A DNA stretch of 64,000 nt from positions 1,276,001-1,340,000 of the forward strand of contig JAPMOS010000002.1 of NCBI GenBank assembly GCA_027972325.1. Direction: 5' to 3'. The stretch is from Paratrimastix pyriformis (Eukaryota > Preaxostyla > Paratrimastigidae). The notes under the pieces were generated by a model. The model saw only the letters and a program-made list of their open reading frames with translations, was not told the origin of the DNA and made no database searches. A program made the position numbers and the translations under genes. Of this stretch, positions 1 to 64,000 are shown piece by piece (positions within the stretch are counted from its first letter, which is position 1; every line of letters begins with the position of its first letter).

Positions 1-120
1 AGCATCAACACCCTCCGGTACGCGGGGGCCCTGATGGCGGCCCCCCCGACGGCCGTCCTCGCCCCCGACCCCAACGACCCCGCCGCCTGGAGCAGCCAGG
101 CCGCCCGCAGCTGGCTCCAG

Positions 121-169
<49 letters not shown>

Positions 170-893
170 CCCGAGGCGGGCCCCGCATGGGATCTTGGGC
201 AGGGCGCCTCACCCGATCACCCGGCGCATGGCTGGCTTCCCCCCACCGCGCGGCAGGGGGCTGGCAAGGGGCGCCTGGACCCGAGTGCGGTCCTGCCCGA
301 GCCCGCCGACAACGGGCGCACCCTGGCCGAGATGCCCGAGCAGACCTTCCTCGCCCGGGCGACCGCCTCGGGGGCGCTGTCCCTGGTCGCGGCAAAGAAG
401 ATCTACACGGACCTCTGGGCCCGCGTCGCCGACACCCGCACCCGCCAGCGCAAGCAGATCATGAAGGTCCGCCCCCCTCGCCCAAGCCGGCCCGTGAGCC
501 ACCCTTTCGCTCTCCCCCCTACTCTCACCCACCCACGCACCCACCCACGCACACCTACGCACGCACGCACGCACGCACGTGCACACGTGCACACGCACAC
601 GCACACGATCAGTCCCTTTGCTCCACACACACGCACACCCTCCCTCTCCCTCACGCTCCCTCCCTCTCGCTCGCGCTCGCCTCCTCCACGCCCGTGCCCC
701 CGACCAGCTGCGGGGCGGCAGGCGGGCCGCGGATGGGCAGGACGAGTGGGCGGCCGAGCTGCTGGCGCGGCTGGAGGAGGAGAAGCACCAGCCATCGCCC
801 TACGTCCGCGTGCTCGCCCCATCCCGTCCGGCGGCCGAGGGCCCCGCCGGTCAGGGCGCAGGGTCGGAGGGCCGACAGGACCAGCCCGCCTGA
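1..893 (+). CDS. Kinesin-like protein, 3' end (5' part outside window)
   Basis: The window opens inside a kinesin motor domain. Residues 1-11, SINTLRYAGAL, match the end of the motor core (consensus NTLRYADR). Three exons fit in phase: 1-120, 269-466 and 708-893 (TGA). After the motor, residues of about 30-85 look like a SAM domain, with W-S..A..WL near its start and G-R-T-L-A-E-M...F...A..G..S...A.KIYTDL later; this is inference from pattern. A short charged and Pro/Ala-rich tail follows. A C-terminal SAM next to a kinesin motor would be unusual, since kinesin-13 relatives such as KIF24 carry SAM at the N-terminus. The first intron begins with GT followed by 45 C residues. The gene ends tail to tail with the DHHC gene, 235 bp away. 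Kinesin identity is fairly sure; subfamily is not. Confidence 0.6.
123..167 (+). repeat. Poly-C tract inside the kinesin intron
   Basis: A run of 45 C starts two bases after the donor GT at 121. It lies on the sense strand, so it is a pure pyrimidine stretch within the intron 121-268. Similar tracts occur in introns of other genes here. Confidence 0.95.
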
Positions 894-1128
894 GCGCGCC
901 ATCCCTGGGAGACCAGCCCCCTGAGCGCCTGGCCAGGCGAGGATGCGCGGGTTGCGAGAGACGGATCGTCGGGTTGTCGGAATCACACGTGCGATCAATT
1001 CGAGTCGCACACCCTGCCCGTCTACAGGAATTAGGATGCGGCGAGGTGGGGAGGGGGTGGGGAGGTGGGCTGAGGGAGGGGGAGGTGTGTTGGGGGAGGG
1101 GCCGCTGGCGCCAGGCAATGACGGCGCA

Positions 1129-2691
1129 TCATCGGGTCGCGGCCAGTGCCGCGGCCGCGGAAGGGGCGAAGGAGGGCGAGGGCGGTCCCACCGAGACCAG
1201 CGGGGCGGGCGGGGCCTGACGAGCCGGCAGCCCCATGTCCGTCGTTGGGGTTGGGCCCTCGCCTTCGTACAGGGCGGGGCTCTCGTACAGGGCGGGGCCG
1301 GGGCGCTGCGGGAATGCCGGTAAGAACCAGGCCAGGACGTTCCTGCGCCCGCCGCCAGATGCCCCCAGGGGATCAGCCGACGCACCTCGGACCAGCCGCC
1401 GCCCCGCAGGGATTCAGGGACCGGCCGATAGGCACACAGACCGGCGGCCCATGGAAAAGGCTTCCCGCAGATTGGCTGCCACACCCCGGTCGTAGGGGTT
1501 CCTGTAGCCCTGCACGGCAGCAAGGCACGCACGGGCCACAGAACACGTCCGTGTGGGACCGATTCGAGGTGGAGGCGGCGGGGAGGGGGAGGGGCAGACC
1601 GGGATCCGCTTGCGCCGCTCGATGTTGGCGTAGAACTCGATGGTGGTCTGGTTGGTGGCGCACAGGTACAGCTGCGACCACCCCGGGACAGGTAGCCACC
1701 CGATGATGGTCTTGCGGGTGGCGCACGCACAGGGAGGCGGGGCCCACAGGGAGGCCCACAGGGAAGCGAGGCGGTGCTGCACACGAAGGCCTCTCGGCGG
1801 GTGCCCTCCAATTGGAGGGCAGACGGACCTGCATCCCAAGGAGTGGCGTCAGGGCCAGGGTGATGGCCGTGGCCGTGGCGAAGATGACCAGCACCAGCAC
1901 CAGCTCGATGCTGCCGTCGACCGAATTCTGCGCCACCAACGCCATCCGCCATCCGCGTCGGGGTGAGGAGAGGAGCGGGAGGAGGAGCGGGACGGGCAGT
2001 GGTGAGAGGGGCCGGCAAAGGCATGATGCAGGGTCAGGACCGACCCAGTTGGACCGCACCACGGGGAGCGCCATGACCACCACGTAGAGGGCGCCGATGT
2101 AGAGGTAAACCATGAAGAGCACGAAGAACCGCATGTTGGCCTCCCCCACGCAGCCCGCAATCCAGGGGCCTGCGAGCGGAACGTGGGGCAGCGCGATCAT
2201 ATGGGCAATGCAAGAGGTGCGGCTGGAGGCGCAGACAGTGGTGGTCCATCTTGCGGATGCAGCCCCCGCACTGGCGGCAGTGGTGCGCCCGGAGCGGCTT
2301 CCGGATGCCGCAACGGCGGCACAGCGGATCGAAGCCCTCGCCCGTCTTGGGGTCCACTGGGACGCAGTCATCCTATACTTTCGAGGTGCAGGGGACTCGG
2401 TCCCACCAGACAGACCGCCGGGGGGGTGGGACGCTCCGGATCAGCCTTCGGGACGTTATTCCATTTTCGGGACCGATGACAAATGGCAAAATTCCAGAGG
2501 ACGTTAAATAGGAGGAAAATAGCGAAGCATACGTGGAGAAGGAGCCGAAGACAAAAATGCGGGAAAACGAGGGGGTAAATGATCACCATGGCTGGGAGAG
2601 CAACAAAAAACACCATTGCCACAACGAAAAAAGGAAAAAATGGGCTGATTTTGGCCAAGATGAGGTCCGAGATCCCAATCAGGAGGTCCAT
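1129..2691 (-). CDS. DHHC-type protein S-palmitoyltransferase
   Basis: Membrane enzyme that transfers palmitate to protein cysteines. Seven exons fit in phase: 2691-2455, 2372-2237, 2169-2045, 1927-1829, 1671-1600, 1509-1442 and 1342-1129. The N-terminus holds two hydrophobic segments. The zinc-binding cysteine-rich domain follows: C-R-R-C-G..KP-L-R-A-H-H-C..C..C-I-R-K-M-D-H-H-C-P-W. The catalytic DHHC codon for Cys is split by the second intron. Two further membrane segments follow (FFVLFMVYLYIGALY and LVLVLVIFATATAITL), then the family TTxE motif as NQTTIEFYANIER, and NPYDRGVAANLREAF. The C-terminal exon (NVLAWFLPAFP) matches the usual end of the catalytic core, followed by a Pro/Ala-rich tail. 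The start ATG at 2691 is 68 bp from the divergent HAD-phosphatase ATG. All six introns have GTC donors. Substrate and membrane location cannot be read. Confidence 0.93.
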
Positions 2692-2759
2692 GAGAACAAA
2701 CCCGGCGAGTCCTGCCGGATTGTAGGCTGCGTTACCCCTTGGCTATTCCGACAAATCTG
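2692..2759. promoter_or_regulatory. Bidirectional promoter between DHHC and HAD-phosphatase genes
   Basis: Only 68 bp separate the two divergent start codons, so both core promoters and 5' leaders must fit here or overlap the opposite gene. It lies in an AT-richer valley (about 2480-3200). I see no TATA box or other known motif. Confidence 0.55.
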
Positions 2760-4287
2760 ATGGCAATTTGGGTTTTTCTCGACTTGGATGGCTCGCTGAT
2801 CTTCAGAAGAAAAGGAGAGCGAGAGGATCATTACCACGCTGATTTGATGATACCAGGGTTTTCCATATTTTATCGGCCAGGGTGCATCGATTTTCTCCGC
2901 GCCTTGGCCGGCGAGCCGCGGATTGTCCTTAACATATACACAAGTATGACTGAAAGAAATGCGCGACTTATTGTTGACAAACTCATCGAGGAAGCACTTC
3001 TACCGCCCTCAATTTTCCGAATATTTTCCCGGGACTGGAATCAGCCCGATCCCGAAGGGAGCAAACCTTGGGATACAATGCGCGATTTCGATTTAATATT
3101 TAGAAGTTTTCCCGACTGTAATGAGCAGAATTCTATTGTGATCGACGACGAATCTGTCTGATTCTCTCTCTTGTTCTCCTCCTGATCCGTCTCAGAGAAA
3201 GGTGCGCCTACTTCTTGACAACCTCATTTTGGTGCCTTCGTACGAGTGGGCGAATGTATTGGGTACTCACCCACAGGCTCCCTGCTCGCCCCTGGGGCCT
3301 GGTTCCCCGCCTTTTTCATCGCCCTCGCCCTCGCCCTCTCCCGAACAGCCCCCAGCATCCCTCCTCGCCGATTCGCCGCCCTGCCCTTCGGGACCCTCTT
3401 CCTCTCCGATGTGCTCTTCCTCAATCCCCGCCCCCACTTCCCCGTCGTGCCAGACCCCGACTGCCACACCCGCAATCCCGCAATCCGATCTTGAAGCATC
3501 AGCACCAGCATCAGCATCAGCACCAACACCAGCATCAGCACCAACATCAGCATCAGCATCAGCACCACCGTCACCGTCACCGTCACCCTCATCACCGCCG
3601 CCGTTGTCATCGCCGCCACTGGCACTGCCATCACCGCCATCACCCACTCGGCCATCACCGACCCCCCTTGCCCCGCCCGACCAGAAGGACCGCTACCCCG
3701 CGGCTGCGGCTGCGGGTGTGGTGCCAGCCGCTCCGGCTCCCCCGGTGCCCACATCCGCCCCCGCCCCTGGTGGGGGTCCCGAGAGCGACGCTGAGGCGGC
3801 CCTGCTGCCTGCCCTGGCCCGGCACCTGCTGATGGTGGCCCGTGACCTGCCCAGCGGAGCCGACGTGCGGCCCTTCCTGCGGGCCCACCCCTTCGCCCTC
3901 TCGCCCCCCCTGCCGCCCCCCTCCTCCTCGCCCGTCCGCTCGCCACCGTCCCGCGCCCGCATCCACCCTCGGCACGAACCTCGCGGGTGGGACCGTCCCG
4001 AGTGTCACGGGTGGGAGGGACCCGTATGGGGGCTGGGCTATGGGCGGGCCCGTCTCGAGGAGCCCCCGCCGCGGGACTGCCGCCTTCGGCCGGACCGGCA
4101 CCTTCAGCCCGACCGCTGGCCCGGCTGCCCATCCCCAGCTTCCTGGGGGGACCCTCGGGACCCCGCCCCACGCCCGCCTCCCCTCGACGGCTGGGCGCGG
4201 ACCGGCTGGGACCCCGCCCCACGTGAGCCTCCCCCCGAGGGCTGGGACGCCCCGGTCGGCGGCTGGGACCCACAGGTCTTCCGCTGA
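2760..4287 (+). CDS. NIF/FCP1-like HAD phosphatase with Pro/Ser-rich insert
   Basis: HAD-superfamily phosphatase of the TFIIF-interacting CTD-phosphatase (SCP/FCP1) type, acting on phospho-Ser/Thr proteins. Exons are 2760-3155 and 3196-4287. Motif I is D-L-D-G-S near residue 7 (family DxDx(T/V), here with Ser as the fifth residue). Next come the family YRPGCIDFLRAL block, motif II as LNIYTSM, and the acidic motif as SIVIDDES, split by the intron. The expected C-terminal helix block (DAEAALLPALARHL..ARDLPSGADVRPFL) appears only after about 170 residues of Pro/Ser/Ala-rich sequence, so the core fold seems to carry a large low-complexity insert. That insert stays in frame but could hide an unrecognised intron. 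A Trp/Pro/Arg-rich tail with repeated GWD-like units ends the protein. The start was chosen at ATG 2760 because MAIWVFLDLDG places motif I normally. Confidence 0.8.
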
Positions 4288-5665
4288 GCAAAAAATCTGG
4301 CATGCCCAGCGCTCCCAGCACAGATCCCCCCGACCGGCGAGCCGCGGCGTTGGCGGGCGGGGTGCTGATGCATGCGTGCATGTTCAGGGCGGGGGGGGTG
4401 GGCGGAAGAACAGAACAACAATGTGCGCAAACGGGGGATGGGACGCGGACGGGGCCTGACGGCCCGATGACATCCACCACTGGGATGACCCGAGAGCAGA
4501 GGGAGAAAGTCGACAAGCCACCCAAGGCAGCAACCCATGCGGAGCTCAGGGGGGCGGGGGGAGCTCGCCCCGGCCAGGGGGACGAAGGCCGGGGAAGAAC
4601 GGACCGGATCGGACCCGAAGAAAAACAGCAGTCCGACAACAACGACAGCAACGGCATCACCAAAAAAAAAAAAAGACAAACAAACAGACGACAGACAGAA
4701 AGAAAGACGACAGACAGACAGACAGACAGACAAAGGCAAAACGACACAATGCAAAGCAAATCGAAGCAAATCAAATCAAAGCAAATCGAAGCAGCAAAAA
4801 ACAAGGAAAATACCAAAAAGCAAAGCAAAGGGAAAACGGGGGAAACAGAAGCGGAGGCGGAGGCGGAGGAAGCGGCGGGCGCAGAAAAGAAACCGAAGCC
4901 CAAGCGGCACCGAGGCCGATCCCGAGGGCGGCGCGGAAAAGGCAGAGGCGGCAGGGGGCCAGAGGGGCCAGCTGGGGGAGGGGCGGAGGGCAAAAACGAC
5001 AAGGCCGGGGTGGGAGGGGAGCCGGGGGCCCGGCCCAAACAAACAGAGGCCCACCCGCGCGCCTTTTGGAGGAAGGCACGCAGGGCGGCCCAACAGAAGA
5101 GAGGGGAGGGGAGGGGAGGAAGGGCGAAGGGGAGGATACCTGCAGGCGGCCGGGGCGGGCAGAGGGGAAGGCCGTCGGGTTGTTGGCAAGCGGAAGGGGG
5201 CGGGGGGATGGATGGATAGAACAACCAAAAGACCACCGGCACAAGCAGGTGGGGCAGCGCATCGAGGAGGAGGAAGATGAGGAGGGGAAGGGGAAGGGGA
5301 AGGGGAAGGGAAGTGCCAGTGGAGAGCCAACGCACGACCGAACCGACCACAGGAAACCACCCAGACGAAGACCCGACGAAGACCCGACGAAGACCCGACG
5401 AAGACCCGACGAAGACACCGACCCGAGACCCGAGACCCGAGACCGGCCATGGGGAGAAGCGAGTCAACCACCAAAGAAAGACCGTAAGACAAACAGGGGG
5501 CGCCGGCGACGCCCCGAAAAAGGAGAGAAGGCGAGGGAGCGAGCGCCCCAGAGGAGCAGGAGCGCTGAGACGGGGGAGGGGAGGGGAGGGGATGGGGGAG
5601 GGCGAGCAGTCCACAAGGGGGGAAGAAAGGCTGCCTGAGAAACCAAACCGGACACCATACAAACA

Positions 5666-5699
<34 letters not shown>

Positions 5700-6310
5700 G
5701 GACCACGAAGGGCTAGTAGCAGGCCGAACAGCACGCAGCCACTCAGCCAGCATGCCGCATGGGCCGCCCGGGGCGGGCCGGCAAGCCGAACAAAGACACG
5801 CGTGAAGCAGCCGACCCAACGGCCCCGCAGCCACACGCGCCACGCCATGCGCCCAGACATGGCCGCAAAGGCCCATCGGCCATGCGCGAGCAGAGGCGGC
5901 GCACTACACGTAGGCGGGGGAGGAGGAGGGGAGGGGAGGGAGTCAACCAGCGGGGGAAAAAACCAACAGCGCGCCACAGGGGCGGGGGGGGGGGGGGGGG
6001 GGGGGTGGAGGCCAACCAAAGAAAACGACCACGGGCAGACAGGGCAGACGGGGCAGACAGGACACGCACGGGCAGACAGACAGCACGCGCGCAGGCGCAC
6101 AGCACAATCAAAAACGGCGAGCAGAGGGTGGGGGCGGAGGATGAGGACGGGTATGGACAAAGCCAGAGTCAGGGTCAGGGTTGCAGACAGGCGGCCGGAT
6201 GGGCCTGCGGAGAGAGCGGAGGGGAGAGCAGCGAACCGTGCGAGCCGTAGACAAAAAGGCGCAGGATGAGATCGATCCGTGGGAGTTGCAGGGGCGAATG
6301 AGGCGGGCCA

Positions 6311-6355
<45 letters not shown>

Positions 6356-6382
6356 CGCTGGGCGGGTGGATCGATTACCTCG
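4288..6382. other. Convergent intergenic region filled with simple repeats
   Basis: No believable gene is seen on either strand across about 2.1 kb between two 3' ends. The + strand is strongly purine and A/C biased. It contains (GACA)n near 4695-4730, a GGGAAG-type run near 5285-5305, five copies of a 12-bp GACGAAGACCC-like unit (5363-5415), (CCAG)n at 5665-5698, poly-G at about 5986-6005, and (GGCT)n at 6311-6355. A 978-codon open frame exists on the - strand, but its composition (Pro/Leu/Ser/Phe/Cys) shows no domain and it looks like a by-product of strand bias. Confidence 0.6.
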
Positions 6383-11231
<4,849 letters not shown>

Positions 11232-11311
11232 TCAAAGACGACGTCGCCAGGGTGTGTCAGACTCATCCAGTGTTCAACTTTTCAAAAACGTGACAAAGCA
11301 GCATCGAAAAA

Positions 11312-14235
11312 CTAAGCATCAAAACCATCTGTGAGAGGCAAAATGTTGTCGCGGCCCGTCAGGGAATCCAATAGTGCCCCACGAACAACAGAATCGCCCA
11401 CGGCACCAATCCAGTCCGAATTGGCGGCCTCAACATCGAAGCGGCCCGTCTCGAACTCGACAAAATGTTCCTCTTCTTGACGCCTCCGCACCCTGCTCGC
11501 TGCGGGCGGCTTAGAGGTCGCCGTCTGTGCCGAAGAGGCTGCTCCCGGGGCCGCTTGAACGCCCCCATAGCCCGGCCAGGCCTGGGCGTAGTACTGGGCA
11601 TACCACGCCTGCCACTGCTGCTGCTGCTGGGCAGTGGCTACGGGCTGCGCTCCGGCAGGGCCCATCAGGGGCCGCGTCAGACCCGACGGATCGGCGCCGC
11701 TCCTGCGGAAAGCCCGCCCAATCATGCCATGCAATCATGCAGGGGCAGCCCCACCATCAGCAGGGAGAAACGGCAGCCGCGAGATCGCCGGCGGAGCGGG
11801 ATGGGGGATGGGGGATGGGGATGGGGATGGGGGATGGGGGATGGGGGATGGGGGATGGGTGTGCGGACATTGCCATCTGGGCGGCCTGCTGCTGCTGGAG
11901 GAGCTGGGCGTGCGGGGGCAGCACAGAGGGCGGCTTCTGGGGGGAGCGGCCCCACGAGCACCGCACCCGATGCGACCCTGCCAGGACCGGGTGCGAAGGC
12001 GAGCGGCCGACCGAGGGCCCAATGAACGGATGCGAGTGGGGCGGGCGGTGGCAATCCGTCGGGCACGGGGGGCGCGGGGGCGGACCGATGACCTGGCCGT
12101 TCATGTCGCTGATGGCCCGCTCGGCCGAGGGGCGCGTCATGAACTGGACGAAGCCGCACCCCTTGCCCACAGGGATCTTCACGTAGGCGATGCTCCCGTA
12201 CACCATGAAGACCCTGCCCACCACCCCCGCGCCGGAGCGGATGACGTGGCGATCGAAGGGGGCAGCCGGGGTGGGCGTGATGGGTATGGGGCCGCAACGC
12301 CGCACCGGGGTGGGAGACGAGGAGGGGGTGGCAAGGGCGGCAGGGCGGTGGCGGTCGCCGGGTGGCGAGTGCCTGTGGACGGACCGGCGCAGCTCGAGGT
12401 CGTCGACGGAGGGGTCCAGGTTGCCGATGAAGACGGTCGTATTGTTGGGGTCGTTGGCGTCCACCATCGCTGTGGTCCGGGCCACGTGCCGGGGGCCGGG
12501 CAGCGGTGGTGGGTGGCGTGAGGAGCAGAGAGACGCGAGGTGAGCACGGGCCGCCACTCCGGCCGGGCTGAGGCGACCGAGCCGAGATGGGGCAGGGGCA
12601 GGGGCAGGGGCAGGGGCAGGGGCAGGGGCAGGGGCAGGGGCAGGGGCAGGGGCAGGGGCAGGGGCAGGGGCAGGGGCAGGGGCAGGGGCAGGGGCAGGGG
12701 CAGGGGCCAGTGGCCAGTGGCCAGGGGGCCACCAGGGGCCAGGCAGGGGCAATGCTGCAGGGGCGGGGCGCAGACTGGAGCTGCCTGCGCCCTCGCGGGC
12801 CGGGGGCGGCGCCGAGCCCTGGGCCGTGGCGTTGGCCCCGGTGGCCGTCGAGCCGGTGCCGGTGCCACTCCCGATGCCGGGCATGGCTGCCCCCGCGGCA
12901 ACACGATATGGAGGGCAGGGTGAGGGAAGCCAGGGCAGAAGTGGGAGTGGGCGGGCGGTGGGGGCGGTGTGGGGGCGGTGGGGACGGGGCAGGGACGGGG
13001 CAGGGACGGACCCTTCCTGGGGGTGGCCGTGCGGATGCGCATGGGCTGGCCCTGGCAGTAGACGCCCTCCATCTCCGAGAGGGCCCGCTTGTAGTCCTCC
13101 TCCCCGTTGAACCGCACGAACCCAAAGCCTGCCCACGCACGCCCACATCGGCCCCATCATCCCATCGGCCCAGACGCATCAACGGGTGAGGCACGATCGC
13201 TCCACCCTCGCACTGCCATCCGGATGTGGGGCGGAGGGGGATGTGGGGCGGAGGGGGACGTGGGGACGTGGGGACGTGGGGACGTGGGGACGTGGGGACG
13301 TGGGGACGTGGGGATGTGGGGCGGAGGGGGACGTGGGGACGTGGGGACGTGGGGACGTGGGGACGGAAGGGAGACCTTTGCTCTGGCCGTTGGCGTCGCA
13401 GACGACCTTGGCGTTCTTCACGGACGGGTATTGGGAGATGAACGTTTGCTGCCCAAAGCAGAGGGGCCCGCAGGAGACGAGCCATCGATGAGACTCTCCA
13501 GCCATCCGTGCCGACCACCCCCCTTTGTTGCCACCTCCCTCCCTCATCTCCCTCACCTCCCCTCTTGGGCACGAGGGCTGGAGGCGGACCAGCAGGACGA
13601 AGTCCGAGACGGTGGGGGCCAGGTCGCCCACGAAGATGGCGAACTCCTCGCCCCCGGCCCGGTCCCCACGGTCCCCCCGATCCCGATCCCGGTCCCGGTC
13701 CCGGTCCCCCGACCCCTGGAGCGGCGCCAGGCCCACGGGGGTCACGGCGATGCCCGAAGACGAGGACCTGCGCCCCGATCAGCCCGGTCCCCAGCAGGAA
13801 ACAAGCCATACACGCATTCATGGATGCCTGGGTGCCAGAGGGTGCAAGGGTCGCTGCCGTTGGGGCGGAGCGGACTTTGAGGAGCCATATGCGGCCCAGT
13901 TCAAGCGGAAACAGCGGGACGTGCCCGGGATGGGCTGGCCGTTGCACTGGGTCAGGGCCCTCTGAGCCGAGAAGTGGTTGGTCTGGGAGGGGTTGTCGAA
14001 CAGGAAATGAGTTCGATGTCTGAGGACACAAACAGACAAAGTCAATGAATCCGTAGCCAGCCGGGAGCCCTGTGTTCTTGTCTCGTATTATCTTGACATT
14101 GGTCACCTCCCCGCTGTGTGCGAAGAGCCCCGCAATGAAGTGTTCGTCCATATAAGCATCAAGATCTCCAATCCAAAGGGAAGAGATCCCCTCGCTGGAA
14201 GCCGCACCATGGTCGGGTGGTGGCGTCCCTTGCAT
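11312..14235 (-). CDS. Three-RRM RNA-binding protein, TRNAU1AP/RBP45/Nam8-like
   Basis: RNA-binding protein of the family that includes human TRNAU1AP, plant RBP45/47 and yeast Nam8 (U1 snRNP, tRNA-Sec or poly(A) RNA roles). RRM1 begins SLWIGDLDAYMDEHFI, matching the family signature LWMGDLxPYMDE, followed by KIIRDKNTGLPAGYGFIDF. RRM2 is EEFAIFVGDLAPTVSDFVL, then SVKNAKVVCDANGQSKG and RFNGEEDYKRALSEMEG. RRM3 is NTTVFIGNLDPSVDDLEL, then VYGSIAYVKIPVGKGCGFVQF. The C-terminal exon is Gln/Trp/Tyr-rich (QWQAWYAQYYAQAWPGYGG), typical of the family, and ends with a divergent acidic tail. Introns carry GGGGCA and GTGGGGAC arrays. The start ATG at 14235 is 219 bp from the 3' end of the PHP gene upstream; the stop is 80 bp from the SMG9-like start. 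Family is sure; exact role is not. Confidence 0.88.
12592..12707. repeat. (GGGGCA)n hexamer array
   Basis: About nineteen tandem GGGGCA units within the RNA-binding protein gene, most likely intronic because they lie between the RRM2 and RRM3 exons. Pure C/T with G on the sense strand (TGCCCC). Confidence 0.9.
13258..13365. repeat. GTGGGGAC octamer array
   Basis: Tandem 8-bp GTGGGGAC units, interrupted once by a GGATGTGGGGCGGAGG segment that also occurs just upstream. It sits between two exons of RRM2 in the RNA-binding protein gene. Confidence 0.9.
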
Positions 14236-14454
14236 TCGGTGTTTTGAGTTTTTCCTTTTTGAGAAAGCTCCGTGGGAACCATCGACTCAGCCGAGTGTTT
14301 TGACAGCAGACACCACTCCGGAACCAAGCTCTGAGTTGTGAAAATGGCGAAAAGGAGTCACCCTCCGATCAATTTAGCTGGCGTGCGCGAATGACGAGAA
14401 TTTATTGTCGCGGTTGCACAGAAGATACTTTCGCTCTTTTTGATGACGGAGGAG

Positions 14455-15807
14455 TTAACTGGACTGGGCGAGGGAGGACCAAGTAGTCTTCAGATCAGGC
14501 CGTGCAGCGAGAAGCGCTTCAAGGAGTCCCCGGGTTTGCTGGGCCCAGGGGGCAGCCGACCACTCCCGCATCCCCTCGAGGGTGTGAATGTCGCCCCCGC
14601 CGCCCATCACAACGGGTGGCATCCGGGTGCGGAGCCGCTCCGCGATGTCCCGGGCTGCCGCCCTGTCGGCTGCGTCACGCTCCTTCCCAAAAACCACCTC
14701 GATCCCTGAGCAGCCCGCGATCCCCCGAGAGAGAGAGAGTGAGTGAGTGAGTGAGTGGGTGAGAGAGATGCGAGATGCGAGATGCGAGAAGGGGCGGACC
14801 ATCGAAGCGCCCCTCGGCGAGCATCTGCTCGGCCATGGCCAGCGGGATCTTGCTCTTGCAGGTGCAGGGGTGGGCCAAGATGGCCAGGCCGCCCGCCTCG
14901 CGGATCAGCCGGACGCACGAGTCCATGTCCAGCGTGTACTTGTACTCGACGTACACCCCAGGGATGAAGGCCCCGTCGGCCAGGAAGAGCGTGTAGGGCT
15001 CCTGGGTGGGCTCGTCCAGGATGCGCTGGTAGCGCTCCTGCTCTGGGCCGCCAGGCGCATGCGCTCCTTCAGCTGGGCCATCACAGCCTGGTTCTCGGGG
15101 CGGACGGGCGGCCGGCTGGTCGCACTTTGCGACGGGTGGATGCCCTATGGCGATGCCGCGAGCCCAAAGGTCGCTTGTGAAAGGCGGAGGGGAAGGAGAG
15201 GGGGAGAGGGGGAGGAGGGGGAGGAGGAGGGGAGGAGGAGGGAGGAGGGGGGAGGTGGCATACAGACCAGCGCTCGCACAATGTGTGGCCGGCCAACGGA
15301 CTCGCCCTCGCTGGCGAGCAAGCAATCAGCCTCGCTGATCGAAAACCCGAGCCGCCGGAGATTGGCCACCATCTCAGCCATCCGCTCGATCCGGGCTTGC
15401 TTGGAACGAGCGCACTAAAGCGGGGTCAGTGGCGGACAGCTGGACACCGGCGGACATGATCGATCAGAGTCTGGTTCTCTGGGTTGACGAAAATGCCCAC
15501 GATGTGCAGCCCGGAGTAAGGTTGCCCGCCAAGCTCTTTGGGAAGGCCAGAAGACATTTCTTGAGGAGACAAAAGCATGAAAGGGCGCGTATATACAAAA
15601 CGAACCAATGCCAACGATCCACTTTGGCAGCGCCGGGTTTTCACGGCTCAAATCCCGAAGGTGCGTAACAGTGGACAAAGAAGGAAGAGAGTCATGATCG
15701 GTAAAACCAACAATGCCAATGCCGTTCGCCGCGGCCTCATTTAAAAATGTTTCGTGGCTCATCTCTCCGTCACTGGCAGTTGTGTGATTATGCAAGGATT
15801 CGAGCAT
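14455..15807 (-). CDS. PHP-domain phosphoesterase
   Basis: Metal-dependent phosphoesterase of the polymerase/histidinol-phosphatase (PHP) superfamily, similar to bacterial YciV/RNase AM-type enzymes. Five exons fit in phase: 15807-15606, 15559-15456, 15414-15268, 15144-14800 and 14705-14455. Metal-binding motifs are visible: LHNHTTASDG (motif 1), GFTDHDS (motif 2), VGIEMSS with GLHIVGIF (motif 3), and AGGLAILAHP (motif 4), followed by FDGIEVVFGKERD and the closing VVMGGGGDIH. There is one oddity. In the fourth exon MAQLKERMRLAAQ and EQERYQRILDEP are in different frames, explained by loss of one base in the C/G run near 15042-15048; this is probably a sequence error. The start ATG 15807 is 47 bp from the divergent primase-like start. 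Confidence 0.9.
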
Positions 15808-15854
15808 TCTTTTCTCGAAGCAGCGACGCTGGTTGGTCCAACCCTGTCAAAGCC
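15808..15854. promoter_or_regulatory. Bidirectional promoter between PHP and primase-like genes
   Basis: 47 bp between divergent start codons, in an AT-richer stretch. There is a T-rich patch next to the PHP start and no recognisable TATA element. Confidence 0.5.
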
Positions 15855-18800
15855 ATGAGCAGCCGGCGACAGGGCAAGAAGGAGCGACGCATCAAATATG
15901 CCGATCTGACAAGAGATTGGAAGAAAGCCAAGGACGTCATTCGCGATGCCACCCACCTTCAGGAAATGAAAGAGATCACCAGCTATAAAATCATACCGGT
16001 CCGACGACGCTTCGGGGGGTGGCCTTCAAATATCGCTTGTAGGCCGCCGATCTCTCGTATTTTTATGAGAGGTTGGTCTACTTTTGGCGGCGCCGGGTTC
16101 CACATTTCCTGAATGAGACATTCTCACCCATCACACGCTTTGTCCTGGATATCGACAGGTCGAGCCCTCCAAACTCTGCCCACCGGGCTTCATCCTCTCT
16201 ACTCCAGCTTCGACCCATTCCAACTCATTGGCCCCCGTCCGCACCCCATGGCAGTCATCCAGATGGAGCTCGCCAGCCTCTTTCCGGGCATTGACACAAC
16301 ATGCTTCCTGCTCTCGTGCGGTGGTTCTGTGAAGAACTCCTTCCACTGCCACTGGCCGCATCTTTTCTTGCGTGTCGAAGATGCCCAGTTCTGTCTCTTT
16401 CCGCCTGATTCCTCACCCATTCCGTTAGGAAGCTGCTGTACTACCTGAGGATCGCTCTCACCCGCTTTTATACGAGTCCCGGTACCGATCTACCGAACGC
16501 CCCGGCATCTCCGATTGGGGGATCCGCAATCGGTGGTTGCCCCCAGTTCACCAAAGAGCTCGACGACATCTACCATTCTCGCAAAGTCCGCCTGCCCCCG
16601 CCAGCCTGCCCCCGCCAGCCACGCCTACCTGCCCCCGCCAGCCTTCCAGCCATCGTCAGCCAGCCTGCCCCCGCCAGCCTGCTGCTCTTCCATTTCTCTC
16701 TCCTTTGATGTATTGTTGCCGTGGGGGTTTGCCGTGGGGGGAAAGCTGCGGATGTTGTTCGCGGACAAGTGGAAGCTGCTGAACAAGCGGGTCGAAGTCG
16801 AGGGCGGCCGCCTGAAGGAGGTTCGCTACGAGGGGACCAACGAGGGTCGCCCCACCGTCCAGGGTCAGTTGCTGGGTTGTGCTCTCACACAGACACCATT
16901 CTCTGCCCATTTCGCTTCCCGATCCCCATCCAGCGGCCTTTTTGGATGTGCGCGGGGCGGCCATCTTGCTCGACAGCGAGCCCTCGAGTTCCCCCATGAC
17001 GCTGGGCCTGCCTCCAGCCGCTCCAGTCCGACGACCAGGCCCCCTGCCGCCCCTCCCGGGAGAGGCCAAGGCTGGGGACTCAGCGATCGACCTCACCCAG
17101 GACGACGACTCGCTCTTCGATCCGAACCAGGTCTCGCCTCTTCCTCCACCATCGCGAGCGGCCACTCCGACGGCTTGTGCTGCCCACCTGCGTCATCTTC
17201 CGCCCTTCTTGGCCAGCGACCCGTGAACGTGGGCGCCTCGGTTGGCCTCTCTGGCCCAGGGATGCCGGCCCCGTGGCCATGCCCCCGGATGCGAGTGACC
17301 CACTGGATGGCCCTGCAGCTCTGCTCCCAGCGCAACCCCGGTCTGCCCCCCTTGCATTCGTCGGCCCGTCTTGAACCGCGTCTCCACCCCCACCAGGCGA
17401 CTGGCCCGCTGCCTCGCTGCCGGCTCGAGCTCTGGCTGCGATCGCCGAGTACCAGGCGGCCCTTGCCGGGCTGCCCACGGATGGGCTCGTATCGGCCACG
17501 GGCCCCAACACGCTGGTCTGCCTCTCGGAGCGGCGTGTCCATCACCTCACCCGCTCCGTAAAGCCTCTCGGCGGAGAGCCCAGAGGGGCGGACCGCAATG
17601 GGCTGGGCAGAGAGACCCATTCCAAGGCCGCCCCTTCGAGGTGCCCCGCGCCCACAAGCCCGCGGATCCTCCTCGGGGCGCCCCCCAAGAAGAAGTCCCG
17701 CTGCCCCAAGGCGGCCGTCTCGGCGCTGGCAGAGGTTGCGCTGAGTGAGGGCTGGCGGGCTGCTGTGGAATTCCCCGTCATCCGCGAGCCCTACGGGTTG
17801 CCCTACCGTTGTCGCTGCATGGTGGGCGGCATCTGGTCAGCCCCTCCTCATCCCCTCCTCCCTCTCTCCCCCGGCACCCCGCACCCCGCACCCCGAGATC
17901 TTCCCATTGTTTGTGTTTTATGCCTTCGGCCCGTTTCGTTTCTCGCGGCGGTGGGGCAGCATGGGCGAGGGCCTGGGGCTGACCCAGCAGGAGGCCAAGA
18001 ACCGAGCGGCCGTCCCCGCGGCCCGAATGCTCGTCCCCGACCAGGGCGCCCTCGCCTGTGCCGGCCCTCAGGCACCCGCCCTGCTGCCGCTCGGCGAAGG
18101 CGCCCCTCGGACCTCCGAGAAGAGGCACGGCCATCGCCACCATCATCGCCGCCACGGTCGCGGCGCTGCTCACGAGGCGGACAGCTGGGGGTGTGGACTG
18201 GCAGGACCCCTGGAGCAGATCGCCGAGTCGCTCTCCTATGGGTGCCGCACCCGTGGCGCCGTGCCCCCGTACACCCGTCGGAGCGCCGCCAAGTCGGCTC
18301 GGGACAGTTACGGTCCGGCCCGACACGGCGCCCACTCGGCCCCGCCCTCCGCGGCGCTCATCGGGACACTGCGGATGCGGTGTGGGTGTTGGTGCAGGGG
18401 CCGACCTGGCCAAGGAGGAGGCCCTGGCCGACGCGCGGCTCTTCGACGACACTGCGGCCGACCAGGAGGAGGCCCCCGACGGCCTGCTGGCCGATCTGAC
18501 CAGGACCCACCTCGCCCAGGTCTCGCGTGGCCATCACCAGCCGGCACCACCACCGTCACTGCCACTGCCATCACTCCAGCCACCATTGTTTGTCGGCTCA
18601 CCATCGCTTCCCGCGACAGAAGAGGATGGATTGCGCCCAAAGCCGCCACTATTACCCCAAGTACGGCCTCTACGGAGCCACGGTTGTCGTCTATACACGG
18701 GGCACTGTCCGCCGCACCTTTCACGCGTATGGCCAGTCCCCCCTCATGGTCCGCGCCGCCCATCCGCCCTCCCGGCCCCACCCCGAGTATGAATATGTGC

Positions 18801-19751
18801 GGTCCATCCTCACCCCTCATGGGGCGGCGGGCAGGTGGCCGCGGACCTTCTGAGCCGCGTGGCCAGGATGGCGCCCCTGCCCCAGCAGCTCGACGAGTCG
18901 GTGCTGCCCTCACAGAGTCAGTCTGGCCCGCCCTCCTCTCCTTCTTTCTCCCCCCTCACACCCAGCCGTCCATTGGGTGGGTTTGGCTGACCGGACCGGA
19001 TCGCGGGGCAACAGTTTTGTTCGCGGCAGGCGGGCGGTACGGCCTGGTGAACATCTGCTCGGACGTGGAGGTGCGCCGCTATCGGCCCCGGCCCGCTGAG
19101 TGGGTGGCTGACCTGACGGAGACCATGAAGGCGGTCCGCACCAGCACTGAGGATGCGCGGCTCTGCAGGGACTCCGGGCCTGCTCCCTGCTGCTCTGCCG
19201 TGGCGGACCGATGAGGGGCCGCTGGTGGTCCGGGTCCGGGTCGGGGCCGCAGGTGCAAGATGAGCTGCGGCGGCAGCTGGACGAGACGGACATCATCGTC
19301 CCGGGCCTGGAGCCCGTCGGGCTGCTCCTCTCGGCCGACTACTACAAGGTCCGGCCCCCAGCCGGCCTCACCCCCGGTCCCAGTCCCAGCATCCTCAGCC
19401 CCAGCCTCCTCTGCCCCAGCCCCAGCCCCAGCCCCAGCCCCAGCCCCAGCCCCAGCCCCAGCCCCAGCCCGGTGGTCATGCTTTCTCTTCGGGGAGGCAG
19501 AACGCACTGGGGCATCCGGGCCTGGACGAGGCCGCCCGGCAGAGGCTCTACCGCTACCTGAACGCTATGCTGCAGGTCGGGCGAGGACCACCTTCCGTTG
19601 CCGGGTCTCACGCACCCCTCTTCTGAATCATCTCCATGCTCGCCGTCCCGTCCGGCGGTCCGTCTAGTTGGCGACGGCGCTTGCGGTAGAGGGGGACGTG
19701 CCCTGCGATCCTGCCCGGATGCTCACCCCCGGCCTGCCGGAGATCAGGTCG

Positions 19752-19824
<73 letters not shown>

Positions 19825-22800
19825 CGCGGCGCATCCTGGTCTTGGCATCGGGCGGGCGGGCGGGCGGGCGGGCGGGCGGGCGGGCCGGAGTAACAGCGAC
19901 TTGTTGCTGAAGCTGCGCATGCGGCACCGCGTCCGACGGGCTGCCCTCAGGGCGCGCCCCTCGGGCAGGGACCCTGGCAGCCAGAGCCCCGGCCGGGAGC
20001 GAATCGAGGAGGCGGCCCGCATGGGGCGTGCCGTGGACCAGGCCACGAGCGCGCTCGCCCGCCGGCCATGGAAGGTCGACGGGCCCCTGCAGCCTCCCGC
20101 GCCCAACCCCGCGCCCACGAGGGCCCGCCCGGAGCCCCAGGCCGCTGCCGACGTCAAACTGGAGGTCTGGAGCGCAGCCGCCTCGCCACCCTGACCTGGC
20201 TTCCTGGCTGGGCGGCCGCCTGCAGCGCATCGTGGCGGCCGCTGCGGGGATCGTCGAGGCGCCGGACGTCCCACCCCTGCCGCTGGAGGCGTTCGAGACG
20301 CAGGCGGCCCTTCCAGCCCGCGCCCATCGGCGCCGCCGCTCCCGGTCGCGTTCTCCGTCTCCGCCCAGGGGCCGCCCCCGGACGGCCAGCCCCGGAGGTC
20401 CCCGCCACCCAGCCGGCTGTCGCGACCCGGCGGCACGCCTCTTCCCGGGGGCCCAGCCGATGGCCTTCGTCAAGCTCGAGCGCGGCCTCTGCTTGGCCCT
20501 GCCCCCTGGGCCTCCCCTCGCCAAGGCCGACGGCCCTGCGCCGCCGATCCCACCCGCACCGGGCCCCGCCATCTCGCTCCCGGTCACAGGCCCGACCCCT
20601 GACCAAAAGGGACCTCGTGGTGATGGTGAGGGGGCTGTTCAAGCGGTCCACAGGCGGCCTCCGGGCCGTCGGATCAAGCGGCTTCCGCTGCCCCCCACCG
20701 AAGAGGGTCTGCCGCGCCCGGCATCCCCTCCCGCCCTCTGCTTTGCTCGTGTCGGCAACGCACGCACTCACGGCCAACCGTCTTTGCCTCCCCGGACCGG
20801 CCCGTCGGGCGGGGCGGCGCAGATGGGGTGGTGGTGATCCCCTCGGACCCCGAGGGCACGGGCTCGTCCTCGCCCTCCTCGTCGTCCTCGGGTGACGAGG
20901 CCGGGCTGGGCGGGGGCTGGTCGCAGGCCCAGCTCGTCCCTGGCGCGGCCCTCCCGACCTGCGGCGACCAGAAAACCGTTCCCTGCACCGCCGCCCCGGC
21001 CCCACCACCGCCGCCCCGCGGCTACGCCATGCCGCCACCCGCGGCCTTCCCGGTTCTCCTCGCCCCCCCCGGGCCCTTGGCGGTCCCCGCCACGCCCCTC
21101 ACCAAGGGGGCCGAAGCCGGGATCCCGATCCTGGGCCTGGGCCTGGGCCTGCCCGCCCCCGCCTCGACACCCGCCCGCCCGCCCACCCCTCCCGCCCCAA
21201 CGCCTCGCCGGGGCCACCTCGTACGCGCCCGTCCCCAGCAGCCTCCACAGGGCCAGGTGTCCACTCCTTCAACGAGCGCGGGAGCCGGGGCTCCACCTTC
21301 CCTTGTGGCGCCTCTGCCCCAGACTCCCGCCCGGCCCCGCGGCCAACTCGCCCGCGTGGCGCCCCCCATGGCAGCAGCCCCGAGGACCCCCGCCGCCCCG
21401 AGTGAACCGGCCGCCCCGTGCTCCCCGGCCGTCCCCACGAAGGTGGAGGCCCTCCTGAAGGCGCTCAAGGCCCGTCCCTCGCCTCTCGTCTGCCCGGCTG
21501 ACCGCCTGTCGGTGCCCTGTGTCCCCAGGAGCTGCAGGGCCGAGCGGCGATCTGCCTGCTCTTCGACGAGGCCGCCCGCCGGCTGCACCGGTTCCTCTCG
21601 AGGCTCGGCTACGACGCCACCGTCCGCCCCCCCCCCCCCCCCCCCAGGCCGCCCCTATCATCACCACCCAACAAGCTCTTCTTGTGCATGTCCCTCATGT
21701 CCCTCATGTCCCTCACGTCCTTCACGTCCTTCACGTCCCTCATGTCCCTCATGTCCCTCACGTCCTTCATGTCCCTCGCGTCCCTCACGTCCCTCATGAC
21801 CACGTGCGCCTGCCGCGCCTCACCCCGGCCGCAGTATCTAGGGCCTCGCGCCACCAGCGACCAGATCATGGCCTTCAATCGGCAGCCCGGCCCGCCCGGG
21901 GCCCTCCGCCTGTCCGCCCCGCCCCGCCGGAGACACCTGCCGCCCCTCTATGCTCATCTCCGCGTTGTTCTTGTGTGTGTGTGTGGGGCAGGCTGGTTGG
22001 CTCGTTCCGCGAGGTGCCGGCCCTGCCGCTGACGGTGGAGACGGTCCTTCGGTACGACATGCAGCCCTCGGCCCCCATCGCCATGGGGCGGCCCCCGGCC
22101 AACTTCCCCTTCTTCTGCCGCCAGGTCGGCCGACCTGCCTGCCCGCACTTTGGGTGCCCGCACTTTGGGTGCCCGCACTTTGGGTGCCCGCACTTTGGGT
22201 GCTGGTGCCCGCACTTTGGGTGCTGGTGCCCGCACTTTGGGTGCTGGTGCCCGCACTTTGGTGCTGGTGCCCGCACTTTGGGTGCTGGTGTCCGCACTTT
22301 GGGTGCTGGTGTCCGCACTTTGGGTGCTGGTGTCCGCACTTTGCGGGTGCCCGCACTTTGGGTGCGGGTGCCCGCACTTCCAGACCCGTCTCACCCCGCC
22401 CCAACCTGTCCAACTAGATCTTCTTCATCCGGGAGGACGTCCCCATCGACTACTCGTCCGTCCCGAACTGCTTGCTCCTCCGCCTCCTCCTCCTCCTCCT
22501 CCTCCTCCTCCTCCTCCTCCCTCCTCCTCCTCCTCCTCCCTCCTCCTTCTCCTCCTCCTCCTTCTCCTCCTCCTCCCTCCTTCTCCTTCTCCTCCTCCTC
22601 CTCCTCCTCCTCCTTCTCCTCCTCCTCCTCCTCCTCCTCCTCCTCCTCCTTCTCCTCCTCCCTCCTCCTCCCTCCTCCTCCTCCTCCTCCTCCTCCTCCT
22701 CCTCCTCCTCCTCCTCCTCCTCCTCCTCCTCCTCCTCCTCCTCCTCCTTCTCCTCCTCCTCCTTCTCCTCCTCCCCCCGTGGAAGTGCTGATGGTCCTGC

Positions 22801-24339
22801 GGGGCCCGGGATGGCGGTGCGCGGCAGGGAGGTTGTGGGGCCGCTCTTGGGACACACGGTGGACCAGCTCGAGGCCAGCCGCGGCCAGAACCTGCCCCAC
22901 GACCTCCGCTGGCCTGCCCTCGCCCAGTGCCGAGCCGGGCCTGGGGGGGGGCGGGGCAGGGGCGCGTTGCCCCTTCCAGCCCCGCCCCCGGGGTACAGCT
23001 TGGCCGATCGGGGCGGCAAGGAGCGGGAGAGCCTCCCCTCGGCCTCGGTGGGAGGCGCCTCGGCAGCCGGCCCGACCGCCCGCCCACGGCTTGGTCCGCA
23101 CCGCTCCGCCAAGACATCATCGATGGGCCGAGCCCGACCCATGCCGCATGCCCTCCCCGTGCCCCTTCCCGCGCGCCCCCTCACGTCCTTTGGCTGGCGG
23201 CTCGGTCGGGTCTGCTGGCGGACAATCAGCGGGTGGGGTCAGCGGCGTGGGGGGCGCTCACTCGGTGCTGCCCGTCTACCAGGGGATCCGCTTCCCCCCG
23301 CTGGCGGATGCGGCCATCCCCCCGCCCCCGCCCCTGGACAAGCCCCAGGCCATCGACCGCTGGTTGGACGCTCTCTGCGAGCTGGCCCAGCGCCCCGAGC
23401 CCATCGGCCCCAATGGGGCCCTCGTCGTCCGGTCCGCCCCAACTTGGCGGCCCCCTCGGCCCCCGCCGTCTCGTCGTCTCTTGCGCCTGGGCCCATTTGC
23501 TTGGCGTGGCTCATCTGCTTGATGTGGCTCATCTGCTTGGTGTGGCTCATCTGCTTGATGTGGCCCATTTGCTTGGTGTGGCTCATTTGCTTGGTGTGGC
23601 TCATCTGTCTGGCGTGGCTCTGCCTGGCGTGGGGCCGGGCAGGCTGATCGGGACGGCCAGCTTGGCCCTGACGCCCTCCTGGGCCAAGGTGACCGAAGTC
23701 AAGGGCCTCCTCGTCGTCCGTGGCTCCATCTGCCTCTCCTCCTCTTCTCCTCCTCTTCTCCTCCTCTTCTCCTTCTCTTCTCCTCCTCTTCTCCTCCTCT
23801 TCTCCTCCTCTTCTCCTCCTCTTCTCCTCTCCATCCTCCGCTCGGCCCCCGCGGCGCTCCGCACTTCCACCAAACCGCCGAGATGCTGCCCTTTTCTGCC
23901 TCTGCGTGGGTGTGGCGGGGTGTGGCGGGGGCTGGGCGGGGCCACAGGACGTCCAGAGGACGCTGGTGGGCGAGCGGCAGCTGGAGTACGGCGAGTACAC
24001 CCGGGCCATCCCGGGCGACCCGATCACCTTCGAGTGCCTCCTGCCCGTCCCCGGCACCGAGGTCCGCCTGCCCCTCCGCCCCACCACGGGGCGTCGCGTG
24101 CCAAGGCGTGTGTCGGGGCGGTGCGGAGCGTGTCGAGCGGTGGGCTCGCTCATCCTGAAATTATCGGCCACTCGCTCACCACCCACCACCCACCACCCAC
24201 CACCCACCACCAGGGGCCGGGGCGCCGCCCGGTGGTGGGGTTCGGGAAGGACGTCCAGAAAATCGCCGCCCAGAAGATCGCAGCCGCCAACGTGCTCCTC
24301 TACCTGCGCTTCGGGGCCGCCTTGCCCAAGCGGCCCTGA
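15855..24339 (+). CDS. Archaeo-eukaryotic primase-like protein, apparently continued into dsRBD regions
   Basis: N-terminal exons 15855-about 16010, 16043-16158, 16208-16387, 16429-16585, 16746-16863 and 16934-17130 splice in phase. They show primase-superfamily features: a catalytic hhDhD strand (FVLDIDSFDP), a basic nucleotide-binding strand (SCGGSVKNSFHCHWP), and LRMLFADKW..RYEG. From 17400 a dsRNA-binding-like domain follows (AVSALAEVALSEGW...PYRCRCMVGG then GEGLGLTQQEAKNRAA). The final exons hold a second dsRBD-like end (YGEYTRAIPGDPITFEC then GFGKDVQKIAAQKIAAANVLLYLR) and stop at 24339. Middle exons (for example VAADLLSRVARMAPLPQQLDE, GLVNICSDVEVRRYRP, DETDIIVPGLEPVGLLLSADYYK) match nothing I know. 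No AT-rich 5' boundary is visible inside, so I treat it as one gene, but two or more genes remain possible. Most exon borders after 17130 are unresolved. Confidence 0.5.
19752..19822 (+). repeat. Poly-C tract followed by (CA)n
   Basis: 39 C then about 16 CA dinucleotides, starting right after a likely donor (CAG followed by GTCGCC) at 19748. An intron-resident compound repeat. Confidence 0.9.
22141..22380 (+). repeat. Minisatellite with GCCCGCACTTTGGGTG units
   Basis: About twelve copies. Early copies are 16 bp; later copies grow to 21-22 bp by adding CTGGT or CTGGTGT before the next GC. The nested unit change suggests stepwise expansion. It lies between exon-like segments of the primase/dsRBD gene and is probably intronic. 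Confidence 0.9.
22478..22773 (+). repeat. (CCT)n trinucleotide tract
   Basis: Roughly 300 bp of nearly pure CCT/CTC with scattered TTC, pyrimidine on the sense strand of the primase/dsRBD gene. All frames stay open only because the tract has no stops. Confidence 0.92.
23505..23632 (+). repeat. 18-bp minisatellite, TGCTTGGTGTGGCTCATC type
   Basis: About seven diverged 18-bp copies in a likely intron of the primase/dsRBD gene. A separate CTCCTCTTCT decamer array follows at about 23735-23831. Confidence 0.85.
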
Positions 24340-24914
24340 CCGACCGCATGGGTCCCAGCCAGCCAACCATCCACCACGTGCTTCCATCCATCCATATCCA
24401 TCCAATCCAATCCAATCCAATCCAATCCAATCCAATCCAATCCAGTCCAATCCAATCCGTCCATCCATCCATGCGTCACAGAATGCCTGGAAGGATGAAC
24501 AGCCATCGCCTGTGCATGATGGCACCAACTCGAGAAAGGGGGGAAGGGCGGGGACGGCGGCCCGACTTACCGCGGGCATCAGGCGCCCACGGAAGGCCAG
24601 GCCGAGCCGAGCCCAGAGAAGAACAAACGACAGAAGCAGAAGCGCCCCCAGAGGGCACACGGCACGGCCCGAGAGACCCAAAAGAGAAACCAGAAAAGGG
24701 AGGGCAAAGGGAGGGCAAAGGGAGGGAAAGGGAGGGCAAAGGGAGGGAAAGGGAGGCAAGCGGGGGGGGGGGGGGGGGGGGGGGGGGGAAGGAAAGCGGA
24801 CGGAGGAGCGAAAACCAAAAGCGAGAGAGCGCAGGGGCACGGCAGGAGCGAGAGAGGGCATGAGGATGGAAGCGGCTCGAGGAGCAGGGGGGGAGGGGGG
24901 AGGTGGGGCGACCC
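24340..24914. other. Convergent gap with simple repeats
   Basis: Between the 3' ends of the primase/dsRBD gene and the low-complexity gene. It holds a (TCCAA)n array at 24398-24457, GGGAGGGAAA-type purine repeats at 24690-24760, and 27 consecutive G at 24762-24788. No gene is seen. Confidence 0.7.
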
Positions 24915-26114
24915 TCATCGGGGGTTCCCGGGCCCCGAGGGCTGCCTGGCGACCACGGGGCCCGCGGGCGGGTTGGGCAGCGGCCGGGCGGAGGGGCCCG
25001 AGAGGAAGGGCTGCAGCCCGGCATCGGGGGCCGCCCGGATGGCGATCGGGCAGACAACCCGCGGGCAGGGGCCCCCGGGGCCGCCTGGGTGGTTCGGGTC
25101 GCTGCCCCGGGCCGGTGGGGGGCGGGGCGCGGCCGGGGTCCGGGGCAGGAGCGGCGGCTGATCTCGCTGGGAGGCGACGGCTTCGTCCTCCGCCAGGCCG
25201 CGGGCCGGGCCATGGCCATGGTCATGGCCAGAGTCACCACGGGGCTCATCCTCGCTGCCCGCCGCCATGGCCATGGGGGGGGCCTCTTGGTGCCCCGGGG
25301 GATCGTGTCCCTCCCCGGGCCCGGGCCCCTCGGCCTCCTCGATGACCTCGCCCTCGCCCTCCCCGGCCCCGGGCCCCGGCCCCGGCCCGGCCATGGGGGT
25401 GCCGCCTCGGTGGAGCAGCAGCGCAGCCCGAATGCGGGCCGCGGCCCGGGGCTGGAAGGATCTGGCCCTGGGCACGGAGGGCCGCTTGGGGGGCCGCTTG
25501 GGGGGGCCCTTGGAAGCGGTGGGCCCCGACCGGATGCTGGTGCCCGACGGGACGCGCGAGAGTGGGCTGGCGGGGCTGGGGCTGGCCGAGCGGGCCCCGC
25601 TGGATGCGCTGGCCGCACCGGACGACGAGGCGGACGGGCTGCTGGGCGGGGCGGACGGGTCCGGGTCCTCCGGGCTGGGGCCCGCCGGGTCGCAGTAGTA
25701 CGAGTACGAGCTGTCCGCGCTGCCGGCCGGGGTGCCCTCGAGGTCGCCCCCCCAGCCCTCGTCGCCCTCCCAGTAGCGGGCCAGCAGCCCGCCCGCCGCC
25801 TCGGCCTGGGCCTCCTCGTCCTGAGCGCCCTCGGCCTGCAGGTAGAAGAACCGCTGGGCGATCGTGCCCGGGACGAGGGGCCGCAGCGAGGCCTGCGACG
25901 CGTTGTTGTTGTGCGCGGCCCGCAGCCGGGAGCGGGACGACATCCGCCGCAGGGCCGCCGAGACGGCCGAGACGGCCCGCAGGGGCAGCGGGGCCCTGGG
26001 GATGCGACCGACGCCAGGCAGGCGGCGTGTCTGTCCCGCCCTTGCCCCGCCCCGCCCCGCCCCGTCAGCAGCCCCCAGCCGACCGATCCCCAGGAAGTCC
26101 GTGCCCCCCCCGAG

Positions 26115-26145
<31 letters not shown>

Positions 26146-28370
26146 CCCCAGGGGCACCGAATCCGCCCCACCCCAGCCGCGGACCCACGTCGCGTTGCAG
26201 GCGCCATGCCGAGGGGGGCCCCGCCTCGGCCGGGTCGCCTTGCGCGGCGGGGTCCCCCCCATCGGCTGCTGCTGCTGGGACTGGGAGGGCAGAACCGGCA
26301 GCCCCGACGGCGGTGGGCCCACAGTGGCATCCGGGCTGTGCGGGGGCTGGGGCTGGGGCTGGGGCTGGCGCGGGCAGGCGCAGCTGCAGGGGCACTCGGG
26401 CGGTGGGGCGTGGGGCTGCACGTGCCACAGGACGGGACCCTCGGGCGGGGCTGGTCGTGCCGGGGGCGGGCGGCGGACGGGCGTGGGACGAGCCGTTTTG
26501 GGCTGGGGCGGCGAGCCGTTCTTGGGCTGGGGCGGCGAGCCGGGCAGGGCGGAGCAGCACGGAAGCCCTGGGTGGGCCTCCCACTGTGCTTGTGGGTGCG
26601 GTTGTGGGGGCGGTTGTGGATGTGGGTGTGGGTGTGGGTGTGGGTGCGGGTGCGGTTGGGGGTGCGGTTGGGGGTGCGGTGGTTGGGGGTGCGGTGGTTG
26701 GGGGTGCGGTTGGGGTGGGGGACCGGCCGAGGCTGGGTGGGCGAGTGCCCGTCCAGGGGGCTGCCCGTGTTTGTGTTTGGGGGCTGGGCCGGCCCTTGAC
26801 CCTGCGGCCAGGGGGGCCCGTGGCGGCGCGGGGGGTGGGGGCTGGCCTGAGCCGGCGAGTGGATGGCCGGCAGGGTGGCCCAGCTGGACTCGTGAGGGGT
26901 TGAGGTCGACCCGTGGGCGGGAGGGGGCAGGGTGGCCGAGCTCGACCCGTGGGACCCGTGGGACCCGTGGGACCCGTGGGACCCGTGGGACCCGTGGGCG
27001 GTCGGCTCCGGGGCAGGTCCGCCGCCGAGCAGCAGGAGCCTCAGGGCCGAGGGGGCCGAGGGGGGCGAGCCGGGCCGGTCGTCGGGGGCGTGGTCGATGG
27101 CCAGCGAGAGGCTGCGCTGGTGGTGGTACGCCTGGGGCACCGGCCCCCGGGGGGCAAGCGGCGGCGGCGGCGTCGTCGTCGCCAGGGCCACCTCGTCATC
27201 GTCCGGTCCGAGCGACGACGGAGACGCTGTCGCAGCCAGGAGAGGTGCCCAGGTGCCCAGGTGCCCAGGTGCCCAGGTGCAGCAGGGGGCATGAGCGAAG
27301 GGGTGAAGGGCTGCCAAAGGAAGGAGCGGGGCCCGCGGGACAACCGGGACCACTGCAACTCGCGACACCGGGCGCAGACCGGGTGTCGGGGCCGGGCCGT
27401 GTGCTTGGGGGGAGGGCAGCAGCTCCTCCAAGGGCAGATCATCGTCCTCGGGGGGGCGGGGCTGGGGGGTCGGGGTGGTGGCGGCCGTGCGGAGGGGCGT
27501 CGAGCCGGACGAGAAGGACAGGCCTAGAGACCGGCTCGAGGGGTGCCGCTGGGGGCCTCCCGGACGGGAGCTGAGCAGCCGCTCGAGCCGGGCGGCCGTC
27601 CGGTGGGGCAGGGCGGGCCGGGTGGTGACGAAGGGCACGCTGCCCGGGGTCGGGCTGGGCACAACGGGCAGCCGCGAGGGCACCGAGAAGCGCATCCCAT
27701 CCATGATGCTCCCCTCGGAAAGGCCGCGGTGGTGCGGCTGGACCCCCGGCGAGAGGGCCGCGAAGAGAGAGAGGGCCCTCGGAGGGGGGATGGGGCTGCG
27801 CCGCGCCGGAGAGGCAGCAGCGTCCGGGGGGCTACTGCGCTTCGAGTTCCGAGTTTCTGGGTTTGACCGTGGTATTGCTATCAGATAAGCAATCGAGAAA
27901 ATGCAGCACACTGGAACAGACGTGCAGATTCTTGATGGTGTCCAGTGGTTGCATCGTCTACATGCCTGAACGCCGATCCATTTTGTAGGGATATTTTCGG
28001 CAAGAGATACGCCAAAGGCGGAAGCTGAACATTCCACTTGGAGTTGGGTGACTCCAGGGGGGAACAAATTTGACTCCCGGGGGAGGCTGCCGGGGGTTAG
28101 AATCTGGCCGGAAGGACGAGGCCGGCGGTCAGTCAGTCTCGTGTGAGTGCGCGCAGCAACTTGGGCTGGTTCGTTTTGGCCAACCGGTGTGCCAGAAAGG
28201 AGAAGCTCGGTCAAACGACCGAGACAAGGGCCAACGATCTTTTCGCAATCAATCACCAGCAAAAACCCAACAACAAAGAGGTTGGATGCCCCGAGGTCCC
28301 AAACGTCCCGAACGAGGCGCACGAAGTGCCGCAGGTGAGATGGCACGAGTAGGCGGAGCATCGAAATCAT
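24915..28370 (-). CDS. Unrecognised Pro/Ser/His-rich low-complexity protein
   Basis: The - strand stays open from an ATG at 28370 to a stop at 24915 (1151 codons). I recognise no domain. Segments likely to be real protein include SIMDGMRFSVPSRLPVVPSP, a stretch RSLSLAIDHAPDDRPGSPPS with serine-rich basic neighbours, and RAAHNNNASQASLRPLVPG with IAQRFFYLQAEGAQDEEAQ. The C-terminal third is acidic and Pro-rich (for example EGEGEVIEEAEGPGPGEGHD). Other stretches (HGS tripeptides coded by a 9-bp repeat at 26943-27000; Thr-His and Asn-Arg-Thr-Pro runs at 26590-26760; CTGGGCAC repeats at 27250-27285) may be introns that happen to stay open. The first 160 codons lie in AT-richer DNA. The true start might instead be near 27700. 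Existence of a gene is likely; its exon model is weak. Confidence 0.4.
26943..27000. repeat. GACCCGTGG nonamer array
   Basis: Six tandem 9-bp copies. On the - strand they encode repeated Ser-His-Gly if translated. Confidence 0.9.
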
Positions 28371-28421
28371 ACAAAAAGAGGGGAGGAGGTGGACGACCGA
28401 CGGCGACCAGCAGCGGTCTCT

Positions 28422-31400
28422 TCAAGGTGGCGGGGCCGAAAGGGGTGCACTTGGGGGTGCTGCTGTCGATGGGACGCCCGCGGACGGCGGGCGGGCGGGA
28501 GTGGGCGGCCCCTGCATCGCGGCCATCATCATGGCCGTCAGCGAGCGGGCCGTGGGGACGGGCCGCGGTGGTGGGGGGAGGGGCTGCTGGGCGGGCGGGG
28601 TGGACCAGGGCGCCGTGGCGGGCGGGGCAAGGGGAGCAGGGGTCACGGGCCCGAGGCTGGACATCATCAGCGCCGGAAGGAAATGCCCCGGGCCGCTGCT
28701 GGGGCGGCCGCCCTGATTTGAGGGACCAGCGACCCCGCCCGCTGGCCGGGCGACGACAGGCTCGGCCGAAGGGGGCTGCTGCTGCTGCTGCTGCTGTTGC
28801 TGCTGCTGGGCGGTCCAGTGGCGGATGTTCTGCTCGATGAGCCGCTCCAGACGCTCCACCGCCACCGGGGCCAACTTGTGGCGCCCCCCGAAGCGCTGAG
28901 GGGAGGGTCCAGAAAGGGCGGGGCAGCAAGCAGGACGGGTGAGCCGAAGCAGGCACCGACTGGGCACAGTCCGAGAAGCTGCGCGGGGAAGCTCACGGGC
29001 ACCACCATCCCGCCCACTGCCAGCAGCCCCAGTCCCAACCAGCGCCCACCGCCAGGCGCGGGGGGGGGGGGGGGGGGGGGGGGCGGACCATGGCCAGCTC
29101 GGCAGGGCTGGACTCTTCGCGCACCTTGATGCGGCCCTGGCGCCCTGCAAGCCGCAACGCCACCCGGCACCCCATGCCAGTGCCCGTGGCCGTGGCCGTG
29201 CACCAAGCAGGGTAAGGCGCCCATCGATGGTCGATCCCAGCAAGCCCCAGCCCCGGGGGCAATGACCGCATGCATCCCGACCGCCACCTCGATCCCAGCA
29301 ACCCCCAGCCCCGGGGGCAATGACCGCATGCATCCCGACCACCACCCCGTGCGGGGCCAATGGCGGGGCCAGGGGCGGGGGCGGAGGCGGGGGCGGGCGT
29401 GGATGGGCGGACCCTGGTCGATCTGGATGTCCAAGTTGAAGAGCAGCCGCCCCTTACCCTTGCCGGCGCCCGGGGGGCCGGCTGGCGGGGCCGGGCCGGG
29501 GCTGCCCAGGGAGGCGGACCCAGGCGTCTCATCATCGAGGTTGGGTGGGGGCTGAGCCGGGCGGGGCTGCTCCGGCCGACCGAAGGCCGCCAGGACGCCC
29601 GAGGAGGAGCCGAGGGAAGGCCCTGCCTCTGACGGCTGCCCCCCCGGCGATGGGGCCCCCAGCCGGAGCGGAGGCACCAAGAAGCGGCCCCCGCTCGCCG
29701 CCTGGGCCTGGGCCTGGGCCTGGGCCTCCTGGACCACCTGGGCCTGGGCCTGGGCGGGTGGGGTCATGGTCATGGCCGGGGGGGAGCCGGGCCCGGCCTC
29801 GTCCGCTGAGGGCGGGGCGGCGGGGCTGGCCGGGGGCTCCCACTCGGCCAAGTCGGGACCGCCCGCCGGGCTGTTTGCTGGCGAGCGTGAGTCATACCAA
29901 CGCGGGCCCCCCGCGCCTGCGCCCCCGCACACCGCGCAGCCAAGCAACCGGCACCACAGTCCCAGCCAAGCAACCGGCACCACCAGCCCCAGCAACAAGG
30001 AGTTGTCAGCACCCCACCTCAGCACCCCCCCCCCCCCCCCCCGTTTCGCCTTGCCCCACCGGGTGGGAGGGGGCCATGCGGACGGTCGGCAGAGGGGCTG
30101 CCCTCGATGGCGCTGACGTCGACCGTGTTGCCCTCGGGGAAGGAGGCCCCCTCCTCGGCGGCGCCACGGGGTTCCCCGCGGCAGCTGGGTGGCGGGTCTG
30201 TGGCGGCCGGCTCGAGCAGGTTCAGGCACAGCTCGTCCTCGGGGGCCGGCCCCAGGTCGCCCTCCTCGCCGCCGGGGGGATGCTCGGGGGCGGTCAGGTA
30301 GTACTGCAGCACGTGGTCCTTGATCCGGTCGACGATCTCCTGGCACATGGCCGCACGCAGGTGGAAGGTCTCCACGAAGCTCCGCGCCAGGGCCAGCGGG
30401 TCGTCCCCACGCCGCACCGCCAGGGTGCCCATCTGCACGGCCGCCCCCGGCCAGCGGCCCAGCCCCGCACCATCCACCACGGGGCATCAACCACGGGGCA
30501 ACATCCACCACGGGGCATCCACCACGGGGCACCATCCACCGCGGGGCACCATCCACCGCGGGGCACCATCCACCGCGGGGCACCATCCACCGCGGGGCAC
30601 CATCCACCGCGGGGCATCATCCACCACGGGGCACCATCCACCACGGGGCAGGCCGGGGGCCGGGGGCGCAGGGGCTGTGGGGTGGCTGACCTTGCCGTGG
30701 CCGAGGTCGATGCGCAGCTGGACGATGGGCTCGCTGCGCTGCTTGCCCGCCCGGACGGCCGTGGCGAAGGTGAAGGGCCGCGGCTGGACCGGCTTGGGCA
30801 GCCCACGCTCCCGCAGCACTGCCGCGCCCCCCGTGCGGCCGCCGCCCCAATGCCCACAACCCATCAACCACAACGCCCACAACCCATCAACCACAACACA
30901 CCAACCACAACCAGAACCAACACATGGCCCGACGTGGGCGATGGGGGCGATGGGGGCGAAGGGGGCGAAGGGGGCGAAGGGGGCGATGGGGGCGATGGGG
31001 GCGATGAGGGCGATGGGGCGTGAGGGCGCGGCGCTGTGCGGTGCGGACGGCGGTCCCTGTCGGCGCGCGCCTTGGCGGCCAGCTGGGCGGCGCGGGCGAA
31101 GTCGTGTGTGCGGCGCTCGATGAGGCGCCCCAGGGGGCGGATGTGGTCGCGGCTGAGGGCGAAGGCCCGCACGAAGAGCTCCGCCAGGGCGTAGCTGTTG
31201 TCCCCGTCGCAGACCCCCACGTGGCCCACACGGCCGTCGCCCAGGGCGATGTCGATGAAGAGGCGCGGCTCCTGTCCCCCCCAAGACGCGCCGCCCCGCA
31301 CCAGCCGGCAAACCAGGCGGATGGTGAGGCCAGGCGCGACCCCCTCCCATCCCCTCCCCCCGGCGGGGCATGGGCCGTAGGGAGACGCCGTGTCGCACGG

Positions 31401-33828
31401 GCGGGGCGGCGACCTTCTTGCCGGGGCGGCCGCCATCGGGTGGCCCGCTGCCCTGCTGGGAGGCGGCCGTGGCGGAGCGTGGCGTGGCGAGAGGCCCCCC
31501 GGCCGGGGCTGGGGCAGGGCCGGCGGGAAGCATCACGGTCCGGGTCACCATCCGTGGCGTGGGGCTGCCCCCCGACGGGCCCACGGGTAGCGGCGGGGCC
31601 CCGGGCGGGGCGGGGCTGGCCGAGAGGGACACGGTGCCGGGGCCCCCGCCCGCCGCGAAGGGGCCGTGCCGGGCCGAGGGCGGGGCGGCGGCCAGGGGGC
31701 GGAGGGACTCGGCGATGACCGGGACCAGCCCCCCGTCGGCCCGCTGGCGGAACTCGGTCACCCGCAGCCGGCCCGCCCCCGGCCCCCCCGACGGGGGCCC
31801 CTCGGGGCGCGGGGAAGGCGTCGCCGACCCCTGCGGGGGGAGCAGTGGCTGCTGGGGGGAGGCCGCCCCGGGCAGGGGTGCCGTCAGCCCCAGGCCCATC
31901 CCCATCGCCCCCAGCAGCAGCCCCGTGTAGCCTGCCGAGGGCGTGGCGGGGGCCCCGGCAGGGGCAGGCAGCAGGGCCGCCGGGGCGGTGGCCATGGGGG
32001 CGAAGGAGCCACCCAGGCCGGCAGGCTGCTGGGGGGGCGACAGGGCCCCGAGGCCCCATCCGGCCGGGGCCGGGGCCGCCGGGGGGCCGCCGGTTGGTGG
32101 CGGGGCCGGCGGGGCGCCGGGGGTTCGGTCGGCGGGCCGGCCGAAGGGGGCCGGCGGCAGGGGCTGCCCCACGACCTGGGCCAGGATGGCCTTGAGCTCC
32201 CCGTACCGCTGCGAGAGGGCCCCCAGCCCCAGGGACAAGCCGCCGCCCCCCACCGCAGCCTCGGAGGCCCCGCCGCTCACGCCGGTCGCAGCAGGGGAGG
32301 AGGCCGGCCCCACGGCCAGCGACCCTCGGGTTGGTCCCGGCCCCGGTGCCAGCCCCTGCCCCTGCGACGCCTGAGTCGGGGGGGCTGTGGCCGGGGCTGG
32401 GGCCGGGCCCAGGGCGAGCGAGGCCGGGGCGGCAGTCGGGGCCCCGGGGGGCGGGCCTGACCGAAGAGGAAGAGGGGCCGCCGAGGAGGGGGCTGCCTGT
32501 CTTGGGGGCCAGCGGCCACCCGGGGCGGCGGGAGGAGGAGGCGAGGGGGCCGGGGCCGGGGCCGGGGCCGGCGCCGAGGACGGGGGTGAGCGGGGCGTTG
32601 TCAGGGCGAACGGGGGCGGGGCCGACCCGGGTGGGGCCTCTGCCCCGGTGGCCCCGAGGGGGGCAGCCGGCGGGAGCTGCGAGGGAGGAGGGGCGCCTGG
32701 CTGCTGGGGTGCTGCTGGCTCCGGGGAAGGCCTCTCTTCGCTCCCTGGGAAGGCACTCGTCAAGTGCGCAACGCCCTGCCGCTTGTCGGGCTGCTGCTGC
32801 TGGTGGTGGTGGGGGCCCTGCTGGCCCTCCCCCTTCTGGTTCTGGGCGGCATGGGCGGCCGGCTGCAGGCCCAGGTCGGGCCCCTCGGCGGGCCGGGCCC
32901 CCTTGAGGTGGGAGGGCAGCGGGCCCGAGGCGATGTGCCGCTGGGCGAGCTCGGGCCGCCGTTGGAAGGACCGCTCCAGCCGCAGGCGCATGATGCGCAG
33001 GGTGAGGGCCGTGTTGGCCGCCTCCTGGGCGCTGACCTCCATCATGTACTGCCCAAGCCCCGTCGCACGCCCCTCGGCCTGCATATGGGCATGCGCGAGG
33101 GGGCCGATGAAGTTTGGTGGGGTGCCGGGGCAGTGAGCGTGGGAGCGTGGGAGCGTGGGAGAGTGGGTGGGAGGGTGGGATGGGCGGACCTCGTCGATGC
33201 GCACGGCCCGTCGGGTAGCCAGGTCGGCCTTGGCCCCCAGGAAAAGAACCAGCATCTCATCGGTCGATGGCCCAGTCCGCTGCAAGAACGGCCACCATCT
33301 ACCGGCAGCCCGAGGGTGTCAGACAACAGCAGGCAAAAAGGGAAGGGAAGGGGGCGGCAGACTCCTCGAACGCATGCTCAAAGGTAGAACGGTCGGTGAT
33401 ATCATACAGGATGAGGGCGCACCGAACGTCCGAATAGAAACTATCCAAGAGAAAAGTGAAGCATAGGAGGGGCAACTGGCAACCTCTGCGGGAGTTGGCC
33501 GAGCATGTCGAACGGCAGATCCCAGAAGCGAAAGAGCAAGTAGTTGGATGCCTTGGATTTGTCTGCCATGGGAACAGTATAAATCATCGTCTGGACAGTT
33601 TCTGCGAAAGCAATGCCTTTCGGGAGAAAGCGAACAGTCGCAGACTTTCGTACTCTCGTTGGAACTTAAAACCGACAAAGTCACGGAGGAGAGCTGTCTT
33701 CCCTGTCCCTGGATCCCCCAGGACGAGGATTTTTGTCGCCTTCTCCTCCAGTCCCACGAATCGTCTCAAACTAAGTCTAGACTTAGTCACTAGATCCGCG
33801 GTTCTTGTTACCTCGATTCAAAAGCCAT
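28422..33828 (-). CDS. Rab/Ras-like GTPase domain fused to long Pro/Gln-rich region with repeated motif
   Basis: The N-terminus is a small-GTPase domain: P-loop KILVLGDPGTGKTALL, then FRFWDLPFDMLGQL where DxxG is expected, DVRCALILYDITDRSTFEHAF, VLFLGAKADLATRR (Asn of NKxD replaced by Ala), and MMEVSAQEAANTAL. The start is taken at ATG 33828 (MAFESR, short intron, then LSLRRFVGLEEKATK). After the G domain comes about 600 residues of Pro/Ala/Gly/Gln-rich sequence. Three related units follow: RLFIDIALGDGRVGHVGVCDGDNSYALAELF, VQLRIDLGHGKV...TLAVRRGDDPLALARSF, and LLFNLDIQIDQG. The gene closes with KLAPVAVERLERLIEQNI, polyQ and a Pro-rich end at 28422. The changed G3 and G4 motifs suggest altered or lost GTPase activity (inference). 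Exon borders in the tail are approximate. Confidence 0.6.
29060..29083. repeat. Poly-G (poly-C on the sense strand)
   Basis: 24 consecutive G on the + strand, in a probable intron of the GTPase-fusion gene on the - strand. Confidence 0.9.
30480..30655. repeat. Minisatellite, CATCCACCGCGGGGCAC type
   Basis: About ten copies of a 17-20 bp unit alternating CCACCACGGGGCA and CCACCGCGGGGCA. Probably an intron of the GTPase-fusion gene, although it stays open on the - strand. Confidence 0.88.
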
Positions 33829-33832
33829 CAAA

Positions 33833-34250
33833 ATGTTGCTGAAAGTTAAGACTCTGACCGGCAGCGAGCTCGAGTTCGATATTCAGTCGACTGACACTGT
33901 CTGTGACGACTTCTTCATCGCATAAGCCTCACACATTTTCCATTTAACGGTGTTCTCGACTCAGGTTAACTCCATTAAGGAGAAGGTCGAAGAGAAGCTT
34001 GGCATTGCAACTGCCCAGTCTGTGCACATTTCCCCCCTTTTTTTTTTTTTTCTACTATAATTTTCGTGAATTGTGAATGCGGCATCCTTCCAGGCAACGG
34101 CTCATTTTCGGCGGGCGCCCCCTGTCTGTGCAGTTTTTCTGTTTCCTCGGCTTTTTTCGAACACTTAAAACACTTAGGAGCGACGAGAAGACTGCCCAAG
34201 ATTACGGGATCACCGCTGGTGCTGTTATTCACCTTGTCCTTCAGCTGTAA
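33833..34250 (+). CDS. NEDD8-like ubiquitin-family protein lacking the C-terminal Gly-Gly
   Basis: Four exons fit in phase: 33833-33898, 33965-34017, 34094-34123 and 34178-34250 (TAA), giving 73 residues. MLLKVKTLTGSELEFDIQST and the segment from NSIKEKVEEKLGI through QQRLIFGGRPLSDEKTAQDY to GAVIHLVLQL align end to end with NEDD8 ([20 protein letters not shown]..., [20 protein letters not shown]). NEDD8 ends LVLALRGG; here translation stops after LVLQL, so the di-glycine needed for conjugation is absent. The last codons read CTG TAA, and CT followed by GTAAAA could be a donor. I found no acceptor followed by an Arg-Gly-Gly end before the next gene. It may be a non-conjugated paralogue. Its ATG lies 4 bp from the divergent GTPase-fusion ATG. 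Confidence 0.85.
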
Positions 34251-34336
34251 AATGTCCCTTTTCTCTTTCGCTTTTGGCTTTGGGGACGCTGCAATGATCG
34301 CCAACATCGCTTCGGAGTTTTACTTGTCGTGGGATT

Positions 34337-35583
34337 TCAAGGGGCCTTCCTCATCTCCTGCTGAGTTGCCCAAGCCGTACCCAGGAAGACCTACACAGGA
34401 AAGAGCGGTTCTTGGGCACAGCCGGGAGCAAGCAGACAGACCACTGCCATCCCAAAGGCCTGGGTGGGAGTCACCTGGTGGCCATAAATGAGCAGCGACA
34501 GGAGGAGGGTGACGCACTTGCGAAGCGTCGCAATGGCGTTTTTCCACCAGGTGCCGTGCATCCTCTTAAAGCTCAAAAACAGGTTCTGGGGCGATTGATG
34601 GGCAACGGTGAGCAAGCTGGTTTGGTTCCGCCTGGGAGGCCAGACCTGGCCGAGGACGTTGAGCAAGGCGATCGCGCCGGCTTTGGCCAGCCAGGGGAGG
34701 TGGGATGAGGTGAAGGCCACGATCGGGCCGAGAGCCCCCGTGGCCACCACGTAGGACGTGTTGACCAGGGCGGCCAGGCCCATCTCGGCGGAGAGGATGA
34801 GGTGGTTGGAGCAGCCCTGGGCCTGCGCCTGGTTCTGCAGTTCGTCGACCAAGGCGCTCGCGTTGATGGCGATGAAGAGAAGCAGCTAAAGGAAGGAGGG
34901 CCACCAGGTTGGCAGTACAGGCGCGGCGGAACGGGACGGACCATGCCGATCATGGGGTTTTCGGTGGGGAGGGCTGCGGTCTGGGACCCTGACGGCTTGA
35001 AAAAGACGGCCAAAAGGCCCACACACATGAGCCCCGAGTTGGTCCATTCGCCTCTGGTATACCGTTTCCCGGAAAGGAGGCTATGGGGCATTGCTGGAGG
35101 CACGGTCAGCAATCGGGAGGCGGAGAAAGGCGGCACGCAGACAGAGGAGCAACTTCGTGGACTTGGCCAAGATGAGAATCGGGTATGGGAGGTAGTGATA
35201 GGCATGGTAAGATGTGAGGTGAGAGATGGCAAAAAGAGTGCCCGCGAGAACATGGTTTAACCAGAGTGGAATTTTCCATCGGATGCATGCTTGGCTCTTC
35301 CCGTTTTCTTTGGAGGGTATCGGCGTGGGAGCTGGTGAAAGGTCCAAGCTCACAGCAAGTGGTGGTGCAGCCTTTTTGGTTGGCATCGGAGAGGAACGGG
35401 TTCGTTCCGCAAAATAGTCTGGTGACAGAGGAAATGACAGAGACAGAGACAGACGACGGACATGACACCAAACTCACTATAAATGTCGTGAGGTTTTCTA
35501 ATATTGGCAGAAAGAACTCTACGCCGAAAGTGGAGCTGCACTCACGCATCCTGTTTCAGGAAGACTTGAATATTTGTTGACAT
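34337..35583 (-). CDS. SLC35-family nucleotide-sugar transporter
   Basis: Multi-pass Golgi/ER membrane transporter of the drug/metabolite superfamily, closest in pattern to SLC35B1-type carriers. Visible family blocks in order: HVLAGTLFAISHLTSYHAYH with YLPYPILILAKSTKLLL (compare YPTQVLGKSCKPIPVM); GKRYTRGEWTNSGLMCVGLL; LLLFIAINASALVDELQNQA; ALVNTSYVVATGALGPIVAF; and the signature KNAIATLRKCVTLLLSLLIYG (compare TTTRKFFTILASV) followed by QAFGMAVVFLGTAWATQQ. The start MSTNIQVFLKQ at 35583 is tentative. It would put both this ATG and that of the divergent VIT gene on the same CATG at 35581-35584. The first transmembrane segment of the family is not clearly recovered. It ends tail to tail with the NEDD8-like gene, 86 bp apart. 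Substrate unknown. Confidence 0.78.
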
Positions 35584-38383
35584 GGGTGGCAAGATCACTG
35601 ACGCGGATTCTTGGAGAGCCGAATATAATGAAAAAACTGCGAGAAGGGCACCCGCATGGAGGAGGAAAACAAATCGCTCCTCTGCCATTGATCGAGGTTA
35701 CCCAAAGGTTTTATAGATTTTCCCCAAATCAGCCACGTCACCGCCGGCACAGGCTTCACCTCCTCTCGAACTCAAACTGGCGAAATCACTTCGGAGTTCT
35801 CTTTTTCTTGGCATTTTTGTCCTCGTCTTCTCAGTGGGACAGGTCTGTTGGTCGCTTCCTTTTACCAGCGCGCTGTGCCTTTTTTTTTTGCAGGCCATGG
35901 ACGTGGGCCTCTTCTATTCTCGAGAGGGCATTTCTTATCCGGTACCTCTCAAACTTCTCAACGTAACGGCACAAATCCGCGACACGGTCGCGGAAGTTAC
36001 TCTCGAACAAACCTATCTCAACGACAATGAGGTTCCGATTGAGACAGTGTACAAATTCCCGCTTGACGACGCTGGTGCGATCACTGGGCTTGAAGTAACT
36101 TTTGGTGACACCACCTTACGAGGCAAATTTGAAGAAAAGCAAAAGGCCCGGCAGACCTACGAAGGTCTTGTCGTCGCATGACCCCTGGACCACTTCATTC
36201 AGAATGCTCTACAGAGGCCGTTCGGGGGGGGAAGCAAGCTTCCTTGCTCGAAGAACAACGGCCTGACATCTTCACTGCCTCTATCGGAAACATTCGGCCC
36301 GGAGAGAAGAGCGTGGTTACGATCCACTACGTAACCCAACTCAGGTCCGTTGTTGTGATTCCCATTCGTCCCGGTTTTGTTTTCATCTCGGAGTCGCATG
36401 GCTTCCGCAGCTTGGAGCCGCCAGATGTCATCAAGTTCGTCCTGCCCACCACCATCGCCCCCCGATACGTTGGCGCGGGCCCCGACGATGTCAACCCCAC
36501 CTACCTGCCCAAAGGGAAGCCATCGCCCTACCGGCTGATCATGCATATTGATGCCGAGATGGTCTCCGCGGTGACAGCCGTGGAGAGTCCCGACCATCAG
36601 CTCAAGACTCAGGTCTCCATCAGATCTATTACCGGGATCATTTTGTTCTCGCAGGTCGATGAGCGCACTGCTCACGTGGAACTCCTTGATGGCAGCACCG
36701 CGCCCGATCGGGATTTGATTGTCCTCTTCCACGTCTCCGATGCCTGGCAACCCCGGGCCCTCCTCGAGGAAGACCCGGCCACAAATACGTCCGCCCTTTC
36801 CCCTGCCCTTCCGAGTGGGGGGATTCATTGTCCTCGCGTGTCGGCTGCGTCTTGGTTGGCACCTCGACCGGCGGGTGAAGTGTCGCCGTCATGCTCGCTG
36901 GAGCGCCATACCGGAGTCGCGTCGAGGGGCCCCCTGGCAACGCTCTGCAACCGTGGCTCTTCAGTCTGTAATCTGCTGCCTTTCTGGCACTGGATGACCA
37001 CCCGGCCTTTCTAGGGGACGTGGGCCGCCCAATTACCCAACAGGATATCATCTTCGTCGTGGACCGTTCGGTCTGGTCGCTTGGTCGCCCCCGATCTGTT
37101 TCTCATCCGACCTGGGCGCTGGCAGGGCTCCATGGAAGGCCCAAAGATGGAGGCGGCCCGTGATGCTCTCGCGACCTTTGTCAAGGCACTGGAGGGCCAT
37201 GTCCGATCTCGGACTCCCGGTTCCGGGCCGGCGATTCGGTTCAACGTGCTCTTCTTCGGTTCGTCGCATGCGTGGCTCTTCCCGGAGCCCGTCACCCCAA
37301 CCGCCGAGGCCCGAGACCGAGTGGTGGAGGCCTGCTCGACCATGCATGCCGATATGGGTGGCACTGAGCTCCTCGCGGCTCTTCGAGATATCTTCCCCAT
37401 GGCACGAGTCCGTCGGTGGTGTGTGTGTGGGGTGGGGGGGGGGGGGGGTGGGGGTGGGGGGGGGGGGTGGGGGGTGGGGGGGTGGGGGGAGGGGTGGGTG
37501 GGGGTGGGGGTGGGGGTGGGTGGGGGGGGGGTGGGGGGAGGGGGGAGGGGAGGGGGGAGGGGGAGGGGAGGGGAGAGGATGCGGGTTACTGCTAATTTGC
37601 GACTCCGCCCCCACGAACTGCGGGGCGCACCGGTTCTAGGCGGATCGGCCCTCGTCGCGGATCGACGTCCTCCTGCTGACCGACGGCGAGATCGGCGACA
37701 CCGACGCGGCCCTGAAGGAGGCTCGCGAGGTGCACGCCAGCACAGGTTCGTGCTCATGCACTGCTTTGCGTCTATCGTCCTCAATCATCGACATCGGTTG
37801 ATCGCGCGGTTCCTTGGCCAACGGGGGTGTGCTGCCCAGGGATGCGCCTCTTCACTGTGGGCGTGGGCTCGGACGTTTCGCACCACCTGGTGCGCAGCCT
37901 GGCCAATGTCGCCGGTGGTGTTGTCGAGTTCGTGCAGCACGCGTCCGAAGTCTGTCTCGCTTCCACTCGCCCACCGCATGCGCGACGGCAAGGGTATGCT
38001 CGAGTTGGGCAGTCGGAGATCGCGCGGTGAGGTTGCACCAAACTGCGAAATGAGTGCTGTGCACATTCGGCATTTAATCTGCCTTGGCGCGCGCGGCTTG
38101 CCGGTGGCGCAGCGGCGTCTGGAGAACAAGGTCCTGCTGCAGTTGGGCCGGGCGCTGAGCCCTTCGCTCCCCATCGAGGCGGATTGGGGCACCGAGAAGG
38201 CCCCCGGCTGGGCGCTGTTGGGCCAGTACCCAGATCCCATCCCGAGCGCCTTCCTGGACACGGGCTACGTCCTGTACGCCATCTTTCGCAAGCCCGCCGA
38301 GCCCACCAGCCCCACGTCGATGCCCGCCCTGCGAGCCACTCTCCGCCGCAAGTCGGCCGACACCGAGACGGACCCGGTCCGCA

Positions 38384-38419
<36 letters not shown>

Positions 38420-39218
38420 TACTTCCCCCTCCCTCGCGACGCCCCGCATCGTTGACACTCCTTTTCTCTCTGGGCCACACAGGGGAGCGCGGCCTGGGCG
38501 CGAGAGGTCAAGATCCCCTCGGCCCCCCAGCTGCGCTTCCAGGGCCGCGCCTTGCACCAACTGGCGGCCCGTGCCCTGATCCGGCAGTGGGAGGAGGACA
38601 GCGACGAGCCCCAGCTGCACGCCGAGCAGGTGGTGCGCCTCTCTCTCGAGGCGGGGGTCATGTCCCGCTCCACCAGCCTGCTCCTCGTCGCCGAGGGCCC
38701 CGCGGTGGGTGAGGGCCGCCCCCAGAGGCACGAGGTCCCCTCAAATGTCCCCCGGGATTACGGCGGGGCCCACGGTCCGCCCCGTTGCCCGCACCTGTGC
38801 CATCCTCACGACCTGTTGATCGTTGCGCAATCGGGGCACTGCAGGTCCGGCGCTGATGGCGATGCGCGTCCCCTCGGCCATCAACCGCGCTGCGATGGTC
38901 TGCACGCGCCGTCTTTTCAGCATGCTGATCGGCCCCAAGAAGGGCGCCGGACCTGTGGCCCCGGCGGGGTTGCAGGCGCAGCTCGATGCCGCCATGCCCG
39001 CGCCCCCTCCCACCATGCCCGGTCCTCCGCAACCCGCCCAGGGGGTCGCAAAGGGCGGTTTGACGCCGCCGAGCCCTCCCACCCCCACCCTGAGGGTCGG
39101 GCGCCCGTTGAGCCCCCTGGGGCTGGCGGGGCTGGTTCTGGTCTGTCTGGGGGTGGTCTGGCTGCTCGGCCGCCTCTATCGAGCCCGCACCGCCAAGGGG
39201 CGCCACGCCCACTCGTAG
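35582..39218 (+). CDS. VIT and vWA domain protein with C-terminal membrane anchor
   Basis: Relative of inter-alpha-trypsin-inhibitor heavy chain and VWA5A proteins. Exon 1 gives MGGKITDADSWRAEYNEKTA. The next exon starts the VIT domain (MDVGLFYSREGISYPVPLK, VTLEQTYLNDNEVPIETVYKF, PLDDAGAITGLEVTFGDTTL), completed by QRPDIFTASIGNIRPGEK. The vWA domain starts IIFVVDRS and is joined across an intron to GSMEGPKMEAARDAL, restoring the metal-binding DxSxS motif. Then come MHADMGGTELLAALRDIF, DVLLLTDGEIGDTDAALKEA, and MRLFTVGVGSDVSHHLVRSL. The end of the protein has a Pro-rich region and one hydrophobic helix (LGLAGLVLVCLGVVWLLG) followed by basic residues, so it looks like a tail-anchored or type I membrane protein. 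Introns hold a G/T-rich run at 37430-37580 and poly-C at 38389-38419. Confidence 0.82.
37430..37580 (+). repeat. G-rich (GGGGT)n-like intron tract
   Basis: About 150 bp of almost pure G with T and later A on the sense strand, inside the intron between the vWA exons ending near FPMA and starting near IDVLLLTDGE. Strong G-quadruplex potential (inference). Confidence 0.85.
38389..38419 (+). repeat. Poly-C tract in VIT/vWA intron
   Basis: 31 C residues soon after a likely donor (GACCCG followed by GTCCGC) at 38377. Confidence 0.92.
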
Positions 39219-39388
39219 CGGTTGCCCTCGGTGCGCTGCCCTCGGTGCATCGCCCCATCTTGTAAAATAACTTGAAACGTACCACACAAAATCGCCGTTT
39301 GTCCTCATCATGCGCCTCCTGGTGGGCGAGGAGCGCCTGGGGGGATCCGCACTGCCTTCATCATCCCATGCCAGCCAGCGGGGCTGCC

Positions 39389-41978
39389 CTAGCAGGGGTC
39401 GAGCTCCATGATGGCCGACGAGCGGCCCAGCAGCTTCAGCAGCACATCGGGGGCCATGGACGGGCCAGCACGCTGCGGGACCGCGCTGGTCGCCTCGCAG
39501 AAAGCCCTCGAAGCTGCCGAAGTCGTGGTTGGTGCCGGGGCGGGGGCAGCAGGTGCCGGTGCGGGGGCAGCAGGTGCCGGGGCGGGGGTAGCAGGTGCCG
39601 GGGCGGGGGTAGCAGGTGCCGGGGCGGGGGCAGGCGGCTGAGGGACCTCCACCTGAGTGGGGCCGCGCCGGGGGCACAGGGGGGGGGGGGAGTGGAAGGG
39701 AGCCCAGGTGCGCATCCCCCAGCGGGTTGTGGCGGGGGCGCCGAGAGGGGTGCTGTGGGGCCTGCCGGTGGCGCGGTGGCCTCGGAGGGTGCGGATGCGG
39801 ATGCGGATGCGGATGCGGGTGCGGGTGCGGGTGCGGGTGCCGTGCCCGCCGATGGGCCTGTCAGCGCGGCGGAGTGGGCGGATGCCTGGGTGCCCCGGGG
39901 GGCCGCATCAGGCGACGCCACGGCCTCGGTTTCGGCCTCCATCGGAGAGGCGATCGGAGCGGGCGGAGGGGCCTGCGTCCGTGTGTGTGTGTGCGTGGGG
40001 GCAAGGCCCAAGAGCGAAGACGAAGCTGAAGCTGATGCCGAGCGGCTCGTTGGGGCCGATCGATTGGCCGAGCTGCATGAATGTCACTCGCCGCCCACCA
40101 CCCGAGGACAATAGGCGCTCAGCAGGCCGCAGCCCACAGCCAGGCATTCCCCAAGTTCGTCCGCACCCCGGCCATACCACTGGGCTGGCAGGGCCAGGGG
40201 CCAGGGGCCAGGGGCCAGGGGCCAGGGGCCAGGGGCCAGGGGCCAGGGGCCAGGGGCCAGGGGCCAGGGGCCAGGGGCCAGGGGCCAGGGGCCAGGGGCC
40301 AGGGGCCAGGGGCCAGGGGCCAGGGGCCAGGGCGGACCTTGACGACGGGCAGGGTGATCTCCATGCGGCGGGTGGCCTTGTCGAAGGCGGCCCGGGCCCG
40401 CTCCCCGTCCACCGGCAGCGCCAGCGGGATCTGGGCCCACCGGGCGCCCCCCACCAACCGAAGGCACAGCCCACGCCGCGTCGATCGACCGATGGGCACA
40501 GTTGTTGGCCATGTGTGGGTGGGTGGGATGGGAGGGGTGGAACGGGGGGGGACGGGGGGAAACGGGGAACGGGGCGGGCAGGCAGGGGGATGTGTGGGGC
40601 AGGCCGGGAGATGGGTGGGGGGAGGCAGGCCTGCGGACGGTGGTCTGGTACGGGCCGGCGGGGGTGACCAGGTGGACGGCCCGGGATTCGACGTCAACTT
40701 CGACCCCTTCGGCGCTCTCCTGCCGGAGGGGAGGGGAGGGGAGGGGAGGGGGGCGGAGTGGAGGGCATCAGAGCGAGGCAGTTGCCGAAGCTGCGGAATG
40801 CGTGATGGAGGAGGAGGATGGAGGAGGATGGAGGAGGATGGAGGATGGAGGAGGATGGAGGAGGATGGAGGAGGAACGGGATGGCCGAGGGGCGAGGGGC
40901 GAAAGCGCCGGCCGCTAGGATCCGATGGCGGGGGCCGGGCGGCGCGCAGACGATGAGCGGCAACTCGATGATGAGGCGCAGCTGGTCGGGCCGGGGCCCT
41001 CGGGAGGCCTCGCGGTCCTGCCGACGGCAGGGGGAGAGGCAAGGGGCGGGCGGACAACGGATGAGCCCCACCGAGAGGGCGCCCTGGCGAGCGGGGAGGG
41101 CGGCCGACCATGGTGTGGTGTTGCATGTCGAAGGTCTCCGAGTAGACGATCCGGTGCCGGGGAGCCTGCTTGGGGGCGGGCCCACCGCCCCCGGGGAGCT
41201 CGACGATCTTGGGGGGCGCCCCGGGCCCCTCGGCCCCTCCGGGCAGGCGCAGCTGTAGTTGGGGCTCATCCTCGTCGGGAAAGCCCACGGGAAGGGCGCT
41301 GCTCCCACTGGCCACCCCCGAGGAGGGGGCGGAGGGGGGGTAGGCGGAGGGCGGGCTGGTCGTGTGGGCGGGGGGCGGAGCCAGCCGACTCTCGGCGGCC
41401 GATTTGCTGGATGTTGGCTTGTTCTTCCGTGGCTGTTGAGGGGGAGGAGGCATGGCAGCCTTGGCCGGGGATGGGCTGGCCTTCGGGGTCGGGGAAGTGG
41501 ACAACCCCTGGGCCATCTTGACAACACCAGGAACTTTCGGCCGACCGGATCCCCGGGGGACAAGCCCAGGAGGAAGATCGTTAGGGTGTTCCTGGTCGTA
41601 CCGTTCCATTTCATCGAGGGCCTTCAGATTTTCCTAGAAAAAGGATCCGTTGATGGAGAGATGAGATTTAGGGATGCACAAACTTCCAAATTCTTTGGGT
41701 CGGAGATCTCTCGCATATAATCTTCAAAAAGAGAGACAAAGTTGGGGTCCTGGAAGCATTGCTCAAATCTACTCCTCTCAGCGGGAGTGAAATGGGACAT
41801 TCCCTTCTCACGGATATCTTTGGGGATTTGATCCAAATATCCCGATTGTGGCTTTGTCGGTGCTTGCACTACTGGTTTTGCGGGCACGGCTTTGGACTTG
41901 GCGGGACTGCTCATCAGATTTAAAAACTCCGATATCCGATCCAACCCCGAGGTTCTTAAGGTTCTTTTTCGTCTCCAT
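39389..41978 (-). CDS. PIH-domain protein, Kintoun/DNAAF2-like
   Basis: Co-chaperone of the PIH family, which helps preassemble axonemal dyneins (Kintoun/DNAAF2). Near the N-terminus FTPAERSRFEQCFQDPNF with LFEDYMREISDPKN matches Kintoun (FQDPEFRRMFSQYAEELTDPEN). Later exons give HRIVYSETFDMQHHTMVGR, then QLRLIIELPLIVCA, matching the start of the CS-like domain (PHELVITIELPLL). LALPVDGERARAAFDKATRR with MEITLPVVKV matches YPVDDGRGKAQFNKARRQLVVTLPVV. The final exon ends MAPDVLLKLLGRSSAIMELDPC. The start is either MSSPAKSK at 41914 or METKKNLKNLG at 41978; the latter is 12 bp from the divergent FHA gene ATG. Long introns include a CCAGGGG array. Confidence in the family is good; the middle is Pro-rich with unsettled exons. 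Confidence 0.78.
40193..40333. repeat. CCAGGGG heptamer array
   Basis: About twenty perfect 7-bp copies, just after the exon that ends METLPVVKV-like sequence in the Kintoun-like gene. Likely intronic: on the - strand it follows a GTCCGCCC donor. Confidence 0.93.
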
Positions 41979-41990
41979 CACGCGGCAATC

Positions 41991-43483
41991 ATGCAGCAAC
42001 CGGCTTTCGCTCCGCCTCCATGGGCTGTGCGACCACCCAGAGGAACCTATGTAACAACCGAAAGTGATAAAGAGCAGGAACCTGCACGCAAGATTATGAT
42101 TGACGATCGTGTATGTACAACAGTCTGCCAGCCGGGTGTTCCTTCTTTTATCTGTGCGCGTGCTTAGTTTGGAAGGCTTCAAGAAGTAGTGAATGTGGCG
42201 TTCCCAGATCCTCTCTTGTCGCGGATGCATCTCGCCCTCTTCGGTGCTGAGGGTCCCGATGAGGGGGTGTACGTCCAGGACCTGGGCTCGGTCCACGGGT
42301 CGTGGCTCGGCGGGGAAAAGCTTATCCCTCGGCATCCGCAGCGATGGCGCGAGGGGGTTGCGCTTCGGTTGGGCAGCGGACGGTCTGTCTCTCCTCGGCC
42401 CTGCCGTTGGGTGGGCATCACGACCGGCCCGGGGCCCGTGCGCAGAGTGTTGCATCTGCATGGGTCAGCCACGGCCCGGTTCGTCCATTCGGCTACCATC
42501 GGCGGGGACGCCCCTGAGCGGCAGCCGGCCTCGTCACCTTCGCCCGCCCCAGCGGCGGCCTCCTCGGCTCCATCCTCCTCGGCTCCATCCTCCTCGGCTC
42601 CATCCTCTTCGGCGGCCCCGCTGGCTGCCGCGCTCCCGGCCAAGCGGCATGCTGAGGAAACCCGAAACGAGCAGCCTGCCGATGGTGGCGAGGTCTGGAC
42701 GCGAGGATGAGGCCCTGGCCTTCGGTGGCCCCCGCGGCGGGGGTTTCCATGCGGATTGTGGCCGGGGGGGCGCATGCGCGCCAACCACCCACACGCACCC
42801 CATCCATGGCTGGGGGTTTCCTTGCTGCTGGGGATTTCCTTTGCTGCTGGAGGTTTCCTTGCTGCTGGAGGGGGGGGAGGGGCCGGGCCGGCTGCTCACC
42901 GCGCCCACACGCACACACTGCCCCCCGGCTGTAGCGGCGGAACCCCTATCTGGACGCGTCGGCCTTCGGGGACGACCCCTCCCGCAAGAACAAGTTCCTC
43001 TCCCTCCTGGGCGCCTTCAAGGTCTCCCGGCCCTTCCACCGGCCCCCCGCCACACTTGCCCCCACGGGCTTACACCTCCATCCCGCGGCATCGCCGCTGG
43101 CGTGCCCCCGCTCATCATGCCGTCCGCCCATCATGTCTGTGCGGCCCCCCATCCAGGGGAAGCCCAAGCCGGCCCCCTCGGCTGCCGGCCAGCCGCCGCA
43201 GCCGCCGCAGCCGCCGCAAGGGGATGTCGAGGGCAGCAAGCGGCCGCGGGAGGCGGGTGCCGAGCCGGAAGACCATCCCCTTCCCCGGCCCGAGGGGGCG
43301 GCCGGTGCTGCCGCCGCCATGGCCAACCCCGGGTCCCAACCGCCGGCGGCCCCCGGGGGCAGCAGCCTCATGACGGCCGGCGGGCAGGCGCGCTACTTCA
43401 GCGACCTCGAGCAGCAGTTCGAGTCGGGCATGGCCCGCAAGCTCGCAAGGGGCGCCACCGGCCTCGGCTTCGGCAACGAGTAG
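41991..43483 (+). CDS. FHA-domain protein, NIPP1-like N-terminus, SMAP-like C-terminal motif
   Basis: Likely nuclear phosphopeptide-binding adaptor. Exon 1 (41991-42114) encodes QPAFAPPPWAVRPPRGTYV and ARKIMIDDR, like the NIPP1/PPP1R8 start (CPTWAGKPPPGLHLDV...KLIIDEK). Exon 2 (from 42190) carries the FHA core: NVAFPDPLLSRMHLALF, GVYVQDLGSVHGSWLGGEKL and EGVALRLGSG, with Ser-Arg and the SxHGS loop that bind phosphothreonine in known FHA domains. A later exon (about 42937-43020) gives NPYLDASAFGDDPSRKNKFL with SLLGAFK, resembling the small SMAP motif. The last exon, ending 43483, has Pro/Gln-rich sequence and ends SDLEQQFESGMARKLARGAT. Exon 2 may run on into Ser/Ala-rich sequence up to 42710. 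The gene ends tail to tail with HSP70, 135 bp apart. Confidence 0.75.
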
Positions 43484-43618
43484 CCCTCCCCTCCCCTCCC
43501 GCCCTCCCCCCTCCCTCTCCTCCCCGCTGCGCGCCTCGGATGGGCCGCGTTAATCCATCGATCTATCGGGTCGCCACGCGTGGGGAGAGGGAGGGCCGGA
43601 GGGCCGGAGGGCCGAGCT

Positions 43619-46549
43619 TTAGTCGACCTCATCGACGGCCGGCTTGGCGCTGCCGGCGCTGGGGTTGGCGCCGCTGTCGGGGCCGGGAGCCGCGTTCCCC
43701 TGGGGGGCGGCGCCCTCGGCGGGGGGCGGCCGGGCGGCGGCCTCCTTCTCGGCCTGCTCCTTGTGCATCCGGACGAGGATGGGGTGGGCCAGGGCCTCGA
43801 GCTCCTTGTACTTGGCGTCGTACTCGGGCTTCTCGTGGCGGTCGTCGATCCAGCGGAGGGCCTGGTCGCACAGCTCCCGGACCCGGTCCCGGTCCTCGGC
43901 CGGGATCTTGTCGCCGCTCTGGTCCATGGTCCCCTTCAGCGAGTAGGCAAAGTTCTGCGGGCACCCCACCAAGCCGGGGACCGATAATGAAGAACAGGCT
44001 GCCAGGGCCGCGAGGGCTGCCAGGGCGGACCTCGAGGGAGTTCTTTGCCTCGACCCGGTCCCGGACGGCCTCGTCCTCGGCCTTGAGGCGGTCGGCCTCC
44101 TCCACCAGGCGGTCGATGTCCTGCCGCGAGAGGCGGCCCTTCTCGGAGGCGATGGTGATCTGGTTCTTGGCCCCGCCCGACCGGCCCATCTCCTCGGCCG
44201 TCACCTGCAGCACACTGCCCCCCCGCAAGGCAAGCCCCATCCGCCATACCCCAAAGGGCCCACGCCGCGCAAGGATGGCTGAGGGACGCCGCGCCTCGAC
44301 AGGGGCATATGCAAGGTGGGGGCGGAGAGTGGGGGTCTACCGACCCGTTGGCGTCGACGTCGAAGGTGACCTGGATGCGGGGCTGGGCGCGGGGGGCCGG
44401 GGGGATGCCGCACAGGTCGAACTTGCCCAGCAGGTTGTTCTCCCGGGCCCGGGCCCGCTCGCCTTCGTACACCTTGACGGTCACCTGCCCGGCACGGATG
44501 CACGGATGCACGGATGGATGGCGGGCGGCAAAGAGAACCACGAGGACGCCGTGAGGAAAGAAGCATGGACCGACTGGCGACCGTGCGCCAAGCAGGGGGC
44601 AGGGGGCAGGGGCAGGGGCAGGGGCAGGGGCAGGGGCAGGGGGCAGGTGGGCAGGTGGGCAGGTGGGCAGGACCTTGTCCTGGTTATCGGCGGAGGTGCT
44701 GAAGGTCATGGACTTCTGCACGGGGACGGTGGTGTTGCGCTTGATGAGGGTCGTCATGACCCCGCCCGCCGTCTCGACCCCGATCGAGAGGGGCACCACA
44801 TCCAGCAGCAGCAGGTCGGCGGCCTTTTCGCCGGCGTTGCCCTTGAGGATGGCCGCCTGGACGGCGGCCCCGTAGGCGACGGCCTCGTCGGGGTTGATGC
44901 TCTTGTTGGGCTCCTTGCCCCCGAAGAACTCCTTCAGCATCTGCTGGATCTTGGGGATGCGCGACGAGCCGCCCACCAGCACCACCTCGTCGATCTGCTC
45001 CTTGCTCAGGCCCGAGTCGGCCAGGGCCCGCTGCAGGGGCTCCTTGGTCTTGTGGAACTCGTACTCGGCCAGCGACTCGAACCGGGCCCGCGTCAGGGTC
45101 TGCAGCCCCCCCGCCGTGATGCAGCCCCCCCCCCCCCAGCCCAGCCCAGCCCAGCCCAACCCAACCCAACAAATAGGGAATGAGCCATTTGCTGGGGCGG
45201 GGACTCCCGGGCGGCGGGTGGGGGTCGGGCGGACCGTGGTGTAGTCGATGCCCTGAGTAGAGCGAGTCCACCTCGATGGTGGCCTGGGTGGAGCTGGACA
45301 GGGTCCGCTTGGCCCGCTCGCAGGCGGTTCGCAGGCGGCGGATGGCGCGCTGGTTCTGGTCGATGTCGGCGGCCTCGCGGTGGGACCGCTTGAACTCCTG
45401 CAGGCAGTGGTTGACCAGCAGGTTGTCCAGGTCCTCGCCCCGAGGTGGGTGTTGCCCGCGGTGGACTTGACCTCGAAGACCCCGTCCGCGATGACCAGCA
45501 CCGAGACGTCCAGCGTGCCCCGCCGTAGTCGAAGATCAGGATGCGCTGCTCGCCCTTGCCCTTCTTGTCCAGCCCGTACGCGATGGCGCTGGCCGTGGGC
45601 TCGTTGATCATGCTGCACGGGGGGGGGGGGGGGGGGGGGGCAACAGAAGACGGCGGGAGATGCACGAGACAGGGTGAGTGAGTGAGTGAGTGGTGGTGGT
45701 GGGGGGGGGGGGGGGGGGCTCCAGCGGGGCGAAAGGCAGACCGCATGACGTTCAGGCCGGCGATGGTTCCTGCATCCCGAGTGGCTTGGCGTTGGGAATC
45801 GTTCTGCGAGATTGAGAAAGAGCCGCCAGCAGCAGCGGAGCAGTGAGGCCCGTGACGGGGTGCGCGGCAAGGGGTGCGCGCGGCAGGGCAGCATGGTTCG
45901 GGCGGGAAGAGGCGGCCAGAGCAGGAAGAGGTTTCGCACGGACGAAATAGGCGGGGCAGGTCACAACAGCGTCATAGACAGTCTCCCCAAGGAAAGCTTC
46001 GGCAGTCTCCTTGAGCTTGGCCAGAACCATCGAGGAGATCTCCTCGGGGGGGAATTCACGGGCCTCTCCCTTATATTGCACCTGAACAACAGGCTTGTCG
46101 CCAGATCGCTGGATCACCTTAAACGGCCAGTGCTTCATATCATTCTGGAGTTCCTCATCGGAGAAGCGGCGCCCGATCATACGTTTGGCATCAAACACAG
46201 TGTTGGCCGGGTTCATGGCCACCTGGTTTCTGGCGGCATCACCAATCAGACGCTCCTCCGCGGTGAATGCAACGTACGAGGGGGTTGTGCGATTGCCCTA
46301 TTCGAACACAATGACGAGGAAAATGCATAAAAGCGGAGCCAGCGGACCTGGTCATTCGGAATGATTTCCACTAAGCAGCATGACCAAATAAGTTGCGGGA
46401 AGAGTCGGGGACAAAAGAGATTTAGATGGACGATGACAGATTTCAAGCAGACCTTGATCGTTTCTCCAGACGGCAACGCACGAGAAGGTCGTACCCAAGT
46501 CGATACCAATCGCATATTGGCCTTGAGTCGGACCGGATTGAGTCGTCAT
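43619..46549 (-). CDS. Cytosolic HSP70 chaperone
   Basis: ATP-driven folding chaperone. It starts [20 protein letters not shown] (46549) with the HSP70 signature [91 protein letters not shown] and [20 protein letters not shown] all fit the ATPase domain. [20 protein letters not shown] begins the substrate-binding domain. The protein ends AVDEVD, close to the EEVD tail of cytosolic HSP70. At least six introns, with two long G runs (C on the sense strand) at 45619-45640 and 45700-45718. The frame breaks three times at short G/C runs in conserved sequence (45518-45521 and 45438-45441, each short by one base; 45251-45253, one base too many), most likely sequencing or assembly errors in an otherwise intact gene. 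Confidence 0.95.
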
Positions 46550-46790
46550 TCTGCCGAGTGCAAAACGCCGAAAAAATGGGGGGAATTGCGACGCGGTCAA
46601 GTTGACTTCGGTGGCCCCGATTCCGTTTTCTCCACTCACCCCCCCCCCCCCCCCCACCCCCCCACCCCCGGCCAGCAAGTCCTCCTCTTTTCACCAGATC
46701 CTGATTGGAAAGCACACTGTTCAATTTTCGGGGGAAAGGAAGGAGGGATGTGGGGATGCGGGAAGAATGAGAGGGCTCGGGGCTCGGCCC

Positions 46791-50199
<3,409 letters not shown>

Positions 50200-50205
50200 C
50201 AGTGC

Positions 50206-50729
50206 AAGCAAAACGCCAGGGAGACTAACCTTGTACGAGGGCGAAAAAACCTCTGGTGATAGTGACCGGGGGAATATACGCAGAAGGCCATTCCCAAATT
50301 GTTGCTTTGACGCAAGATCCACTGCATACACTAGCTCGCCGCGAGCAGGGCCTTGGAGGGCGCAACCATCCGCGACACGAAATCTTGGTCCTCGTCACAC
50401 GTGTGTCATCGCCCGGCCCATTCTTCTTCCCGAGTTCCTCTGGATTCACTCAAGAGGACACAGTGTCAGGGTCGAGAGTACAGTGTATTGATGGAGTTGG
50501 GAAGGGAGGTCAGCCTCGGAGCACCGTGCTGACGTACCACAGACGGGAATGGGGCCCCGGACTGGGCCCACGTGAACAGCGAGCGGGGGGCCCGGCGGGA
50601 GGCTGCATCGCGGCCACGACGGAGACGGCTGCCTGCTGTGCCCATCCAGCAGACTGGCCACCACAACGAGGCCTCCTCTACGTAACAATGGACTGAACCC
50701 CTCTCCCTTGCGGGTGGACGACGGCAGCG
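50206..50729 (-). other. Uncharacterised exon-like sequence upstream of Sec1
   Basis: The - strand shows short open stretches that look protein-like: GELVYAVDLASKQQFGNGLL with RIFPRSLSPEVFSPSYK at about 50340-50230, and SLPGVLLALMSLSDKAYQMR at about 50230-50160. I do not recognise them and cannot build a gene. They may be 5' exons of the Sec1 gene or a separate small gene. The + strand frame 50256-50696 is also open but shows no domain. Confidence 0.3.
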
Positions 50730-51323
50730 TCAGGCTCGCCGGGTGGGCTCGTCCTCAAAAACCTGCAGGGAGGGGGGTGGGTCCTGCTTTGCTCTCGCCA
50801 GGATGGCGCGGCACTGACCAAGCGGAACTACATCATCAGGCCTGACGCTGGGCCTCAAGCGTTGGAGTGGCTGGGGTGAGGTGATCGTTTGTGAAATTGG
50901 GTTGGGAAATGGGGGAAATGGGAGTAAAAACCTTTGTGAACTCTTTTCGATTGCTTCTAGTTAGCCTCCTCCGAGGCTGCATTAACACGAGACTGACTGA
51001 CTGGAGGAGGGAACCACGGAATTGAGGTTTCTGTGAATTCTGGTCTCACTGTGAGTTCGAGGAGGGCAAACGGTAAAGACCCCATCGAAAATACAGTTCC
51101 CAAAACGTTTCTCCTGGACACCAATGCTGATCCCCGAAATGAAAGCTCTCAGGGGTAAGTTTGAAACCGGTTTCAAGATCCCTCTGGGTGTGTGTTTCCG
51201 AATCAGCACGAACGGCCGTTTTGGCCACCGACGTGCCGACGACGGGCCGGGGTGCTGGTGTGCGAGTTTAAGGATCCCTGGGATTTTCAGACTTTCTCCC
51301 AATTCAAACGCAAAAGGTTCCAT
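50730..51323 (-). CDS. Candidate small gene, function unknown
   Basis: A possible gene divergent from NME7. The ATG at 51323 starts MEPFAFELGESLKIPG, sharing the CATG at 51321-51324 with the NME7 start. In another frame, LETGFKLTPESFHFGDQHWC with PGETFWELYF looks more protein-like and may be the second exon. A last exon would give RPDDVVPLGQCRAILARAKQ, an intron, and VFEDEPTRRA with a TGA at 50730. AT-richer composition fits a 5' end. No family is recognised and splice sites are not all resolved. Confidence 0.35.
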
Positions 51324-53083
51324 GGCCACTGTATCCGACCCCCGTGATGTTCGGTCTGGATTTCCCCTTAACATAGCTCACCATAAGAAATTTATATACC
51401 CTCAGGTACGCTTTCTCTGTGGAATGGTTTGATGTCAACGCACAAATGAACCGCCCCTATTCTCTTTTTTATTATACGGTTGATGATACCATTGAGATGG
51501 TTTGGCTAAATCCATTTGTTTTCATTTTTTTGACGTTTTGCGTCCCATTTTTTCTTGTAGTTCGACTTGAGGAACCATCGGATGTTCCTGAAGCGCTGTA
51601 AATACCCATCCCTTCGGCTGGCCGACTTGTTTGTTGGTGCGAGCGTTGTTGTCTTCGCACGGCAATTGAAAGTGACCGGGTATGCAGACGATTTCACCCG
51701 GTCTCAACTGGATACTCGCAAGGAGAAGTCCGATTCTGATTCGTCAACCGACCTTTGAACTCATCCTCTTTTTCCGGATGCAGGACCTGTGCCATTATTA
51801 AGCCGCACTGCTACGAGAAGATCGGTGTCATTTTGGAGGCGTTCCAGCAGGCGGGGCTGGTGGTGGCGCACATGCGCTCCCTCAAGCTGACCCGCGACCA
51901 GCTCGCCGAGGGGTTCCAGCATCTTCACGAGCAGCCCACGTTTTCGTCTGTCCTCGTGTGCCACTTCCTCCCCGCCTCCACCCCTCGCATGGTTCGCTCA
52001 CACCCGCGCGCTCACCCGCACTCTTTTGCTCCTTCTCCGCCGGCTGGACCGGGTCCAGGGAGCTCCTGGATTCCATGGCCGAGGATTTCGCGGTGGCGCT
52101 GGAGCTTGTTGGCCCGAACGCCGTCCGGGCGCTCCAGGATCTCGCCGGTCTGTCGGCCCCGCGCCCCCCCGCCCTCAAGCCGGTCGGTTGCAGGGCCCGC
52201 CAACCCGGAGGAGGCCCGCGCCCGGGCGCCGACCTCGCTCCGAGCCCGGTACGGCCGGGACGGGGCCCAAAACGCCGTCCATGTCTCGGCCACGGCCGAT
52301 GCGGCCGAGCGGGAGATCCGGTTCTTCCTGGGGTCGCCCTTCCCCGCCACGGCCACCTGCCGCGACTGCACCCTCTGCTGCGTCCTGCCCCATGCCCACG
52401 CTGCTGGTCCGTGCCCCGGATGCGATGGCTCGAACAAACAGTTCAGGAGAGAGGGCAAGGTAGGAGGGTGTACACGCAAGCTTTCGTTCCATCACCTCGC
52501 ATCCCCTCTCGCTGCTGCCTGCTGCTGGTGGCAGGGCACACGGGGGCCATCCTGAACACGATCCTGGAGGAGGGCTTCGAGGTGAGCGCCATCGAGCTGA
52601 CTCAGCTCGACCGGGCCAACGCCTCGGAGTTCCTCGAGGTCTACCGGACCGTCGTCCCCGAATACACCGTCCGTCGCCACCCGCCCTGGCTCCCTCGGCT
52701 TGCTTCATCACGCGCCCCTCACCCCAGAGCATGGTTGACGAGCTGTGCAACGGACCCGTCGTCGTCTGCGAGGTGCGTGGCGAGAACGTGGTCCCGGTCC
52801 GCCCCTCCCGCCTCTGTCACCCTCGCCACCGCTCCAGCCGTCACCCATGGCCCCTCAGCCCTCAGCCCGCTGACCTCGCCTCTTGCGGGCACTCGAACAG
52901 TCGTTCCGGGAGCTGTGTGGGCCCGTCGACCCCGAGGTGGCCAAACACATCCGCCCGCAGTCCGTCCGCGCCAGGTGGGGCGAAAGCAAAATCCGAAATG
53001 CTGTTCACTGCACGGATCTTCCAGAGGACGGCGTTTTGGAGGTCCGGATTCGCATCTTTCTGTCGCTCAACCAGGCTTCCTGA
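51322..53083 (+). CDS. NME7: NME7-type nucleoside diphosphate kinase with DM10 domain
   Basis: Ciliary NDK-family protein, known elsewhere as a gamma-tubulin ring complex and axonemal inner-junction component. Exons fit in phase: 51322-51353, 51406-51499, 51561-51727, 51784-51945, 52059-52147, 52194-52406, 52535-52668, 52728-about 52792, then about 52900-53083. The DM10 domain is YAFSVEWFDVNAQMNRPYSL with MFDLRNHRMFLKRCKYPSL and ADLFVGASVVVFARQLKVTG. NDK domain A is TCAIIKPHCYEKIGVILEAF to GPANPEEAR and NAVHVSATADAAEREIRFFL. Domain B runs from TGAILNTILEEGFEVSAIEL to CGPVDPEVAKHIRPQSVRAR and SKIRNAVHCTDLPEDGVLEV. NAVH in both domains keeps the catalytic-type His. Alignment with human NME7 is nearly end to end. 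Seven introns have GTC or GTT donors. Confidence 0.95.
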
Positions 53084-53206
53084 TTTCTAGTGTGAATACT
53101 TCTTCCGGATCCTTCCTACCCATCCTCTTTGAACTTTCTCCAATATTCCCTTGGTGTTTTCTGTCGTCCTTCGCGATGAGGATGCCAAAGATGATCGATT
53201 GGCCTT

Positions 53207-54113
53207 TCATTTGGGGGAACGCAGCACAAATGGGGTTGCTGTCACCCCCGGGAAAGAGAGCCCCCCTGGCGTCTTCACAGATGGAGAAGTGGATGTCAAC
53301 GGAGACAAAGTCCGCCCTGCCCGGGGAGAGTTGCGAATGAGCGTGAATCGGTCAAGGGGTTTGGGCTCAGGAAGCCGTGGGCTCGTGTCTGGTGGTGGTC
53401 GGGGGGACCTGGCGCCTGCCCCGACGGCTCGATGCGCCATCTGATCGATTTTATGTTTCACCGAGTCGTACAGTTCTTCGAGTTCGGCTTTCTTCCTAGG
53501 CGGAAAGGCATGAAATATCGGGCCCCCATTCGTTGAAGACCTCGACTTTTCGATGTAGAGGTCCTGGAGTGTCTTGTACTCGCGCCGCCCCTGCTCGATC
53601 TCGTCGCGGAGGCTGCGGATTTGCTGGTTCATGATGTGGATCGCCCGTTTTAACTCCTCCAGGCGCTCGACAAAAACCTTCTCTTGTTGCTGGACCTTGG
53701 CTTGCTGTCGGCGCTGCAAGTGGACGAAGTAGGCTACCTCATTCTGCTTCTGGGTACTGTAAAATTGAAAGCCACTTTCTGCAATCTTAAAAACTAATGG
53801 TCCCGGTCAAGGGGGTTTGGGCGACAACCGAGAGCTGACCCATCTCCGGCTCCAGTCCGGTGAGCGACATTTTCCTGGATTCCTCAGATGGGCACAGCTC
53901 CACCACCTGCACATCATTTCTTCAAGATGTCCAATGCGTGGCAGAGTTGTTCATGACAGACGGGTGTGATAAGGGGCGTTCACAACCCGGGCATTGGCCA
54001 TTCTTGGATATTTGATCCCCGCAGGCAGTACAAAAAATGTGCATACAGTTTGTTACGTAACAGGTAGTTTCTGACGAGAACGCATTCCAGCAGCGATTGC
54101 ACCGAAATGGCAT
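53207..54113 (-). CDS. HEI10/Zip3/RNF212-like RING protein
   Basis: Probable meiotic crossover SUMO or ubiquitin E3. The ATG at 54113 opens a RING finger: MPFRCNRCWNAFSSETTCYV, TNCMHIFCTACGDQISKNGQ and CPGCERPLSH, the short N-terminal C3HC4 form seen in CCNB1IP1/HEI10 and Zip3. A middle exon gives MSLTGLEPEMGQLSVV, comparable to the LAGLxPE block of HEI10. The last exon is a long coiled coil (RRQQAKVQQQEKVFVERLEE through IMNQQIRSLRDEIEQGRREY to LQDLYIEKSRS) followed by a Ser/Pro-rich tail (PRLPEPKPLDRFTLIRNSPR), the architecture of the family. The start codon abuts the stop of the upstream MRG gene. Family assignment rests on architecture and RING type. Confidence 0.72.
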
Positions 54114-55859
54114 TCAGGGAGAGAGCGCAGAGGGTGGACTACCGGCTGGTGGCTCAATCCGGGCGCGTTTGAGGTAGTCTGGGGAGGCATCGTCAAAGTC
54201 AGGCGGAAAGAGCACAGAGGCCCCCTTCTCCAAAAATCTGCCACCGGAAAAAAATCGGGACCACCGTACGAACAGGAGGCGGACCGAATGAAGTCATTCA
54301 GTCGCGCCACAAAGATCTCCGTCCGGGCTGGTGTCTCGAGTAATTTGTGATCCTGTCCGCGGAAATGATTAATTCGATATCGGTGTGGGGAAAAAACCTT
54401 CATAATATGCGGCAATTGTAAAATGAGTCGCAGCAGGTGAACAGCTCCGTAGATATCGGCAACCGCAGGTTGAGTTCGGGGTGGTTCGTTAGGGTCGGCA
54501 GGTGGAAAGTACTCCTCGAATTGGGGAAATTCAAATTCGTGAAGAAGGCCGGAACGCAAATTTCTGTTGAAGAACTCCCGGAGTCCCGTGCAAAAGTTGG
54601 CAGCTGACATTGTCGTCGCGAGGGTGGGAGGAGTTGGGGGTGGGGTGGCGGGGAGGGGACTACCAGGAACGTCAGAGCGTGGCTCGGACGGACGGGATGA
54701 TGACCGACCTGCGAGAGAGGGAAAATTTGGTATAAACATCCAAAATGCGAGTCACGCTGGGCGATGCTGGCAGGGGAACGAGCTGATGATTGATCGGATC
54801 CATGGGGAGATATTATAAAAACACAGTTCGAGAGCTTTCGCCCGAAAAAGCGGCGAGACCTGGTGCTGCTGTGAGATCGCCACCGAGTCGCGCCACAGGC
54901 GCCGCCGAAGAGACAGCGGAAGGGCGACGAAGGACTATCGGACGAGAAACGAGTGAGCAGCGAAGAAAACAGGTGAAGAAAGCTGGAAGACATCAACCGG
55001 CGTGCTCTCAAAAAGGGCCTCCGTTGGGATGGGAGGCGAGCCGTTGCTCCGGCCCTGAGAAGGGTCCTGCGCATCAGAATTGCTCCTTGTTGTTGGGGCT
55101 TCGGGGTTCTGTCCCTGGGGGGGCGAAATGGGCTGCTCGTCGAGCCCGCCATCAGAGCGCCGCCGCTTGGTGGTCTCATCCACCGCAGCACCAAAACCGG
55201 GCACCAAAGGGTGCTTCGTGCCTGTCTCCGGGGCCGGGGCGCTCCCCAGAGCTTGGGGTGCGGCGGCGGTCTGCCCGTCGTGCGGCCCGGTCGGCGAAGA
55301 GCGACCCGAGGAAGCGGCAGGCTGTGGCGACGGATCGAGGGCCGAATCCGCGGTGGGTTCAGCCCCGTTGTCGTCGTCCTGAATGCGAACGGTCGAGGCC
55401 GGGGAAGCGCGCCTCCTCGTGAGTTGATCCGATCTCCCTAAATCTGTGTGCGCGAATGTTGAAGGCCAGCAGGGGACCTTTTTTGCCTAGCTTTTTCCCC
55501 TTTTTCGCCGGGCAGAAAATTTTTACGTTTTCTGGCGTGTTCTATTGGGGCAGCCGCATGTGGCGATGAGTGAGAGCAAAAGCATCGCAAAAGACCTTTT
55601 TCAGGAGACTCTCGGAAACCCATTCATCGTAAGAATCGCCCCACCCACAGTAATGAATACAATATTCTCTATCTGTCCCGTCCGTGCGACGCTGGAGAAC
55701 TTTGGCGCAATAAAAGCTGGATCCATAAGCGCACAATGCCTCCTCTCCTTCGGCATATTCAAAGGTCTCGTCATCGGTGCCGTTTGTTCCGTTGTTTCGT
55801 TCGTCGGCCTTCGAGCCGTCATGGCCAGCCAGCGCAACCTCCGTGCCGTCCTCCTGCAT
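54114..55859 (-). CDS. MRG15/Eaf3-like chromatin protein
   Basis: Subunit type found in NuA4 acetyltransferase and Rpd3S/Sin3 deacetylase complexes. The N-terminal chromo-barrel is EYAEGEEALCAYGSSFYCAK, then VLQRRTDGTDREYCIHYCGW and YDEWVSESLLKK, with the aromatic residues that read methyl-lysine. A Ser/Pro/Lys-Arg linker follows (DETTKRRRSDGGLDEQPISP). The MRG domain is INHQLVPLPASPSVTRILDV, then NFCTGLREFFNRNLRSGLLH with EFEFPQFEEYF, IYGAVHLLRLILQLPHIMKV, and TEIFVARLNDFIR joined by a GTCCGC...GCAG intron to FLEKGASVLFPPDFDDASPD with YLKRARI. TGA at 54116-54114. The start was taken at ATG 55859 (MQEDGTEV); an upstream ATG could also serve. Order and content match MRG15 throughout. Confidence 0.9.
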
Positions 55860-55962
55860 CGTCGGCCTGTGGGGTTCTCGAGCGCATGTAGTCGACACAT
55901 CGTGTCAATCGTTGTTCATTCGCGTGTTGGGTGCGGAAGAAGTTGCCTCTTCAGGTGCTCGT

Positions 55963-58900
55963 ATGTTACTCCACCGCCACCCTTCACGGGCTTCCATAGC
56001 TCTTTGGGTTCTTTCTCTGACAACCTTGATCTCCTGCTCGGTTTCCTCTAATCCTAATTCCTGCGATCAAAGTAATTCCTCGTGCATTTCTGCCTGTCAA
56101 ACCAGTATCACGCAATGCAAGGCTCAATGTGATCCTTCAGATGCCATCTGCTTGCGTGTCTGTGATGACCGAGGGCAGATGTGTTCGCAACAGTGTAACC
56201 TTGCCAACCAAGAATGCGTCCGCGCACCTAACTGCGAGGTCCGATTTCTGCCAAATTCCATATGCCAACACTGTGCTCGCTCACCTTTCAGGCTCGTGCG
56301 TCTTCTTGCATCGATACATGCGAGGCAACTCGCCTTGTTTGTGTCGATTCACGGAGTGACGAAAACGTGTGCTCCGTGAATTACGGACTTTGTTTGGCCA
56401 AGTGCGACTCGGTGTTCTCCCGCTGCAAAACGGGACTCTCCCTTGCCGAGCAGCCCCCCCCTCGCGGGGCCGCGCTGTCCCCGCTGAGCCAAAAGACTCC
56501 GGGTGTCTCTCAAGTCTGGATGATTCCGGCACTCTCTTTCTTCACGAACGTTCGTGCAGTGCGATTATGACTGTTCCCTCGCCTTCGGGCAGTGCAAGGA
56601 CACCAAATGTCGTGGCCCTTGGGACAAGCCTTGCATTGCTCAGTGCCGCCAAGGGGAGAAGGCCTGCCAAGATACCTGTGTCAGCAAACTGGGCAATGGC
56701 GAGAAGCGACCCGCCACAGCCACCACCATTGCTCCGGTCTGCCGTCGTCTCTGTTTTTCCAAACCCTCCGATACGCGCCTCTACAGAGCACGCAGTCCTG
56801 CGACGACGGGTGCGACGATGCCGATGTGTTGTGCCGCGAGCATTGCACCACATCGAAGTGTGTGGCCGATTGCCGCACCACGCGCCGCTCGTGCACCTTG
56901 GGATGCCGAGACGCCCGCGCCGGGAAGGACACTACCCAGGGGACTTCTTCGCTGCCTGCATCCATCGTCTGTGGCTTCCGCCGCCCCGGAACAACAGATG
57001 CATCGGATCTGTTCTGTTTTGTGTCTCCACACAGTGCGCCTCTGTGTGCGAGGGTTCCTACGACGGCTGTGTGGAGAGCAAGTGTCCCTCCACCGGGAAG
57101 GATGCCCTCACTGGCCAGCGGCGGGTCGAATGTGTCAAGCAATGCGCCCAAAGCCGCTACCTCTGCCTCGATCAGTGTCCCCCCGATACCGGTCTGGCCT
57201 CCTCGAAAAGCCATCCACTGCTTCCTCTTTTGCGCCCTTGGGCAGTTCCTCCTCACGACCCGCACCACCACCACCACCACCCGCCGCCACCGTTGCCGTC
57301 ACCACCGATCACCATCACCATCATCTCTCCGCTTCCAAAAACCGAGCCGCAATGGCCCGCAAAGCACGAACTCCATCCCACGCCCCACCCTCACCCCGCC
57401 CCACCCTCTCGGTTCCTCTCAGAGCTCGTGGGATCGACTCAAGCCGACCAGGCCTGCGTCGCACAGTGCGGCAAGGCCCTGACCAGCTGTGTGGCCGGGG
57501 TGGCCGGCGACGACACGGTGGCCTACGATCGCTGCTACAGGGAGAAGACCCGCTGCGCCAAGAAATGCGCCACGGCCGCCAGCCCGACCATCGTCTGCTT
57601 TGGCGGGTCCCCTGCCTGCTCCCTGCTCCTTGCCCCGCGGTTGCATTCTCACGGTGACCCTCCGACCCACCTCCAATTCCATTGGGCGCAGAGCTGCGCC
57701 GGTGACTGCGACGACATCTTTTCGTTTTGCCTGAGCGATTGCCCTGCCGGTCAGCGGGGCACCCTGCAGAGTGCCTGCCCGTCGGCATGCCTCGACGCGC
57801 GGCTTCTTTGCCGGGCCGACTGCCCTGAGGCTTCGGCGACGGGCACAGGAGTCCAGGTCTGCCTCGATGCCAACGAGTGGCCTTGAACTTTCCATCTCTC
57901 TCTCTCTCTCTCTCTCTCCCCTGCCCGCTCCCATCCCTGTCGCAGACTCCGTGTGCGCAGTACTGCAGTAAGCAGTTCGACAGCTGTGGGTCGCTGTGCG
58001 GCTCCGCAAACGCCACCTGTCTCGAGGGGTGCCGCCTGATGCGGCAGAATTGCAACGATGGCTGCGCCGGGAAGATTTTCTCTGTCTGCGTGTGTGCCCG
58101 CCTCAGGCGCTCGGTTCCTCACAGTGAGTTCCCTTCGGACACGCCTGTCCCCGCATTCTGGCAACGCTTTTTGTGCAGAATGCTCCCTGTACGCCCCAGT
58201 GTAACGCCAAATTCCTGCCGTGCCTGGACGCCTGCCCCAAGTCGGGCCCTCAGAAAAGCCTCTGCGAAGACGGCTGCCGGTACACCCGCCTGGGGTGTCT
58301 GGTTCAATGCACGCCGGCCCCGGCTCCGCCTTCGAACCCGCTCTCCTCTGATGGCAAACCAGCCTCCGGCAGCGGCAGCGGCAGCGACACACCGGTTTGC
58401 TTCCTCCAGATCACCAGTCGCGCACCAGTCGCACACACCAGTCACACACACCACAGTCGCACGCCGCCCACCCACACCCACATGCACCCACATGCACCCG
58501 CGCCCGTGTGTTTGCCTTCGTGGCTCTGGCCTTGGACGGCATGCGTGCAGCTCCCCTGCTCCGATCAAGTCGAGGCCGACTACACCGGCTGCACCGCAGC
58601 ATGCAACACATCCCGCGACTGCGAGAAGGAGTGCCGCCGCATTCGGTACAACGCCCTGGAAAAGTGCAGTCCGTCCCTCCGCGTTGGGTATCGCCCACCA
58701 TCCCCTTGCCGGCCCCACGACCCCCATGGACCCGCCCCTCCTCGGTCGGCTCACCGCAACGGGCCGCTCGTTTCACCATGTAGGTCAGACTCCTGTCGAC
58801 AGCTTCGGCCCCCCTGAGTCGACGGGCGATGCCTGCCTGGTCGGTGCCGCCCCATGGCCACTTGCCTCGGCCTCGGCCCCTCCCTCGCTGCCTCTGCTGG

Positions 58901-61900
58901 CGCGATCGCGCTCGTCGCTGCTGCGCTTCATTCTCGTCTCGTCTCGTCTCGTCTCGTCTCGCCCCGTCTCGCCCCCCCCCCCCCCCCCCCCCCCCTCCCA
59001 CGTCCCGTGGCAGGACTACTGCGCCACAAATACCTACGAATGCATGGGCTCGCTGGCCGACGGCGACTCGGCTGGTTTCGAGACTTGCCGCCAGTGGTCC
59101 GGATCGCCGTCACTCCATCTCATCCCCTCGGCCCCTCGGCCCGCCCCACCTCACCGTGCATTCGGCCCTTCATCGGACTGTGTCGTGCGGCTCCGTGTGG
59201 GCTGCCCAGGAAGCTGCAGTGCGACGACTTCTGCGCCAACCCGCCCTCGGACCAGGAGCTGTGCCTGATGGGCTGCACAGAGACATTCGATGGCTGCTCG
59301 GCCGCGTGCGGAGCCACCCCGACCGAAGACTGCCTGATGGGCTGCCGCATCCAACGGCAGACGTGCCGCAACCAGTGCGACAGCCTGGCCTCCCAGGGCG
59401 CCGGCGCGGCCAACGGCACGGTCAGTCGCGTCCCCCGGCTCGGGGCCTCGGGGTCGCCACATGGCATCCTCGCTCCTCGTTGCTCACCGCCCCATCCCTT
59501 CCTCGTCCCCTCGTCCCCTCGTCCTCCTTGTCCTCCTCCCCCTTCTCCTATGCCCGCAGTCGAGCCCCTGCACGAACAGCTGCGCTGCCTCCTTTGACAC
59601 CTGCAGCGGGAAGTGTGCCTCCAACAATGACGCCTGCTTCGAGGGATGCCGCACCTTGCGCAAGACCTGCCTCGAGGGATGTGCCGCTGGCACCACCCCC
59701 ACCCCGACCTCGAACAGCACCGCCACCGCGCCCACGACCACGGCCCAGGTGCTGACATGCTACGGCACCTGCGACAGCAACCAGAACGTGTGCTTCGACC
59801 AGTGCGACACGTTCGCCCCCTGCGAAGACGCCTGCCTGAGGGTCCACAAGGACTGCAAGACCAAGTGCGACGCCACCGGTGGCTCCGCTTTGGGTCTGTC
59901 CAGGCCCATCCGCCATGCCATCCGCATGGTCAGCCAGCCAAACGAGAGCGGAACGGCACCACAGAAAGGGTCGCACCTCACGAACGAGGGGAACGCTCGA
60001 GCACCGTGAGGGCACTCGGAGGGCCAACCAGCCCAGCCAGGCACGCCCAGGCGCATGCATGCACTGCCCCCTTGCCATACATGTACCCCTTACCCCTTGC
60101 CATACATGTACCCCTCCCACCCACACCAACGCAGCGACCCCCCTCGTGGCATCGCCTGTGCCCTCGGGAACTGGTGACACGAGTGCGTCGGCTCCTGTGA
60201 TGGTCCGTGTGTCTGGCCCTCTTGGATGGACTCATACTCACCGGCCCTTTCCCCTTGTCTTTCCTTTGTCTTTCCTTTGTCTTTCCTTTGTCTTTCCTTT
60301 GTCTTTCCTTTGTCTTTCCTTTGTCTTTCCTTTGTCTTTCGTTTGTCTTCTCCCGGCCCCCGTTCAGACGGCTGCCCAGTGCTCGGTCTGGTCATCTACC
60401 CGCTTGCTCCTTCGCCCACTCGTTGTTGTGCTCTGCGATTTCATTTCCCCCTCTCCCGCTGCCCCAGGAGGAGTCCCTGACCTGCCAGGACGGGTGCCGC
60501 AACACGTATTCCACCTGCCGCACCAAGTGCATCACATCCGCGGCTGCGGGATGTTCGACGACCTGCTCGACGACCCGCGACGGCTGCACGGCCAAGTGCC
60601 AGGACACCGCCCGCGCCTGCACGGCCAAGGCAGCCTCGACGCCGCTCTCCTCCAATCCGGGTACCACCACCGGCACCACCGGCACGGGGACCGGGACCGG
60701 GACGAGTGGCAGTGGAAGCACCTCAAGCGGAGGCTCCTCGGGCATTGTCTACAACCCCGCAACAGGCACCACCACGGGCACCACCAAGCCTTCCACGGGC
60801 ACGGGCACGGGCACCACCACGGGCACGGGCACCACCACGGGCACGGGCACCACCACGGGCACTGGGACCGCCACTGGGGCTGGGAGCACGGGTACCACCG
60901 GCACCGGATCGACCCCGTCGGGCAGCACGGGCGGCACCACTTCCGGGGGCAGCCCCGCAGCCACCACGCCGGTCGTGTTCAACCCCGACGACACCGATGC
61001 CGACACCCTCCGCATCTGCCAGAGCTATTGCACCATGTCCCAAAACCGGTGCAAGCAGGAATGCGGGTCCGTCCCGCCCGTCTTCGCTTCCGCTGACCTG
61101 TGCTCATCCGCCTGGCAGGTATGCCCCGTATGCGGCCTGCACCACCGAGTGCGATCAGCACGCCACCCAATGCAACGGCGCCTGTGCGACCGGAGCCGAG
61201 CCGCCCGACCAGCTGCCCGACCAGCCCCGCTGGACGCAGTGCGGTCTGTGCCCTGCCGTCATGGCCCCGTGACACCAATGGTGGGCTCCAAGGCAGAGTA
61301 CAGCCGATGACCCATCGGACGGGTCGCGCTGCCGAGTTGCTCCGGACCCCTGCTCCATCCTCCTTCCCTTCCCCATTCACATACCCGTTCCTTCCCCACT
61401 CACATACCCGTTCTTCCTTCCCCTTCCCCACTCACATACCCGTTCCTTCCCCACTCACATACCCGTTCCATTCCCGCCCTGCCGGCGTAGTCGACGCGGC
61501 CAACCAGATTTTCAACCTTTGCGCCAGCAAGTGCGCCGCTGCGGATGTCCGCTAAATCCCCTCCTCCACTCGTCCCCACCCGCTCCTCCATCCGTCCCGC
61601 TCGCCCGCCCACCCACCTTCATCCCGATGGCTCATCTGCTGTGATGGTGGTGGTGCAGGATGCTTGCTTTGAGCTTTGCCGCACTCAGCGCAAGGTTCCG
61701 CTCGGTCCGTGTGCATCACCCTCCCCTCCGCCCCAGCCCCTCCCCAGCCCATGAGCCGCCCGTAACTTTGGGTTTGTGCTTGATGGTGCACAGAGAACTG
61801 CAACAAGATCTACGGCGGTCCGTACGCCTCCACGGACGTGCCCGCCCAGCAGGATCTGCCCAACAGCATCCTGGTCCGTCACCCTATCTGCCTGCCCCCT

Positions 61901-63425
61901 GCCCCCCGCCCCCCTCCTGTGCCTGCCCCCCTCCCTGTGCCTGCCCCACTCCCTGTGCCTGCCCCCCTCCCTGTGCCTGCCTGCCTGCCTGTGCCTGCCA
62001 GCCACCGCATCTGGGCCTGGCTGACTTGGATGTCCTGTTGCTGGTGGGCCAGCTGCAAGTGTGCCAGGGCAGCTGCAACACGCTGATGGCCCAGTGCCAG
62101 GGCAAGTGCACCGAGACGTCCGGCGGCTCGTGCGACGACGCGTGCGTCCAGCAGATGCGCTCCTGCTCCAATGGCTGCCAGAGGGACTACGGGGCAAGCA
62201 ATGCAACCACGGACACCACCACCACCACCACCACCAAGCCGTTGGTCTGTGGGAGCGGAACCGCTTGACGTGGTTGGTCGGAGAGGGGGAGCGGAGGGAG
62301 GGTCGAAACAAACTCACGCCCATGACCACTCGTCCCCGGCCCCCCCGCAGAATTGCGATGACGGCTGCTCGCAGACCATGAGCACATGCCTGACCCGGTG
62401 CAACCCCACCGACAGCTCCTGCAGCGCCGAGTGCACCGCCAGCATGCGCACTTGCCAGGAGGACTGCTCGCTTCCGAGCGACACGTGCGGTCGGGAGTGC
62501 GCCCGCATCCGCCTCAGCTGCATCGCCAGCTCGGCCACCCTGAGCGCCCAGCAGGTGTGCCAGCGGGACGAACTCGATGTCTGTGGGCGCCGCGGCACGG
62601 GCGGTGCGGGCAGCAAGGTTCCGACTCGTGCTCACGGGTGGCTATTTGGGCTGGGCGTTTGCAGTGCAACACCGAGTGCCTCAACTCAGCGCCACCCGAG
62701 TGCATCGCCAGCTGCGACAGCGCATACACAGCGGGCGTGGGAGCCTGCGCGGACACCGAGTGCAGCGACCGGTCTCTGCGCTTGTACAAGAGTTGCCGCC
62801 AGCAGTGCGTTGACGACGCCTACGCTGCCGGCTACTATGACCAACCCACCTCGGAGCCTTTGAGTGGAACCACGCCCACGACCACCACCACGCCCACGAC
62901 CACCACCCCCACGACCACCACCCCACGACCACCACCCCACCACCCCACCACCACCACCCCCACCCCCACCACCACCACCACCCCCACCACCCCCGACCAC
63001 GACCACCACCCCCACGACCACGACCACCACGACCACCACCCCCACGACCACCAACAAGGTCACGAGCACCGGGGTTCCTACAACGCCCACCGAGTGCAAG
63101 GCCTGGTGCGACTACACCGACCTGGACGGGTGCATGGACGCGGTCACGGCCCTGCAGCTCTCCTCGAACGCCTACCAGACGTGCTGGGATCGGAACGAAG
63201 CCTGCGGCACAGCTTGCGCCTCTGGGGACACCGCGACGGTCTGCCTCCACCCCCCCTAAGCTGTCCTGACCCTTCGGTCCCTAGCTCACGGTCCTGGGCT
63301 GCAACTACCGATGCGAGACGACCCAGGTGGCCTGCGTTCGGAAATGCGGCTCTGGGAACCTGCCATGCAAAAACACCTGCAAGAGCGCAGCAAGCAGCTG
63401 TGTTGATAAGTGCCTCGCAATGTAG
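55963..63425 (+). CDS. Large secreted cysteine-ladder protein (C-x3-C-x6 repeats)
   Basis: Unrecognised extracellular or surface protein. It begins with a signal peptide (SRASIALWVLSLTTLISCSV). Some twenty exons then each encode a cysteine module with an 11-residue period, C-x3-C-x6-C-x3-C-x6. Clear examples: CAQYCSKQFDSCGSLCGSAN continuing at 57955-58066; CTNSCAASFDTCSGKCASNN at 59570-59690; CDDGCSQTMSTCLTRCNPTD at 62350-62530; and the last, CNYRCETTQVACVRKCGSGN at 63300-63425. Others lie at 56052-56240, 56561-56700, 56785-56930, 57033-57190, 57690-57830, 58178-58310, 59215-59395, 60470-60625 and 62050-62185. Gly/Thr-rich linkers (60660-60970, 62860-63060) look like O-glycosylated stalks. 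Cys at i, i+4, i+11 suits a disulphide-stapled helical array. Exons 10-11 and 15-16 are less regular; some borders are unresolved. One gene is assumed because no 5' signature interrupts it. Confidence 0.7.
58972..58995 (+). repeat. Poly-C tract before a 3' splice site
   Basis: 24 C lie about 15 bases upstream of GGCAG followed by the exon GACTACTGCGCC in the cysteine-ladder gene, that is, in the polypyrimidine-tract position. Confidence 0.92.
60253..60348 (+). repeat. TTTGTCTTTCC decamer/undecamer array
   Basis: About nine tandem copies of a CTTTGTCTTTC-type unit on the sense strand within an intron of the cysteine-ladder gene. Confidence 0.92.
61370..61466 (+). repeat. Minisatellite, CCCACTCACATACCCGTTCC type
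   Basis: Four copies of a 20-27 bp unit in an intron of the cysteine-ladder gene. Confidence 0.88.
61917..61990 (+). repeat. CCTGTGCCTGCCCCCCTC minisatellite
   Basis: About five tandem 18-bp copies, the last ones shortening to CCTGCCTG. Intronic in the cysteine-ladder gene. Confidence 0.88.
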
Positions 63426-63582
63426 CATCCTATTTTCGCCACCCCTCTGTTTCAAATTCATGCATGGATTATTATCATGAGTTTATGCGGGAAAGACACT
63501 TCTCAGAAGAAAAATCCCGAAGTACGAACTAATAGCATAAGAGGACCGCGCAATGTGTTCCGGATGGGTGCAAAACCAACGC

Positions 63583-63893
63583 TTAGTTCTTACGACGGTA
63601 AGACATACCCTCAGCGAGGCGAGCCTTGCCGCCAGTGGGCTGGCAAACAACAGTCTGGCAGTTGCCGCAGAGGACAACAGTGGTGGCATGGCTGAACACA
63701 GTCATGCTAGAGAACGCATGGTGATGAACATACGAGGAAAAAGGAAGACAGACATGCGGTGGCAGGAAGGGCACTTAACGTCCATGAAGAACGAGTTGGG
63801 AGACTGGACGAGACGCTTCAACTTGTGCTTGCGGGCCTCATCATCCTTGCGGGGGTGCAGCAGGTCCTCCTTGAACTGATAGCGCTTCACCAT
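63583..63893 (-). CDS. RPS27: 40S ribosomal protein eS27 (RPS27)
   Basis: Small-subunit ribosomal protein with a C4 zinc finger. Two exons fit in phase, 63893-63754 and 63706-63583, giving 87 residues. [20 protein letters not shown] then [19 protein letters not shown] and [20 protein letters not shown] followed by SYRRKN match eukaryotic eS27 along the full length. The finger cysteines are CPSC and CGNC (with a further C). The single intron (63753-63707) has a GTCTGT donor and splits an Ile codon. It lies tail to tail with the cysteine-ladder gene, 157 bp apart. The remaining 107 bp to the window end hold no visible feature. Confidence 0.97.
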
Positions 63894-64000
63894 CTAAGAG
63901 AGCCCAAAACGAACAGAACGTACCATGAATGAAGTGTTTCAGTTATGATGAAACGATGTTCAAAACCCAGATTGTTTGAACCCAAGACCCAGGTAAATTG

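Follow-up and report, generated by a model that had tools for sequence, protein, structure and literature searches.

Probable recoding of 5' splice sites and U1 in the lineage of Paratrimastix pyriformis

Introns of Paratrimastix pyriformis raise the question of whether a spliceosome can exchange the word by which it recognizes a 5' splice site. A first-pass annotation of one 64,000-nucleotide stretch of this genome (the window) had proposed that donors there follow GTCYG and not GTRAGT, and had predicted that U1, or recognition by U6 and Prp8, had changed with them. Junctions placed by protein, transcript and reading-frame evidence show a donor of the form /GTC[C/T]G[C/T] (the slash marks the exon-intron junction), and the U1 genes are altered exactly at the nucleotides opposite +3 and +4. 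We consider it very probable that 5' splice-site recognition by the major spliceosome has been recoded in the lineage of this organism, with changes in both donors and U1. On the donor side and the U1 side alike, a part of the splicing code that is almost universal appears to have been rewritten, and our literature search found no prior account of the two changing together.

Twenty-one window introns were fixed by conserved protein or by transcript. On the forward strand, the three introns of a NEDD8-like gene lie at 33899..33964 (ACT/GTCTGT, conserved protein), 34018..34094 (CCA/GTCTGT) and 34124..34177 (CCT/GTCTGT), and the spliced product shares 66% identity, over 100% of its length, with its best NEDD8/ubiquitin-like match. 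Two more, both with GTCTGT donors placed by gene finder and Pfam, follow each other in an NDK-domain (NME7-like) gene at 51946..52058 and 52148..52193. The others are on the reverse strand. A transcript-derived protein, P0123, maps exactly to a Sec1-family gene and gives six introns, with the GAFH transcriptome of Trimastix (now Paratrimastix) pyriformis as transcript source: 50027..50075 (GTTTGT), 49834..49882 (GTCTGT), 49324..49444 (GTCCCC), 48359..48468 (GTCCGT), 47225..48247 (GTCTGT) and 46868..46914 (GTCTGT). The third and fourth are identical to gene-finder introns, and for the fifth the gene finder chose the same donor and a different acceptor. Two HSP70 introns, at 44215..44344 (GTCGGT) and 43955..44030 (GTCCGC), and a DHHC-gene intron at 1672..1828 (CAG/GTCCGT) were placed by gene finder and Pfam. 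Pfam also supports the other DHHC donor (GTCTGC at 2231..2236, within the DHHC/PW motif) and single donors in an eS27 gene (CAT/GTCTGT, 63748..63753) and an RRM-protein gene (TTT/GTCTGT, 14032..14037). Pfam matches span the counted junctions in six spliced models (DHHC, NDK, S27e, RRM, HSP70 and Sec1). The PHP model has no Pfam match, and its four junctions are based on reading frame and our own reading: GTTCGT (15600..15605), GTCCGC (15450..15455), GTCTGT (15262..15267) and GTCCGC (14794..14799, also a gene-finder call).

Position +3 of these 21 introns is C in 19, T in two and never a purine; +4 is T in 13, C in seven and G in one; +5 is G in 20 and C in one; +6 is T in 16 and C in five. The first-pass annotation had described much the same pattern in its own, partly different set of 21 window introns (+3 C in 19, T in two and a purine in none; +5 G in 20), and its reading holds. 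The eight donors that it quoted are all present, at 33899, 34018, 34124, 51946 and 52148 on the forward strand and at 15455, 14799 and 63753 on the reverse.

Nineteen further introns, 13 of them in one gene, were fixed outside the window, and +3 is C in 19/19. From the NCBI-sourced Vps53 protein P0121 we deduce 13 introns, every one of which can be placed as GTC[C/T]G; junctions in Vps53 and the Sec1-family gene can slide, and placement at GT was chosen. Both Prp8 introns read (2/2) begin GTCCG[C/T]. Altogether +3 is C in 38/40 fixed introns, and the set does not fit GTRAGT: a purine at +3 occurs in 0/40 and A at +4 in 0/40, with G at +5 in 39/40. Several gene-finder calls were left out of the 40 because their junctions could not be fixed, namely three in a kinase gene with a Pfam-matched model (GTCTGC, GTCCGT, GTGGGC), one in the DHHC gene (GTCGGT) and two in HSP70 (GTCGGT and GTGGAC, the latter exon sequence by our own reading). 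Two further NDK-gene predictions, both GTCCGT, were also omitted. Adding the kinase introns gives C 40, T 2 and G 1 of 43. GT..AG ends, together with U1, U2, U5 and U6 genes in the genome, place these introns in the major (U2-type) class. The U12-type donor [A/G]TATCCTT occurs in 0/40 fixed donors; 264 kb of sequence contains six such words, and no TTCCTT[A/G]A[C/T] branch site lies within 400 bases of any of them.

Does the pattern extend beyond the fixed introns? Word counts were done on 264 kb, where raw hexamer enrichment (GTCTGT 131 versus 96 expected) was too weak a signal to define donors, and we therefore wrote a gene finder for the purpose. Requiring GT..AG alone, it placed C at +3 in 230/302 introns. 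Expectation-maximization (EM) from four starting models, GTRAGT among them, converged in every case on GTC[C/T]G[C/T]; hidden +3 purine donors were not supported, as the run begun at GTRAGT drifted away from it. GTCCGC is the commonest donor in the resulting set (116/343). Position +4 is C in 207 and T in 80 of the 343, and +6 is C in 206 and T in 95. The first-pass claim that +4 is mostly C or T needs one correction: among gene-finder introns +4 and +6 are C or T, with C the commoner. The gene-finder model of Vps53 has nine introns, one with a GTGCGC donor, but the NCBI protein calls for 13 without that donor; miscalls therefore account for some of the +3 G in the gene-finder counts. No branch-point motif appeared among tail-enriched 5-mers, which were G-rich words only.

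The sampled DNA is 69% GC, and the donor could in principle reflect composition alone: GC-rich DNA would put C at tolerated positions while GT and +5 G are recognized, and the U1 change would be neutral drift. C at +4 or +6 does go with GC-richer introns (p 0.013 and 0.001), which suggests mutational pressure acting on those tolerated positions, and the bases from +7 to +26 are 54% C. At +3, however, C is found at 316/343 predicted donors where local composition predicts 54%, and decoy GT dinucleotides are followed by C at a frequency of 0.343 in predicted introns (3,584 cases) and 0.426 in exons (3,916 cases). T, although also a pyrimidine, reaches just 0.17x of local expectation at +3, and A just 0.16x at each of +4 and +6. 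Base composition is no explanation for +3 C. Measured against local composition, the base most enriched at +4 and +6 is T (1.52x and 1.80x), which agrees with pairing to U1 A5 and A3. Inosine at U1 A3/A5 was considered as a possible cause of the C preference, one made less necessary by local composition.

The U1 genes provide the other side of the argument. We found eight loci, near-identical copies on eight contigs, all beginning AUACAGACCU (also given as ATACAGACCT) and not AUACUUACCU. Nucleotides 5 and 6, which face +4 and +3, are A and G where the Rfam consensus has U and U, and the complement of the altered end is AG/GUCUGU. All eight loci match the Rfam U1 model (RF00003) over its whole length (1-166 of 166; E 3.7e-13 to 2.0e-10). 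Their scores of 50.8-60.2 bits lie under the curated cut-off of 69.5, which we count against recoding and which would also fit pseudogenes or contaminating sequence that has nothing to do with the introns. We hold that explanation to be extremely improbable: two of the eight near-identical copies lie on contigs C441 and C24, the source of 271/343 gene-finder introns, and an upstream element is common to U1, U2, U5 and U6 (exact CCCATAAT 53-67 bases upstream of 6/8 U1, 4/4 U6, 3/7 U5 and 5/8 U2 loci read). The predicted fold points the same way, with a U1-like multiloop and a 3' hairpin in one copy. A candidate Sm-type site before the hairpin, CAUAAUGUUUGG, aligns to the consensus CAUAAUUUgUGG when read by eye. 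In the predicted lowest-energy fold of the naked RNA, however, GUUUG of this region pairs with nucleotides 4-8 and the 5' end is not free, which we also count against recoding. We infer from the sequence that the variant U1 is expressed and functional.

An unseen second U1 with a canonical end might serve most introns and leave the eight loci as a variant class. Parts of the genome may be missing from the assembly (its published BUSCO is 76.3%), 41 of 992 candidates were scored in the U1 search, and the ATACTTACCTG pattern overlooks a canonical end followed by TG. Against this, ATACTTACCTG occurs 0 times on both strands of the 56 Mb assembly (the pattern read backwards occurs 57 times), and the assembly search found no U1 with a canonical end. 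The same body with a canonical end should outscore the eight found, and the donors fit the variant U1, not the canonical one. A hidden canonical U1 is not supported by the zero count, and we judge it highly improbable. The variant U1 was also sought in viral contigs, without a match.

How well do the altered U1 and the donors fit each other? We calculated pairing energies for all 16 U1 dinucleotides at positions 5-6 against the 343 gene-finder donors. The actual AG ranks second (-6.94 kcal/mol) behind GG (-10.31), and canonical UU is last (-3.15). With G6 kept, A5 (-6.94) differs little from C5 (-6.86) or U5 (-6.40), and G5 is much better. The energy gain is due almost wholly to G6, and C at +4 and +6 would face A in U1; we count both against recoding, along with -2, which faces U10 and is A in 107/343 donors and not dominant. 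The facing changes in U1 match the donors strongly at +3, where C meets G6, and partially at +4, because C is commoner there than T, the partner of A5. Nine uncorrected dependence tests gave two positive associations (-1G with -2A, p 0.002; -1G with +5G, p 0.03) and showed no compensation between donor positions. That A5 helps mean pairing energy little would suit composition alone, but at 8/8 U1 loci G6 fits +3 C and A5 fits the enriched +4 T, and we regard composition as a very improbable account of the whole.

The first-pass annotation had left the change to U1 or to U6/Prp8, and of these U1 is altered while U6 keeps its ACAGAGA box. The new U1 end contains AUACAGA, the same letters as the U6 box, and GUCUGU therefore complements both. 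Prp8 was read in three PROCN domain exons with a good family match, and a METTL16-like gene is present. We did not find U1C: the single zf-U1 match is, in our reading of its zinc finger and WW-like stretch, a WBP4/FBP21-like protein. U1-70K was not found either, in a search that its own controls marked as uninformative; we list both absences against recoding.

Alternatively, donors may first have shifted to the best fit with the unchanged U6 ACAGA box, with U1 following and U6 and Prp8 as main readers. This scenario overlaps with the recoding that we propose, and what sets it apart is which change came first. In its favor, UCUGU complements ACAGA exactly, U6 is unchanged, and +4 U is already present in the relatives Streblomastix and Giardia. 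A study of yeasts links +4 preference to METTL16 (PMC10581693), yet the METTL16-like gene is retained here, contrary to a METTL16-loss route. GTCCGC, the majority donor, is imperfect for U6 too, forming two of the four pairs from +3 to +6. We regard this order as a real possibility, to which we give rather less than even weight.

In the recoding that we favor, U1 nucleotides 3-10 (ACAGACCU) would pair with the donor, G6 with +3 C, C4 with +5 G, and A5 and A3 with U at +4 and +6, where C would be tolerated. Passed to U6, the donor would pair with the ACAGA box and gain at +3 a Watson-Crick pair, impossible for a purine, with G44 (human numbering). The ancestor may have had a GUAUGU-like donor with +4 U, as in Streblomastix and Giardia. 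U1 nucleotides 5 and 6 would then have changed, singly in turn or together, and donors along with them, to the point where the U1 end and the U6 box shared one word. In other eukaryotes U1 and U6 read different donor words, which forces a compromise consensus. Here both might read one word, with GUCUGU as the optimal donor, perfect for each, and a handover free of trade-off. Gene conversion from U6, and not two point changes, may have brought the AUACAGA word into U1. UACAGA is also the core around the m6A of U6. The METTL16-like enzyme could therefore have U1 A5 as a second target, or A5 could carry some other modification; either is a possible reason for the tolerance of C opposite A5. We offer this shared-word extension tentatively and think it, on balance, unlikely.

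Few RNA stretches of eukaryotes are as conserved as the U1 5' end. Published accounts describe it as unaltered in Giardia, two algal nucleomorphs and a tunicate whose introns are 95% non-GT/AG, as well as across 236 yeast and outgroup genomes. If our reading is right, a U1 end and its targets have changed together in an intron-rich eukaryote, and the code can be rewritten genome-wide. Paratrimastix would offer a natural compensatory-change experiment on U1-donor pairing. It would also be a natural example of U1 and U6 no longer placing conflicting demands on the same six bases. Gene finders trained on GTRAGT may perform poorly on its genome.

Compared with the canonical system (U1 of RF00003 with GTRAGT donors), Paratrimastix keeps a U1-like fold, a 5' end able to pair across the exon-intron junction, GT..AG introns and canonical contact sites in U2, U5 and U6; it departs in U1 nucleotides 5-6 (A,G and not U,U), in +3 C and +4 C/T, and in a U1 score below the family cut-off. 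Other lineages share one feature or another with it. GUAUGU-type donors of Streblomastix (PMC1501061) and Giardia (PMC3510501) likewise have a +4 U able to pair with the U6 ACAGA box, but theirs have A at +3, whereas here +3 is C and U1 is altered; Giardia U1 has retained ACUUAC and meets the donor with a U-U mismatch, as budding yeast does (PMC3510501). In Cyanidioschyzon merolae an snRNA base facing the donor is also altered, but there it is the U6 ACAGA box that changed (PMC10581693), in an alga described as being without U1 (PMC6461891), and here U1 changed and U6 is intact. The diplonemid S. specki likewise has a natural U1 whose 5' end is altered, a second U1 with a C-run end alongside a conserved one (PMC12621601); we found no conserved copy here. 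Fritillaria borealis departs genome-wide from the usual splice sites, with a U1 5' end strictly kept there (PMC13326754) and changed here. The +4 A/U switches of Saccharomycotina are, like ours, a genome-wide shift in donor preference beside the U6 box; a change of U1 position 5 to A was raised there as a possibility, and ACUUACC was invariant where U1 was found (PMC10581693). In Paratrimastix that position-5 A is present, together with a second change at position 6.

We confirm that the introns studied in Paratrimastix pyriformis mostly open with GTC[C/T]G rather than the canonical GTRAGT. The first-pass annotation had described C, or rarely T, at donor position +3 and never a purine (+1 being the first intron base and -1 the last exon base); a separate list of 40 fixed introns gives C in 38, T in 2 and a purine in none, and all eight donors that the annotation quoted are present where it placed them. 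In the 40, +4 is C in 21, T in 18 and G in one, +5 is G in 39 and C in one, +6 is T in 22, C in 16 and A in two, and -1 is G in 24. The introns from the window, G000:C112:1276001-1340000, lie in genes for NEDD8 (3), an NDK domain (2), eS27 (1), an RRM protein (1), PHP (4), DHHC (2), HSP70 (2) and a Sec1-family protein (6), and those from beyond it in genes for Prp8 (2), Vps53 (13), a beta-eliminating lyase (2) and NAP (2). The list is independent of any splice model, save that GT placement was chosen where a junction slid by a base or two and that in some models the gene finder set the exon ends before comparison with Pfam. It is less noisy than the gene-finder percentages, but 13 of its members come from one gene.

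Pfam matches were obtained for the spliced window models of DHHC, NDK, S27e, RRM, HSP70 and Sec1, and likewise for a kinase, the beta-eliminating lyase, NAP and a portion of Vps53; the spliced PHP model and the gene 36 model gave no match in this search. Six introns within Pfam-matched spans, three in the kinase (one GTGGGC), one in DHHC and two in HSP70 (one GTGGAC), were excluded because they are gene-finder calls with junctions that could not be fixed. The lyase is gene 18 of the sample from contig C441 and has GTC[C/T]G introns within its domain.

A transcript provides direct placement of six of these introns. P0123, the translation of transcript GAFH01001032 from the Trimastix (now Paratrimastix) pyriformis transcriptome (GAFH; reported in PMC3596361), is 99% identical over the whole query to the Sec1-family model on the minus strand, and it maps to the window with zero mismatches and six introns, with donors GTTTGT, GTCTGT, GTCCCC, GTCCGT, GTCTGT and GTCTGT. 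According to the transcript, window positions 47225-47751, which the gene finder called as an exon of LS, HL and IS dipeptide repeats, are intronic. The NCBI-sourced Vps53 protein P0121 also maps with zero mismatches and implies 13 introns, each of which allows a GTC[C/T]G placement. Published P. pyriformis gene models are described as using RNA-seq hints (PMC10703272). The published genome is given there as 56,627,582 bp in 633 scaffolds with 60.94% GC; the assembly used here is slightly smaller (56.06 Mb, 495 contigs), and our 264 kb sample is 69% GC.

This sample, made up of the window and 100 kb from each of contigs C441 and C24, was the input to a gene finder purpose-written in C. With a flat donor model that required only GT, 302 confident introns have C at +3 in 230, G in 44, T in 25 and A in 3, and G at +5 in 199. 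Donor and acceptor matrices were also trained, with flat, GTRAGT, GTATGT and GTCTGT models as the starting points, and all four runs, the GTRAGT one included, end with C at +3 in 92-94%, G at +5 in 84-85%, C in 60-62% and T in 23-25% at +4, and C in 59-60% and T in 28-29% at +6; these percentages are noisy because the gene finder joins genes wrongly and puts some introns in the wrong place. No comparable bias is present among GT decoys, 3,584 in introns and 3,916 in exons. The learned acceptor is GCAG-like (C at -3 in 87-88%, G at -4 in about 60%). In the predicted introns of the three regions A is depleted upstream of the acceptor, no polypyrimidine tract or branch-point motif is evident, and G-rich words are the sole enrichment near the 3' end.

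The first-pass annotation had proposed that U1, or recognition by U6/Prp8, changed along with the donors, and it is the U1 genes that differ. The Rfam U1 model, in a search that scored 41 of 992 candidates, finds eight loci over eight contigs. In all eight the predicted 5' end is ATACAGACCTTG, where the consensus is AUACUUACCUGG; the altered nucleotides, 5 and 6, are those opposite donor +4 and +3, and ATACAGACCT reverse-complemented is AGGTCTGTAT, i.e. AG/GTCTGT. C441 and C24, which supply 142 and 129 of 343 confident introns, carry one U1 locus each. The pattern ATACTTACCTG has zero occurrences across the assembly, against 57 for the pattern read backwards. It is blind to a canonical end followed by TG, and such a copy should outscore the eight loci in the Rfam search. 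We regard the eight as putative expressed U1 genes. One copy is predicted to fold into a U1-like multiloop and 3' hairpin; in the same lowest-energy model of the naked RNA, nucleotides 4-8 would pair with the Sm-site region. An exact CCCATAAT lies 53-67 bases upstream of 6/8 U1, 4/4 U6, 3/7 U5 and 5/8 U2 loci read, and this element, often GTCCCATAATTTTTCC, is common to many of these genes (loci L001-L012 and L034-L049). The U1 genes have AATTCATAC at the presumed RNA start, as do several U2 genes, and two U1 genes have Rfam tRNA matches less than 500 bases upstream (L003:1031-1115 and L004:1007-1079).

The remaining snRNAs include four U6 loci with the ordinary box AUACAGAGA, seven U5 loci with GCCTTTTAC, and nine U2 loci above cut-off plus one fragment, with GTAGTA in all eight read. 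Two U6 and three U5 loci cluster on contig C168, and two U2 loci and the U2 fragment on C489. Genomic sequence supports a donor shift matched by altered U1 genes, with U6 unaltered, if the U1 5' end lies where the model predicts it.

In the proposed duplex, U1 nucleotides 3-10 would face the donor as +6/A3, +5/C4, +4/A5, +3/G6, +2/A7, +1/C8, -1/C9 and -2/U10. CAG/GTCTGT can form 8/8 Watson-Crick pairs with P. pyriformis U1 and six with canonical U1, CAG/GTAAGT six and eight, and CAG/GTCCGC six and five. When all 16 dinucleotides at U1 positions 5-6 are compared by mean duplex energy over the 343 donors, GG is the most favourable (-10.31 kcal/mol); the AG that the genes carry comes second (-6.94), just ahead of CG (-6.86), with UG at -6.40 and canonical UU last (-3.15). 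The gain therefore comes almost entirely from G6, and the average contribution of A5 is small. At both +4 and +6, T shows the strongest enrichment when +7 to +26 serve as the background composition, with C at 1.12x and A at 0.16x, and introns with C at either position have higher GC. We read this pattern as U favoured by pairing with A, and C as a tolerated option filled by GC pressure. At +3 to +6 the U6 box could form 4/4 pairs with GTCTGT, three with GTATGT and two each with GTAAGT, GTGAGT and GTCCGC. The U1 end now has AUACAGA in common with the U6 box, and the same donor word would pair with the U6 box after U1. From pairing onward to function, we infer each step from the sequences.

Among splicing factors, LUC7 has matches on two contigs of the assembly, and a METTL16-like gene carrying an NPPF motif is present too. 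The search for U1C did not find it: zf-U1 gave one match only, L041 (G000:C86:24809), which by our own reading is probably WBP4/FBP21-like. U1-associated proteins are described as nearly absent among the metamonads of a 2019 survey (PMC6679479). A U12 snRNA candidate, L051 (G000:C432:103301-103560, minus strand), scores 44.9 bits against a cut-off of 53 and has the conserved UUAAUGAGUAAGGAAAAUA stretch and an Sm-like site, ACUUUUUGGA; this metamonad may have a minor spliceosome.

The U1 5' end is reported as kept in several lineages. ACUUACC is given as invariant in 227/230 Saccharomycotina and 9/10 outgroups with a U1 candidate found, and the same authors mention that a change of U1 position 5 to A could compensate for +4 U (PMC10581693). 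Giardia U1 is reported to have ACUUAC, with a U-U mismatch tolerated (PMC3510501), and the end is described as kept in the nucleomorph U1 of Guillardia and Bigelowiella (PMC6461891) and in Fritillaria, although 95% of its introns are non-GT/AG (PMC13326754). Variant U1 genes are reported in human, and one diplonemid is described with an extra U1 that has a C run alongside a normal U1 (PMC12621601). Among the matches listed in open-licence PMC searches on Paratrimastix/Trimastix splicing, oxymonads, metamonad U1 and altered U1, the change seen here is unreported. In the oxymonad relative Streblomastix, +3 to +5 are given as A, U and G (PMC1501061). The first Trimastix intron, 172 nt in Rpl7a, was published in 2005 (PMC1201135), and its donor could already show the GTC[C/T]G-type pattern.
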